Below are positions 1 through 64,000 of a stretch of DNA of 64,000 nucleotides, one piece after another (position 1 is the first letter of the stretch; each line of letters begins with the position of its first letter). The notes under the pieces were generated by a model that was given only the letters and a program-made list of their open reading frames with translations, did not search any database and had not been told where the DNA came from. The position numbers and the translations under genes were made by a program. Origin of the DNA: Planctomycetaceae bacterium (GTDB taxonomy: Bacteria > Planctomycetota > Planctomycetia > Planctomycetales > Planctomycetaceae); assembly GCA_947476295.1 (NCBI GenBank), contig CANJQC010000006.1, forward strand, positions 1-64,000. The letters run 5' to 3'.

Positions 1-58
1 ACGAACGTTTTCTATGTGTGAGTGCTTTCGCCCAACCAATTTGCGTGGAAAAAAGATG

Positions 59-126
59 TAGAACACTAATCTGCACTAATCTTCGCTAATCCGGATTAGT
101 GAAGATCAGCGCAGATTAGTGTTCTA
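59..126. repeat. Near-perfect 68-bp palindrome (34-nt arms, 3 mismatches, no loop)
   Basis: TAGAACACTAATCTGCACTAATCTTCGCTAATCC followed directly by GGATTAGTGAAGATCAGCGCAGATTAGTGTTCTA. Confidence 0.9.
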
Positions 127-265
127 AATTCCTGAATAAAACCTTCGCACATAGAATCCGTTAGAGTCAGCAAAGTCCGGAAAATTTCCCCAGACGCACT
201 CAAATATGTCCCGCACGCCCATAGCCCTGTCCGAATGCCGTAAAACTAGGGACGCACGGCAATAG

Positions 266-2674
266 TTACGGCCCAGCAGATGTCTGGGTGGCTTCTGCGG
301 GACTTGCGGCTTTTGGATCCACTGTGTCCACCACGATAATCTCAATAATAAAAGTCCCACCTACACCGCCGCCAACAGCATTTTCGGAAAATCCTGTTTG
401 CCCGTTTGCTCCACCTGTCTGTATGACAACATCCATTGTGCGACGATGGCCGTTTGGCAAAGCTCTAACGCCTTCAATCCACCACAAACCCTTCGCCTGA
501 TCCGGGCGGCTGTAGCCGCTGGTTCGGCCCTCATAGTGGTTCGTCAGATCTTCGATGTCGCGTTTCTTTTGCGGCGTAAAGGTTGTGCGAGTGTAATAGA
601 CTTGCGTTGCTGCCGGAATTGCATCCTTAGCAGGTTCACTAGGTCCCCCTGGAAACTGCATCATTACCGATACTTCGGCGGTCGCATTCTTATGCAGCTT
701 GACCGGCAGCGTGTCGGTGTGCTGAATCATGCTGCCAGAATTTCGTCTCAATTCGTCGCGGAGAACCAGCACCAAACTTTCGGTGGCAGACGTCCACGAA
801 TCCATGATTCCCGGCGTTTCTTTCAACGGTCGAGTCCTTGGCAGTGATTTCAGAATTACGAGCATCCCGGGATCATGCACATCGGCAAACAACCCTGAAC
901 CTTTGAGCCCGTCCGATCCGGATGGATACAATCGCAAAAACGCTGAGCAAATCGCTTGTCGCACTTCGGCAACGGGAATTGTCGATGCAAGCAGAATCAC
1001 ATCGGACGCTGTAGACAGGTCGGTTGCCTTTTCTAACTGATTCACAATCGCAGCGACGGCCTTTGGGCTCCATAAAAAGCTGGCTCCCTTTGCCACAACC
1101 TCCGGTTCCATCGTTACTTTCGGCAGCAACGACGTCGCGGTAACCGCAGCGTTGCCACCAAGTGCGTTGATGCCGACTGGGCTGATGGCCACTGGGGTCA
1201 TACCCGAATCGTCTTCATCGTCACCACCACGCCTCAATCTAAAAATCGGTCTGGCCGGCAGACCTGATCCAGTGGCCACTCCTGAAACACCGCTAATTCC
1301 GCCGGGGTTTGCGGCAGGAAGCAGTGCGGTTTCTCCAAAGCCCGTGAGCTTATCCATTTGAGTCGCCGAGACTGCGGCAAGCATCCGCATGCACGCGATT
1401 CGGCTTTCCGGAGGGATCGGTGTTGCATTGTCCAGAAATGCCATCATGACCGGCTGAATCACGTTGGGATTTGAATCCATGTTTTGCATGAGACGTTCGA
1501 CCACAATTTCACAGTTCATCACGGCAGGCAATGGAGTCTTCACTGTCCCAGCAACGATTCCAAACACTGATTGCCACGCATCCTGTGAGTTGTTTGCGAT
1601 CAGGCCATCCACGACACGTTCCACCAACGCCCTGTCCGTCAACTGACCGCCGCCTGGTGGCGTATTTGCACCGAGCGCGTTGCCGCCAGCCGGATAGCCA
1701 GCCGGATAGCCAGCCGGATAGCCTGACGGATAGCCTGACGGATAGCCTGACGGCGTTGTGCCTTCCACATTTTGGTCAGGCAAATCATCGTTCTGGTCTT
1801 CTCTCTTCTTTCTTGACCTGCCACCCGACGCTGGGCCCGAAAGGTCTTCGATGCGGCCCGGAACTCCGCCGGCAATCGCGCTCACTCCGGCGCCTTGCGG
1901 CATGTACGTCACCGCTGCCTCCAGAATCATGGCCGTGACACTATCGACAGCGCTCGGCAACTCCATCACTCCGCTATTGTGATTCCTGTCGATGGATTTT
2001 CGCAACGAACTCTGTGGGGTGATGGATGGTGCCGGTGTAGCAATCGAACCCGGTGCAGCTCCGGCGGGCGCGGGGCTTGGCGGCGTTCCGTCGGCCTTTG
2101 TTTGAACAGGCGTTGCCGACGGATCGAGCAGAGTTGTCAGCAACACCGCTACGCCAGCATCGCCCGGTGCCGACTTCACCTTAAAGTCAATTGCGTCCAG
2201 AATTCTCGGGTCATGTTCACGAGCAGCCGACAAGAAATCTTCATCAGTCCATGCATCAAAGCTGTCTGGTCGAGCGGATTTGGCTGGCAACTGTGCGGCC
2301 TGCTGAATACTACCGACAGGAATACCACCCAAAAGAGGGGGCGCGCCAGAATCGTCAATATCGCCTGAACGTATTCTGAAACCGCCGGGCGGGGCGACTG
2401 GCGGCGCGATATTCTCAGTCGCTACAGGCGGCGGCGCATCTGTTTCGTCGGCATCATGCTTGCCTGCACTTTTTGGCGCAGCATCAACAACGGGCATCGC
2501 GTCAGGAACAGGCATTTCCGGCGTGGCAGCAGGCGACGAGTCTCCCGAAGTTCCGGCATCACTGGTCGCCGGTTCCTCTCCGCCGCCACAGCCAGCCAAC
2601 GCGACAAGGCAGCAAACGCCAATCGCGGCTAAAATACTGCGACGCATCGGACCCAACTGATCTGACAGACTCAT
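266..2674 (-). CDS. Putative lipoprotein of unknown function with Gly-Tyr-Pro tandem repeat
   Basis: ORF; likely start MSLSDQLGPMRRSILAAIGVCCLVALAGCGGG (lipobox LAGC); the 99 residues upstream in the ORF look non-coding. Confidence 0.75.
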   Translation of the reverse strand: MSLSDQLGPMRRSILAAIGVCCLVALAGCGGGEEPATSDAGTSGDSSPAATPEMPVPDAMPVVDAAPKSAGKHDADETDAPPPVATENIAPPVAPPGGFRIRSGDIDDSGAPPLLGGIPVGSIQQAAQLPAKSARPDSFDAWTDEDFLSAAREHDPRILDAIDFKVKSAPGDAGVAVLLTTLLDPSATPVQTKADGTPPSPAPAGAAPGSIATPAPSITPQSSLRKSIDRNHNSGVMELPSAVDSVTAMILEAAVTYMPQGAGVSAIAGGVPGRIEDLSGPASGGRSRKKREDQNDDLPDQNVEGTTPSGYPSGYPSGYPAGYPAGYPAGGNALGANTPPGGGQLTDRALVERVVDGLIANNSQDAWQSVFGIVAGTVKTPLPAVMNCEIVVERLMQNMDSNPNVIQPVMMAFLDNATPIPPESRIACMRMLAAVSATQMDKLTGFGETALLPAANPGGISGVSGVATGSGLPARPIFRLRRGGDDEDDSGMTPVAISPVGINALGGNAAVTATSLLPKVTMEPEVVAKGASFLWSPKAVAAIVNQLEKATDLSTASDVILLASTIPVAEVRQAICSAFLRLYPSGSDGLKGSGLFADVHDPGMLVILKSLPRTRPLKETPGIMDSWTSATESLVLVLRDELRRNSGSMIQHTDTLPVKLHKNATAEVSVMMQFPGGPSEPAKDAIPAATQVYYTRTTFTPQKKRDIEDLTNHYEGRTSGYSRPDQAKGLWWIEGVRALPNGHRRTMDVVIQTGGANGQTGFSENAVGGGVGGTFIIEIIVVDTVDPKAASPAEATQTSAGP
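1687..1752. repeat. 12-bp tandem repeat (CCAGCCGGATAG / CCTGACGGATAG), about 5.5 copies
   Basis: Direct reading; encodes GYPSGYPSGYPAGYPAGYPAGG in the lipoprotein. Confidence 0.9.
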
Positions 2675-3219
2675 CTGAACGACTCCGCGTGCGTCTACAG
2701 CCACCCCGGGAAAATCCCCTGATTTTTGCGGCAACTGGCGACTGGCCGACTTGTTCAGATTATCACGCGCGGTTGCCCGCTTGCAAGCTGCTCCCCGCAA
2801 TTCGTCATTTCGATGCGAAACTGTGAATCCTCGGCTGCAGTTCAGCTTTGTTGGAGTGTCACGACAATTTTGCCACGACCTTGTTGCTGCGACATACCTT
2901 TTGTCAAAAACGAGCCGCAAGTGTCGTACGGAGCAGACAGCCCCCTCTCCGCGGAACAAAACCCATCCCATTTTCGGAAGGCAGGTATAAGAGTTGCATC
3001 AATTCAGAAAATTTTAAATCAACAGCCCGCTGGCGTGGAGCCTAAAGGTGTGTGTGAGAAAAACACCTCGATCGGTCGTAAAACATGCCACGGGAATTCC
3101 CGTTGGCCGATCGACCGAGTTACCGTACACCCACTGCGTCACTGTGCCGGAGGGCTTACGCCCCTCGCCCGCCAGGTTTTGCAGAACCAACAATCCACTT
3201 AACGTGTCACACTGAGACG

Positions 3220-6200
3220 ATGTCTACTCTCCGGGAAATTGAACAGTCTATTTCGCTCGCCATGGAGGCGGATCAGTTTTCGCTGCGCAAATTGTTGCGG
3301 ACCGTGAAGGATTCGGAGAAGTCCGGCAAGCCGTTTGATCGTACGCTGGATAAGCTGCAAGGACTGCTGCAGAAGTCACTTCAGCGACGCGAACAACGGG
3401 CAGTATGGCAGCCTCGACTGGACTGGGACGAAGAGCTTCCCGTTGTCGCGCGTAAGCAGGAGATCATCGATGCGATTCGTGATCACCAGGTGATCGTACT
3501 CTGCGGCGAAACGGGCTCAGGAAAATCGACGCAGTTGCCGAAGATCCTGATCGAAATGGGACGCGGACTCTCGGGAGTCATCGGACACACTCAGCCGCGT
3601 CGTATTGCAGCTCGATCGGTCGCTGCGCGGCTGGCGGAAGAAATGAACTGCCGACTCGGGCAGGAAGTTGGTTTTCGCATTCGCTTTACGGACAGCAGCG
3701 GGCCTAACACGCGCGTGCGTCTGATGACCGACGGAATCCTGCTGGCGGAAACTCAGACGGATCGTTTTCTTGATCAATACGACACGATCATCATCGACGA
3801 AGCGCACGAGCGATCTTTGAACATCGACTTCCTGCTGGGGTATCTCAAACGTCTGCTGCCTAAGCGGCGCGATCTGAAGGTGATCATCACATCGGCGACG
3901 ATTGATGCCGCGCGGTTTGCCGACCATTTTGGGCAATTGTGCCCCGACACTTCGTGGCGGGAACTTAACTTCGGTGCAACGAACGTCGCCCCATCTGGAG
4001 CAACTATTGAAGGTGGGCAGGATCGAAGTATGACGCAATCCCGCCACGGACTGTCGGGGCACATTCAGCCAGCTCCGGTGCTGCAGATTTCGGGGCGCAT
4101 GTATCCGGTCGATATTCGGTATCGACCGCTGGACGATCCCGATGCCGTAATGGGAGAAGACGACAACCGCCAAATGCGCGACTGGCTCGATGGCGTCACC
4201 GATGCCGTGGAAGAAGTCACGGCAAATGACTCCGGACACATCCTTGTCTTCCTGCCAACCGAACGTGACATTCGCGAAGCCGCAAAGGTCCTCGGCGGAC
4301 GACGATTTCGCGGCGACACGCCACAAATGCCGACTGAGATCGTCCCGCTGTTCGGACGACTGTCGATGGCCGATCAGACGAAGGTCTTTTCTCCGTATGG
4401 GCATCGGCGGATCGTGCTCGCGACCAACGTTGCCGAATCGTCACTCACCGTGCCAGGTATCCGTTATGTCGTCGATACAGGAACGGCCCGCATCAGTCGC
4501 TATTCGGCACGATCCCGCATGCAGCGCCTGCCCATTGAGCCGGTTTCTCAGGCGTCAGCCAATCAGCGAGCCGGGCGTTGCGGACGTGTGGGCCCCGGCA
4601 TCTGCATTCGTCTGTACAGCCAGGAAGACTTCAACGGCCGCGAAGCATTTACCGCTCCGGAGATTCAGCGGACAAATCTCGCAGCCGTGATTCTTCGTAC
4701 GATCAATTTGCGACTTGGAAATATCGAAGAATTTCCGTTCCTTGATCCGCCGCGTTCGACCACAGTGCGGGAAGGCTACAAGACGCTCGAAGAACTTGGA
4801 GCCATCACGCCCGAAGGTGAGATGACCGAGATCGGTCGCCGCATGGCAATGCTGCCCGTCGATCCGCGCATCAGCCGCATGATTCTGGCCGCCGTCGATG
4901 AACACGCACTGCCGGAAGTTCTCGCCATCGCCGCATTGCTGGAGAGTCAGGATCCGCGCGAACGCCCGATTGAAAAACAGCAGGCGGCTGATGAGGCTCA
5001 TAGGAAATTCTACAACCGCGATTCCGACTTTCTGACAATTCTAAATCTGTGGGATGCATGGCACGACAAACAGAAGACGGTTTCGCACAGTCAGGTCCGC
5101 AAATGGTGCCAGCAGAATTTTCTTTCATACATGCGGATGCGGGAATGGGTGGATGTGCATGCGCAGCTGAAGGACTTGCTGGCGGAAAGCGATGATCCGG
5201 CGATTGCAAAAGCCGCAAAGGCGCTGCATGAAAGGCACCGAGGTGAGCGGCAGGGCGTCAGCCCTCCGAGCAAAGCGCAGAACCCGAACGACCAAAAACG
5301 AAACACCAACGAGAAAAATCAACCCAACTCGCCGCAGAAGAACAAGACATCGCAGAAGAACAGCGCACTCGGAGGGCTGACGCCCTGCCGCTCGCCGAAC
5401 GAGACTCGCCACAACGACTTTGCAGCAACTCACAAAGCTCTGATGACCGGCCTGCTGGCCAATATCGGTTGCCAGACACCGAACGGCGATTTCATTGGAG
5501 CCGGCGGAAACAATCTTGCGATCTGGCCAGGTTCAGCACTCGCCCCCAAAGGCGCGAAGTGGTTCGTTGCCGGCGAACTGGTTGAAACCAGCCGTCGATT
5601 TGCTAGGACCATCGCACGCATTCAGCCTGAATGGATCGAACCACTCGCCGGACACCTGATCACGCGAGAGTATTCGGAGCCGCACTGGGATCCGGTCGCG
5701 GGCAACATCATGGTCTTTGAAAAGGTCAGCCTCTGGGGACTGCCGATTGTCACACGGCGCAAGGTGACGTACGCGAAAGTCGATCCTGTGAAGTCGCGTG
5801 AGATGCTGATTCAGCACGGGCTGGTCGAGTTTGGTTTGCTGTTTGGGGATTCCGACACTGACGGCGATCCAGGCGAAGACTACGACGATGAAGAAGAACT
5901 GTTGTTGGGAGGTGCCACAAAAGTCCGCCCCGGCCGCAGCACGACATCGAACACGTCGGCGAAGCGGAAAGGCTGGGGGCATGAGTTTCCGTTTCTCAAG
6001 CACAACCACGATGTGCTGGAACAGCTCAAGGACCTCCAGGCTCGCACGCGATCGCATCATCTGATTCCGGGCGACGAAACACTGTTCGATTTTTACGCAG
6101 CGCAGATTCCCGAAGAATGCAGTGACCGGGATCGCCTGCGACGCTGGTTTCAGCGAACCGTGACTCGTAATGCCAGGCTGCTGCAATTCGACATCAACCA

Positions 6201-7632
6201 GTTTGCTGATGAAGCGCATCGCTTTGAACAAGCGGCCATGTTTCCTGAATCCTCGCAGTTCGGCGCCATGCATTTGCCGCTGTCGTATCAGCTCGATCCG
6301 GGTTGCGATGCCGACGGAGTGACTGTCACCGTTCCAGTCGAGGGACTCGGTCAACTCACCGACACGCGACTGGAATGGCTGGTACCCGGGCTGCTCGAAC
6401 AGAAAGTGCTGGCACTGATTCGCGCGTTACCAAAGAACCTGCGTCGTCATTTTGTACCAGCGCCTGACACGGCCAAACTGGTTTACTCTGACCTAGAATT
6501 TGGCAAAGGTGACTTATTGACTGGCGTCGCGTCACGACTGTCGCAACTCGGCGGTGAACGGTTCGATTCGCGTGAGTTTGATTTGAGCACGATCGCGGAT
6601 CATCTGAAGTTTAATATCTGCGTCGTTGACGATCAGCGTAAGAAGATCATCGAAGGCCGCGAGTTGAAAGACTTGCGAGCCACCCTGATTCAAAGATCAC
6701 AGGCGGCCTTCGCTTCCGCAGAAAAGTCTGCGGCCGTGAGTGGCCCGTCGCCGGAGGAAGCCAAATGGACGCGAACGGGATTCAAGGCGTGGGATTGGTT
6801 CGACATTCCGGAACACATCGAAATCAAACGCGCGGGAATGTTACTGCGTTCATTTCCCACGCTGCGTGACGACGGTGAAACGGTTGGTCTGATGCTGTGC
6901 CAGACTCCTGAAGAGGCATCGCGGATTCTTCGCAAGGGGTTGCAAAAGCTGATTCTGATCGCCGAACGAAAGCGAATCCTTATTCAGATCGGCAACATGC
7001 CACAGATTGGCCAGGTGAAACTGCTTTCGTCGTCGATCAAAGGGCTGGAGCTGATGAACCATCTGTCGCTGCTGATGGTGGAACGTGCCTGGCTGTCCGA
7101 TCAACCGCTGGCGCGAACGAAAGGAGCGTTCGACAGAACTCTTCAGCGTGGCCGCGAACGACTGGGCGTCATCGCGCAGGAATTCGTGCAGTTCATGCCG
7201 CATCTGTTTCAGCAGTACCATGAAACTCGCCGAACGCTTGACCAAACGCGTGGCCCCGGCTGGGATCATTTGTTGAACAGCATGAAGACGCAACTGACCG
7301 CTCTCGTGCATCCGGCATTTCTGATTGAAACGCCGTGGCCGTGGCTGATCCAGTACCCGCGTTATTTCATGGGCATCCGCCAGCGTCTTCAGCGATTGTC
7401 ATCCGGCGGTTTGAAAACTGAGCAATCGATCGAAAGCGAATTCGCGCCGTGGCTGGCGCGTTATGAGCAAACTCTTAAAGACCATCAGCGTCAACACCGC
7501 ATTGACCCGATGCTGACACACTACCGCTGGATGCTGGAAGAATTCCGCATCCAGATGTTCGCCCAAAAACTAGGCACTGCCATCAGCGTGTCTGCGGCAA
7601 AGCTCGAAGAACAATGGGCGAGGATTTTGTAG
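3220..7632 (+). CDS. hrpA: ATP-dependent RNA helicase HrpA (DEAH box), with two in-frame palindromic insertions
   Basis: GETGSGKSTQLPK, DEAHERS, SATIDAARF, QRAGRCGRVGPG motifs; HrpA-type C-terminal region; start MSTLREIEQ. Confidence 0.93.
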   Translation: MSTLREIEQSISLAMEADQFSLRKLLRTVKDSEKSGKPFDRTLDKLQGLLQKSLQRREQRAVWQPRLDWDEELPVVARKQEIIDAIRDHQVIVLCGETGSGKSTQLPKILIEMGRGLSGVIGHTQPRRIAARSVAARLAEEMNCRLGQEVGFRIRFTDSSGPNTRVRLMTDGILLAETQTDRFLDQYDTIIIDEAHERSLNIDFLLGYLKRLLPKRRDLKVIITSATIDAARFADHFGQLCPDTSWRELNFGATNVAPSGATIEGGQDRSMTQSRHGLSGHIQPAPVLQISGRMYPVDIRYRPLDDPDAVMGEDDNRQMRDWLDGVTDAVEEVTANDSGHILVFLPTERDIREAAKVLGGRRFRGDTPQMPTEIVPLFGRLSMADQTKVFSPYGHRRIVLATNVAESSLTVPGIRYVVDTGTARISRYSARSRMQRLPIEPVSQASANQRAGRCGRVGPGICIRLYSQEDFNGREAFTAPEIQRTNLAAVILRTINLRLGNIEEFPFLDPPRSTTVREGYKTLEELGAITPEGEMTEIGRRMAMLPVDPRISRMILAAVDEHALPEVLAIAALLESQDPRERPIEKQQAADEAHRKFYNRDSDFLTILNLWDAWHDKQKTVSHSQVRKWCQQNFLSYMRMREWVDVHAQLKDLLAESDDPAIAKAAKALHERHRGERQGVSPPSKAQNPNDQKRNTNEKNQPNSPQKNKTSQKNSALGGLTPCRSPNETRHNDFAATHKALMTGLLANIGCQTPNGDFIGAGGNNLAIWPGSALAPKGAKWFVAGELVETSRRFARTIARIQPEWIEPLAGHLITREYSEPHWDPVAGNIMVFEKVSLWGLPIVTRRKVTYAKVDPVKSREMLIQHGLVEFGLLFGDSDTDGDPGEDYDDEEELLLGGATKVRPGRSTTSNTSAKRKGWGHEFPFLKHNHDVLEQLKDLQARTRSHHLIPGDETLFDFYAAQIPEECSDRDRLRRWFQRTVTRNARLLQFDINQFADEAHRFEQAAMFPESSQFGAMHLPLSYQLDPGCDADGVTVTVPVEGLGQLTDTRLEWLVPGLLEQKVLALIRALPKNLRRHFVPAPDTAKLVYSDLEFGKGDLLTGVASRLSQLGGERFDSREFDLSTIADHLKFNICVVDDQRKKIIEGRELKDLRATLIQRSQAAFASAEKSAAVSGPSPEEAKWTRTGFKAWDWFDIPEHIEIKRAGMLLRSFPTLRDDGETVGLMLCQTPEEASRILRKGLQKLILIAERKRILIQIGNMPQIGQVKLLSSSIKGLELMNHLSLLMVERAWLSDQPLARTKGAFDRTLQRGRERLGVIAQEFVQFMPHLFQQYHETRRTLDQTRGPGWDHLLNSMKTQLTALVHPAFLIETPWPWLIQYPRYFMGIRQRLQRLSSGGLKTEQSIESEFAPWLARYEQTLKDHQRQHRIDPMLTHYRWMLEEFRIQMFAQKLGTAISVSAAKLEEQWARIL
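3939..4062. repeat. Inverted-repeat element inside hrpA (24-nt arms, 2 mismatches)
   Basis: GTGCCCCGACACTTCGTGGCGGGA (3939-3962) and TCCCGCCACGGACTGTCGGGGCAC (4039-4062). Confidence 0.88.
5242..5396. repeat. Inverted-repeat element inside hrpA (29-nt arms, 1 mismatch)
   Basis: GGTGAGCGGCAGGGCGTCAGCCCTCCGAG (5242-5270) and CTCGGAGGGCTGACGCCCTGCCGCTCGCC (5368-5396). Confidence 0.92.
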
Positions 7633-7921
7633 CGATGCAAATCAGTCGGCAACCCGGGAAGCATTAGCTCCCTGACTCTGCGATTCAATTCCACAGGCAC
7701 TAAAGCAACTTCCCGAGAAGCGATGAAAGACGATCTCCGGACGCCGTCTTAATGCTGAATCAACGGATGTGGGCTGTAGTCTGCATGCCTGCACCTGAAC
7801 GGAGTACTGCTTGCAATACGTCAGACTTTCTGTCATCGTGGCTAGCCTAAAACGACTCCTGACCCGCTGAGGTGCGCTTTGACTTTGGCTCGTTTTTTCC
7901 CGACGACGAATCCTTCCTTCC

Positions 7922-8896
7922 ATGAGTGCATTGCAACACAAAAAAGTTGACACTCGAGTTGTTGTCGAGACGCCTGAGGGCGCAGATTTTCAATTCGTAA
8001 TTGCTGGCCCTGGAAAGCGTGTCATTGCATGGCTTATCGACAGGCTCATCCAGGCCGGAATCATTACCCTTGTGGGGATCCTGAAGCTTTTCCTGTTGCC
8101 ATTTGGTGAAGCGGGCGCCGGACTGGGTGTCGGCGGAACCCTGATCATTTCTTTTCTGCTCGACTGGTTTTACTTCAGTCTGTTCGAAGCGTACTGGAAT
8201 GGTCAAACACCCGGCAAGCGGGCTCAGGGGCTTCGTGTGGTCAGAACGAACGGCACACCGATCGATGCCTCCAGCGCCATCGGCAGAAACTTTCTGCGTG
8301 CGGCCGACATGCTTCCGTTCTTCTACACCATCGGTATGATCTCGATGCTGATGACACGCCGTTTGCAGCGGCTGGGTGATCTGGTGTTCGACACCATGGT
8401 CATTGACGAACGCCGCGAATGGATCAGCCGAGCAGGAGGACTCACCGCCAACATTGAAGCCATTCCACGTTCTGAGTGCCCGCGACGCTTCAGTGTTCCT
8501 GAACGCACATTGGCGGTTGTCGAACGGCTGTTCGAATCAGATCGTATTATTTCGGAAGCACGACGCGAAGAGATTGCTCGACCTTTGAGCGAAGCACTGC
8601 GAAAACGACTGGGATACGTCGATCCGCAGCCGGACCCGCACAATCCGCATATATTTTTTCGCACGCAGGGTTTTCGGCAGACGTTGTTCCTGCTGCGAGT
8701 CCTAAAGACTTTCGCTGAAAATCCTGAAGGCACAAAGTTCGCGGCGAAAGACACAGGCGATAAGCGTCCGACCTCTGTGGCTGCGAGCCGCAAGCAACTC
8801 CTTGCCGCGAAAACAGACGACTTTGTCACCTCGGAGCTTGCCAACTTTCTGGCGGATGATGCCGCAGACAGAGGAAGGGCTCGTCGTGAACCGTGA
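7922..8896 (+). CDS. RDD family membrane protein
   Basis: PGKRVIAWLIDRLIQ...GQTPGKRAQGLRVVRTNGTPI RDD-type signature and TM segments. Confidence 0.85.
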   Translation: MSALQHKKVDTRVVVETPEGADFQFVIAGPGKRVIAWLIDRLIQAGIITLVGILKLFLLPFGEAGAGLGVGGTLIISFLLDWFYFSLFEAYWNGQTPGKRAQGLRVVRTNGTPIDASSAIGRNFLRAADMLPFFYTIGMISMLMTRRLQRLGDLVFDTMVIDERREWISRAGGLTANIEAIPRSECPRRFSVPERTLAVVERLFESDRIISEARREEIARPLSEALRKRLGYVDPQPDPHNPHIFFRTQGFRQTLFLLRVLKTFAENPEGTKFAAKDTGDKRPTSVAASRKQLLAAKTDDFVTSELANFLADDAADRGRARREP

Positions 8897-9875
8897 ACGC
8901 TTCATTCGACAGCGCCGATCGGACTGGCAACGCTTTGAGACGCTTGTGTCCCGGTTGCGCGGGAATCGACAGCGAAAATGGGCCAGCCGCGACGTCTCTG
9001 ACCTTTCGCGATTATATCGATCGATCTGCTACGACCTGTCTCTGGTGCAGTCGCGGGAATGGGGCGCTCGACTGGAACTCTACCTGAACGATCTGGTCGC
9101 GCAGGGACACAATGCACTGTACCGATCAGCCCCGATGTCGCTCTCGGTGGTCTGGGATTTTTTTGCGTTTGATTTTCCGCGGACTTTTCGTCGCCGCATT
9201 CGAGCATTCTCGCTGGCCCTGTCATTGTTTTTGATTCCGCTTCTGGTATCCACATTTGTGGGCTGGCAGCGACCGGACGTCGCAGAAATGATTGCTGGAA
9301 AGGAATCGCTGGAAGCCGCTCGCCAGAACTTCGGCCAGGAACTTTATACCGGCGTGGATGCTGAATACGCCGGACAGCGATCGCAAATGGCAGGTTTCTA
9401 CGTCAAGAACAACACGGGGATCGCGTTTCAGGCATACGCGATGGGAGCCTTTGTCGGACTGGGCACTTGCTTCATTTTGCTGTCGAATGGAATCTCTATC
9501 GGCATGGTCACGGGATACATTTTGTCAGCCGGTCAGCCGACGACCGAGAACTTTTTTAGCTTTGCTGTTTCGCACGGCTCATTTGAACTTACAGCAATTG
9601 TAATTGCGGGCGGCGGTGGATTTGTGCTGGCTCAGGGTATTCTGTTTCCCGGACAACGCACGAGAATGGATTCGTTACGCCACCACGGTCTGGAATCTCT
9701 GAAACTTGCCTTGGGAGCCGGTGCGATGCTGGCGATTGCGGCAATGCTGGAAGGCTACTTTTCGCCGCTGCCTATTCCGGCGAGTATCAAGTACGTGGTC
9801 GGTTCCTGCCTGTGGCTGCTGGTGATTTCTTACCTGTCGTTTGCTGGCCGAGGAGGCCCTGCAAATGAAGGTTGA
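8859..9875 (+). CDS. Stage II sporulation protein M-like (SpoIIM family) membrane protein
   Basis: ERFIRQRRSDWQRFETL...DLSRLYRSICYDL start and multi-TM C-terminus; GTG at 8886 is an alternative start; follows RDD gene. Confidence 0.8.
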   Translation: MPQTEEGLVVNRERFIRQRRSDWQRFETLVSRLRGNRQRKWASRDVSDLSRLYRSICYDLSLVQSREWGARLELYLNDLVAQGHNALYRSAPMSLSVVWDFFAFDFPRTFRRRIRAFSLALSLFLIPLLVSTFVGWQRPDVAEMIAGKESLEAARQNFGQELYTGVDAEYAGQRSQMAGFYVKNNTGIAFQAYAMGAFVGLGTCFILLSNGISIGMVTGYILSAGQPTTENFFSFAVSHGSFELTAIVIAGGGGFVLAQGILFPGQRTRMDSLRHHGLESLKLALGAGAMLAIAAMLEGYFSPLPIPASIKYVVGSCLWLLVISYLSFAGRGGPANEG

Positions 9876-10704
9876 AGAATGTATCGTCACCGTCGAACGT
9901 CGTTCAATGGGCGGATGTCTGGACCTGGCGTTCGTGTTCGCGCGGGAGTTTTCCGTACCCTTGTTTCGCTTGTGGCTGATCTGCGCGGTACCGTCGTGCG
10001 TTCTGGTCTGGTTGCTTGCTTCCGTCGCCGCCGGAATGTGGCTCTGGTCGATTGTCATCTTTCTGATTTTCAGTTCTGTCTTTAGTTCACTGCTGGTTGC
10101 CTGCATCGGGCCGCAGGTGTTTGGCGTCCCAATTTCCGTGCGATCGGCAGTAAAAGCTTGGCGAAAGCGTTTTTGGGCGTGGTTCCTTTTAAGTTTTGTA
10201 ATGCGGTTTATGCAGGCGATTACCGGCTTCTGTTTTGTGCTGCCTTCCATCTTTGTGACATCGTACGCTGGCCACATGCCCGAAGTTTTATTGTTGGAAC
10301 AGGCGCCGATCAACAGCGTCATAAAGCGCCTCAGCTGGCTGGCAGGCGGCGGTGGCTACAGCCGAAATCTGGGTCGATTGACGGGACTGATGGTGTTCTG
10401 GGTCGTGCTGTCGTTTGGGCTGTTTCTGATTCTCGACTTTCTGGCGACGGTGCTTTTCAATTCGCCAATCTTCTTCAAAATCCTGTTCAACAGTTCTCAA
10501 AACATGGGTGACGTGTTTACTCAACTTCTGTACGACGACCCCAAAATGCTGACGGCGATCCAGTTGACCGTGTGGTTGCCCTACCCGGTGATTCGGCTGG
10601 CGTGGTTCTTCTGTTATCTTGATCAGCGGATCCGGAACGAATGCTGGGACCTGCAGTTGCAGTTTCGCGCCGAAGCGGCACGACTTGAGGAGCTGGCCGT
10701 ATGA
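9865..10704 (+). CDS. Hypothetical multi-pass membrane protein in the RDD/SpoIIM/MoxR cluster
   Basis: ORF with several TM segments; overlaps neighbouring genes at both ends, as in an operon. Confidence 0.75.
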   Translation: MKVEECIVTVERRSMGGCLDLAFVFAREFSVPLFRLWLICAVPSCVLVWLLASVAAGMWLWSIVIFLIFSSVFSSLLVACIGPQVFGVPISVRSAVKAWRKRFWAWFLLSFVMRFMQAITGFCFVLPSIFVTSYAGHMPEVLLLEQAPINSVIKRLSWLAGGGGYSRNLGRLTGLMVFWVVLSFGLFLILDFLATVLFNSPIFFKILFNSSQNMGDVFTQLLYDDPKMLTAIQLTVWLPYPVIRLAWFFCYLDQRIRNECWDLQLQFRAEAARLEELAV

Positions 10705-11696
10705 AACGAGGGAGTTCAGCTGGACAGTGTGAGATTTCACGCAGCTCGGTTTCTCCGAGACGGATGGTTATCGCGTTTTGCGCGGCTTTGACTCTCGGAG
10801 AGACTCGACTACGTGAGTCGCCACAATTGGCTTGCCTGGTGGTCATTCTGGTAATGATCCTGTTGATGGTGTCCGGATCGTCAGTGGATGCTGCTGCCGT
10901 GCAGTCCGGGCCGATCGACGGCGATCAGATTGATCAAGTCGGCGATCAGGTGATGGACCGCAATGAATTTCGTTCGGTGCGACGCACGGTGCTGGAGAAA
11001 TTGCCGGAGTCGGACGTTGATAAGGGCTTTCTGGGCGGCGCACTGCAATGGGTCGGGGACAAGCTCGGTGACGTCTTTGGCGCGATTGGCAATTTCTTTC
11101 GCTGGCTGTTCAGTGGTTTCAGCGGACCCGGAAGTACACGAGCCCCTGCGCAGCCTTCAAATGCGCCATCGGGCAGCTTCGACTGGAGTTTTGGCTTCGG
11201 TGGATTGGCCAACATGTTTGCCATCTCTGTCATCGTAGTCATTGTGCTGTTGCTGATCGTCATCGCCGCGATGATTGTGAAAACGATCGATGCAAAGAAA
11301 CGCAATCGCGATGGTCTGTTGTCGGATTCGGAAGACATGTTGTCCGACGTCACCGCGCCTCCGGGTGAATTGGCAGCTTCAACATACGAATCCCGCGCGA
11401 GGCAGTTTGCATCGACCGGAAACTACCGTGGAGCAATTCGTGAATTGCTGCTGGGCAGTATGAGCTGGATTGAGCGTGCCGGATTGATCCGATATCGAAG
11501 GGGACTCACGAACCGGGATTACCTGCGTTCCGTCTGGCGACGCGCGGATAAGCGTGAAGGATATTTGACGACCGCATCTCACTTTGAACTTGTGTACTTT
11601 GGACGACGAAGTGCGACGGCGGAAATGTTTGAATTGTGTCTGACCAGTTTTCAGGGAGCCTTCCATGAAGAAGAAACGCCGACTGCTGCGGTCTGA
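10701..11696 (+). CDS. DUF4129 domain-containing protein
   Basis: C-terminal YRGAIRELLLGSMSWIERAGLIRYRRGLTNRDYLR pattern; single TM; ATGA overlap with the upstream gene. Confidence 0.8.
   Translation: MKRGSSAGQCEISRSSVSPRRMVIAFCAALTLGETRLRESPQLACLVVILVMILLMVSGSSVDAAAVQSGPIDGDQIDQVGDQVMDRNEFRSVRRTVLEKLPESDVDKGFLGGALQWVGDKLGDVFGAIGNFFRWLFSGFSGPGSTRAPAQPSNAPSGSFDWSFGFGGLANMFAISVIVVIVLLLIVIAAMIVKTIDAKKRNRDGLLSDSEDMLSDVTAPPGELAASTYESRARQFASTGNYRGAIRELLLGSMSWIERAGLIRYRRGLTNRDYLRSVWRRADKREGYLTTASHFELVYFGRRSATAEMFELCLTSFQGAFHEEETPTAAV
10740..10813. repeat. Diverged inverted repeat in the N-terminal coding region of the DUF4129 gene
   Basis: cgcagctcggtttctccgagac ... gactctcggagagactcgactacg (imperfect arms). 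Confidence 0.5.
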
Positions 11697-13077
11697 CACC
11701 TTCTGGGGACTGACGGCGGCGTTGCTTGTGCTCCTGCAGTTCTGGTGGTTGCCGGGCGAGGACGGTTCTGCGGCGGATTCCTACAGCACAACCGTCGATG
11801 GAAAATTGGGACTTTACCGAACGCTGAGTCAATTGTTTCCCCGCGTCGATCGCGATGCGCTGCTGGTGGTTCCCGAAGAACGTGCGTGCCTTGTTCTGAC
11901 TTCGCCGGATCGATATCCGAACGATCAAGAGCAGAGTCAGCTTTACGAATTCGTCTACAGCGGCGGTACACTTGTCTTCGCGCCGAATTGGGATGACCCA
12001 GAATGCGAAATGAGGTTGCTGGGGATTCACACGACTAAACGGATTTGGACGGATTCCACGACGGTGACGCCCACGACACCTCTGGTCGTTTCGACCACGC
12101 CTGCTGGTGATGCAAAGATGCCGGCGGAGTCTCCGAAACCCGGCGAAATTGAAAAGACTCTGGATGAGACGGAGGCCAGCGATAAGAACCAGATCAGTTC
12201 ACCCGAAGAGATGCTCCAGAAGAAAACTCCGGGCCTGACTCCGGCACCTGGACTTGATCCGTCGCAGGAAGAAATCGAGGAGTTTTCAACGCCTGGCGAA
12301 ATCGTCAATGCGTCCAGCGATCTGGTGGATGGTTCGGTGGAATGGAATTCCAGTGCAGACCTTGAAGTGCCGTCGTATCTGGCGACGGAGACGCTTGTAA
12401 CTTCGACCTCTGATCGTGTTGAAGTGGCGACATGGCCGATGGGAAATGGACGCGTCGTCGCGTGTTCCAGCCCGGATATCTTTTCGAACCGCAGTATGTT
12501 GTATCGCGATTCCCGACGTCTGGCCGTGCGGCTGGTCGAACGCGGTTATCTCCATGGTCGCGACAATTACAGTCAGAACACTCCAATCGTGCTGAGCGAA
12601 TATTTCAATGCCAGTGATTCGTATGCACAAACTGGCGTGCTGTTTAGTCCGTCGCTCAGAATCGGAACACTTCAACTTGTGCTCGTTGCCGTGCTGGGAA
12701 TTTGGCTGTCGTTCTATCGCTTCGGCCCTGCAGAGGAAGTTTCGACGCTGCAGCGACGATCACTGACTGAGAGTGCTCAAGCCGTGGGTAACCTGCAGTA
12801 TCGACTCAACGACGGCGGTGCCGTGATTCGGAGTTACCTGGAATACATCCGCAGTCAATTACGCCGCCGCTATGGCAGCAGTGTGCGTCTGGATCAGGTG
12901 GAATCTCTGGCAAACCGCGCTGGCATGGACGTCGATGAAGTCCGCACCCGACTTACCGAGGCACAGACGCTGGCGGAAACAGCCCAACTGTCGCCCGACA
13001 AAACCGCGTCGTCACTCCGCTGGCTGGCTTCATTCCAAAGTCGGCTCACTGGCAATCGGGACGAAAAAGCGACATGA
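11665..13077 (+). CDS. DUF4350 domain-containing protein
   Basis: N-terminal TM; DGKLGLYRTLSQLF...GGTLVFAPNW; C-terminal membrane and helical region; position between DUF4129 and MoxR genes. Confidence 0.8.
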   Translation: MKKKRRLLRSDTFWGLTAALLVLLQFWWLPGEDGSAADSYSTTVDGKLGLYRTLSQLFPRVDRDALLVVPEERACLVLTSPDRYPNDQEQSQLYEFVYSGGTLVFAPNWDDPECEMRLLGIHTTKRIWTDSTTVTPTTPLVVSTTPAGDAKMPAESPKPGEIEKTLDETEASDKNQISSPEEMLQKKTPGLTPAPGLDPSQEEIEEFSTPGEIVNASSDLVDGSVEWNSSADLEVPSYLATETLVTSTSDRVEVATWPMGNGRVVACSSPDIFSNRSMLYRDSRRLAVRLVERGYLHGRDNYSQNTPIVLSEYFNASDSYAQTGVLFSPSLRIGTLQLVLVAVLGIWLSFYRFGPAEEVSTLQRRSLTESAQAVGNLQYRLNDGGAVIRSYLEYIRSQLRRRYGSSVRLDQVESLANRAGMDVDEVRTRLTEAQTLAETAQLSPDKTASSLRWLASFQSRLTGNRDEKAT

Positions 13078-13140
13078 TCGTTCAACAAACATTTATTCTT
13101 CAACAACTCACTTGAACCCCTTCCGGCTAGATCGTCAACA

Positions 13141-14100
13141 ATGGAACTTAGTGAAGTCAAACACCTGTTCGAATCCGTGGTCGAACAGATTGGGAAAGTC
13201 GTTGTAGGTCAGTTGGAACTCGTCGAAGGTACTGTCATCGCCCTGTTTGCCGAGGGCAGCGTATTAATCGAAGGACCGCCGGGACTGGGAAAGACGCTGC
13301 TCGTCAACGTGCTGTCGAAGACGGTGTCGTGCCAGTTTCGCCGAGTCCAGTTTACGCCCGACTTGATGCCGTCAGATCTCACAGGTCACAGCATCTACGA
13401 TCTGAAACAGCAGGCATTCAGTTTCAATGAAGGTCCGGTCTTCACGAATATCCTGCTCACCGACGAAATCAACCGTTCGCCTCCTAAGACGCAGTCGGCA
13501 TTGCTGGAAGTCATGCAGGAAGCGCAAGTGAGCGTGGACGGAAAGACGCACATTTTGAAGCGTCCGTTTCTGGTCATTGCGACGCAGAACCCGATCGAGC
13601 ACGAAGGTACCTATCCGCTTCCCGAAGCACAGGTGGATCGTTTCATGTTCAAGTTGCTGGTAGATTATCCGCCACCAGCCGACGAAATGGAGATCCTTGG
13701 GCACTACGCCGCCGGTCGCGATCCGCGTCGTCTTTCAGATTTTGATCTGCATCCTGTGATGGAGGCCGACGATGTGCTCCAGATCCAGCATGTCGTGCGT
13801 CAGGTGATCGTGGAACAGAAAATCCTGAAGTACATCGTCGATATTCTGGGTGCATCGCGTTCCTGGGGTTCGGTCACCCTTGGTCCAAGTCCACGCGCTG
13901 GAGTCAATATGCTGCTGGCGGCGCGGACCATGGCGGCTTGCCGCGGTCGTGATTTCGTGACGCCCGACGATATCAAAGAACTGGCCCCGTGGATTCTGCG
14001 TCATCGCCTGCGGCTGCGACCGGAGGCCGAACTGGAAGGCAGTACGCCGGATGAAACCATCCGAGCCATTATGGACAGCGTTGAGGCACCTCGGTCATGA
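13141..14100 (+). CDS. MoxR family AAA+ ATPase
   Basis: EGPPGLGKTLLVNVLSK Walker A, LLTDEINRSPPKTQSALLEVMQE, ATQNPIEHEGTYPLPEAQVDRFMFK. Confidence 0.95.
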   Translation: MELSEVKHLFESVVEQIGKVVVGQLELVEGTVIALFAEGSVLIEGPPGLGKTLLVNVLSKTVSCQFRRVQFTPDLMPSDLTGHSIYDLKQQAFSFNEGPVFTNILLTDEINRSPPKTQSALLEVMQEAQVSVDGKTHILKRPFLVIATQNPIEHEGTYPLPEAQVDRFMFKLLVDYPPPADEMEILGHYAAGRDPRRLSDFDLHPVMEADDVLQIQHVVRQVIVEQKILKYIVDILGASRSWGSVTLGPSPRAGVNMLLAARTMAACRGRDFVTPDDIKELAPWILRHRLRLRPEAELEGSTPDETIRAIMDSVEAPRS

Positions 14101-15407
14101 TTCCGACCCGGCGACTCGTGCTGCTGGCCGCGGTACTTGCGGTCCCGCTCATGTTTTCGAGCATTGACCGCAGCGTCGCGGACCTTGCGCTGCTCGTGAA
14201 TCTTGTCCTAGTCTCCGTCGCGTGTGTCGATCTGTTGGTCAGCCCAGGACCAGACCAGATCGAGGTGCGACGTGAAATCTCAGAGGTGCTGAGCGTTGGA
14301 GCATCCAATCCGGCCTCGCTCGTGGTACGCAATCGTTCGCATTCCTGGCTGCGTCTGAGCCTGCATGATGATCCGGGTCCGCTCTGCAGAGTGGATCGAT
14401 TGCCACAGACAATTGACCTCGCGCCAAACAAAGAATTCACGATTCAGTATGTCGTGACACCCCATCGTCGCGGCGCGTCCGAAATGGTTGCCGTGCATCT
14501 TCGCTATCCGACACGCCTGGGTCTGTGGTCCCGTCAACAGGTAAGACCGCTTGTGACTCCGATTCGTATTTATCCCGACATTCGCGCCGTCTATCGATAT
14601 GAACTCATGTCGCGGCAGAATCGACTGTCAGAGATCGGCGTGCGTATGGTGCGGATGCCAGGCCAGGGCCGTGAATTCGAGCGTCTGCGTGAATTCCGCT
14701 ACGGCGACGAAATTCGCCAGATCGATTGGAAAGCTACGGCGCGGCAGCGAGCACTCATCAGCCGTGAATTCAATGTCGAACGCAATCAGAACATCGTCAT
14801 CATGGTTGATTGCGGTCGCTTCATGCGAAATGAAACCGACGGGATTTCGTATCTTGACCGTGCGCTGAACTCGGCCATCATGCTCAGTTACATCGCGCTG
14901 GGACAGGGCGACAATGTGTCACTCTTGGCGTTTTCCAGTCGCATTGAACGCTTCATTCGGCCAGTGCGGGGCAAGCCGGGAATTCAATCGATTTTGCGAT
15001 CGACGTATGATATTCAGGCATCACAAAATGCGTCCGACTACAGCATGGCGCTGGAGTATCTGACGACAGTTCAGCGCAAGCGAGCATTGGTGGTTCTGAT
15101 TACATTTGTGACCGACGAGCTGCAACTTCGCGTGATCGGCGAGAGTCTGAAGCTTCGTTCACTGCCATATCTGCCGCTGTGTGTGCTGTTGCAGGATGTG
15201 GGTTTGCGAGCGATGGCGAATCGCATTCCGGAATCCGACCTCGACGCATTCCACACCGCCGCCGCAGCTGAGATCCTTACCGGCCAATCCCACGAAGCCG
15301 CTTCCCTCAGGGAAGCCGGTATCATGCTCATCGACACGCCCCCGGATCTGCTGACCGAGCGTTTGATCAATGAATATCTGAGCATCAAGGCTCGGAATCT
15401 GATGTAG
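14097..15407 (+). CDS. DUF58 domain-containing protein
   Basis: GQGREFERLREFRYGDEIRQIDWKATARQRALISREFNVERNQNIVIMVDCGRFM DUF58/vWA-like signature; ATGA overlap with moxR. Confidence 0.92.
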   Translation: MIPTRRLVLLAAVLAVPLMFSSIDRSVADLALLVNLVLVSVACVDLLVSPGPDQIEVRREISEVLSVGASNPASLVVRNRSHSWLRLSLHDDPGPLCRVDRLPQTIDLAPNKEFTIQYVVTPHRRGASEMVAVHLRYPTRLGLWSRQQVRPLVTPIRIYPDIRAVYRYELMSRQNRLSEIGVRMVRMPGQGREFERLREFRYGDEIRQIDWKATARQRALISREFNVERNQNIVIMVDCGRFMRNETDGISYLDRALNSAIMLSYIALGQGDNVSLLAFSSRIERFIRPVRGKPGIQSILRSTYDIQASQNASDYSMALEYLTTVQRKRALVVLITFVTDELQLRVIGESLKLRSLPYLPLCVLLQDVGLRAMANRIPESDLDAFHTAAAAEILTGQSHEAASLREAGIMLIDTPPDLLTERLINEYLSIKARNLM

Positions 15408-15676
15408 GATTTTCCGCAATCCGGCGAGCAGAGTGGCGTGAGCCCTCCGGTATCTCGTTTTTGTACCGGCAAGCTGACGCATGCCGCTCTCCAGTAATTG
15501 CGCCCGTAATCACGCTGGCTCGCTGGTTTCCCGGCACAAAAATGTCCTGAAAACCCGGATTGACAAATCCCGGAACGCAGTACAAACTCCAGAAAACTAC
15601 AGTTGTCGTTTTGGACAAAGGATCTGTCCGTAACGTGGTGTCTCGACCCTGCGGTTTAGCTCACAGGAGGAGCGCG

Positions 15677-16486
15677 ATGGTGCTCTCAGTTGTCATCCCG
15701 GCTCATGACGAGGCCGGCAACCTGCCTTACCTTCTGCACGAGATTCGCAAGGTGCTGTCGTACGTGGGTGCCTATGAAGTTGTTGTAGTTGATGACGGCA
15801 GTTCCGACAGCACGCAATCGGTCCTGGATGATATTCAGGCTGATTTTCCTCAATTGCGAATTGTGCGGCACGCTTCAAGCTGCGGACAGAGTACCGCGTT
15901 GATGACGGGTATCGACGCTGCGACAGGAGACATCATCGCCACGCTGGATGGCGACGGACAAAATGATCCGGCGGATATACCGGGCATGGTCGATCTGTTG
16001 TTGCAGTCCCGGCGTACCGACGACGTCCAAATGATCGCCGGTGTCCGAAGCAAGCGACGCGACTCACGCTGGCGACTGGTCAGTTCACGCATAGCTAACG
16101 GAGTGCGCAGTCGGATTTTGCACGATGAAACTCCGGACAGCGGCTGCGGGATCAAAGTCTTTCTGAAGCAGGCATTTGAAATCATGCCACGCTTTAATCA
16201 TATGCATCGTTTCCTGCCTGCGTTAATTGTGCGTGGTGGCGGAAAAGTAATTTCATATCCGGTACATCATCGTCCACGCGTTCATGGACAGTCACACTAC
16301 GATACGGTGCGGCGATTAATGGTGGGTATTGTGGACCTGATGGGCGTTGCCTGGCTTCTGCGCCGGAACAGACTTCCCAATGTAGAAAGGATGGATCCTG
16401 TCCATGACGAGCGAACAAATCTGGATAGTATTCGGTTTGACCGGACAGCTCCTGTTCACAGCCCGGTTCGTCGTGCAGTGGCTTAG
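15677..16486 (+). CDS. Glycosyltransferase family 2 (dolichol-phosphate mannosyltransferase / ArnC-like)
   Basis: SVVIPAHDEAGNLPYLLHEI...VVVDDGSSDST...ATLDGDGQNDPADIPGM; RBS ggagg before ATG. Confidence 0.9.
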   Translation: MVLSVVIPAHDEAGNLPYLLHEIRKVLSYVGAYEVVVVDDGSSDSTQSVLDDIQADFPQLRIVRHASSCGQSTALMTGIDAATGDIIATLDGDGQNDPADIPGMVDLLLQSRRTDDVQMIAGVRSKRRDSRWRLVSSRIANGVRSRILHDETPDSGCGIKVFLKQAFEIMPRFNHMHRFLPALIVRGGGKVISYPVHHRPRVHGQSHYDTVRRLMVGIVDLMGVAWLLRRNRLPNVERMDPVHDERTNLDSIRFDRTAPVHSPVRRAVA

Positions 16487-16745
16487 CAGCGAACGCGAAA
16501 AACGCAGCGTTGTGCCGCCGATGTTCTGGTATTTCAGCATTGGCGGTGCCATCATTCTGCTGACGTACGCAATCTATCGCCAGGATGTTGTGTTCGTTTT
16601 CGGACAGTCATCCGGTTTGTTCATCTACGCTCGCAATCTGCAATTGATTCGCCACGAAAAGCGACGAATTGCCACTGAGACGCCACCTCCGAAGTCGGAG
16701 ATTATTCAGGTCACTGCGACGGTTCAGCATCGCAAAGCGGCGTAG
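16404..16745 (+). CDS. Lipid-A-disaccharide synthase N-terminal (LAB_N) domain membrane protein
   Basis: GLTGQLLFTARFVVQWLSSEREKRSVVPPMFWYFSIGGAIILLTYAIYRQDVVFVFGQ. Confidence 0.88.
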   Translation: MTSEQIWIVFGLTGQLLFTARFVVQWLSSEREKRSVVPPMFWYFSIGGAIILLTYAIYRQDVVFVFGQSSGLFIYARNLQLIRHEKRRIATETPPPKSEIIQVTATVQHRKAA

Positions 16746-16757
16746 ACGGTCATTTCC

Positions 16758-18467
16758 ATGCGATATCTGCTGTGGACGATTTGTCTTGCCATGCTGCTTG
16801 TCGCCAGCGAGCTTGTCAGCCGTCCTCTGTTGCCGGTGGATGAAACGCGATACATGTCGGTCGCATGGGAAGCGCATGTGCGTGGCGACTCTCTTGTCTC
16901 TCATCTGAATACGGAGACGTATGCTCATAAGCCGCCGCTTCTGTTCTGGCTCATCAATGCCGTCTGGTCGGTGACCGGATTGAACGAGTACGCGGCGCGA
17001 TTAGTGGCCCCTGCGGCTGGGATTGTGTGCATTTTGCTGACTGTTCCGATGGCTCGCCGACTTTGGCCGGAAGCCGTTGCTTTCAATCGGTGCGCACCAA
17101 TGATGCTTGCATCTATGTCGCTGTGGATCGTCTTTTGCCCTGTCACGATGTTTGACACGCTGCTCACATGCTTCACCATGATCGCCTTGCTGGGTGTGCT
17201 GCGCGCCGAATCAGGAGCAACCGCAACCGGATGGCTGATGGCAGGCATCGCGATGGGACTGGGTATTCTCTCAAAGGGGCCGGTGATCCTCGTCCATGTC
17301 GTGCCAGCGGCACTTTTTGCGCCGTGGTGGTCGATCCGAGTGCGAACACGGTTTGTTCGATGGTATGCCGGTTGCATAGTTGCGACCGCGATTGCAGCCG
17401 CAATCGCGCTTTCCTGGGCTCTTCCGTCCGCTGCCGCCGGCGGCAAGGAATACGGCGACGAACTACTCTTCGGTCAAACGACCGGTCGCATGGTCAATTC
17501 GTTCGCTCATCGTCAGCCGTTCTGGTGGTACCTGCCAATGCTGCCGCTGTGCCTGCTGCCATGGATTTCACTCGGTTCCGTCTGGCGTGGAATTCGGCTT
17601 TCGAAGATTGATGCGCCTTTAAAATTCCTGCTGTGCTGGGCCGGAGGGTCATTGTTGGTTCTGAGTCTCGTGAGCGGCAAACAGATCTACTATCTGCTGC
17701 CTGCACTTCCGGCCTTCGCATTGATCCTTGCGCGACTGGCGACGTTGGTTGAAGGTCCGGTCACTCGAAGGGACTTGTTATTTGTGATCGCAGGCACGAT
17801 TGCGATGGGAGCCTTGCCGCTTTTCGCCAATCATATTCCTCAGTTGTTCGAGACAGGATTGCGGGATCTGGTCGCTGACTGGTACACCATTCCCTTGATG
17901 GCATGTGGATTGGTTTTGATACCATTCACGTTCAAGCGGGTCGAATCCGCTGTATTTGCGGTTGGCACGTCCGCACTTCTGTTCATTGTCATCCTGGTTC
18001 TGTCATTGAAATCCACGATCTGGCAGGAGTTTGATCTCAAGCCGCTGGCGGACGCGGCAGCCAGTCACAACAGCGGCGTCACATGGTATGGCGGCTATCA
18101 TGGACAGTTGAATTTTGTGGGCGGGATCAGTTACATCCACGAATCAAGGAGTCGCGAAGACCTGTCGGAGTGGTTGACGGGCCATCGCAACGGCCTGCTC
18201 ATCACGCGGCTTTCCAAAGCGAATATCACTCAGTTAAAGCACGCAGGGATCGACGCATCAAACAGCGTTCCGCTGTCATCGACCCAGATGGAACAGATCT
18301 CAGAAATCGTGCGAGCCGATGAAGAGTTTCCGGGGCACGACTGGCAACCCGTTGTAAAACAACTGTACTGGATTCGACGCGGCCTGCCACTCGATCCTTA
18401 CGCAGTCGTCCACTTCAACGATCCGCCGGTTGCGTGTGGCAAAGTCGGTATCGGTGGTTTAGAATGA
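16758..18467 (+). CDS. Glycosyltransferase family 39 (ArnT/PMT-like)
   Basis: DETRYMSVAWEA...HKPPLLFWLINAVW; multi-TM; follows GT2 and LAB_N. Confidence 0.88.
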   Translation: MRYLLWTICLAMLLVASELVSRPLLPVDETRYMSVAWEAHVRGDSLVSHLNTETYAHKPPLLFWLINAVWSVTGLNEYAARLVAPAAGIVCILLTVPMARRLWPEAVAFNRCAPMMLASMSLWIVFCPVTMFDTLLTCFTMIALLGVLRAESGATATGWLMAGIAMGLGILSKGPVILVHVVPAALFAPWWSIRVRTRFVRWYAGCIVATAIAAAIALSWALPSAAAGGKEYGDELLFGQTTGRMVNSFAHRQPFWWYLPMLPLCLLPWISLGSVWRGIRLSKIDAPLKFLLCWAGGSLLVLSLVSGKQIYYLLPALPAFALILARLATLVEGPVTRRDLLFVIAGTIAMGALPLFANHIPQLFETGLRDLVADWYTIPLMACGLVLIPFTFKRVESAVFAVGTSALLFIVILVLSLKSTIWQEFDLKPLADAAASHNSGVTWYGGYHGQLNFVGGISYIHESRSREDLSEWLTGHRNGLLITRLSKANITQLKHAGIDASNSVPLSSTQMEQISEIVRADEEFPGHDWQPVVKQLYWIRRGLPLDPYAVVHFNDPPVACGKVGIGGLE

Positions 18468-18502
18468 GGCCTCCATTCTGTCACTTTTATCAGGCGTCCT
18501 GA

Positions 18503-19978
18503 GTGTCCATCAGCCGTCGACAATTTTTCGATTCCAGCAGCGACGGATTCGCGTCGCTCGCGGCTGCTGTGATGCTCCACGAATCGGCTGCCAGTGCAAA
18601 CGAACGCGCGTCAGGAACCATCGACAACGGAACTTTGCGCGGGGTGCTGCATCATCCGGCGAAGGCCAATCGCATCATTCAGCTGTTCATGGCGGGAGCG
18701 GCAAGTCACATTGATTTGTGGGACCACAAGCCTCAACTGGAAAAACATCACGGTGAAACATCGGACTTTGGCGAACATGTCGAAGCGTTTCAGGATGGGC
18801 TTGGTCCGTGGATGAAGTCGCCGTTTCAGTTTTCAAGGTACGGCCATTGCGGTAAGGCGATTAGTGAAGTCGTTGCTCCGCTGGGAGACTGCGTGGATGA
18901 CATCGCGTTCGTCCACAACATGGTCGGCAAGACCGGTGTCCATAGTCAGGCGACGTATCTCCAGGCGACCGGATTTGACCGACCTGGATTTCCGGGCATG
19001 GGATCCTGGGTAAGTTACGGGATGGGCTCGCTCAACGACAATCTGCCGACGTTTGTTGTGCTGCCCGATCATCGAGGCTTCGGCAGCAATGGACCAAAGA
19101 ACTGGGGTTCCGGATTTCTTCCGGCAAGTCATCAGGGAACGATGATCTTCCCGCAGCGAACAACTCCGATCGACGATCTGAACGCGACGGCCGGATTCGT
19201 CACGCCGACTGCAGAAACAGACGGGCAGTCATTGCTGCGATCCTTGAATCAGAGCTACAGCCGTCAGCGTCCCGGCGATTCGCGACTGGAAGCACGCCTG
19301 CGATCGTACGAGTTGGCAGCAAAGATGCAATTGAGTGCTCCTGAAGTCTTCGACCTCGCCGACGAAACTGAATCAACGCTCAGGATGTACGGCATCAACA
19401 AACCCGACGCCGCATACCCTGCGGAAATCAACATTCCGGAAGAAGCAGAATACTTCGGTCGCAAATGTCTGATCGCGCGACGGATGCTGGAACGCGGGGT
19501 GCGTTTTATTCAGATCTGGTCCGGAAACGACAACGGATTTCCTCGCCGTAACTGGGACAGCCACGAAGACATCGAACGTGACCACAAACCGCTGGCAATG
19601 GGAATGGCAATCGGAACGGCCGCGCTGATCAGAGATCTGAAACAACGCGGACTGCTGGACGACACCATTATTCTGTGGACAACCGAGTTCGGTCGCATGC
19701 CGTCCACGCAAGGCAGCAAGGGCCGCGACCATAATCCGTATGTGTTCACCAACTGGCTCTGCGGCGGCGGAATACGTGGTGGAATCAGTTACGGTCCGTC
19801 CGATGAATGGGGCTACAAGCCGCTGGACCGCAGCAACTCGACTCAGGTTTACGACATCCACGCGACCGCGCTGCACCTGCTGGGCATCGACCACACCAAA
19901 CTCACCGTGCGACACGACGGAATCGACCGACGGCTGACCGATGTGCATGGACATGTGCTGCACGATATCTTAAGTTGA
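18503..19978 (+). CDS. DUF1501 domain-containing protein
   Basis: SRRQFFDSS...QLFMAGAASHIDLWDHKPQL...TEFGRMPSTQGSKGRDHNPYVFTNWLCGGGIRGG; GTG start. Confidence 0.93.
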   Translation: MSISRRQFFDSSSDGFASLAAAVMLHESAASANERASGTIDNGTLRGVLHHPAKANRIIQLFMAGAASHIDLWDHKPQLEKHHGETSDFGEHVEAFQDGLGPWMKSPFQFSRYGHCGKAISEVVAPLGDCVDDIAFVHNMVGKTGVHSQATYLQATGFDRPGFPGMGSWVSYGMGSLNDNLPTFVVLPDHRGFGSNGPKNWGSGFLPASHQGTMIFPQRTTPIDDLNATAGFVTPTAETDGQSLLRSLNQSYSRQRPGDSRLEARLRSYELAAKMQLSAPEVFDLADETESTLRMYGINKPDAAYPAEINIPEEAEYFGRKCLIARRMLERGVRFIQIWSGNDNGFPRRNWDSHEDIERDHKPLAMGMAIGTAALIRDLKQRGLLDDTIILWTTEFGRMPSTQGSKGRDHNPYVFTNWLCGGGIRGGISYGPSDEWGYKPLDRSNSTQVYDIHATALHLLGIDHTKLTVRHDGIDRRLTDVHGHVLHDILS

Positions 19979-20045
19979 ATTTCCGTCCTGCAAGCCGCTA
20001 CTTGACGAAGACGGCAGTCGATAAAATCCATTGGAGCGTCAACAA

Positions 20046-20074
20046 GGCGAGCGGCAGGGCGTCAGCCCTCCGAG
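20046..20074. repeat. Solo 29-nt arm identical to the second hrpA palindromic element arm
   Basis: GGCGAGCGGCAGGGCGTCAGCCCTCCGAG, exact reverse complement of 5368-5396. Confidence 0.9.
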
Positions 20075-20248
20075 TGATCCCCGCAACAATCGTCGATCTT
20101 TGACAGACCACATTTTTTGTCAATCACGCCATTTCGCTCAGTGCTAATGCAAACAAGTTTGGACACATTCGACGTGTCAATCGTATACTTGGGCTGGGGA
20201 ATCCAGCGCTGGTTACGCCCCTCGAACTTCTTAATGAGGACATCGTCG

Positions 20249-20425
20249 ATGGATAGTTACAGCGAAGTACGTCGCGTGCGAAAAGCGATGTCTGAGGCGG
20301 CGGGCCACGACATACGCAAACTGATCGCAATGATCAATCAGCGGCGCCCCGAGGTTGTCTCTCGCATCTTCGATCCCGGAACGAAGGCAGAGCATGGTAT
20401 CCTTCATGGTTTCGAAACTTTGTGA
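20249..20425 (+). CDS. Short hypothetical protein (MDSYSEVRRVRKAMSEAAGHDIRKLIAMINQRRPEV...)
   Basis: Small ORF with composition like short conserved proteins with an EVRRIR-type N-terminus; weak evidence. Confidence 0.45.
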   Translation: MDSYSEVRRVRKAMSEAAGHDIRKLIAMINQRRPEVVSRIFDPGTKAEHGILHGFETL

Positions 20426-20427
20426 TT

Positions 20428-21699
20428 TCAACCCGACTTTGTGAGATCAAGGAAAACGATGCTCGAAGGATTGCCGACGGGGGTGTAATGGCCGGTGAAG
20501 TTGAGGCCGCCCGTTTTGCGATCCACACGGAAGACGGCGATGTTGTCACCGCGCTGATTGCAACAATAGAAGAACTGGCCGGTGGGGTCGAAGTTGAAGC
20601 TGCGAGGATAGTTCCCGCGTGTCCATTCTTCCCCCAAAAATGTCAGGTCACCGTTTGTGCCAACTGAGAAGATCCCGATGCTGTCGTGCAGTCGGTTGCC
20701 CGCATAGACAAACTGGCCGTCGGCTGAAACCAGGATCTCGGAGCAGAAGTTACTGCCGGCGAACCCGGGTGGCAATGTAGAGATCGTCTGCCTTGAGGCT
20801 AACCGACCTGTTGCGGCATCGTAATCAAACAAGACGATCGTCGAGCCTTCTTCCTGAATGGAGTAGAACCAGCGTCCATTGGGATGAAAGTGGAAATGCC
20901 GAGGCCCGTCTCCGGGTGGCAGCGAGATCGCAGGCAGTTCGCTCGGAGTCAACACGCCCTTCTCCTGGTCAAACGTCCAGACGAAGATCTGGTCCAAGCC
21001 CAGATCCACATGCAGCACAAAGCGTCCGGAGGGATCGGCCTGAATCATATGAGCGTGAGTCCGATCATGTCCGCTGAAGGCAAAGCTGCCCGGTGGAGCG
21101 TTGGTCGCCCTGATGGGGCCAATCTTTCCAGCATCGTTCCTAATATCTGAGGCGGCGCCCAGACGACCGTCGGGCAGAATCGGAAGCACCGCGACGGAGC
21201 CTCCAAAATAGTTGGCCACGAGTACGAACCGTCCGGATGGATGGACGCTCACATAGGTGGGGCCGGCACCTCCGGAACGAACGGTGTTGAGGAGTTCTAA
21301 TTTCCCGTCAGCCCGATTGATGGCGAAGGCGCTGACTGTGCCTTCCTTGTCTTCGCCCACCCGATCCGTTTCATTGGTGGAATACATGCGAGTTCCGTCG
21401 GTATTCAAAGCGAGGCAGCTCGGACTTGTGCCCATCTCGTGAATGCCAGCGGGTGTCAACGCCCCAGTGGCGCGATCCACTAGGAAGAGGTGAATGCCGC
21501 TACCATTGCCTGGCGGCAGATCCACCTGGGTTGGCAATACATCGCGGAGCGGAGAGCTGAAGGTTCCCACATAGGCGAGGAGTGGTCCGGCGGCTTCACC
21601 TGATTGCGCCTGCTGCAGACCATTCATGAGCGGTGTTGTCCCAGCGAATGCAACCGAAGTTTTCAGGAACGAACGGCGGGAACCGGCGAGCAGAATCAT
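20428..21699 (-). CDS. Lactonase family protein (6-phosphogluconolactonase-like beta-propeller), Tat signal
   Basis: RRSFLKTSVAFAG signal; repeated HPSGRFVLVANYFGGSVAVLPI / GDGPRHFHFHPNGRWFY motifs. Confidence 0.9.
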   Translation of the reverse strand: MILLAGSRRSFLKTSVAFAGTTPLMNGLQQAQSGEAAGPLLAYVGTFSSPLRDVLPTQVDLPPGNGSGIHLFLVDRATGALTPAGIHEMGTSPSCLALNTDGTRMYSTNETDRVGEDKEGTVSAFAINRADGKLELLNTVRSGGAGPTYVSVHPSGRFVLVANYFGGSVAVLPILPDGRLGAASDIRNDAGKIGPIRATNAPPGSFAFSGHDRTHAHMIQADPSGRFVLHVDLGLDQIFVWTFDQEKGVLTPSELPAISLPPGDGPRHFHFHPNGRWFYSIQEEGSTIVLFDYDAATGRLASRQTISTLPPGFAGSNFCSEILVSADGQFVYAGNRLHDSIGIFSVGTNGDLTFLGEEWTRGNYPRSFNFDPTGQFFYCCNQRGDNIAVFRVDRKTGGLNFTGHYTPVGNPSSIVFLDLTKSG

Positions 21700-21775
21700 A
21701 GTGAAAACAGCCTGTCTGGATGAGGGTGTGGCTACAGACGCAAACGAATCGCCTGATGATGCACATTTTCTCGTC

Positions 21776-21807
21776 AATGTAGCCGTCTCGCTCAGCCGAG
21801 ACGAGCC
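21776..21807. repeat. Solo palindromic-element arm related to the metH element
   Basis: AATGTAGCCGTCTCGCTCAGCCGAGACGAGCC vs AATGTAGCCGTCATCGCTCCGCGTGACGAGCC at 26386. Confidence 0.7.
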
Positions 21808-21889
21808 ATTCATGTGCCCGTGTGGCAGAAGTCGGAATTCTCACCTGCGCATCGACGATGTTGCTCATGGCAACTGCCGCTGACTGTCT

Positions 21890-22290
21890 TCTCGACCTCG
21901 GCTCGCTGTTACAGTCCTGTTTCCAGTCCAGAATGGGTTTATGAGCGACGAGGTCTGAATCGAAGTCAGTGGCAACGTCGGAAACGTTGTTCGCGATGTT
22001 ATTGTAATCGAAGCCGTAGCCACCCTTCTTGGCCGTAGTCCTTGGCCCTCGATGGCCTTTCTGGCTACCAAGAACGACTGGTCCGTTCCGTACCATGGAA
22101 CGCCAGCATTCTCAGACTTCAGGTGGGAGATCCTTGCGAAATCGAGGGGACAGGACTTGTTGGCGCCGGTTCCGAACGTCACCGAGTCGCCAACAAAAAG
22201 AACATCAACATCACCCCCCGACAGATCCTGACCTTCCTCAATTCGGAAGCCTTGTATTCCGGTTCTGTACATGACGACATCGCCAAACGG
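21890..22290 (-). pseudogene. Degraded SGNH/GDSL hydrolase-like fragment
   Basis: DVDVLFVGDSVTFGTG...NAGVPWYGTDQSFLVARKA in one frame, continuing as YDYNNIANNVSDV-like text in another frame; no intact ORF. Confidence 0.6.
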
Positions 22291-22511
22291 CTTTGATTGA
22301 GGACAGCAATTAGTCATTAGCTGCGAATTTTCGATTTTCGCCTATCTGGTTGACACGGGTATTGTCGATGCATATTATAGATATATGTATCTGTTTATGC
22401 ACAACGTGAGTCTTCTGCCCTCAACCCCTGCCTGATTGCTCCGCCGAACTTTAAGCCTCCACCGCGTTGTCTCGTGACGCGACCCAATTCCCACCATTGG
22501 AGGAATCTACA

Positions 22512-23339
22512 ATGTTTGTCATCGTGTTCGCCGGGATCGCATTTGCCATCTTGGCCATGTTCGTCATTTTGATGCTGATGTTTATTGATGTCGTATTCAA
22601 GTCTCCGCATGCATCTGTGAATCGACTGGATTCCAGCTACGCGGAATCCGCAGCACCCGTGGGATTCACCGGGAGTGTGGTTCATCCATACGAAGCCGGT
22701 AAGGAAGTGATCGCCGTTGCTGGTTCGAGCATCAGTCGGCCTTTGCCGCAGGTGGCATATTCGAAGACTGGCTTCACTCTGAATTCGCGACTGCTCTTGT
22801 CGCGACACACGCGTCATTTGCGAGTCCTGGCTTTCCTGATGACCGTCGGTGGTGCAGGTGCGCTGTTTGTTCGCAGTCAACTGGTTCCCAAAGCATATGG
22901 CGACCGAGGTCCCTACCGCGCGGCCGCATTGGAGCAGATTGCATCGCAGCCCAGCAGGCTGTCGTCCGATTCCGACTGCCTGACATGTCACTCCAAAGTG
23001 CAGGAAGAACGTGCTGAGTCGCCTCACAAAGCCGTCTTGTGCATGCACTGCCATGGCAACGGTCATGAACACATCGCGGCTGCGATCAAGGCAGCTGGCA
23101 CGCCCGGTCAGGTCATTCCGCCTGCCGGGGAGTGGGACGGAAGCTTTCACACGAAGATGGACCTGTTCATTACTCAGGATCGAGCGACCTGCCTGTCGTG
23201 TCACACATCAGTCGTTGGAATGCCGAGCAGCTTTCGCAGCATTGATGTGGCGAAACATCTGGAAGAACAGGGCGCTGAAAACGTCAAGGACAGGAACGTA
23301 TGCTTCGAATGCCATACGGGGCACAGTCCGGGCATTTAG
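22512..23339 (+). CDS. Membrane-anchored tetraheme cytochrome c family protein
   Basis: Four CXXCH motifs (CLTCH, CMHCH, CLSCH, CFECH); N-terminal TM; RBS ggaggaat before ATG. Confidence 0.85.
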   Translation: MFVIVFAGIAFAILAMFVILMLMFIDVVFKSPHASVNRLDSSYAESAAPVGFTGSVVHPYEAGKEVIAVAGSSISRPLPQVAYSKTGFTLNSRLLLSRHTRHLRVLAFLMTVGGAGALFVRSQLVPKAYGDRGPYRAAALEQIASQPSRLSSDSDCLTCHSKVQEERAESPHKAVLCMHCHGNGHEHIAAAIKAAGTPGQVIPPAGEWDGSFHTKMDLFITQDRATCLSCHTSVVGMPSSFRSIDVAKHLEEQGAENVKDRNVCFECHTGHSPGI

Positions 23340-23340
23340 A

Positions 23341-23414
23341 GGCTATCCGAAAAGGGGTCTGACCCCCTCCGGCAAGACACGCCTCCCAAGGGTCAGACAC
23401 CTTTTCGAATAGCC
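23341..23414. repeat. Intergenic inverted repeat (25-nt arms, 2 mismatches)
   Basis: GGCTATCCGAAAAGGGGTCTGACCC ... GGGTCAGACACCTTTTCGAATAGCC. Confidence 0.92.
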
Positions 23415-23438
23415 ACTTAGCGACATCGGGAGATCATC

Positions 23439-24362
23439 ATGAATTTCGGATTGAACATACTGAACAACTCTGCGGGCGGTTGTGGTTCCGGCAATTCAGC
23501 GAGCGACGGCTGCGGGGACCACGGTGCGTGCGGTGGCTGCCGTGAAGCTTCGCCTGAACGTTCCCGTCGGGATTTTCTGAAACGAGCGACAACATTCGCA
23601 TTCGGTTCGTTCAGCCTGACGCTGCTGCCCGTATCATCCGGCGGCGCTGCTGAACAACAGGCAATCGCTTTGGCCAGCGGTGCCTCCTCCGCGACAGGAG
23701 TTTCCGGCGCCGCAGCAGCGGTGAAAGAAAAGGAAGTCCTGTATGGATTTCTGGTCGATACGGAAAAATGTGTCGGTGCCGGAAAGTGTCTGACGGCATG
23801 TCGCGTCGAAAACAACGTTCCGGAAGGCTATTCGCGAACATGGGTCGAGCGTTTTGTGCATTTCAAAGATGGGCGAGTTCAGGTGGACCTGGTTCCGGAG
23901 ACGGGCTACGCCGGGTCGGACATCCCGGCCATTAATCCGGACCTTGTCGAACGTGCCTACTTTGCGCCCAAGCTGTGCAACCAGTGCGTGGACGCTCCCT
24001 GCAATCAGGTTTGTCCGGTGCATGCTGCTTTTACGTCTCCGGAAGGAATTGAACTGGTCGATCCCGATCGCTGCATCGGCTGTGCCTACTGCGTTCAGGC
24101 ATGTCCCTATGGCGTGCGTTTCATTAATCCCGACACCGGCATCGCCGACAAATGCACCTGGTGTTACCACAGAATCCAGCGAGACGAACAGCCGGCCTGT
24201 GTCGAATCCTGCCCGGTTGGAGCCCGCGTGTTCGGGCGACTGGATGATCCTCAAAGTGAAATCAGCAAACGGATTGCAAAGATTCCGACCAGTGTTCTGA
24301 AGGAGCATCTCGGGACGCACCCTAAACTTCGTTATATCGGGATCACCGGGGAGGTTAACTGA
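23439..24362 (+). CDS. 4Fe-4S dicluster ferredoxin-like subunit (NrfC/PsrB type), Tat signal
   Basis: RRDFLKRATTFAFG; CNQCVDAPCNQVCP, CIGCAYCVQACPYGVRF, CTWCYHRIQRDEQPACVESCP. Confidence 0.9.
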   Translation: MNFGLNILNNSAGGCGSGNSASDGCGDHGACGGCREASPERSRRDFLKRATTFAFGSFSLTLLPVSSGGAAEQQAIALASGASSATGVSGAAAAVKEKEVLYGFLVDTEKCVGAGKCLTACRVENNVPEGYSRTWVERFVHFKDGRVQVDLVPETGYAGSDIPAINPDLVERAYFAPKLCNQCVDAPCNQVCPVHAAFTSPEGIELVDPDRCIGCAYCVQACPYGVRFINPDTGIADKCTWCYHRIQRDEQPACVESCPVGARVFGRLDDPQSEISKRIAKIPTSVLKEHLGTHPKLRYIGITGEVN

Positions 24363-25522
24363 TGGACGGCTCATCGTTCGTGTTTCCAAACGACCCGCAT
24401 GTGGCTTGGAGCATCATGATCGTGCTGTATCCGTACATCACAGGTCTGGTGGCCGGAGCATTTATTGTTTCATCGCTGTACCATGTGTTTCATCAGGAAG
24501 CACTCCGCCCTGTTGCTCGCTTGGCGCTGGTCAAAGCACTCTGTTTCTGCGCTTTCGCGACGGTGCCACTGCTGTTGCATCTGCATCATCCGGAACGAGC
24601 GCTCAATATCATGATTACGCCGAGTGCTACATCCGCAATGTCCGGATTCGGCATCATCTACAGCGTGTACATGCTGCTGCTGCTGGTCGAAGTGTGGCTG
24701 GTTTTTCGCGCAGACATTGTGGCCAGAGCACAGTCCGCTCGCGGGCCGTCGGGGCTACTGTACCGAATATTGGCCTTCGGTGATCGGGAAATCACCAAAG
24801 AATCACAGGCCGCCGACGCATGGCTGATCCGCGCGTTGTCGATTGTCGGAATCCCGGCCGCGTGCGTGCTGCATGGATACGTGGGATTTCTGTTTGGTGC
24901 AGTCAAAGCCAATCCGTGGTGGTCGACGGCATTGATGCCGATCATCTTTCTGGCGTCGGCAGTGGTATCGGGAATCGCGGCTTTGATTGTGCTCTATCTG
25001 TTCATGTGTTGGCGCCGCAACGTGACGCCGGATGCAGCCTGCGTCCGGTCGCTGTCACGCTACCTGTGGAGTTCGCTGATTATCGCGGTTTCACTGGAGA
25101 TGCTGGAATTGGTCCACATGGCCTATGAAGCAGGTGCCGAATGGCATGTGCTTTCGACGTTGCTGACAGAACGCCTCGCCGTGTCCTATGGCGTTGTGCA
25201 GGTGCTTATCGGTTCGCTGTGTCCGTTTGTGTTGCTGCTCCTGGCAATTCACCCTCGAAGGAATCCTAAGTTGATGCAGTCGCTGAGCGGTCTGGCATCT
25301 GTACTGATCCTGATACAAGTCTTTGCGATGCGCTGGAACGTGGTGGTCGGCGGGCAGCTATTCTCCAAAAGCTTCCGTGGCTTCGTGGAATTCCCGCTGC
25401 CGATCGGCGGTCGCGAGGGCCTGATTGCCGCCGCCGTGGTGCTGACTTTGCCGCTGATCGCATTGTGGGTCGCTGGACGATTACTGCCACTCTGGTCTGC
25501 AGACGAGTCCTGCCAAACCTGA
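24362..25522 (+). CDS. nrfD: NrfD/PsrC-type polysulfide reductase membrane subunit
   Basis: Multi-TM; follows the FeS subunit with overlapping stop/start; YGVVQVLIGSLCPFVLLL...GREGLIAAAVVLTLPL. Confidence 0.87.
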   Translation: MDGSSFVFPNDPHVAWSIMIVLYPYITGLVAGAFIVSSLYHVFHQEALRPVARLALVKALCFCAFATVPLLLHLHHPERALNIMITPSATSAMSGFGIIYSVYMLLLLVEVWLVFRADIVARAQSARGPSGLLYRILAFGDREITKESQAADAWLIRALSIVGIPAACVLHGYVGFLFGAVKANPWWSTALMPIIFLASAVVSGIAALIVLYLFMCWRRNVTPDAACVRSLSRYLWSSLIIAVSLEMLELVHMAYEAGAEWHVLSTLLTERLAVSYGVVQVLIGSLCPFVLLLLAIHPRRNPKLMQSLSGLASVLILIQVFAMRWNVVVGGQLFSKSFRGFVEFPLPIGGREGLIAAAVVLTLPLIALWVAGRLLPLWSADESCQT

Positions 25523-25857
25523 GCCGCGATGTCCGGTCAGGCTGCCGCCTTGGTCCGCACTTCAAACTCCGTGCCGTTCATGGCAGCGTCAAGCAACGGA
25601 GGAGTCGGCTCGAAGCGTTTGCCCAGTGCCTGCAGCGGCTGCAACCAGCCGATCAGCGTGCAGGCTCCGATCGAGTTTGCCCACCACAGTTGAGTGTGCC
25701 AGTTTTGAACTGGTTTTGTGGGAATACGCAAAGCATCGGCGTGAGACATGGTGGTCGGCAGCCAAAACTTTACTGGCGACGCACTCCGGCAAAAGAACGC
25801 ATCCGAAGGACGATCGAGGCAGGTGGCAATCCACCACTTGACAGGATAAATTGGGCG

Positions 25858-29748
<3,891 letters not shown>

Positions 29749-29904
29749 GCGAATTCATGTTGTGGAATGGTTGTTACAAATCGTAGCGACGCGAGCCCGC
29801 ACAATCGTGGAGCTCCGGAATCATACGGTTTGACACGCATTTCTGGGAACGGGCATCTCGCTGTTGCCACAAAGATGCGATTATTCCTGGTGATTTCGCC
29901 GGAG

Positions 29905-29953
29905 TACAGGCATCAGCCCGCAACATCCCGAGTGGAGCAGGCTACAACCTGTA
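29905..29953. repeat. Short imperfect inverted repeat upstream of metH
   Basis: TACAGGCATCAGCC ... GGCTACAACCTGTA. Confidence 0.55.
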
Positions 29954-30097
29954 ATCCAGTGGGATACTCTTTACGGCGATTCAGGCAGCGAACAGCTTGC
30001 AATCCTATCGTCGTTCCTTGTCATTGAGTCAGCGAAACGAACTGACGTCGGCCAAAGTGAGCGACGGATTCATACCTCGCGCGGGCTGCGATGAGAG

Positions 30098-30164
30098 GTA
30101 GCCGGATTCGTGAGAATTCGGAGGCTGGCCATGAATCAACCCGAAGTCTCACGACTTCGGCTAC
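30098..30164. repeat. Intergenic inverted repeat between metH and nuoD
   Basis: GTAGCCGGATTCGTGAGAATTCGG ... CCGAAGTCTCACGACTTCGGCTAC. Confidence 0.8.
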
Positions 30165-30217
30165 AAGAAAAAGCCTCACTCAGACCCGCGTGGAGCATAG
30201 CCGTCCCCGAGCCATAC

Positions 30218-31456
30218 CTACCGATCAATCTCGCCCATCACGATGTCCAGTGAACCGACGATCGCCGGGATGTCGGCGAGTGGCACACCCTGACAGATCT
30301 GATCAGTGATTGCCACGTTGCAGAAACAGCTGCTTTTGGCACGCACACGGAGTGGATTACCTTCGCCATTTCCTACCACGTAAAAGCCCATCTGACCGCG
30401 AGGTGCTTCGGTTTCGAGATAGACTTCATCTTTGGGCAGCTTGCTGTTAAGTTTAAACACTTCACGAAAACTCCCCGTGGCGGCTTTGTATTTTGGTATC
30501 GCCTGGCGTACGAGTCGAATTGCCTGCACGACTTCCAGCATCCGCACATAGAAACGGCACCAGTTGTCGCCAAGCACCACTTCGCGCGGCGCATCTTTAA
30601 ACGGAGCTGCGATGACGTCGAAGTCATAGCTCTTATACATGCTTGTGTAAATCGGTTCGCCATCACGTCGCAGGTCAAAATTGACACCGCTGCCCCGCAG
30701 TACGGGCCCCGTGCATCCGTAACTGACGGCCATTTCAGGCGTCAACACACCCTGTCCTGCCGTTCGTTTGATGAAGATCGTGTTTCGCGTAAGCAGCGTG
30801 TGATATTCCTTGATCCGTGGTTCCAGCCATTGCAGAAACATCTCAATCACATCCGTAAACGGAAAACGCTCGCCCTGCACACGACCAGTCAGCGATGCCA
30901 GTCCTTCCGGAATTTCAATCTCATCCGGCAGATCATGCGTCGCACCACCGACAGTCAGATAACTGTACGTGAGCCGCGCCCCACAGGCCTCTTCGAACAG
31001 ATCCAGAATAATTTCGCGTTCACGAAATGCGTAAAGGAAGGGACTGAAAGTTCCAAGATCCAGTCCGTATGTGCCCATCCCGACAAGATGGCTTGCGATC
31101 CGACCCAGTTCTGCAATCAGGACACGCAGATGGACGCCTCTCTCGGGCACTTTCATCCCGATCAATTTTTCGACGGCCAGCGAAAAGCCGAGATTCATGT
31201 TCATGCCGGCGAGATAGTCCATACGATCGGTGTATGGAATATACTGAGGTGGCGACAGGTTTTCGCCAATCTTCTCGGCGGAGCGATGCAGGTAGCCGAT
31301 GTGCGGCGTACATTCATGCACAATTTCGCCGTCCGTTCGCAGCAACAGCCGCAACACGCCGTGCGTGCTCGGGTGCTGCGGGCCCATGTTGACCAGCATT
31401 TCGTCCGTCTGAACGTCAAATTCAACAACGCGCGGATCTTCAATTTGCATACTCAT
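30218..31456 (-). CDS. nuoD: NADH-quinone oxidoreductase subunit D
   Basis: MGPQHPSTHGVLRLLL...HIGYLHRSAEKI...DRMDYLAGMN...DIVMGEIDR. Confidence 0.96.
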   Translation of the reverse strand: MSMQIEDPRVVEFDVQTDEMLVNMGPQHPSTHGVLRLLLRTDGEIVHECTPHIGYLHRSAEKIGENLSPPQYIPYTDRMDYLAGMNMNLGFSLAVEKLIGMKVPERGVHLRVLIAELGRIASHLVGMGTYGLDLGTFSPFLYAFREREIILDLFEEACGARLTYSYLTVGGATHDLPDEIEIPEGLASLTGRVQGERFPFTDVIEMFLQWLEPRIKEYHTLLTRNTIFIKRTAGQGVLTPEMAVSYGCTGPVLRGSGVNFDLRRDGEPIYTSMYKSYDFDVIAAPFKDAPREVVLGDNWCRFYVRMLEVVQAIRLVRQAIPKYKAATGSFREVFKLNSKLPKDEVYLETEAPRGQMGFYVVGNGEGNPLRVRAKSSCFCNVAITDQICQGVPLADIPAIVGSLDIVMGEIDR

Positions 31457-31507
31457 GACCGAACTGCTCCGGGTCGGCCCTTGCCGCCCAATTCAACTCA
31501 ACTTCAA

Positions 31508-32056
31508 TTACCGACCTCGAACGCCATGATACTCAAGCGGAAAGACATAATCTTTTCGCAAGGGATGCCCGACCCAGTCTTCCGGACACAAAATGCGACG
31601 CAAATTCGGATGACCCTCGAAGTGAATGCCGACCAGATCGTAGGCTTCCCGTTCATGCCAGTTGGCAATCCCCCAGAGAGAACTGACAGACGGTACCACT
31701 GGTAGTTCGCCAGGCACATCGTTCTTCCAGCGTGGCACGAGGATCTTGAGCTTGAGCGAATGCCGCAGCTTAAGGCTGCTGAGCTGATACACAACTTCGA
31801 CATGAGGTTCGTGACCGAACTTAGCAACCTTTTTTGGATCTGTTTCTAGGTAGTCACAACCGCACAGATCGTTGAGATGATTGAACAGCAATCGTTCGTC
31901 ATCCCGCAGAAACATGGCAACTTCGACAATGGCAGACGCCTCCACCTGAATCCACGGATCGATCGCCGGATGCGTCGCGCTGCCAACAGCTGTCGCTCCG
32001 AATTTCTCCAGCAGAATCGAATGGATGCCTTGAATATCCATGAAGGTGTCTTCCAA
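31508..32056 (-). CDS. nuoC: NADH-quinone oxidoreductase subunit C
   Basis: [38 protein letters not shown]. Confidence 0.95.
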
Positions 32057-32089
32057 ATTCCTGAACAGCTTTTTGAAAACTAAAAATCA

Positions 32090-32632
32090 TCAGCCACGGG
32101 CGGGAGCGACAGTCTGATCCGAAGCCTGAGCCGATTTTTTGGACAACGCGCGAATCCAGTCAAGATCGCCGCGTTTCCAGACGTAGGCAAATCCCACCAG
32201 CAGCACACTGAAGAAGACCAGAATATCTGCCAACCCAACCCAGCCCAGCTGCAGCGCTGTCTCAGCGTCAATAATCTGAGCCGGACTGATGATTGCAGGG
32301 TCAATGCTCAGCAGCCGAGCGCTCAGTTCGGTGCGAGCAGAATCGGACAACTGCGTATCCGCCAACTGCATTGTGCTTCCGTAGACAGACGCCCACGGAA
32401 AAAAGAACGCAACTTCCACGTCGAAAATGATGAACAGCAAAGCAACGACGTAGAATCGCAGGTCAAACTGAATATAGCTGGAACCGATGGCTGGTTCGCC
32501 GCATTCATAGATTGCGTCTTTTTCAGGTGTCGGCAACTTTGGTCGAAGCAGACGGCCGACGAGAAGGGGCACCATCAGGAAGCCAATGGCTACCAGAGCA
32601 AAAACTAGAAAATGCCCAACGAGATCCGTCAT
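32090..32632 (-). CDS. nuoA: NADH-quinone oxidoreductase subunit A, with an extended inter-TM loop
   Basis: YECGEPAIGSSYIQFDLRFYVVALLFIIFDVEVAFFFPWA...FFSVLLVGFAYVWKRGDLDW. Confidence 0.94.
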   Translation of the reverse strand: MTDLVGHFLVFALVAIGFLMVPLLVGRLLRPKLPTPEKDAIYECGEPAIGSSYIQFDLRFYVVALLFIIFDVEVAFFFPWASVYGSTMQLADTQLSDSARTELSARLLSIDPAIISPAQIIDAETALQLGWVGLADILVFFSVLLVGFAYVWKRGDLDWIRALSKKSAQASDQTVAPARG

Positions 32633-32764
32633 CGATCTAACCTTAATTTACTGATAACTCTTAACATCGACATTTCACTCATCGCGACCGATACCAACAG
32701 ACAGGCCCGGGGCTAACGCCTCCCGGCTCACCGGCGGTCAGCCAGAACTACGGTTGCCCCCGGA

Positions 32765-33241
32765 CTACGCATCCTGCTGCAGCCCGTTTTCTGCCAAATA
32801 CCCGCCGCCGCTCACTTCGTGGTACAACGAGACTCGAGCGCTCTTGCCACAGTCACCGGAATGCCAGCACAGCACTTCGGGTTCGTCACTTTGCCAGCAC
32901 AGCCACACTCGTTCGCCATCCATGTCACTAGGAAAATCCACGATACCCGACTGGGCGTCCGTGAGCGTCCCCCCGATCTGATTCAGTTCCTGAGCAAACT
33001 CATCCAGTCGCTGTTCGTCCTGCGACAATTCAGCTTCCATCTGCAGCACTTCCTGCTCATATACTGAATCAGCACCTCCCGACGCCGGATAGCGTTCCCG
33101 CAGAGCACTCATGCGCTGTCTCCGCACGGCAATATCTCGATGCAGTTCCATGATGTCGCGCACAATTGTTCGCACCAAGGGTAGTCGCTGATTGACACCT
33201 TCAATCGTCAGCAATGTTTCTTCAGCGACCATGTTCTGCAT
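32765..33241 (-). CDS. DUF2203 family protein
   Basis: TIEGVNQRLPLVRTIVRDIMELHRDI...LNQIGGTLTDAQSGIVDFPSDMDGERVWLCWQSDEPEVLCWH. Confidence 0.83.
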   Translation of the reverse strand: MQNMVAEETLLTIEGVNQRLPLVRTIVRDIMELHRDIAVRRQRMSALRERYPASGGADSVYEQEVLQMEAELSQDEQRLDEFAQELNQIGGTLTDAQSGIVDFPSDMDGERVWLCWQSDEPEVLCWHSGDCGKSARVSLYHEVSGGGYLAENGLQQDA

Positions 33242-33358
33242 CCGTTTACTTCAGAGTTTGATTCGATCAACGATCAGAAGTTTGACCGCCAACAAGATTC
33301 ACACCATCGATCATCCTGATCAATCACACTCATCACGACTTCAGCGCACTTCGCGACA

Positions 33359-33910
33359 CTAATTCTCTGCGCCAGCAAATTCAAACGGACTAGGCTCACC
33401 CTTGACCCAAACTGCCTGATGCAAAACCTTTGATTCTGAAACCACAATCGGATTCAAGGACGCCCTGCCCCACGCGATTTCCAGCGGAAGTTTAGCGTAA
33501 TCGACTATACACCCATCACGGCTGTAGCAGCTTAAGTCGTGTACTGAACCCATGAAAATACAATCGACCGGGCACGGATCCACACACAGCGCGCAGAACA
33601 TGCACTTCGTATAATCGATCGTGTAGCCATTAATCCGAAAGCCTTTACCGACAGGACTTTTTTCCTTGTCGATATAGATGCAGTCAACCGGGCAGGCCAC
33701 AGCGCACTTGTCGCAGCCGATGCAGGTGGTGAGGTCAAAGCGATGAAATCCACGATAGCGTGGCTTTACTTTAAGCGGCACTTCAGGGTATTCGTAGACT
33801 TCTGTAAACGTCCGTCGGTTGTATGTCTTCAACATCGTCAACATCGTGACGTACATGCCCTGCAGCACGGTTGTTACAGACATCCAGACATTTTGGAACC
33901 ACATCAACAT
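33359..33910 (-). CDS. nuoI: NADH-quinone oxidoreductase subunit I
   Basis: [18 protein letters not shown] and [19 protein letters not shown] 2x[4Fe-4S]; start [12 protein letters not shown] upstream of this Met appears spurious. Confidence 0.9.
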
Positions 33911-34121
33911 GTGAATCGACCCTCGGTCGCGCGGCCTTGCTGTTGAATTGTTCAAAGCGCAGCATCCGGCTTTGAAAACACTGTCGTCAGAATTATAGGT
34001 CTGGCCCCGGGGGACGCAACTGCCTTGAACTCCATCCTGGCATTGGGAAGCTGAAAATTGTGCTTTTTCCGTCGCAGAAAACTTGTTCGTGGACATGCAG
34101 GTCGCAGTTCGCCGAAAGGCT

Positions 34122-35822
34122 CTAGCCGGCGTACGCTTCCAATGATTCCTGCCCCTGGCGGGTGCAGAAATCGCCAAAGGATTCGGATCCTTTGCGGTCC
34201 GCTTTGTACGCTGCGAGCAGCGGCACAAGGGTCGGGACGATGTCTTCCATCGGCACCATGTCTTTGTAGATGAAGCCAAGCCGAGTTCCTTCCGGGTTAC
34301 CGCCAAGGAACATTGTGTATTTGCCGACGGCTTTGCCAACGAGCCCAATATCCGGTGTGTATGGTCGAGCGCACCCATTCGGACAGCCGGTCATGTGGAC
34401 GGCGATCTTGTCAGACTGCATGCCGAGTTTCGCGATTGCGATGTCCAGATCGTCAATAATCCCCGGCAACGCACGTTCGGATTCCGTGATGGAAAGTCCA
34501 CAGGTTGGAAAAGCGGGACATGCTATCGCATAGCGTCGTACCAGCGACAATTCATCCGCACTCTTCATGCCATGTTCGGCCATGATGCGATTAACTTCAG
34601 CCTTGTCTTTGGGATCGACGTCGCACAGAATGACGCTTTGCAGCGCAGTTAGCCGGGTATCCATGCCGAAGCGACGCAGAAGGACTCGCAGACCAGCTTT
34701 GATTCGCAGACCGCCTTCGTCCTTGATACGCCCGTTTTCGATATTGATGCCAAGGAAGAGCTTCCCATCGCCCTGTTCATGCCAGCCGATATGATCATCG
34801 ACGCCGGTCACTTCAGCGGGATGCGGATCGGGTAGCCCCTTCCCGTAATACTGTTCCACCATCGCTTTGAATTTCGGAACGCCCCAGTCGGCGATCAGAT
34901 ACTTCAAGCGAGCGATTTTGCGATCTTCGCGATTGCCGAAGTCTCTCTGCACCTTCACAATGGCTTCGCAGACTGCGACTACCTGATCTGCCGTTGCGTA
35001 AGCAATTCGCTGAGCCAGTGCGGGAAATGTTTTTTCGGCGCTTGGCGTACGTCCCATACCGCCGCCCGCGAGTACGTTGTAGCCGACGATTGAATCGTTT
35101 TCGACGATCGCCATCAGGCCGAGATCATGCGTATAGAGGTCGATGCAGTTATCGTCCGGCAGTGCGATACCCATTTTGAATTTGCGCGGCAGGTAACGAG
35201 CTCCGTAAATCGGTTCTTCGACTGGCTTGAATTCTGTCGTATCGACTTCTTCGCCGTTCTCATCTTTCAGCCAAAGATCATAATAGGCGGTCGTTCGCGG
35301 CTTAAAGTGCTCCGCCAGTTGTTGTGACAACGCCTGCATCTGCTCGTAGATCTTCGTTTTATAAGGTGCCGGGCAGGCCATCACGTTGCGATTGACGTCG
35401 CCACACGCAGCCAGCGTTGTGAGTTTCGTTTCATTGATGGCGCGAATCGCTTCTCGAAGATCGCCCTTCAGCACGCCGTGCAGCTGAAATCCCTGGCGGC
35501 TGGTGATTCGCAAAGTTCCACTGGCCAGTTTTTCACAGAGATCCAGTTCGGCCAGAAATTGGGCAGCGGTGACTCGACCGCCAGGAATTCGAGTCCTCAC
35601 CATGCACGAATATTGTTTGCCCAGCAGCTTGCCGTCAGCTCCCTTGGCCTTACGAGTATCGCGGTCGTCCTGCAGATAGGATCCATGATGCTTCAACAGC
35701 GTTGCTGCGTCGTCGGAAAATTCCGGGTTATCATTCCGGATTTCTTCTGCCAGTGTTCCTCGCAACTGGTGCGATGCATCTTTCAACAGTTCGACTTTGC
35801 TGAGTTTTGGTTCTTCAGACAT
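34122..35822 (-). CDS. cysI: Assimilatory sulfite reductase hemoprotein (CysI-type)
   Basis: [64 protein letters not shown]. Confidence 0.93.
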
Positions 35823-36085
35823 CTGGATCTTGTTTCCCGTGCGCAAATAATAAAATTGAATCCCCAAGGGCAGGACACGCAACTCCGAGTATAGGTCGAG
35901 CCGTTTTTCTTGAACAGGCGTTCGGTGGAATCCGTTCCCGACAGACGGAAATCAGCCAGCGCCTGAGAAAATAGAGGTTCAGCAGATTCGCAGTCGATGC
36001 GAACATCTGCTGGAATGATTGGTGGATTTGCAAACCGACGGGAGGGTTTGCTGTTTATTTGGTCCTGTTGGCGGGGGTTTACGCG

Positions 36086-39000
36086 ATGTCTCTGCGCGAT
36101 CTGGAAGAATCGATCGGGTTTGTTTCGCATCAGTCGGGTGAGCAGAAAACCGAATCTCGAACGAGTATTACCGGTTACATCGTACTCAAACTTCTGGCCA
36201 ACGGATTACCGATTCCTAAATGCTTTGAGGACCACGATCGCCTAGGGGCGCCGCGGTTGCTTAGCACGTATCATCATCGACTCAAGCGACTTGATTCCAT
36301 CCACTGTCCCGCAGACGCACGTATCGAAGCGTTTCTGCGTCGATACTTTGATCGCGTCAAAGGCTGCAGCGCACTAAGACTGCCCGACCTGACTGTCATT
36401 CTTGACCGCCATGGAATCGCCCGTGAGCTGTCGCTGCCGCACGACGGCGACGAGTATCAGAATGAATTCGGATCATCATATCGTGTGCGAAACGGAGTGT
36501 TGCACAATCCGGCAAATGATCGCCGCACGACGGAAGGTACGTTCCACATCACCGAAGGCGGATTGACGATTCCTCGCGACAAGAAAGTCGTTCCGAAAGC
36601 AGCATTCGCGGCGTTATTCAAGCAGGCAATGAATCCACCTGTCAGCCTGTTGCAGTTGCCCTTTACTCACAATGATCCCATTCCGGCTAGGGCCTTCGTG
36701 TCGCTGCTGATCAGGCCGATTCTGTGTCCAGATGTACCGGGCTATTGCGAGCAGCAGTCGATGGAAATTCGACTCTTCGTCCCCGGAGCGCTCGTCAGCA
36801 ATCTGGACTTCGTCGAATCAATTTTTGGCAACGCCGGGGATCCGTTTCTGCCATCTCACGACGCCGCGCTGGATATCGATCACTGGAGCGGCCATACGGG
36901 CTGTGTCATTCTGGCCCCTCATCTGGTCCACGTCACGAAAAAGGATGTCGGCCTGCCTGCCTGGGACGAAGCCACCGAACGTCAACGCGAAGACGGCATG
37001 TGCTGGAAATCAGAAGACGAAAAGTACAATGATGGAGTCCCATTCAAGCTCACGTGTCGAGACGAAGAAGGCGTGATCGTCACTTTGATCGCTGACAACT
37101 ATTACGGGTACTGCAAGAAAGAAGTCAAAACGCAGCTCAGTTATGCCGCCAACCTCGGGGGGCAGGTCGAAGAAGAACATGCCGGCGGGGCGATGGCGTT
37201 TGCCAGTTTCAATCTGGGAGATGAATTCTCCGCAGACAGCCGACGCTACAATAACCGTACGTTCTCCGATATGGCGCGCGATTATAAATCCCTCATGCAT
37301 GTGCAGCCGGAAGGCTACGCCGTCGATGCGACGCATTCGAACGTCATCTACGTTTCAGAAAATGCGAGATTCACAGTCAGCGATCAGCGTATTTCATGGC
37401 ACGTCAATAGTGTCAGTCACGATATCCCGCTGCGTCCGGGATACATCTACATCACACCATCCGGCTACAAAGTTCGTCTGGAAAAGCACCCGGCAGCTCC
37501 GTCCTGGCGATTGATCGGCACGCTTTTCGAGGGCGTGTTCTGTCACAAGCCATGCACCGTGAGCGGTGGTGGAAAAAGTGAAATCAGCAAATCAATCGCC
37601 GATTACCTACTGCACGGCCCGATCTTTGTCGCCGATGCTGAACATGACATGGATCTGGCTCAGGAGATATTTGACAGGGACTATTCAGATCGGTGGAGAC
37701 CCGGCGGAAGCGTTCAGCCAGATTACACAAAGAAGCCGACGCGCAAGGTGCTGGACAAGTCGAGGTCACTCGGCAGCGTCATCAAACTGTTGACACCCTC
37801 TGTGGATTACACTGACACGTACAACCAATGGCTGGAAGATATTCCGGATCATATTTATGCGATCGTGTTCATTATTAAGCGGATGCACTCCGGCAATCCC
37901 GACGAATGGCGAAAACAGTTTTCCGTGGACATTACGAACGGTCATCCAGGCCATGAACTTAAATTCGGCGATCGGAAACTGGTTGGCACATATTTGCGAA
38001 TTGGGCTGTTCGGCGAAAGCACCTGGCGCACGTACAAACTGCGTCAGGACTTTGCACCGGCTCAGAAGGTTCAGATGGAGGATGATATTACCGCGTCTGT
38101 CGTCGTACCGCGTCGCGCGCTACAGCATCTTGGAAATGCGATCACGGAAGAAACCAGCTACAAATTTGTCAGGAACTGCGAATATCGACTCTTCCAGCGT
38201 CCCGACGATGCCGTCCATCGCGGGCTGGATAAGCAGACCGAAGCTGACCTTGCACGGTCGGACAATTTCATCGTCAACTTTGAGCCGTTGTCACGCAATC
38301 AGGTCAATGAGATTTGTGATCGTCCGGTCGATCTGAGCCAGTTTACACAGCCGATGCAGCAACTGCTTCATGACATGCAGCAGACGGCCGACAGTTACGT
38401 CGTCTGTTCCAACACGCCGCGTATGGTGAATGGCGCGCCGAGTCGCAATCCTCGCTATCTGCAGCCGCTGCCCGTGTTAATCGATCCTGTGAATCGACAT
38501 GTGGCGGAAATGGGTATGCGGCTGTCGCGAGCGGTCCCCGTCGATAAACCTGTACACACGCCGGTGCAGGCCATTCTGATCGGTCGCCGCAATAATCCGC
38601 CTGAACCGGCTCGAGGTATTCGCGCCCTGTCGGTCTACAATCCGATTCATTATCAGGAATTGCCGGAACTGTTCATGGACTTCGTGAGTGCGCTCACTGG
38701 CAAGAGCCCGTCCACAACCGGTGCCGGCAGTGAAGGTGCGTTGACGAAAGGGCCATTCAACTGTCTGCGCCCGATCACGGATTTGAACAACGCACTTGTG
38801 AGCTACCTGCTCACGGGTCTTGCCGGATTTTCGACACCGGCCGGATTCATTGGCAGCCGCGTGCGTGTCGATCATGACATCAGTCTGTTGATTCCGGAGA
38901 TTTGGTGTCGCCTGAGTGCTGAAGAACGGTCTCCGAAGTATTTGATTGCCGAGCAACTGCTGGAGAAGTTGGACGACTACGAATTCAACGGCCGGTTGAT

Positions 39001-39556
39001 TCCGGCCAGTCGTCTGGGCTGGCGGATTACATCACGATTTATTCGTCGATTTGCCGGACGCGTGTTCGACAATCCGAAGAAAGTCTTCGATACGGAAATT
39101 CTGCAGCCGGAAACACAGGATGCTGCTGCGTTCGCTGACGGCATTCTGTACATCGCCGAAGCACAGCAGCGGATTGCGAAGATGTACTTTGAGGATGGTT
39201 CGATCGATATCGCCTGTCCGCCATTGAAGGCACTGCTGCACATCATGGTCGAAGGATCGTTTGAGAAAAAGTCGATTCGTGATCTCGAGATTCGAACAAT
39301 GTTTACTAAGGAATCATTACTGGCCTCTGACTGGTACACCGATCGGCTGCGACTGCGTCAACTGCGTGAACAGCAGTTGTGGCAGCGTCACGTCCAGTCG
39401 CTGGAGACGTTCTTCAGCAGCAATGAATTCCCAGAGGAAAAAATGAGTATGAATATCTCCGGACGACTGGAAAAATCCCGCCAGCGATTGAATACCGTGC
39501 TGTCGGCAGAGTATCTGACGGAGCTGCAGGGGTCGCTGGGGACCGATCGATTGTAA
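36086..39556 (+). CDS. PPi-type phosphoenolpyruvate carboxykinase
   Basis: ~1157 aa; NLDFVESIFGNAGDPFLP, HTGCVILAPHL, CHKPCTVSGGGKSEISKSI, RSLGSVIKLLTPS, GKSPSTTGAGSEGALTKGPFN match what I recall of Propionibacterium PPi-PEPCK. Confidence 0.88.
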   Translation: MSLRDLEESIGFVSHQSGEQKTESRTSITGYIVLKLLANGLPIPKCFEDHDRLGAPRLLSTYHHRLKRLDSIHCPADARIEAFLRRYFDRVKGCSALRLPDLTVILDRHGIARELSLPHDGDEYQNEFGSSYRVRNGVLHNPANDRRTTEGTFHITEGGLTIPRDKKVVPKAAFAALFKQAMNPPVSLLQLPFTHNDPIPARAFVSLLIRPILCPDVPGYCEQQSMEIRLFVPGALVSNLDFVESIFGNAGDPFLPSHDAALDIDHWSGHTGCVILAPHLVHVTKKDVGLPAWDEATERQREDGMCWKSEDEKYNDGVPFKLTCRDEEGVIVTLIADNYYGYCKKEVKTQLSYAANLGGQVEEEHAGGAMAFASFNLGDEFSADSRRYNNRTFSDMARDYKSLMHVQPEGYAVDATHSNVIYVSENARFTVSDQRISWHVNSVSHDIPLRPGYIYITPSGYKVRLEKHPAAPSWRLIGTLFEGVFCHKPCTVSGGGKSEISKSIADYLLHGPIFVADAEHDMDLAQEIFDRDYSDRWRPGGSVQPDYTKKPTRKVLDKSRSLGSVIKLLTPSVDYTDTYNQWLEDIPDHIYAIVFIIKRMHSGNPDEWRKQFSVDITNGHPGHELKFGDRKLVGTYLRIGLFGESTWRTYKLRQDFAPAQKVQMEDDITASVVVPRRALQHLGNAITEETSYKFVRNCEYRLFQRPDDAVHRGLDKQTEADLARSDNFIVNFEPLSRNQVNEICDRPVDLSQFTQPMQQLLHDMQQTADSYVVCSNTPRMVNGAPSRNPRYLQPLPVLIDPVNRHVAEMGMRLSRAVPVDKPVHTPVQAILIGRRNNPPEPARGIRALSVYNPIHYQELPELFMDFVSALTGKSPSTTGAGSEGALTKGPFNCLRPITDLNNALVSYLLTGLAGFSTPAGFIGSRVRVDHDISLLIPEIWCRLSAEERSPKYLIAEQLLEKLDDYEFNGRLIPASRLGWRITSRFIRRFAGRVFDNPKKVFDTEILQPETQDAAAFADGILYIAEAQQRIAKMYFEDGSIDIACPPLKALLHIMVEGSFEKKSIRDLEIRTMFTKESLLASDWYTDRLRLRQLREQQLWQRHVQSLETFFSSNEFPEEKMSMNISGRLEKSRQRLNTVLSAEYLTELQGSLGTDRL

Positions 39557-39836
39557 TTCTGCCGAGTCTGCCGTTTTCTTCGCTTGTCCTTCATTGGTTG
39601 TTCAATTTCATGCCACTTCCTGCTGTGCTTCAAATTCAGCAGCTTCTGAGCGGTCGCCTAGTTTGTCGATGTGTCAGCACAGGGCCGAACGATTTACAAG
39701 CGAATGACGGACAAACGAATGAGTCCGCAGAAGGGCTTCATCGACCGCTTTCTTTCTTTGCTGCTGATGCGTACCATCTATGCAACATAACTTGTACTCC
39801 ACGCAGCCGAAAATGACACATTTGAGACCCCGGCAT

Positions 39837-39898
39837 AGTAACCCGAAGCGTCAGCGAGGAATGGGGAGTTCGAGCCCTCGCTGACGCTTCGGGTTACT
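39837..39898. repeat. Perfect inverted repeat (23-nt arms)
   Basis: AGTAACCCGAAGCGTCAGCGAGG ... CCTCGCTGACGCTTCGGGTTACT. Confidence 0.95.
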
Positions 39899-39951
39899 GT
39901 CAATTTCGACCGCGTGAGGCATAGTATCACTGAATTTTTACAGAACGAGCC

Positions 39952-41853
39952 ATGAACCCCATTTCGAAAGTCCTGACACTTGGGCGTAACATTACGCTGT
40001 TTCCTGTTATTCACGGCAGTGGAGACTTTGCCGTTGAAGTGCGGCGCCTGATGCTGTCTCAGAAGTTCTCATGTCTTGCTGTGCCGCTGCCGCCGTCCTT
40101 TCAGCAGGACGTCGAGGGCGCTGTCGAACGCCTGCCTGTGGTCTCAGTTGTGCTGCAACGCGAGCCCATGACGGCGTTCAGCGGGACCCAGACCGACTTC
40201 GAATCCGGACACGAATTTGATACTGACGAAGGTGAACGTCCAGTCGCAAGTTACGTCCCAATCGATCCCTGTCAACCGGTGATCGCAGCGCTGCGAATCG
40301 CGCGGCAGGAACGCATGGTTCGCGCCTTTATCGATATCGAAACAGATCAATATATCTCTCGCTCGGCGGTCTTGCCCGATCCTTATGCGCTTAAGCGAGT
40401 TCGACCAGAACAGTTTGCTGCGGCTGTGTTGCCCGCATTACCCGCTCCGGAAGATGAAGCGCAGCAAACTCGCATCAACTGGATGGCCAGTGAGCTGCAT
40501 CGCCTGTCAACGCGGTTTGAATCTGTGCTGTGTCTCTGCAACATTATGGACTGGCCGTGGCTGCGAGATTCATTCAACAGTGCCACCGAACGGCCCGCAG
40601 ATCCGGACTGGTCCGAAACATCGACAGAAACCTACAGCGTGTCACCGCGAACGCTGGCATTCGTACTAGGCGAACTGCCGTTTATCACCGGTCAGTACGA
40701 ACAGGCGCGAGTGGATCTGGATGACGATGAGAATATGTCGATTGATGGAATTAAATCGTTGCTGATCCATGCGCGAGGACGGTATCGGGAAGAATTCAAA
40801 TCCCGAGCGCGTCGGATTACTCCATTTCTGCTGTTGAATTGTCTCAAGTACATCCGAAATCTGTCCCTGATGGAACGACGATTTACGCCCGACCTTTACA
40901 CGCTGGTCGTCGCGGCTCAGCAGACAGCCGGAGATCAGTATGCGATCCATGTGGCCGAATCGGCACGTGACTATCCGTTTCCTCCTGGCGAAGATCTGCC
41001 CGAAGCTCGATTCGGTGTGGATCGCGTGTTACTGCCGGACGGTACGGAGCTGGAACCCGTCAGCCGTCTGCCTGGGCATCCGGTCGTCTGGCGAAGTTGT
41101 CGCTTGAATGCTCGCCCCGATCTTAAGTCCAAAGTCGAATGGCAGAAGTCGTGGAATCCCTTCGGGCAATGCAGTTGGCCTCCTGAAGACCTTTCCATTG
41201 AACGCTTCCGCACACATGTCAAGGATGTGGCACTGGATCTGATCGGTAACGACCTTGCGAAGACCGAGAAATTTACCTCCAGCATGAAAGACGGACTCGA
41301 TATTCGCGAGACGCTGCGCAATTGGCATGTGGGTGAACTGCACGTCAAGGTCTTTCCACCAGCACGAGGCAAGATTGACTGTGTGGTGATGCTGTTTGAT
41401 TCACCGGCGGATCCACGAGAATATCCGTGGCGCATCACGTGGCATGCTGAGCATCATGACGAATCGACGTTGTCACTCTTTGCCACCAGCTTTCTGGAAG
41501 AAATGGTCGGCCCCGGGATTGCACTGGCACGCTACGGTGGCTGCATGTTTTTGTTTCCGCCGCGACCGATTCAGGATATCTGGCGCGACCCGCAGTTCGA
41601 TTTCGTGGACACTCTGGAGGAACGACTCCTGGCAGCGGGCCTGCATTATTCGACAGAGCGGCATGTGGCCCTGATGAGTTACCAACCTCCGGGTGCCGGA
41701 TGGCGTCGCCTGGCCAGTAAGTACAAGAAGAAGATTGTGCATGTTCCGTTGAGTCGATTTGGTTCGGCAACGATTGAAAAACTGCGGATGTTCCATGTGC
41801 TGAATGGTCACCATGTGCGAACCTTTGCAGAACACTTTATTCGGAAGCCATAG
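39952..41853 (+). CDS. Conserved-looking hypothetical protein, 633 aa
   Basis: Long intact ORF; N-terminal LFPVIHGSGDFAVEVRRLMLSQKFSCLAVPLPPSFQ. Confidence 0.8.
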   Translation: MNPISKVLTLGRNITLFPVIHGSGDFAVEVRRLMLSQKFSCLAVPLPPSFQQDVEGAVERLPVVSVVLQREPMTAFSGTQTDFESGHEFDTDEGERPVASYVPIDPCQPVIAALRIARQERMVRAFIDIETDQYISRSAVLPDPYALKRVRPEQFAAAVLPALPAPEDEAQQTRINWMASELHRLSTRFESVLCLCNIMDWPWLRDSFNSATERPADPDWSETSTETYSVSPRTLAFVLGELPFITGQYEQARVDLDDDENMSIDGIKSLLIHARGRYREEFKSRARRITPFLLLNCLKYIRNLSLMERRFTPDLYTLVVAAQQTAGDQYAIHVAESARDYPFPPGEDLPEARFGVDRVLLPDGTELEPVSRLPGHPVVWRSCRLNARPDLKSKVEWQKSWNPFGQCSWPPEDLSIERFRTHVKDVALDLIGNDLAKTEKFTSSMKDGLDIRETLRNWHVGELHVKVFPPARGKIDCVVMLFDSPADPREYPWRITWHAEHHDESTLSLFATSFLEEMVGPGIALARYGGCMFLFPPRPIQDIWRDPQFDFVDTLEERLLAAGLHYSTERHVALMSYQPPGAGWRRLASKYKKKIVHVPLSRFGSATIEKLRMFHVLNGHHVRTFAEHFIRKP

Positions 41854-42036
41854 CTGAAGCGGAGCCTGAACATTCCATGCAGGCCATGTCTTCAGCTACG
41901 CGACGATTGACCTTCAACGCAGGGAAACTACGATTCCCGCGTACGACTATTATATATTGACCATGTTTTCCGACACCGGCCGGTCGGGAACGACATGTGA
42001 AAACGATCGATTGCAGACTTAGAGGGAGTTACAAGA

Positions 42037-42597
42037 ATGGACCGGGACGAAATCCTGATGGATGCCGAAGAGCGTATGGAGAAGGCCGTCAACGTGCTCG
42101 CCAATGCTTTGAAAGGTATTCGCACAGGGCGGGCCAATCCGGGGCTGGTGGATTCGGTGCGGGTCGAATACTACGGGTCGCCGACGCCGTTGAAGCAGGT
42201 CGCAAATATCAGCGTGCCGGAGCCTCAGCAGATCCTCATCCGTCCATTCGACACAAGCATTCTCGACGCGATTGCAAAGGCGATCACGTCGAGTGAACTT
42301 GGAATGGTGCCGAACAACGACGGCCGCGTGATCCGGCTGAATGTACCGCCGCTATCGACGGAACGCCGCAAGCAGATGGCCAGTCGCATCAAGGATCTTG
42401 CTGAAGAGTCCCGCGTGGCAATTCGCAACGTTCGCCGTGATGCGAACAAGAGCGCGGACAATGCTGAGAAAGACAAGTCGATGTCTGAAGATGACTGCAA
42501 GCACACTAAGGATCAGGTTCAGGAATTGACAAAGAAGTACGAAGCCATCGTAAACGACCGTGCGGCAGGAAAAGAAAAAGAAGTTATGGAAAATTAG
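42037..42597 (+). CDS. frr: Ribosome recycling factor
   Basis: IRTGRANPGLVDSVRVEYYGSPTPLKQVANISVPEPQQILIRPFD...LTKKYEAIVNDRAAGKEKEVMEN. Confidence 0.97.
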   Translation: MDRDEILMDAEERMEKAVNVLANALKGIRTGRANPGLVDSVRVEYYGSPTPLKQVANISVPEPQQILIRPFDTSILDAIAKAITSSELGMVPNNDGRVIRLNVPPLSTERRKQMASRIKDLAEESRVAIRNVRRDANKSADNAEKDKSMSEDDCKHTKDQVQELTKKYEAIVNDRAAGKEKEVMEN

Positions 42598-42980
42598 CCG
42601 ATGACCATCTCCTGAAAATACGGGATAAACACAATTCCTCCGACCAAGGCCGCACCAATAGCGGCGATCAACACTGCCCCGGCAGCGACATCTTTGGCCT
42701 TGCCGGCCAGTGGATGATGATCGGGACTTGCCAAATCCGTCAGACATTCCAGCGCCGTATTGAACGCTTCGGCAGTCCACACGGCCACCATTGACAATGC
42801 GATCAGGCACCATTCGATCCGCGAAATCTGAAATGCTAAGCCTGTGGCACAAACGATCATCGTCGCCACCGCGTGGAGCCATGCGTTGTGCTGAGACTGC
42901 ATCATGAACCTCAGTCCTCGCACCGCATGTGAAAAACTGGCACCTCGCGCACAAATCGAGAACTTCGGGGGATTCGACAT
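42594..42980 (-). CDS. dgkA: Diacylglycerol kinase family protein
   Basis: FSHAVRGLRFMMQSQHNAWLHA...EAFNTALECLTDLASPDHHPLAGKAKDVAAGAVLI. Confidence 0.93.
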   Translation of the reverse strand: MSNPPKFSICARGASFSHAVRGLRFMMQSQHNAWLHAVATMIVCATGLAFQISRIEWCLIALSMVAVWTAEAFNTALECLTDLASPDHHPLAGKAKDVAAGAVLIAAIGAALVGGIVFIPYFQEMVIG

Positions 42981-43019
42981 AGGGAACCTGCCGTTACAAT
43001 CATTCAGGGAATAACACCT

Positions 43020-43613
43020 CTAACCGTGCAGCGTGCCCTTGGAGCTTGGGACTCCGGTTTGGCGCGGGTCGATGCTGACTGCCATGCGAAGAGCGCGTGC
43101 GGTGGATTTGAAGATGGCTTCGGCAACGTGATGACTGTTCGAGCCGTGATGCAACATCAGGTGCAGATTCATCAGAGCATTGCTGGAAACAGCCGTCCAG
43201 AATTCCTGCACCAGCTGTGTATCGAATTCGCCGATCTTCTCTGTCAGAAACTCAACGCGGTACACAAAGGCCATGCGACCACTCAGATCGACCGCAGAAG
43301 TCACCAGGGTCTCTTCCATTGGTAACGTCGAATGTCCGTACCGGCAGATTCCCTTCTTGTCGCCCACAGCCTGATTCAGGCAGCGTCCCAGACAGATTCC
43401 AACATCCTCAACCGTGTGATGCTGATCAACGTGCAGATCGCCAACGGCATTCACCGTCAGGTCAAACAATCCGTGTCGCGCAAACAGAGTCAACATATGG
43501 TCAAAGAATCCGACGCCGGTAGAAATGTCTGACTTGCCACTGCCGTCCAGGTTGATCGACAGCTCAATCTGAGTCTCCGCAGTGTTACGCGTGATTGATG
43601 CAGAACGAGTCAT
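43020..43613 (-). CDS. hisB: Imidazoleglycerol-phosphate dehydratase
   Basis: [41 protein letters not shown]...[14 protein letters not shown]. Confidence 0.97.
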
Positions 43614-43769
43614 TGAAGGGAAACCAAAAACAGAGAGCAAGGTACAAATGGCATAGCAACGCGCAATCTTGCGCTGCGAACCGCCAGAATCGACCAGAAG
43701 TCGATCGGGCATTCACGACTGAGCCAGCTTGGTGCGGCACGCCCGTCATATTCGGCATAATCGCGATTG

Positions 43770-44861
43770 TCAGGAGGCACTTCTGACGACATCCGTCATC
43801 GCTTCGAGCACTCGGTCGATCTCCGAATCCGTTCCGATTGTGATTCGCAGGCCATCCAGAGTTCCGCCGTCCGGCAGAGCATCTGGAAATTGCATGTAGC
43901 GAATCAGAATTTTTCGCTGTTTGAGCTGCTCGTAGAGTTTCCGATGTTGTCCCGTCGCGTGCGTCGTCCACAGAAAGTTTGCTTCGCTCGGGTGGACTCG
44001 AAAACCATACGTTGGCAACGCCGCAGCTAGGCGATCTCGAGTTGCAAGAATCTTTGCACGATTCTGCAGCATCCAGTCCTGATCTTCCAAGGCGGCGGTC
44101 GCTGCCGCGATCGCAACAGTATCGCAGTTGTAGCTGTCCTTCACTTTCTGCATACCGCTGATCAGATCCGGATGAGCGATCGCAAATCCGAATCGAATGC
44201 CTGCCAGGCTGTACGACTTGCTGAACGTCCGAGTCACGATCATGCGACCATCGAAAAGATCGTTCCGAAGCAACTCACCGCGATGAGGCACGCGGCAGAA
44301 ATCTCCGTACGCTTCATCCAGTACCAATACGCCGCGATCGGGCAGCAGCTGTCTGAGTTGTTCCGCAGACCAAACGTTGCCGGTCGGAGAGTTCGGACTG
44401 GGAACATAAAACACGCGGACACTTTTTCGAAGTCGCGCGGCATCAGCAGGATTCCATTGCCAGTCGGAATTCAGGTTTAGTCGCACGACGCTGCAGCCCT
44501 GAATCTGCGCGAGCGATTCGTAGAGTACGTAGCTGGGATACGGATACGCGATCGTCTCGTCAGCGTCACAGAACGATCGAGTGATCACAGTGAGATTTTC
44601 GTCGCTGCCGTTGGCTGGCAGAATCCAGTCGGGATCGACATCGAACAGTTTTGCGGCAACACTGCGAAATCCTGTCGCGTACGGATCGGGATAGACGTTC
44701 AATCGTCCTTCCGCCGCGCGGCGAATCGCCTCGACGACTTTGGGAGACGGTGGATACGGATTTTCGTTCGTATTCAGCTTAACCCAGCCGCCATCCTGAG
44801 GCTGCTCACCAGGTGCATAGCCCGCCATGCGATCAACAGCCGGACGAAAGATCGAAGTCAT
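43770..44861 (-). CDS. hisC: Histidinol-phosphate aminotransferase
   Basis: LNTNENPYPPSPKVVEAI...NGSDENLTVI...VLDEAYGDF...TRTFSKSYSLAGIRFGFA. Confidence 0.95.
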   Translation of the reverse strand: MTSIFRPAVDRMAGYAPGEQPQDGGWVKLNTNENPYPPSPKVVEAIRRAAEGRLNVYPDPYATGFRSVAAKLFDVDPDWILPANGSDENLTVITRSFCDADETIAYPYPSYVLYESLAQIQGCSVVRLNLNSDWQWNPADAARLRKSVRVFYVPSPNSPTGNVWSAEQLRQLLPDRGVLVLDEAYGDFCRVPHRGELLRNDLFDGRMIVTRTFSKSYSLAGIRFGFAIAHPDLISGMQKVKDSYNCDTVAIAAATAALEDQDWMLQNRAKILATRDRLAAALPTYGFRVHPSEANFLWTTHATGQHRKLYEQLKQRKILIRYMQFPDALPDGGTLDGLRITIGTDSEIDRVLEAMTDVVRSAS

Positions 44862-45025
44862 GGAGCGAGTTTCGACGAAAGACGTTGAACAGACGGAACA
44901 GACGCACTACGGCCGTTTTACCCTTGGTTGCCGAAAGTATAGCGAACCGTCCTCTGCACGCTGGTCTTCGCGGCCGAAGCGGTAAAAATAGGAATACAAT
45001 GCCGGACTGGCGATGATGCAGACAC

Positions 45026-45319
45026 ATGAATCAGCATACTGTTCAGGACAGGAATTCGTCCGTGGAAGATTTCATCGGAAAAAATGTCGTGGTCGATGTA
45101 GAATCGCCGTTTGTCTATCTCGGTCGCCTGCACATGATTCTGGACAAGACGCTCGTCCTGAAAGGCGTTGATGTCCACGACCTGCGCGATTCCGCAACGA
45201 CCCGGGAAGTCTACGTCCGCGAATCTCGTGTTCATGGTATCCAGCCCAACCGCAAAACCGTCTATATCCGACTCGACAAAGTCGTCAGCATTTCACCGCT
45301 GGACGATGTGATTGAGTAG
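45026..45319 (+). CDS. Small hypothetical protein with Sm/LSM-like strand pattern
   Basis: 97-aa ORF: DFIGKNVVVDVESPFVYLGRLHMILDKTLVLKGVDVHDL...KTVYIRLDKVVSISPLDDV. Confidence 0.7.
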   Translation: MNQHTVQDRNSSVEDFIGKNVVVDVESPFVYLGRLHMILDKTLVLKGVDVHDLRDSATTREVYVRESRVHGIQPNRKTVYIRLDKVVSISPLDDVIE

Positions 45320-45570
45320 GTTATTGGGTAGGACTGGACCGACAAATTGGCCAGTCATTTTAAATCTTGCGAAATTGATGTGTCGAAGCAGACTCACGAA
45401 GAACTCCCCTATTGACTGCTTTGGGGCGGAGTTTGGAGTCGCACACGGCGTGAGATTGGACCTGAGTTTCAACATTATGCTCTCTGCGTGCCATTCAGGC
45501 AACGTGAGTTTGCCCTCGTGGAAATGAACTACTAACTGATTGTGCATGTTTCGTGAGTGAACCAACGAAA

Positions 45571-45613
45571 GAGCCTGCGGCATCACAGATGCCGCAGGCT
45601 CAGGTCTTTTTTC
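45571..45613 (+). terminator. Rho-independent-like hairpin, possibly bidirectional, between the LSM-like gene and sat
   Basis: Perfect 14-nt stem GAGCCTGCGGCATC-ACA-GATGCCGCAGGCTC followed by AGGTCTTTTTT on +. Confidence 0.75.
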
Positions 45614-45647
45614 GCTTGACTCTGCGAGCCAGCCGCTCGCAAAGAGA

Positions 45648-46907
45648 TCAGCCGACTTTCATCGCTGTTCCCAGAATCTGCGAAGTGCTTGGACGCATAA
45701 TGCGGCCGTCCACGAGTTCGCCTTTCTGCAGAGTCGCGCGGATGTCTTTGCCGCTGATGGACCACGGCTTTTCGTCCTTGTGGCGTTCCATCAGATCGAC
45801 GCGACCGGCCGATTCGTAGTAGGCCGCAAAGCCAACATTCACGGTCTTGATCTTCAAGTCGCCGCCGAGCTTCTTGAAAATCTCCTGAGCGTCGAAGTCG
45901 CCCCAGATGGATTCACCATTGGCATAAGGAGCGTCGGCGTGCTTGCGTCCGATGACCAGATGCGTGTAGCCCATGTTCTGGCGATAGATGCCGTGCATCA
46001 CAGCTTCCTTTGGACCGCCGTAGAACATTTTGATGTCCAGGCCCAGCAGAACAACTCGATCCGGCACAGATTCCTTACGCGGCCCCCACAGACTGGCATC
46101 GCTGTCGCCATCACCCAGCGAGCGATCGGAGATCAGCTTTTCATAAGTCTGCATCCTGATCTCAGCGTTGACGTCGTCACCTTTGACTTCGCCGATGAGC
46201 GGATTCAAACAGGCGCCGGCATTCAGTCCCTGCTTCAACAGAGTTTCCAAACCGTAAACCAGTGCGTACTCATGCGCGCGATGCAGCGGGTTGCGGGTTT
46301 GAAACGCGACGACCGCTTCCCAGCCCTTGCCCGCCAGCAACTTGCGAACTTCGCGTGGCGTCAGTACGTACTTGCCGAACGATGGATTCTTTGGCTGCGG
46401 CAGCACTTTGATCTCGCCGCCAATCAGGTGTGAGTTCGCTGCTTCGCCTTTGATCACCATATCGGCACCTGGATGATCGATACGATCTGTCAGGTACACC
46501 GATCGCAGGTACTTCAACTTTGGCCAGGCGTATACGTCGTTGATTTCCAGTGTTGCAACGATGTCGCCGTTGGGGCCTGTCAAAGCAACCTTTTGGCCAG
46601 CCTTAAGTGTCTTCGCAACGTCTGCCGTGATCGGGAATGCAATCGGGATCGTCCAAGCATACTTTTGTCCGTTGCTGACGACATAGCATTCGTCAAGAAC
46701 CTGATTGTAAACAGCCGAGTTCATTGGCCCGGTCAGTGGGCTGAGTGTTCCGTCGCCGAAGCGATAGACACTGGAGAGGTCAGCGGCAGAAACAGGTACT
46801 TGAGGCAGTGTTTTTGCTTCTGCCACAAACGCATCTTTGTCCTTTTCACCAACGGTGCAGCACACAGGTTCTGACAATCCACCATGCGGTGCGATCAGAT
46901 CGGCCAT
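45648..46907 (-). CDS. sat: Sulfate adenylyltransferase (ATP sulfurylase)
   Basis: [56 protein letters not shown]. Confidence 0.95.
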
Positions 46908-47402
46908 TTCAAAATGTTCCTTAGAAACTTGCAAATTCAAAGAAATCCGACGTATTTCGGTCAGAACTTCTGCCGAATCTCGCGATTCCACGGAACGTAA
47001 GGGAACGCAGAAAGCGAGTCAAGAAGTTCCTGGAAGCGAAACTTCGACAAGAACGGCTTATTTTCGACGCCGCATCAAAGGCGACACGCAGTGGAGAAGG
47101 CGGCTGACGTACGAAATGAACGCCCCGCTTAATCGCTGGGAAATGGGACTGTTTTCCGTTTAACCTTGTTTTCCGCACCCCCTCGCGGAGCGAGAGTTGT
47201 GGGGAAATCCAGTGGTTTGAATAATTTTATAACGTACGCTGCAGCAAAAAGTATGTCGTCAAACCCATCATCATCAGAAAAACCAGCGACTCCACTCGCT
47301 TCGGAGAATGCAGAAACAACGGACAGATTGCCAGCGGTCGCTTGAACCGGACTTGCATCTGCGATTTCTATCAAAACAGAAAGTCGGCCAGCATAGCAAT
47401 GG

Positions 47403-48146
47403 CTACTCGATCAACGGGCGTTGTCGTTTTGGATTCGTGCGGTGGAACGCATCAAATTCGGAGGGCAGCAGCGTGAGTAACTGTTCGATCGAAAGCGAAT
47501 GAAGATCCCATGTCAGATCCAGTTGACTGAGCACATCTGCAAAGCGGCGGGGGCTTCCGGGGCTTTTTGCGCTGAGTCCCGGGCGATTGCGGCCATTGGC
47601 AGCGTCATAATAGAGACGTGTGGCGACCCCTACAACGGCGTTGCAGGTGACGAGTGATGGTCGTGATGCAATCAAAGGCACAAGTGGGCAAGGTTGGGTC
47701 GGTAAACCACAGAGCAGCGACATGGCTCGCCTTGGATCGTCGCGATGAGCCCGATAGATCTGAAACGGACCAGCGAGAATGTGGCGGCATGTCTTTCGCG
47801 GGTTCTCCAAATCGGCCAGCCAGCGGTAGCGATCGCCTGGTTTCAATTGATCACGCACCACTGGGCACAGAGTTTCGAACCAATACAATGACAGCCAGCA
47901 CCAGAAGCCCGCATCCGTGCGTAACGTGGACGTATCCATGCGCAACATACGACTCAGGTGTTCCGCAATTTCTAGGCGGGAGCGAAACCGGCGCACTTCG
48001 GCCTCAATCTCCACGTCGATCGGTTCCGACGTTCCTGATTCCGTAAGCAAATCCAGTGGAGCGTCTGCCGAGGGATGATCTTTCAGCGATGCGAGAAACG
48101 CATCGAACTGATTGATCCCGGATTGTGTCAGTCGGCGAGCCAGCAT
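47403..48146 (-). CDS. Hypothetical protein, 247 aa
   Basis: Intact ORF; HLSRMLRMDTSTLRTDAGFWCWLSLYWFETLCP...ILAGPFQIYRAHRDD...SPRRFADVLSQLDLTWDLHSL; possibly DUF6339-like (unverified). Confidence 0.7.
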   Translation of the reverse strand: MLARRLTQSGINQFDAFLASLKDHPSADAPLDLLTESGTSEPIDVEIEAEVRRFRSRLEIAEHLSRMLRMDTSTLRTDAGFWCWLSLYWFETLCPVVRDQLKPGDRYRWLADLENPRKTCRHILAGPFQIYRAHRDDPRRAMSLLCGLPTQPCPLVPLIASRPSLVTCNAVVGVATRLYYDAANGRNRPGLSAKSPGSPRRFADVLSQLDLTWDLHSLSIEQLLTLLPSEFDAFHRTNPKRQRPLIE

Positions 48147-48212
48147 GATGAAGACAAAACTACTTAGCCGATTGGCCTCAAAAAAATTTGCAGCGACACT
48201 CTCAAATGGGCC

Positions 48213-50300
48213 TCAAAGCCAGATATACTTCTGCACAAATTCCACCACATCGCCAAAACACCAATAGGCCAGTGATGTTTTTCCGCAATACAAATGCACG
48301 GTCACTTCCACACCGATGCGCTGCGGTGGAAGTTCCTGTCCGGCGTTCGCTTCTGCGGTCAGTTCAAACGCCGTTCCCATTTCCGTATCGGTTGTCGAAC
48401 GAGTCGCCACTTTCGCGAGATGACACTGGAATTCTTTTTCCGGTTGCGACGCCAGCTTGAATTCCCCTTCAAGGTCCGGAGACTTGCCTTCAGTAATCAA
48501 TTGACGCTGAGCCCGCAACAGGTGTCCCATGCGTTTTTCTTCGACCAGCAGTTCCATATGCCACGGGCCGTCTTCATTCATAATATCGAAGAGATGGTCA
48601 CCTACTCGAACCGGACGATCTTCAAGGAGTTGTCGCAATTGAAAGTCGGGAATTCGTCCGTCGGCCTGAGCTTTAATGATCAGTTTTTCTTCCTTGCGTT
48701 TTTGCAGTTGAGCCAGCTGTCGCTCGGCAATGAAGCGGTCGCCCTGGATTCGTTGCTTTTCCACTTCGAGACGTTTGACGGTCGATGCCGCACTACCCTT
48801 CTGTTCGCCTTCTTCTGGTCGCTGCAGCAATTCTGTGGCGCGAATTTCTTCTTCTTTTGAACTCAGCATATTGCTCTGTTTTTCAATGGACGCTTTCGCC
48901 TCTTCGATCTGGCCATCCAGTTCATCGTTCTGCAGCACGATGAGAATGTCACCTTTTTTCACCAACTGACCAAGCGGAATTCGAATACCGTCGCGCGTAA
49001 TCAGACCGTCGTACGTCGCAAACACTGCGTGCTGTTCGACCGGCATCCATTTGCCTTCTGCCTTGACCGGGTACTCCAGCTTATACAGCGTCATGACCGC
49101 CACAAATCCGGCAATCGCCAACAGAACGGCCGCAGTAATCGCCAGCTTTCGCCCGCGAAACCACTCCGTACACTTGCCGATAAGTGTCCACAGATTCAAT
49201 CCAAAAATACGCCCATGCTGTCGAGCATTCCAGAGAGCCGCTCCGACGTGATCGGCTACTAATTCAGCTCGCTGTTCCAGTTGCGGCAAGGGTTCTGATT
49301 CTGCGATCTGTTCGATCACCAGACATCCCGTGGCTTTGAGTCGCTTCTTTCGTCGTTCGCGATCTTCTTCTTCGCCCTGCTTGCGGACCAGTGCTTCGTT
49401 TTCGAACATCGGAACGAGCATCACCATGCGGGAACCGCTCTCCTGCACAAACGCCGCCAGCGGTTCTTCAACCTGAGGTGCAAGCCCATCGACCTTGCCA
49501 GTGTAGACCAGCGTTTCACCCATTTCAATCACGCGCCGCGACAGCTTTCGCATGGCAACCACTAGGTTGGCTCGCGCGTTGACGCTGCTTTGTCCACTCA
49601 CGGCACAGATGCGAAAACTGCGTCCTTTGCGGATGGCCACGCTCACGCGATCGCATCCCAGCAACGCGCGACTGTCACTGGCCGCCGCATCGGCGACTTC
49701 CTGCTCCTGCAATGAACGCTGAAGACGCAGAGAGAATTGTTCAAAGTTCGTCCAGAACTGATTCTTAAGGTCCGCAGTATTCTCCGGATTGTGACGTCGG
49801 CCTTCCAGAAAGCGCGAAGCGTATCCGCACATCTGTTCCAGAAACTGCATGTATCCCGACTGTGCTTTGATCGGAACATCCGGACGCTGAAACAATTCAA
49901 CGACACCGACGCACTTCTTTTCTTTGTGAAGCGCAGACAGGACCAGAACGTGTTCCGTCGGAAGCTTTGCTTCACCGCCGTGAGTCAGCGTGCGGGCTTC
50001 GCCGGTCTGCATCACTTCAATCAGCAGCTTTTCGTTGAGTCCCATTGCGCCGGGTGTTTCGCGGAGACCGGTGTGCTCAAGATTCATCTGAGCTACCAGG
50101 TTCAGACGACCGGATTCGTCCAGCAACCAGACGACACCCGCGCGAGCTCCGACGGCTGTGACAACGCGCGTCATGAATTCCTGAAAGTACACCGGTGGGG
50201 GAAGTTCCTGCCCGGACATCTGCTCGATCTCGCGCGCCAGCTGCATCACGCGCTCGCGAACTTTTCGCAGGTTTTCGTCAGGTGGAACAGGTTCTGTCAT
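48213..50300 (-). CDS. GAF domain and HlyD-type membrane fusion (periplasmic adaptor) protein
   Basis: N-terminal GAF-like region (VVTAVGARAGVVWLLDESGRLNLVAQMNLEHTG), TM (LAITAAVLLAIAGFVAVMTLYKLEYPVKAEG), HlyD barrel/coiled coil (FATYDGLITRDGIRIPLGQLVKKGDILIVLQNDELDGQIEEAK). Confidence 0.87.
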   Translation of the reverse strand: MTEPVPPDENLRKVRERVMQLAREIEQMSGQELPPPVYFQEFMTRVVTAVGARAGVVWLLDESGRLNLVAQMNLEHTGLRETPGAMGLNEKLLIEVMQTGEARTLTHGGEAKLPTEHVLVLSALHKEKKCVGVVELFQRPDVPIKAQSGYMQFLEQMCGYASRFLEGRRHNPENTADLKNQFWTNFEQFSLRLQRSLQEQEVADAAASDSRALLGCDRVSVAIRKGRSFRICAVSGQSSVNARANLVVAMRKLSRRVIEMGETLVYTGKVDGLAPQVEEPLAAFVQESGSRMVMLVPMFENEALVRKQGEEEDRERRKKRLKATGCLVIEQIAESEPLPQLEQRAELVADHVGAALWNARQHGRIFGLNLWTLIGKCTEWFRGRKLAITAAVLLAIAGFVAVMTLYKLEYPVKAEGKWMPVEQHAVFATYDGLITRDGIRIPLGQLVKKGDILIVLQNDELDGQIEEAKASIEKQSNMLSSKEEEIRATELLQRPEEGEQKGSAASTVKRLEVEKQRIQGDRFIAERQLAQLQKRKEEKLIIKAQADGRIPDFQLRQLLEDRPVRVGDHLFDIMNEDGPWHMELLVEEKRMGHLLRAQRQLITEGKSPDLEGEFKLASQPEKEFQCHLAKVATRSTTDTEMGTAFELTAEANAGQELPPQRIGVEVTVHLYCGKTSLAYWCFGDVVEFVQKYIWL

Positions 50301-50758
50301 GTAGTCGCCCGCTATTTTCTTCAGGAACTTCGTATACTTATCCGAATGCTTGGTATTCGCAATGCGGAATGCTGTGATTGGGCGTGCAAAATCTCGACTT
50401 GTTTTGACGGGGTAAACCGACAACTCCAACAGACTTCGCCCTGCCTATCCGAAAACCCCGGATTGTTCATGTGTTCTGAAACGCGGTCAAGACCGGTGAT
50501 CGCCTTGCCTGCCTCAGTTTGACGCCGATTTCCGATTTCGCCACCGCGTGCGAGGAATAGGCAAAACTGGTAACCTCCCGGCGGCACTGGGCATTTCCGG
50601 ATTTCGCCAATAGCTGCGTAGTTTTTACAACTTGTGGCTGACCAAGACAGTATGTGACTTATATGACTTATGAGACTTATGACATCGGTTACGGAAATCG
50701 TTCACAGCGGATCGTCGCAGAATTTCAGCGGCCTGTCTCACTCTGCGATTACGATAAC

Positions 50759-51742
50759 GTGATCCGGACGACATTGATTTCTGTGTTGGGTCCGATTTTG
50801 ATCGTCTGCTGGTGTGCTGCGTCTGCGATTGCTGACGAAGCCACCGGCACCCCAAAAGAAGTTTGCGTGGTGGGGGATCCTTTGATTCGGGAAGCCAGCG
50901 GAGTTGCCGTCAGTCGCACAACAAAAGACGCAGTCTGGATGCATAACGATTCAGGTGACGTGCCGCGATTGTTTTTAGTTGGTCTGAATGGCACCACTCT
51001 GGGAATCGTGAATGTGAAGGGCGTCACGGCCATGGACTGGGAAGATATGTGTTCGTTCGAACTGGACGGTGAATCCTGGTTGTTGGTCGGAGACATCGGC
51101 GACAACGGCCGCGTACGCGGCGTAACGCCGTCACCTGGCGGGCGGGGCGGCATCAGTCCGGCGGTAAGAAACGCCAACGGCCGCTTACCCAACGCAGCGC
51201 CGCCGTGTCAGCTTCTGCTTCTGAAAGAGCCGAAAGTGAAACTCACCGGCCAGGCGAACCCCGACTTCGAATCAACCGTCGATGTTTGTCGTACGGTTGA
51301 GTTTCAATTTTCCGATGGTCCGCATGATTGTGAAAGTCTGGCTGTTGATACAGTATCACGCACAATTCTGCTCGTCACAAAGACCAGTCCCTTCAACAGC
51401 GCGTTGTACTCGTTACCACTGACTTTGACGAAGGGAAAAGAATCACTGAAGGCCGAGAGAATTGCTTCGCTGGGTGTCGCGTTTGCGACTGCAATGGATA
51501 TTTCCTCTGACGGTCATCGTCTGGCTATCGTCAACATGTTCAGTGGTGTCATGCTGACGCGCGAGGACCCGAAAAAAGAATCCTGGGCCGAGGCATCCCG
51601 CGGATCCATCACAGTGCTGACACTTCCAATTCGCAAACAGGGAGAATCCGTCTGCTTCACCGCCGACGGCAATTCCCTGCTGCTTAACAGCGAAGGCGCA
51701 TCACAGCCGCTGTGGCAAACTGAACTTGAATCTAGGCGTTAG
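50759..51742 (+). CDS. Secreted beta-propeller-like hypothetical protein with in-frame repeat insertion
   Basis: Signal VIRTTLISVLGPILIVCWCAASAIADEA (GTG start; track ORF starts at 50654); EASGVAVSRTTKDAVWMHNDSGDVPRLFLVGLNG, DWEDMCSFELDGESWLLVGDIGDN. Confidence 0.75.
   Translation: MIRTTLISVLGPILIVCWCAASAIADEATGTPKEVCVVGDPLIREASGVAVSRTTKDAVWMHNDSGDVPRLFLVGLNGTTLGIVNVKGVTAMDWEDMCSFELDGESWLLVGDIGDNGRVRGVTPSPGGRGGISPAVRNANGRLPNAAPPCQLLLLKEPKVKLTGQANPDFESTVDVCRTVEFQFSDGPHDCESLAVDTVSRTILLVTKTSPFNSALYSLPLTLTKGKESLKAERIASLGVAFATAMDISSDGHRLAIVNMFSGVMLTREDPKKESWAEASRGSITVLTLPIRKQGESVCFTADGNSLLLNSEGASQPLWQTELESRR
51108..51203. repeat. GC-rich palindromic segment inserted in the beta-propeller CDS
   Basis: Contains perfect palindrome GCCGCGTACGCGGC (51109-51122) plus GGCGTAACGCC and GGTAAG...CTTACC inverted repeats. 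Confidence 0.6.
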
Positions 51743-51758
51743 AACCTCAGTGTTTTTG

Positions 51759-53072
51759 TTACTCCGGTCGTTCCGCTGGCCATGAAATATCGGGCGCTGG
51801 CGCCGATCGTGAATTTGACTGCCTGTTGTTCTGCGTAGCGGCATAGATGCCTGCGGCCACGATAATCGCCACCAAGATTGTGAACAGTATTTTCCAGACG
51901 CTGTAAGGGCGTTCTCCTTGGACTTCGCCGGTCGCAGCGTTGATAAAAACCTGATACGTCTTGTTGTTGTATTTATAGGCCAGCAGCCAGACGGGCAGCA
52001 ACAGGTGTTTGTACGTGATGGCCTCACAGCGGCTATTTACGGAACTCACGACCTGCGTATCCCCGCCGATGCGCTGGCAGACTTCCGTATGAATCGCGGC
52101 ATCGATTCGATGCTTACCATCGACAAAGCATTCATCCAGTTCAATGTCGTAGGTCCGAGCCATCAGTCCGGCGAGCATCTGTTGATCGAAGGGAACGACT
52201 TTGAGCAGCGGCCACGGTTCCAGTTCCAGCATAAAATCCCGGCGAAGTCCCGTGTTCGCGAGTACCAGAACATCGTCAAAGAATCGCTGAAAACTGCCGC
52301 TTGCCGGATACCATCGCGTCCGACGTTCGGTGCGGCGATTTTTACCGTCACCCACTGTGACATAATAGTGTTCACCACGCTGTCCGGTGTATGCCGTGAG
52401 TGTCATTGAATCGAAAGTAAAATACGACAGATACACACCGTTGAATTTTCCATCCGCTCGATCCTGACGAAACCTGGTCGGTGCAAACCAGCGAGAACTT
52501 ACCCATTGCAGCAAATTCTGTTTTGCATGATCGCGATCAATCTGAAACGGCAGCACGCCATCGACGGGAATGCGATGCAGTTCACACTTATGAGCTTTCT
52601 CAAGCTGCACGGGTGAACCGCAAAAAGGACAGAAGGTACTTGTCAGAGTCCCATAAAACTCGACATTACCTCCGCAAGAATCACATCTCAGTTCGCGGTG
52701 GACGGATTCCGCCTCTGCGGCGTCCGGGTCAGCATGGACTTTTTTCGTCTGAGCTTCCTCACGCCACTGCCGAATGCGTTCGAGCATTGAGTGGAAGTCC
52801 TGTTCGTGCAGTTCACCTTCCAGTCGCGTTTCGATCTGCTTGACGTGACCACAGTACGGACACTTCAGAACCTGTTCGCCGATGTTGAATTCCAGGTCCG
52901 AACCGCATGATTCGCACGGAAAGATTCGCCCTTCGCCGTCGTCAAAGGTCTGACCGATTTCGCCGGTGCGGACGTCCTTGCGATGTATGTCCAGCGGACC
53001 ATCGGGCTCAGCATTGTCTGACTGTTCCGGCATCGCCGCCGAGAACTGCCGCTTGTCAGGTTCAAAAGCCAT
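51759..53072 (-). CDS. Zinc-ribbon-containing membrane protein
   Basis: Two zinc ribbons (CESCGSDLEF...CPYCG; CDSCGGNVEF...CPFCGSP) and C-terminal TM. Confidence 0.82.
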   Translation of the reverse strand: MAFEPDKRQFSAAMPEQSDNAEPDGPLDIHRKDVRTGEIGQTFDDGEGRIFPCESCGSDLEFNIGEQVLKCPYCGHVKQIETRLEGELHEQDFHSMLERIRQWREEAQTKKVHADPDAAEAESVHRELRCDSCGGNVEFYGTLTSTFCPFCGSPVQLEKAHKCELHRIPVDGVLPFQIDRDHAKQNLLQWVSSRWFAPTRFRQDRADGKFNGVYLSYFTFDSMTLTAYTGQRGEHYYVTVGDGKNRRTERRTRWYPASGSFQRFFDDVLVLANTGLRRDFMLELEPWPLLKVVPFDQQMLAGLMARTYDIELDECFVDGKHRIDAAIHTEVCQRIGGDTQVVSSVNSRCEAITYKHLLLPVWLLAYKYNNKTYQVFINAATGEVQGERPYSVWKILFTILVAIIVAAGIYAATQNNRQSNSRSAPAPDISWPAERPE

Positions 53073-53152
53073 TGAATTCCTGCCCGAGTTCCTTTCCAGC
53101 CGCCAACGTGGCAAGAGAATATCAGGTGCAGGGGCGGATGTCAGCCGAGGGA

Positions 53153-54202
53153 TTATCTCACCGCGTCCAGCGCTTCTCGATATGGGGCTGCAATCAGAAA
53201 GAAGATTCGGAAGATAAAGAAGACAATCAGAACCACAACCGACAGCCAGATTGCCCCGCTGAAAAAGACCGTCAGGCGATTCATTGAGCGGCGGGCTTCG
53301 TCGTCAAACAGATGACTTAGGCGATCCAGTTGTTCGGGCACGGTACCGGTTTCTTCCGCCGTCGCAACCACCTGCAGATATTCCATCGGGAACAACCGCG
53401 ATGAGGTCAATGCGTCTGTCAGCGTTTCGCCGTCTTTCATCTGCTGCCAGATCCAGGGTTCGGCCGCGATAAACGCTCCGTTGGCGGTCGCCTTCAGGCT
53501 GCATTCTAACGACGGACGGATACTCATGCCCGCCTGCTGAGTCAGCGCGAAACACCAGGAAAAGCGTGAGATCGCAAACGATTGCATGCACCTGCCAATC
53601 ACCGGGACGCGCAGCAACAGTGGATGCATCGCCATCTGGCCCGCAGGATAATTGGAAATCATTTTCCATCCCAGATAGCCTAACACCGCCCCCGCAATCC
53701 AACTCAGAAACCATTTCGCCGATCCAGACGATCCGTAGAGCCCGAGGCCAATAATGTCAAGCGGTTTTCCATTCGCCTGCGGCGGCAATAACCCAAGGAT
53801 GAAGATCAACAGGCCGACAATGCCGATCGCCGCCACAAGTTGAATCACGGGCCATGCAATCTGCGACCGGAACTCACGAACCTGCTGCACGCGGGCTTCA
53901 TAGTATTTTGCCAGTGAAGCAAATACTTCCGGTGCGGTGCCCGTCAGCTCACCGACGTTGACAAGGTCGCGGAAAAGTGGCGGGTACAGTTCGCCTTCTT
54001 TATTTAATGATTCTGCCAGCGACGAACCGCCGGCGATGGCTTTCTGAATTCGCTGCGCACTTGACGCCAGCCGGGAGTCTCTTGACTGTTGCGACGAAGT
54101 CTGCAGCGATTTTCGAACATCCACACCGGCTTCCAGCATCCGCGCCATCGAACGACTGAACGCACCCAGTGCCTGCGACGAAATCTGACGACTGCGAATC
54201 AT
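53153..54202 (-). CDS. Type II secretion system F family protein
   Basis: FSRSMARMLEAGVDVRKSLQTSS...LFRDLVNVGELTGTAPEVFASLAKYYE...VVATAEETGTVPEQLDRLSHLFDDEA. Confidence 0.93.
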   Translation of the reverse strand: MIRSRQISSQALGAFSRSMARMLEAGVDVRKSLQTSSQQSRDSRLASSAQRIQKAIAGGSSLAESLNKEGELYPPLFRDLVNVGELTGTAPEVFASLAKYYEARVQQVREFRSQIAWPVIQLVAAIGIVGLLIFILGLLPPQANGKPLDIIGLGLYGSSGSAKWFLSWIAGAVLGYLGWKMISNYPAGQMAMHPLLLRVPVIGRCMQSFAISRFSWCFALTQQAGMSIRPSLECSLKATANGAFIAAEPWIWQQMKDGETLTDALTSSRLFPMEYLQVVATAEETGTVPEQLDRLSHLFDDEARRSMNRLTVFFSGAIWLSVVVLIVFFIFRIFFLIAAPYREALDAVR

Positions 54203-54221
54203 GTGAACTCCGAAAAACTGT

Positions 54222-55904
54222 CTATCCAGGACTTGGCGTCGTCACGGCCTTTTCCACCTCATCGAGCATCTGCGCCCTGCGGAAAGGTTTGTAGAGTACC
54301 GCCTTCAAACCCTCCTGCCGCGCCTTCACAATCGAGTGCGATGCATCGTATCCAAACCCGGTCATCATAATGATTGGTACATGGCTGTTAATTTCACGAA
54401 GTCGGCGAAAACATTCGTAACCGTTGGCATCCGACAGCCGAATATCGGTCAGCACAACGTCGTAATGATAGTTACGCAGCATCGCACAGCCTTCGGTGGC
54501 GTTCTGCACGGCTTCAACTTCGCAACCCATTTGCCCCAGCAGGTTGTGAGCATCGTCGCGGGCGGCGGAATCCTGATCCACAACAAGGACTCGCTTACCC
54601 ATCAATGCTTTTCGCGGCGGTCGCTGGGTCGGCGTCTTGCTGAGCATGTTCGCGGCGTCCGATTTCTCCGGCATACTGCCGACATGTCCGGTAATCTTTC
54701 GAACTCGATCTGTGATCAAATGCAGGCGGTCGCAGACATCCGGATCGTGTCCGATATAACGTTCCAGAATCCAGGTGGCGGCGTTAAGAATTTCGTCAGA
54801 TGGCTTTGAGACCTCCCGCCGCATTCGGTCCGAATTCTCGGTTTCTGCTGTGACTTTTTCAGCGGCCAGCAGTTGCAATTGATTGAGCGAACTGGCCACA
54901 ACACGACTGAACAGTGTCAGGAAGTCCAGATCTGTCTGATTGAACGAAAGCGTTCCTGGACTTTCGACGTTAAATGTACCCAGAACCGTATCACGAATCA
55001 TCAACGGCACGGTGAGTGAACTTCGGGCATCGGTCGCGCCTCGCAGATACAGCGGATCGCTCTGCGTATCGGAACACAGATAACTGCGTTTGCTGAACGC
55101 AACAAAACCTGTCACACCGTTGCCGCTTTCCAGCGCATACAATGCCCGGACAGCCGCTTCAGGGTCCATGCCATATTCCAGCAACGGAAGCAGTTCCTGA
55201 GTTTCCGGATCGCGAAGTCGAATTTCGAAGGTATCGTAGCCTAGGACTTCCTGAGTAAACTGCAGAATCTGATCCTTCAGCAGCATGACACGTTCTTCGT
55301 GAGTCATCGCCGTCACTTCTTCAGGCGTCAGATTGCCCATCTCCAAGCCTGCCCGATAGATGGCGTCCTGCTTTTGTTTTTCCAGAACATGACTGCTGAC
55401 ATCGCGCACTGTCAGAATCATCGCCTGTTTTTTGTCACCTTCGAGATTGATGGTGGTTCTGGCCAGTCGCAGCCCCAGCGAACTGCGATCTTCGCGACGA
55501 ACAGTCAACGACGCAACTTCACCAGGACTCGCAGGTATGGCGATCCGTCCCAAGTCCGTTCCATCCGCCGGGCGAATGGTGTCCTGCAATGGCTGCCCGA
55601 CGAGCAGGTCCGCCGTTTGCAGCAACTGACGAAATGTGGTGTTGTGCCACAGGATATTAAGACCTTCATCCAGCAGCACTATCCCATCCGGCAAAGCGCT
55701 CAGCAAGCCCATTGCACAGACCTGCAGGTCGGACATCAACTGTGGTTCGGAGCCATCGACCACAAGGTAATCTGCCAGGGCATGCGGCAGTCTGACGTCG
55801 TTCGCAGAGACGACTTCCAGTTGTTCGCGGGTCAGTTCTTTGAGTTTTTGAACAGTGGAGGCTGTTTTTCCAATCACCAGCATGCGCTGACGAGATGCGG
55901 TCAT
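54222..55904 (-). CDS. PAS/GAF sensor protein with C-terminal response-regulator receiver domain
   Basis: PAS-like LSALPDGIVLLDEGLNILWHNTTFRQLL; GAF region; receiver KRVLVVDQDSAARDDA...DVVLTDIRLSDANGYECFRRLRE...MMTGFG...VLYKPF. Confidence 0.88.
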   Translation of the reverse strand: MTASRQRMLVIGKTASTVQKLKELTREQLEVVSANDVRLPHALADYLVVDGSEPQLMSDLQVCAMGLLSALPDGIVLLDEGLNILWHNTTFRQLLQTADLLVGQPLQDTIRPADGTDLGRIAIPASPGEVASLTVRREDRSSLGLRLARTTINLEGDKKQAMILTVRDVSSHVLEKQKQDAIYRAGLEMGNLTPEEVTAMTHEERVMLLKDQILQFTQEVLGYDTFEIRLRDPETQELLPLLEYGMDPEAAVRALYALESGNGVTGFVAFSKRSYLCSDTQSDPLYLRGATDARSSLTVPLMIRDTVLGTFNVESPGTLSFNQTDLDFLTLFSRVVASSLNQLQLLAAEKVTAETENSDRMRREVSKPSDEILNAATWILERYIGHDPDVCDRLHLITDRVRKITGHVGSMPEKSDAANMLSKTPTQRPPRKALMGKRVLVVDQDSAARDDAHNLLGQMGCEVEAVQNATEGCAMLRNYHYDVVLTDIRLSDANGYECFRRLREINSHVPIIMMTGFGYDASHSIVKARQEGLKAVLYKPFRRAQMLDEVEKAVTTPSPG

Positions 55905-56117
55905 CTGACAAATCCTTGAAGCCCGTTTCGGCACGCTGCAGACTAAATTGACAAGCAGCGGAATGACAATCCCGTTTCGCCTCAGACGCCATTGCCAGAA
56001 AGACAATCGGAAAACGCGACTCACTCAGGATTCTGCCCGTTGAACGTCAGGACTGCAAGAAGGATTCGTAATCTCCCTCAAACCCGGCAAAGTTTGACGG
56101 TGCCGTATTCTGTGATT

Positions 56118-57092
56118 TCACACAGGCTTAGCCAGCAGACCGCACGCCGCACGAACTCGCTCGAGAACTTCCTGAGCTTTGGCACGCGCCCGATGAGCGC
56201 CTTCCCGGAGAATATCTTCGACGATATCTGGCGATGTCTCCAACTGCGTGCGGCGTGCAAACGCAGTTTCAAAGTGGGCAATTGCCGCTTCGTACAAAGC
56301 TTGTTTGGCTTCGCCATAACCCATACCGCCCGCACGATAGCGTCCCGTTAATGTCATTTGTGCTTCAGGTGTGGCAAACAATTTGTAGAGCTCAAACACT
56401 GAACAGGTATCCGGGTTCTTAGAGGACTCCTTCGATGTCGAATCAGTCTTGATCGACATAATCATCTTTCCCAGTTTCTTTGGCGTTTCGAAAATCGGAA
56501 TTATGTTGTCGTAACTCTTGGACATCTTTTCACCGTCCCTCCCCGGCACTTTCGCAGAATCGTCCAGCACATAGGCCTCTGGCAAATGCAAGGTGTCGCC
56601 ATAAATTGTGTTGAATCGCTGCGCGAGGTCACGCGTGACTTCAACATGCTGAATCTGATCCGCTCCAACGGGTACCGTTGTACTGTCGTAGATCAGAATG
56701 TCGGCGGCCATCAGAACCGGGTAAGTGAACAGGCCGGCGTCCGCCGCAATGCCTTTTGCTTTCTTGTCTTTGAAGGCATGGCATTTTTCGAGCAAATGCA
56801 TTTGTGCGATGGTCATCAGCAACCATGTGAGTTCCGTGGTTTCCGGCACATCTGATTGGCGAAAGAGCGTGGCCCGCTGGGGGTCCAGTCCCAGTGCGAG
56901 CAGGTCCAGTGCTGCGTCTTTTACATTCTGCCGCAAAACGTGCGGTTCCCTCACCGTCGTCAAGGCATGCAGATCCGCAATAAAATAGAAAGACTGCTCA
57001 TGCCCCTGAAGCGCTATGTACTGCCGAATTGCACCGAAGTAATTGCCCCAATGGAATCGACCTGTAGGTTGAATACCGGAAAGAATTTTCAT
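56118..57092 (-). CDS. trpS: Tryptophan--tRNA ligase
   Basis: [68 protein letters not shown]. Confidence 0.97.
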
Positions 57093-57210
57093 GGATAAAC
57101 GTCGTTTGTGCTGCATGTGCATTGGACATTTCTGTCCGACATGCTGTCAGCAAACTTTCCTGTTGGGAGAAATCGGTCGAGCGGCCCAAATGACTTTTGT
57201 GGAGATTAAT

Positions 57211-58128
57211 CTACGCAGTCGTAGTTTTCAGCGTTCCGACAATTTCCGCAACGCTGACGGCCCCCAGAGTCTGCAACGCGGCCGGAAGTTCGCGAACAAG
57301 TTGATTGGCAAGGCCTGGATTATAGAAGTTTGCGGTGCCGATCTGAACCGCAGTCGCCCCCACCAGGAAAAACTCCATGACGTCGTCGATCGACTGAATT
57401 CCGCCAATCCCAATGATCGGGATGTTCACCGCCCTAGAAACCTGCCAGACGATGCGGAGAGCCAGTGGCTTGATGGCCGGGCCACTCAGCCCACCCAACA
57501 CATTCCCGAGCACAGGACGTCGTTTCTTCCAGTCTACGGCCATTCCTTGAAACGTGTTGATGAGTGAAACGGCATCAGCACCAGCGTCAGCCACCGCTTG
57601 AGCGATTGGCACCACACTGGTAACGTTGGGTGTGAGCTTCGCAATCACCGGAATGTCACACACGCTGCGGACCGCTGCGACAACTTCCGCAGCGAGTTCC
57701 GGATTCGTGCCAAAATCGACACCACCTGAAACGTTCGGGCAGGAGATATTCAGTTCAATCGCTGCCACGCCTGCGCACTGATTCAGGACGCTCGCCATAC
57801 GCCGAAAATCGTCGTTCGTCTTCGCGGCGATGTTGACAATGATCGCCGTCCCAAGGCCGCTGAGATACGGGAGTTTTTCAGCCACGAATTGATCAAATCC
57901 GTCGTTGTCCAGACCGATGGAATTCAACATGCCACTGGCCGTCTCAACCGTCCGGGGCGGCGCATTTCCGGGACGTGGTTGCGGCGTTACCGTCTTAGGG
58001 ACAATCCCACCCAGTTGCGTAAAATCTACAAAGGCGGTCATCTCTTTTGCGTAACCAAAGGTGCCGGACGCAACCAGAATCGGATTCTGAAGCCGCAGTC
58101 GGTTCAGGCTGACACCTAACGCCGTCAT
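57211..58128 (-). CDS. pyrD: Dihydroorotate dehydrogenase
   Basis: [18 protein letters not shown]...[16 protein letters not shown]...[33 protein letters not shown]...[14 protein letters not shown]. Confidence 0.96.
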
Positions 58129-58273
58129 TCGTCTTTGATCCTTGGCACGTTTTCTGGTTGGGCCTGATCTCACATGGCAGCACGATCATAGCTGGTTCGT
58201 GAGAGATTCTCGAAGGCTGACTCGGACATGCATGTCTAGGGTACAGAAATCCCACTCGAACTGGAAAGTTGAG

Positions 58274-58804
58274 CTATGGTGCTGGTGAAACCGGCGTTAA
58301 GGTCGCTGGCTCCGCCTTTGGCCTTGATGCCGCAACCTTGGCGATTCCGCTCATCGCCACAATCAAAAGGCCGAGCAGAATCGCGATCGTCGTCCATTTG
58401 GCGGCGTTATCGCGAAACTTCTGAGTTCCCTTTGATCGTCCCACGAGCACAAATGCAATGATGAACACACCCGCCGCCAAGATGATCTTGGCGTCAACCA
58501 TCGCATGCCACAGTCCGTCACCTTTATGCAGGGGAAGAGCTTTGACATAATTGTAGATACCGCTCAACAGCAAGCCGCCAATCGCGGCATGAACGAATCT
58601 CTTCCATCGGCCACGAACAGCTTCCTTAAGCTCCTGCGATTGATCTTTTAACACAGGCCCAACTACAAACTTCAGGCAAATCGAGCCGCCCAGGAGGACG
58701 ATCGCTGAGCCGATATGCAGCCAGCGGGAAACAATGCCGAGTATCAGATCGAGATCCATAGAAAAACTTTCAAACAATTCAAACAGTTGGTCAGAGAACT
58801 TCAC
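58274..58804 (-). CDS. CopD-like / DUF2269-like hypothetical membrane protein
   Basis: RWLHIGSAIVLLGGSICLKFVV; four predicted TM; M at 58759 is an alternative start; overlaps methyltransferase stop. Confidence 0.72.
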   Translation of the reverse strand: MKFSDQLFELFESFSMDLDLILGIVSRWLHIGSAIVLLGGSICLKFVVGPVLKDQSQELKEAVRGRWKRFVHAAIGGLLLSGIYNYVKALPLHKGDGLWHAMVDAKIILAAGVFIIAFVLVGRSKGTQKFRDNAAKWTTIAILLGLLIVAMSGIAKVAASRPKAEPATLTPVSPAP

Positions 58805-59583
58805 TTCCGTCGTAACACAAACACGACATCTTCGGTCATTCCGCTCACCACATGCGGCTGCCGGATGTTGTAGGAAAAGTCATACGTTTCGGCGATCTCC
58901 AGCTGAGGCACGGATTTCACAAGCGACAAAAACTGTGAATGCCTGTAAGTACGATATTCCATGTGATCCACAATCCGCATTCGTTTCGTCGGAGTAAACA
59001 CGTCGATATTGAGGCCGAGGTGTTCCAGACGCTTCTTACGATCAATTCCCTTGGACCACATGTGCGAATTGACCACAAGATTGCCGCGCCGTGCTGACCA
59101 GCTTTCTTCCTGCATTGGTGGACAGGACGTTGGCTCCAGATGAATACCCAGCACATACAGCCCGCCTTTAGTCATCGCTTTGGCCATGCATTCGAGATGA
59201 CTGCGTGCCTGCTTTTCGGTCGCGAGGTGGCGAAAACTGTTGATCATGTTGAAGGAGGCGTCGAACTTCTTCTTTACCTTGAAGTCCGACATATCACCAA
59301 CGACAACGGCCTCCGGCAGTTTGTATTTTCTCAGGCGTTCGTTGCAGAAATCAACCGCCTTTGAATTCAGATCATTGCCTGCCACATCATAACCGGATCG
59401 GCCCAGCTTAATCAGCAGCCGCCCGGTGCCACACGCAGGTTCGAAGACTCGCTTCACGTCGCAGCCCGCGTGTTTGGCGAAGCAGGCCTTCAGGAACCGA
59501 AATTCCGCCGCCACGTCCGATCCAAATAGAAGGTCGTAGTACTTGGGATAGTCGTAGATGCTGGCGGCAACTTCAATCGACAT
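58801..59583 (-). CDS. Class I SAM-dependent methyltransferase
   Basis: YDYPKYYDLLFGSDVAAEFRFLKACF...RVFEPACGTGRLLIKLGRSGYDVAGNDLN. Confidence 0.9.
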   Translation of the reverse strand: MSIEVAASIYDYPKYYDLLFGSDVAAEFRFLKACFAKHAGCDVKRVFEPACGTGRLLIKLGRSGYDVAGNDLNSKAVDFCNERLRKYKLPEAVVVGDMSDFKVKKKFDASFNMINSFRHLATEKQARSHLECMAKAMTKGGLYVLGIHLEPTSCPPMQEESWSARRGNLVVNSHMWSKGIDRKKRLEHLGLNIDVFTPTKRMRIVDHMEYRTYRHSQFLSLVKSVPQLEIAETYDFSYNIRQPHVVSGMTEDVVFVLRRK

Positions 59584-59985
59584 GCAGTAAACTTCAGAAT
59601 GTTTTAGTGGCTTCAGGGCTGGCCCGCACCTTAGAGCGTAGCAATTCTGGTGCGCAGCTTACCGTCTCTACGCATGAAAGCAGCAGGCTGGGCAACGGGA
59701 ACCCTGAAAAAAACAGCGTCTGCAGGTTTTTCGCAACTTTTGGCCAGCATGAGAAGCCTTTGCGAATCTCAATAACAGTTATCTATCTGGTGTTGAACGT
59801 TGAATTCCAGGTCGATATGCTTCCCCGCTTGCGAAAAACCGGGCTCAAGAGGAACTATGGTTCCACAGGCTGGTTTGCAGATTAGAAATTTGAGGGTTCC
59901 GACGGCTCAGGCAGGAATGCTGCATCCCTCAAACACATATTGAATTCACTGGTTTCTAACGAGTTTTGATTCAGGGTGCTCCCAG

Positions 59986-60543
59986 ATGTCGCAGGATCTT
60001 CTTTTGAAGGCAGAACGCCGTACAACACTCGGCAAAGTTGAGACTCGCCGCTTGCGCAGCACGGGTCGAGTGCCAGCAAATATCTATGGGATGGGCAAGG
60101 CAGGCGTGTCCGCCTCCGTGTGCGGTGATGCCGTCGGTAGACTGGTCGCAACACTGTCGTCGGTTGTGGATGTGGAAGTAGACGGAACGGTCGATAAGGC
60201 TGTTGTGCAGGAATTGCAATGGGACGTGTTCAGCACGAAAGTGCTGCATGTGGATTTGCGTCGCGTCGACCCAAGTGGTCGTGCAACCGTCGATGTCGCT
60301 CTGGAGCTGCGTGGTGAGGCAGTTGGCTTGAAAGACGGTGGAGCCGTTCGTCAGTTGTCAAAAGTCGTCACGATCGACTGTCCGGATTTTCGAATTCCAA
60401 AGTCGATTGTTGTGCGAATGGGGGCTTTGCAGATTGGGGATGCCGTCAAAGCCAGTGACCTTCAACTGCCAAATCATGCCAGGTTGGTGACGTCGGCAGA
60501 CGAAGTACTTGTCGAGCTATATGATTCTCGCAAGGCAGTTTAG
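59986..60543 (+). CDS. rplY: 50S ribosomal protein L25/general stress protein Ctc
   Basis: RTTLGKVETRRLRSTGRVPANIYGMG; followed by pth. Confidence 0.92.
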   Translation: MSQDLLLKAERRTTLGKVETRRLRSTGRVPANIYGMGKAGVSASVCGDAVGRLVATLSSVVDVEVDGTVDKAVVQELQWDVFSTKVLHVDLRRVDPSGRATVDVALELRGEAVGLKDGGAVRQLSKVVTIDCPDFRIPKSIVVRMGALQIGDAVKASDLQLPNHARLVTSADEVLVELYDSRKAV

Positions 60544-60569
60544 GTAATGGCTGGGCCGGTTCCGGGTTC

Positions 60570-61148
60570 ATGCCGATGAAACTGGTTGTGGGGCTTGGAA
60601 ATCCGGGTGCTCAATACGTTGGCACTCGCCATAACGCGGGTTTCGATGTGATTGTGGAGCTTGTGCGGCGTTGGCAGCCGGGCAAGTCGCAGATGAAATT
60701 TTCGTCGGAGATCTGGGAAGTCTTTGCCGATAAGGGCAAGGTCTTGCTGATCACGCCGACAACGTATATGAATCGAAGCGGCGAAGCTGTGCAGCAGATC
60801 ACCCGTTTCTATCAGGTCTTACCGCAAGACGTGGCGGTTGTTTGTGATGATATTAATCTTCCGCTGGGTCGGGTTCGCTGGCGAGCCAGTGGATCGGCCG
60901 GCGGTCAAAAAGGGTTGGCCGACATTATTCAAAGTTTGGGGACTGATGAAATTCCTCGACTGCGACTGGGTGTCGGGCGTCCTCCTGGGCAGATGGATGC
61001 TGCCGCATTTGTTTTGTCTCGCTTTCGCTCTGAGGAGCGTGGAGAGTCAGAAATAATGACAGCGATTGCTGCAGATTCTGTGGAAGCATGGGTTGCGGAT
61101 GGTGTTGTCAGTGTGATGAATCGATTCAATCGTTCATCGGAAGAATAG
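60570..61148 (+). CDS. pth: Aminoacyl-tRNA (peptidyl-tRNA) hydrolase
   Basis: MKLVVGLGNPGAQYVGTRHNAGFDVI...TPTTYMNRSGEAV...CDDINLPLGRVRWRASGSAGGQKGLADI. Confidence 0.97.
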   Translation: MPMKLVVGLGNPGAQYVGTRHNAGFDVIVELVRRWQPGKSQMKFSSEIWEVFADKGKVLLITPTTYMNRSGEAVQQITRFYQVLPQDVAVVCDDINLPLGRVRWRASGSAGGQKGLADIIQSLGTDEIPRLRLGVGRPPGQMDAAAFVLSRFRSEERGESEIMTAIAADSVEAWVADGVVSVMNRFNRSSEE

Positions 61149-61254
61149 TATTCTAATTCAAACCAGCGTGTTGTAAGGTCAGTCGGTTCCCGGCACAGCG
61201 AAGTCCTCTTCGGGTTAGCGTCGTCAGGGTTGTTTTTTCAGGAGCAGTCGTTTC

Positions 61255-61707
61255 GTGTCAGCCGTAGCAGAAAACCCAGTGCGACAGCATTTTTATGAAG
61301 GCATGTTCCTTGTTGACAGTGGCAAATTTGCGACTGACTCGGACGCCGTGATCAACGAAATCATGACGGTTCTTGCCAAGGCAGGTGCGACCGTGGTCGC
61401 TCACCGTCCATGGCAGGACGGAAAGCTGGCCTATGAGATCCAGGGCATGAAGAAGGGCCTTCACTACATTGTGTGTTTCACAATGCGTGGTGCCGGAATG
61501 AAGACACTGATTCGACAGTGCCAGTTGAACGAGACGATCATCCGTCAGATGGTTATCGCACACTCTCAGCACATCTTTGATGCAACAGTGGCGTCCCTTA
61601 CGGGCGCTGCATCGTCGCAGGCAGCAGAAGCACCTGAGAGCGAGCGGCCAGCACGTGGGCGGAGCGATCGCCGACGCGATGATGCTGGCCCCGAAGACGA
61701 CGAATAG
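61255..61707 (+). CDS. rpsF: 30S ribosomal protein S6
   Basis: [19 protein letters not shown]...[35 protein letters not shown] start; upstream of ssb/rplI. Confidence 0.92.
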
Positions 61708-61775
61708 GTTTGAAGGATTGGGCGGAGGGGCTGCCCAGTCCCAAGTTGTGTGTAGAGTCCGGAACGGAGCGACTC

Positions 61776-62354
61776 ATGGCCTCATTTAACAAAGTTATCC
61801 TAGTCGGTAACCTGACGCGCGATCCAGAGGTGCGGTACATTCCTAGTGGAACCGCAGTGTGTGATATTTCGCTTGCGGTCAACAGTCAGTGGACAGATCG
61901 CAAGACGAATGAACGCAAGGAAGAAGTGACCTTTGTCGAGGTTACTCTGTGGGGCCGTACGGCGGAGATCGCCGGTGAGTATTTGGCGAAGGGACGGCCG
62001 GTTCTGATTGAGGGTCGGCTGAGCCTAGATTCATGGGAAGACAAAGAAACGGGACAGAAGCGTTCCAAGTTGAAGGTAATTGCCGACGGAATGCAGTTAC
62101 TGGGAAGTCGCGATGGTGGAGGGGGCTCAGGCGGCGGTGGATCGACGGGTGCGGGCAGTGGCGGAAGCACGGCAGCTCGAGGACCAGCACGACAGGCTTC
62201 CGCACCTTCTCAACCGCCGGGAAATCGTGGAAACGACAGCCGTGTGAATGAGAGCGGAAATGACCGCGGCGGTGACGCGGATTCCTATCGGTCTCCCGAT
62301 CAGACATTTTACGATGACATGCCCTCTGGTGGGGGCGACGAGGTTCCTTTCTAG
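61776..62354 (+). CDS. ssb: Single-stranded DNA-binding protein
   Basis: [36 protein letters not shown]...[32 protein letters not shown]; acidic tail ...GGDEVPF. Confidence 0.97.
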
Positions 62355-62462
62355 GGAATCTGTAAGACTCGATGGTTTTGATGATAATTTCTAGTGATCG
62401 AACGGGGGTTTCCAGCGATGGTACTGCTCGATCAGGAATGGTGAATAAGGAATCGGTTTCCG

Positions 62463-62951
62463 ATGGCTCGCGCAGTTCAATCAACTTCACGCAATGTAGA
62501 AGTCCTTCTCGTACACGACGTTGACAATCTTGGTCAGCGGGGTGAAATCGTTCGGGTCAAGCCCGGTTATGCCCGCAACTTTCTTTTGCCGCAGGGCAAA
62601 GCGACCGTTGCGACACATCAGAACAAGCGGATGGTCGAAAAACACAAGGAACGCCTCGCTGCAATCGAAGTGGGCCGCGTTAAGCAGCTTCAGCGCATCG
62701 CTGATGCCGTGAGCAAGTACAGCGCGACAATCGAAGCTCATGCGACGGCCGACAATCATCTGTACGGTTCCGTTGTGGCACGTGACATCAGCGAAGCACT
62801 CAAAGCAGCCGGACATCCAGTCGAGGCCGAGCATGTTCGTCTCGACGGGCCGATTAAAGAGCTGGGCATGTATACCGTTAAACTGAAGTTCCACGACAAG
62901 GTCCAGAGCGAAGTCAAGGTCTGGGTTGTGCCTTCAGCGACCAGCGGTTGA
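62463..62951 (+). CDS. rplI: 50S ribosomal protein L9
   Basis: VEVLLVHDVDNLGQRGEIVRVKPGYARNFLLPQGKA. Confidence 0.97.
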   Translation: MARAVQSTSRNVEVLLVHDVDNLGQRGEIVRVKPGYARNFLLPQGKATVATHQNKRMVEKHKERLAAIEVGRVKQLQRIADAVSKYSATIEAHATADNHLYGSVVARDISEALKAAGHPVEAEHVRLDGPIKELGMYTVKLKFHDKVQSEVKVWVVPSATSG

Positions 62952-63087
62952 TCGTCGAGTCCAGCGGCGGGCCGGGATGCCTTAGCACTCGGACCTCCGC
63001 TCGGATCGATCGACGACTGGCAGATCGTCGAGGGCGAAATATAAAAACGGCGAGTGTGGTGATTGGCCCTCTTGCAGGACAAATCAG

Positions 63088-63122
63088 AATCCTCAGACAT
63101 TGAATTGTCTGGGGATTTTTTC
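63088..63122 (+). terminator. Rho-independent terminator-like hairpin between rplI and dnaB
   Basis: ATCCTCAGACA-TTGAAT-TGTCTGGGGAT followed by TTTTTT. Confidence 0.75.
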
Positions 63123-63176
63123 TGGATGGAGCGACATGTTTTCGCTGCGCAAGCGAATCATGGGAAGTCAGGAACG

Positions 63177-64000
63177 ATGGCAGACGACAGACTCAAACTT
63201 CCTCCGCAGAATCTGGACGCCGAACGCGGCGTGCTGGGCAGTATTTTGCTGATGAACGAAGCCATCGACGAAGTCGGTGAATCACTCAAAGCCGAACACT
63301 TCTATAGTGACGCACATCAGAAGATGTATTCGGCCATTCACCGGCTGTATGAAAACGGCATTCGAGGCATCGATGCCATCACGCTGGCCGAAGAACTGGT
63401 GAGACGCGGCGAATTTGAAGACGTGGGCGGTGCGGGTTATCTGGCACAAATTCTGGAAGCCGTGCCACACGCCGCGCATGTGCGTTATTACGCCAGCATC
63501 GTCCGCGAAAAATGGATGCAGCGCAGTCTGATCTATGCGTGTACGGAGATTCTCAGCGAGAGCTACGAAGCCAGCAATGACGTAGAAGGTCTGCTGCAAA
63601 ACGCTGAACGTCGGATCTTTTCGATTCTGGAATCACAGGGTGATACCGCCAGTTTTGCGATCGCCGATATTTTGCTTGAAGCCTTCGCTCGCATCGAGGA
63701 GCGACAGCATACCGCCGGTGACGTCACTGGAATCACCAGCGGTTTTGCAGATCTGGATCATCAGACAACAGGCTTTCAGCCGACGGAACTTATCATCCTC
63801 GCAGCGCGTCCCAGCATGGGTAAGACCGCTCTGGTGTGCAACATTGCCGAAGCCGTCGCGAGAAAATCCAGCAAGGGGGTGTTGCTGTTCAGTCTGGAAC
63901 AGTCAAATCTTGAACTCGCGGAGCGATTTCTATCCATCACGGCACGCATTGACAGTCATGCCCTGCGATCCGGAACACTCACTAATGCACAGCACGATCA
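63177..64000 (+). CDS. dnaB: Replicative DNA helicase DnaB (partial, truncated by window end)
   Basis: ATGGCAGACGACAGACTC... translates to LPPQNLDAERGVLGSILLMNEAIDEV...; Walker A RPSMGKTA; no stop before 64000. Confidence 0.95.
   Translation, partial: MADDRLKLPPQNLDAERGVLGSILLMNEAIDEVGESLKAEHFYSDAHQKMYSAIHRLYENGIRGIDAITLAEELVRRGEFEDVGGAGYLAQILEAVPHAAHVRYYASIVREKWMQRSLIYACTEILSESYEASNDVEGLLQNAERRIFSILESQGDTASFAIADILLEAFARIEERQHTAGDVTGITSGFADLDHQTTGFQPTELIILAARPSMGKTALVCNIAEAVARKSSKGVLLFSLEQSNLELAERFLSITARIDSHALRSGTLTNAQHD

What the first reader, a model, noticed from the sequence alone, without database searches (positions are those of the whole stretch)
59..51203. Window-wide set of palindromic element families, several coding: candidate planctomycete analogue of Rickettsia palindromic elements
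At least eight sequence-distinct inverted-repeat elements (59-126, 3939-4062, 5242-5396, 10740-10813, 23341-23414, 26386-26504, 30098-30164, 39837-39898) plus solo arms occur in 64 kb with no transposase present. Some lie inside essential or housekeeping ORFs and keep frame. Protein-coding palindromic repeats are established in Rickettsia (RPE). A similar process here would be a mechanism for adding disordered linkers to proteins, and implies a trans-acting mobiliser.
Basis: partly seen in the sequence, partly recalled or inferred. Interest (0 to 1): 0.85.

Follow-up and report, generated by a model that had tools for sequence, protein, structure and literature searches.

The report
REPIN palindromes, some inside essential genes
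This planctomycete genome carries several families of small, jumping hairpin-shaped repeats (REPINs) next to the RAYT enzymes thought to move them, and a few have landed in frame inside housekeeping genes, where they become floppy protein linkers; the phenomenon is known in principle, but here it hits the same protein linkers again and again in related bacteria, and the hairpin arms stay nearly unchanged at the DNA level.

Summary
Seven of the eight palindromes are far above chance. Six belong to multi-copy genome families and a seventh (59-126) has at least one sibling. The one at 10740-10813 is single-copy and weak. They are REPINs (inverted pairs of REP sequences). The window has no transposase, but the genome has 11 Y1/HUH transposase genes, 10 of them RAYT-like. 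Five are directly flanked by palindromes, including families found in this window (5242, 26386). RAYT-free sibling species carry about five times fewer palindromes. REPINs are strongly excluded from genes: 7 of 64 are intragenic in a 1.06 Mb sample that is 83% coding. The survivors are real. The window has two in an HrpA-like helicase and one in MetH. Others lie in IleS, PurL, MutL and a Cas4-Cas1 linker. They are in frame, fall in linkers or loops, and both inserts modelled are predicted disordered. In MetH homologues, unrelated palindromes hit the same linkers repeatedly. Intragenic REPs, and their link to Rickettsia RPEs, were published by Di Nocera et al. 2013, so this is a new member of a known kind. 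Unexpected: in MetH all 19 third-codon positions inside the arms are invariant in five species (69/289 in flanks), indicating conservation of the DNA itself.

The parts
59..126 (.). Intergenic near-perfect palindrome, CACTAATC-type family (F1)
   Evidence: near-identical sibling at L212:12333-12396
3085..7632 (+). HrpA-like DEAH helicase gene (DEAD, Helicase_C, HA2, OB_NTP_bind, DUF3418), carries two in-frame REPINs
   Evidence: homologues
3938..4063 (.). REPIN of the GTGCCCCGACACTCCGTGGCGGG family (F2) in hrpA-like gene; about 126 nt / 42 codons absent from all relatives aligned; disordered loop
5245..5393 (.). REPIN of the CGTC-core family (F3) in the linker at aa ~719-772 of the hrpA-like gene; shared with sibling G001
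20046..20076 (+). Solo F3 arm, intergenic
   Evidence: 31/31 match to the right arm at 5366-5396
10737..10816 (.). Weak, single-copy palindrome (F4), next to the start of ORF 10839-11693; not supported as a repeat family
23341..23414 (.). Intergenic palindrome with GGGGTCTGACCC core (F5), 3 palindromes in the genome
25858..29748 (-). metH, cobalamin-dependent methionine synthase
26386..26504 (.). GTAG-foot REPIN (F6) in frame in the activation-domain loop of MetH (aa ~1082-1121), replacing an ancestral loop of about 5 aa
30098..30164 (.). Intergenic GTAG-foot REPIN (F7) between metH and the complex I 49-kDa subunit gene; G012 has only about 85 nt here
39837..39898 (.). Intergenic perfect REPIN (F8), 46 arms in the genome

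Best explanation
The palindromes are REPINs: inverted pairs of REP sequences that fold into a long hairpin in single-stranded DNA. Several families coexist in this Fuerstiella-like planctomycete. They are most likely copied and inserted in trans by RAYT (TnpA_REP, Y1/HUH) transposases encoded elsewhere in the genome, several of which sit between or beside REPINs of their own type (arrangement shown; mobilisation inferred). Most insertions into genes are eliminated. The rare survivors are in frame, lack stops, and lie in interdomain linkers or surface loops, where they encode hydrophilic disordered stretches of about 25-50 residues.
For: 64 palindromes against 1 expected in 1.06 Mb. 11 Y1_Tnp genes in the genome; of the ten scanned with NCBIfam, nine have REP_Tyr_transpos as best or only match and one is IS200. 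RAYT L008 lies among three F3-type REPINs, and a RAYT in sibling G001 (C9:31534-31761) lies between F3 REPINs. RAYTs L006 and L010 abut F6-type palindromes, L005 and L011 abut others. RAYT-free siblings: 5 palindromes/293 kb; RAYT-bearing siblings: 25/304 kb, p = 2e-4. Intragenic 7/64 versus 83% coding. Intragenic copies in metH, hrpA-like, ileS, purL, mutL, squalene-hopene cyclase, Cas4-Cas1. Insert absent from relatives. MetH: 15/17 palindromes in four linkers/loops that make up 9% of length. Inserts have pLDDT about 30-44 inside well-folded models.
Against: No transposition was observed. Most RAYT-like proteins score below NCBIfam's curated cut-off. F1, F2, F5 and F7 have no RAYT of their own identified. 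Two of the four MetH linker intervals were defined after seeing the hits. RAYT-free genomes seem to form one side of the genus, so the density contrast is not phylogenetically independent; the RAYT-bearing stretches were also chosen around hrpA and metH. The near-total DNA-level conservation of the arms is not predicted by simple neutral survival.
Confidence: 0.85

Rival explanations
1. The intragenic REPIN arms do a job as nucleic acid (an mRNA or DNA hairpin inside the gene, for example pacing translation between domains or binding a protein), and this job, not mere tolerance, keeps them.
For: metH arms: 19/19 third codon positions invariant in five species versus 69/289 in flanks, p = 1e-11; fourfold sites 6/6 versus 11/113. 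hrpA 17/18, purL 19/20, DUF7133 21/21 third positions identical between G000 and G001. Arms more conserved than their own spacer, CMH p = 5e-10. In G004 and G005 the metH arm has essentially no other close genomic copy that could serve as conversion donor.
Against: G012 has eroded both metH arms (about 70% identity) and keeps an intact gene. G013 breaks pairs in the left arm. Three of four genes are single pairs of species. Gene conversion, or past donor pools now lost, is not excluded.
Confidence: 0.3
2. Arms look conserved because they are overwritten by other REP copies (ectopic gene conversion or repeated RAYT-driven insertion into existing REPs).
For: G000 has 13 and G001 has 5 F6 arms; the F3 pool has 94 arms in G000. 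The right F3 arm in hrpA differs between G000 and G001 exactly by switching between two common genomic variants. In DUF7133 the spacer is conserved too.
Against: G004 and G005 retain the metH arms with almost no donor sequences left. Spacers between the arms show shared descent in metH.
Confidence: 0.4
3. Element-specific MITEs moved by a different transposase (for example a DDE IS with terminal inverted repeats) rather than RAYT.
For: F5 carries a GGGGTC-type core like the GGGGWSAS terminal repeats that Di Nocera et al. describe for TIR-flanked Y1 transposases; no RAYT was found next to F1 or F5.
Against: No clear target-site duplication at hrpA site 1; GTAG and CGGA feet and internal hairpins typical of REPs; RAYTs flanked by F3 and F6 types.
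Confidence: 0.1
4. Chance inverted repeats or assembly artefacts.
For: 10740-10813 is single-copy and 8/200 shuffles fold as well.
Against: 64 versus 1 in null; the same element occurs in metH in five separately assembled genomes.
Confidence: 0.02

Closest known systems
REPIN/RAYT system (Bertels and Rainey 2011, PMC3116915; TnpA_REP, PMC6006769)
   Same: Inverted REP pairs, feet such as GTAG, several families per genome, Y1 transposase genes flanked by their own REPINs, scattered mostly between genes
   Different: Several in-frame copies inside housekeeping genes; families F1, F2, F5, F7 lack an assigned RAYT here and F8 only a probable one
Intragenic GTAG and CGTC REPs (Di Nocera et al. 2013, PMC3733652)
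   Same: REP dimers inside genes in frame, encoding 20-80 aa, in repair proteins, helicases and tRNA synthetases; linker tolerance proposed; planctomycetes listed among REP carriers
   Different: Here different, unrelated palindromes recur at the same linkers of one protein across species, and the arms are conserved at silent sites. The F3 core contains CGTC but in the hairpin loop region, not shown to be their terminal CGTC tag
Rickettsia palindromic elements (RPE; Ogata et al., as cited in PMC3733652)
   Same: In-frame palindromic insertions in functional genes; RPE-4/6 are themselves classed as CGTC REPs
   Different: No sequence relationship tested; here mostly extragenic; RAYT genes present in the genome
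Class 3 TnpA_Y1 with CnGA-foot structures (PMC6006769)
   Same: Planctomycete occurrence; F3 reads CGGA followed by a GGGC..GCCC hairpin; associated protein L008 has NHLH and W-T motifs
   Different: The Tyr-to-Gln spacing in L008 (YLRDQ) is one residue shorter than the published Y----Q signature

Membership tests
REPIN | Two REP sequences in inverted orientation forming a long hairpin | tested here: met
   for seven elements; 10740-10813 weak
REPIN | Multi-copy, dispersed in the genome | tested here: met
   94, 46, 30, 13, 9, 6 arms; 10740 family has 1
REPIN | Conserved unpaired foot (GTAG or equivalent) plus internal REP hairpin | tested here: inconclusive
   GTAG foot in F6 and F7 and CGGA in F3 by reading the sequence; no clear foot assigned for F1, F2, F5, F8
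REPIN | Cognate RAYT gene flanked by the same REPs | tested here: met
   F3 (L008; also sibling G001) and F6-type (L006, L010); F8-type near L011; not found for F1, F2, F5, F7
REPIN | Mobilised by RAYT | not testable with these tools
   only indirect: palindrome density follows RAYT presence
RAYT (TnpA_REP) | Y1_Tnp domain with HUH motif and catalytic Tyr | tested here: met
   Pfam; NHVH/NHLH and Y...NP in several; one of the ten scanned above the NCBIfam cut-off
Rickettsia palindromic elements | In-frame palindromic insert in functional protein genes | tested here: met
Rickettsia palindromic elements | Sequence relationship to an RPE family | not tested
   RPE sequences were not fetched; organism is unrelated
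Class 3 TnpA_Y1 | Y----Q signature | tested here: inconclusive
   L008 has YLRDQ, one residue shorter

The most novel reading that the evidence does not exclude
Arms of REPINs inside housekeeping genes are kept at the DNA level across species, silent sites included, so an intragenic REPIN is both a protein linker and a conserved nucleic-acid hairpin with its own function or maintenance process.
Probability: 0.3. Interest if true: 0.75.

Novelty: new member of a known kind. Interest (0 to 1): 0.52.

Why it matters
It shows a living route by which non-autonomous mobile DNA becomes protein sequence in essential enzymes, with species that carry the insert and species that do not. It makes two questions testable: whether REPIN-derived linkers are merely tolerated, and why the arms stay fixed at synonymous positions when the surrounding gene is close to saturation.

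Tried and rejected
Rfam scan of the window: no hit, so not a known structured RNA. 10740-10813 as a repeat family: rejected. Independent repeated insertion as the reason for identical metH arms: less likely because spacers show shared descent. Arm-to-arm correction alone: would keep the arms alike but not frozen between species. Ogata et al. 2002 could not be read.

Full report
Observation. All eight inverted repeats exist at the stated places. In 1.06 Mb of the same genome (50 stretches of 20 kb plus the window) a palindrome scan gives 64 hits at score 15 or more against 1 in an order-2 Markov null. Seven of the eight window elements pass this scan and fold far better than shuffles (z -5.0 to -10.8); 10740-10813 is not convincing (z -2.1, one copy). 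Genome counts of arms with up to 3 mismatches are 94 (5242 family), 46 (39837), 30 (3939), 13 (26386), 9 (30098) and 6 (23341), with reversed-pattern controls of 0 or 1. 59-126 has one sibling in the sample. The genome is a 5.99 Mb draft of a planctomycete; its nearest named relatives are Planctomycetaceae and Fuerstiella assemblies.

What they are. The elements are inverted pairs of REP units. Two families show the GTAG foot directly (26386, 30098). The F3 family (5242) reads CGGA plus a GGGC..GCCC hairpin on one strand. The genome has 11 Y1_Tnp genes. Ten were scanned with NCBIfam: nine have REP-associated tyrosine transposase as best or only match, though only one passes the curated cut-off, and one is IS200. 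L008 lies among three F3-type REPINs; L006 and L010 abut F6-type palindromes; L005 and L011 abut others. The four palindromes that overlap a gene edge in the sample all sit at Y1 transposase genes. In sibling G001 a Y1 gene at C9:31534-31761 again lies between F3 REPINs. Six sibling genomes have no Y1_Tnp match; four of them were sampled and gave 5 palindromes in 293 kb against 25 in 304 kb for RAYT-bearing siblings (p = 2e-4), although the two groups are probably not phylogenetically independent and the second set was chosen around hrpA and metH.

Coding copies. By a simple codon-model gene caller, 83% of the sample is coding, yet only 7 of 64 palindromes are inside genes, three of them in this window. 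REPINs are therefore strongly kept out of genes. The intragenic ones are genuine. In MetH the conserved [19 protein letters not shown] loop is about 5 residues in most homologues, and E. coli has [22 protein letters not shown]. The F6 REPIN adds about 35-38 residues here and in G013, G015, G004 and G005, is eroded in G012, and unrelated inserts occupy the same loop in G001, G006 and G017. In the hrpA-like gene a 126-nt F2 REPIN is absent from every relative aligned; G001 has FGHIQPAP. Because G001's GGGCACATT matches the element's end, it may be an empty site or a deletion scar. G017 carries a different REP-like insert at the same loop. The F3 REPIN at 5242 is shared with G001 and partly eroded in G013 and G004. 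Elsewhere in the genome F6 lies in ileS between catalytic and anticodon domains, in purL and in a DUF7133 protein; F3 in the mutL linker and a squalene-hopene cyclase; F2 in the Cas4-Cas1 fusion linker, where the solved fusion has a gap. All four F6 copies read the left arm in the same hydrophilic frame (peptides [36 protein letters not shown]).

Same linkers, unrelated palindromes. Over 98 distinct MetH proteins, 15 of 17 palindromes lie in four linker or loop intervals that make up 9% of the length (p = 2e-14). Two of these intervals were set after inspection, and some rows share ancestry, so the p-value is optimistic. The sequences are unrelated (GTTGATCG, GGGCTGAG, CGTTGAGG, CGTC-core, GTAG types). 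AlphaFold models give pLDDT of about 30-44 for both inserts modelled and high confidence around them.

Arm conservation. In metH 19/19 third positions in the arms are invariant in five species against 69/289 in the flanks (p = 1e-11). Amino acids are no better conserved in the arms than in the flanks (13/19 versus 232/289), so the constraint is not on the protein. hrpA (17/18), purL (19/20) and DUF7133 (21/21) agree for G000 against G001; arms exceed their own spacers overall (CMH p = 5e-10), though in DUF7133 alone the spacer is as conserved as the arms. G004 and G005 have almost no other F6 copies, which argues against conversion from a present-day pool there. Cause unresolved.

Known or new. 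Di Nocera et al. 2013 described REPs inside genes in several phyla, equated RPE-4/6 with CGTC REPs, proposed linker tolerance and listed Planctomycetes. REPIN/RAYT is established. What I did not find in the held literature is repeated occupation of the same linkers by unrelated REPINs and silent-site conservation of intragenic arms; the library lacks most subscription journals.

Noticed in passing
L224:1249-1327 (G000 contig 14): REPIN in the linker of a Cas4-Cas1 fusion, absent from the solved Cas4/Cas1 fusion 7mi4.
   Followed up: partly
window 1685-1744: 12-bp tandem repeat (GCCAGCCGGATA, about 5 copies) inside the large minus-strand ORF 266-2971.
   Followed up: no
genome sample L212-L261: Most abundant short palindrome arm seen is TGGACATTCATGTCCG, 40 copies per Mb, with no assigned transposase.
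   Followed up: no
hrpA-like homologues, aa ~577 (L063, L066, L068, L079): A second linker expands to roughly 40-60 low-complexity residues in some siblings without a palindrome; possibly eroded inserts.
   Followed up: no
L183, L167 (metH of Verrucomicrobia and Acidobacteria MAGs): Long palindromes in MetH linkers outside Planctomycetes, so the pattern may be wider than this phylum.
   Followed up: no
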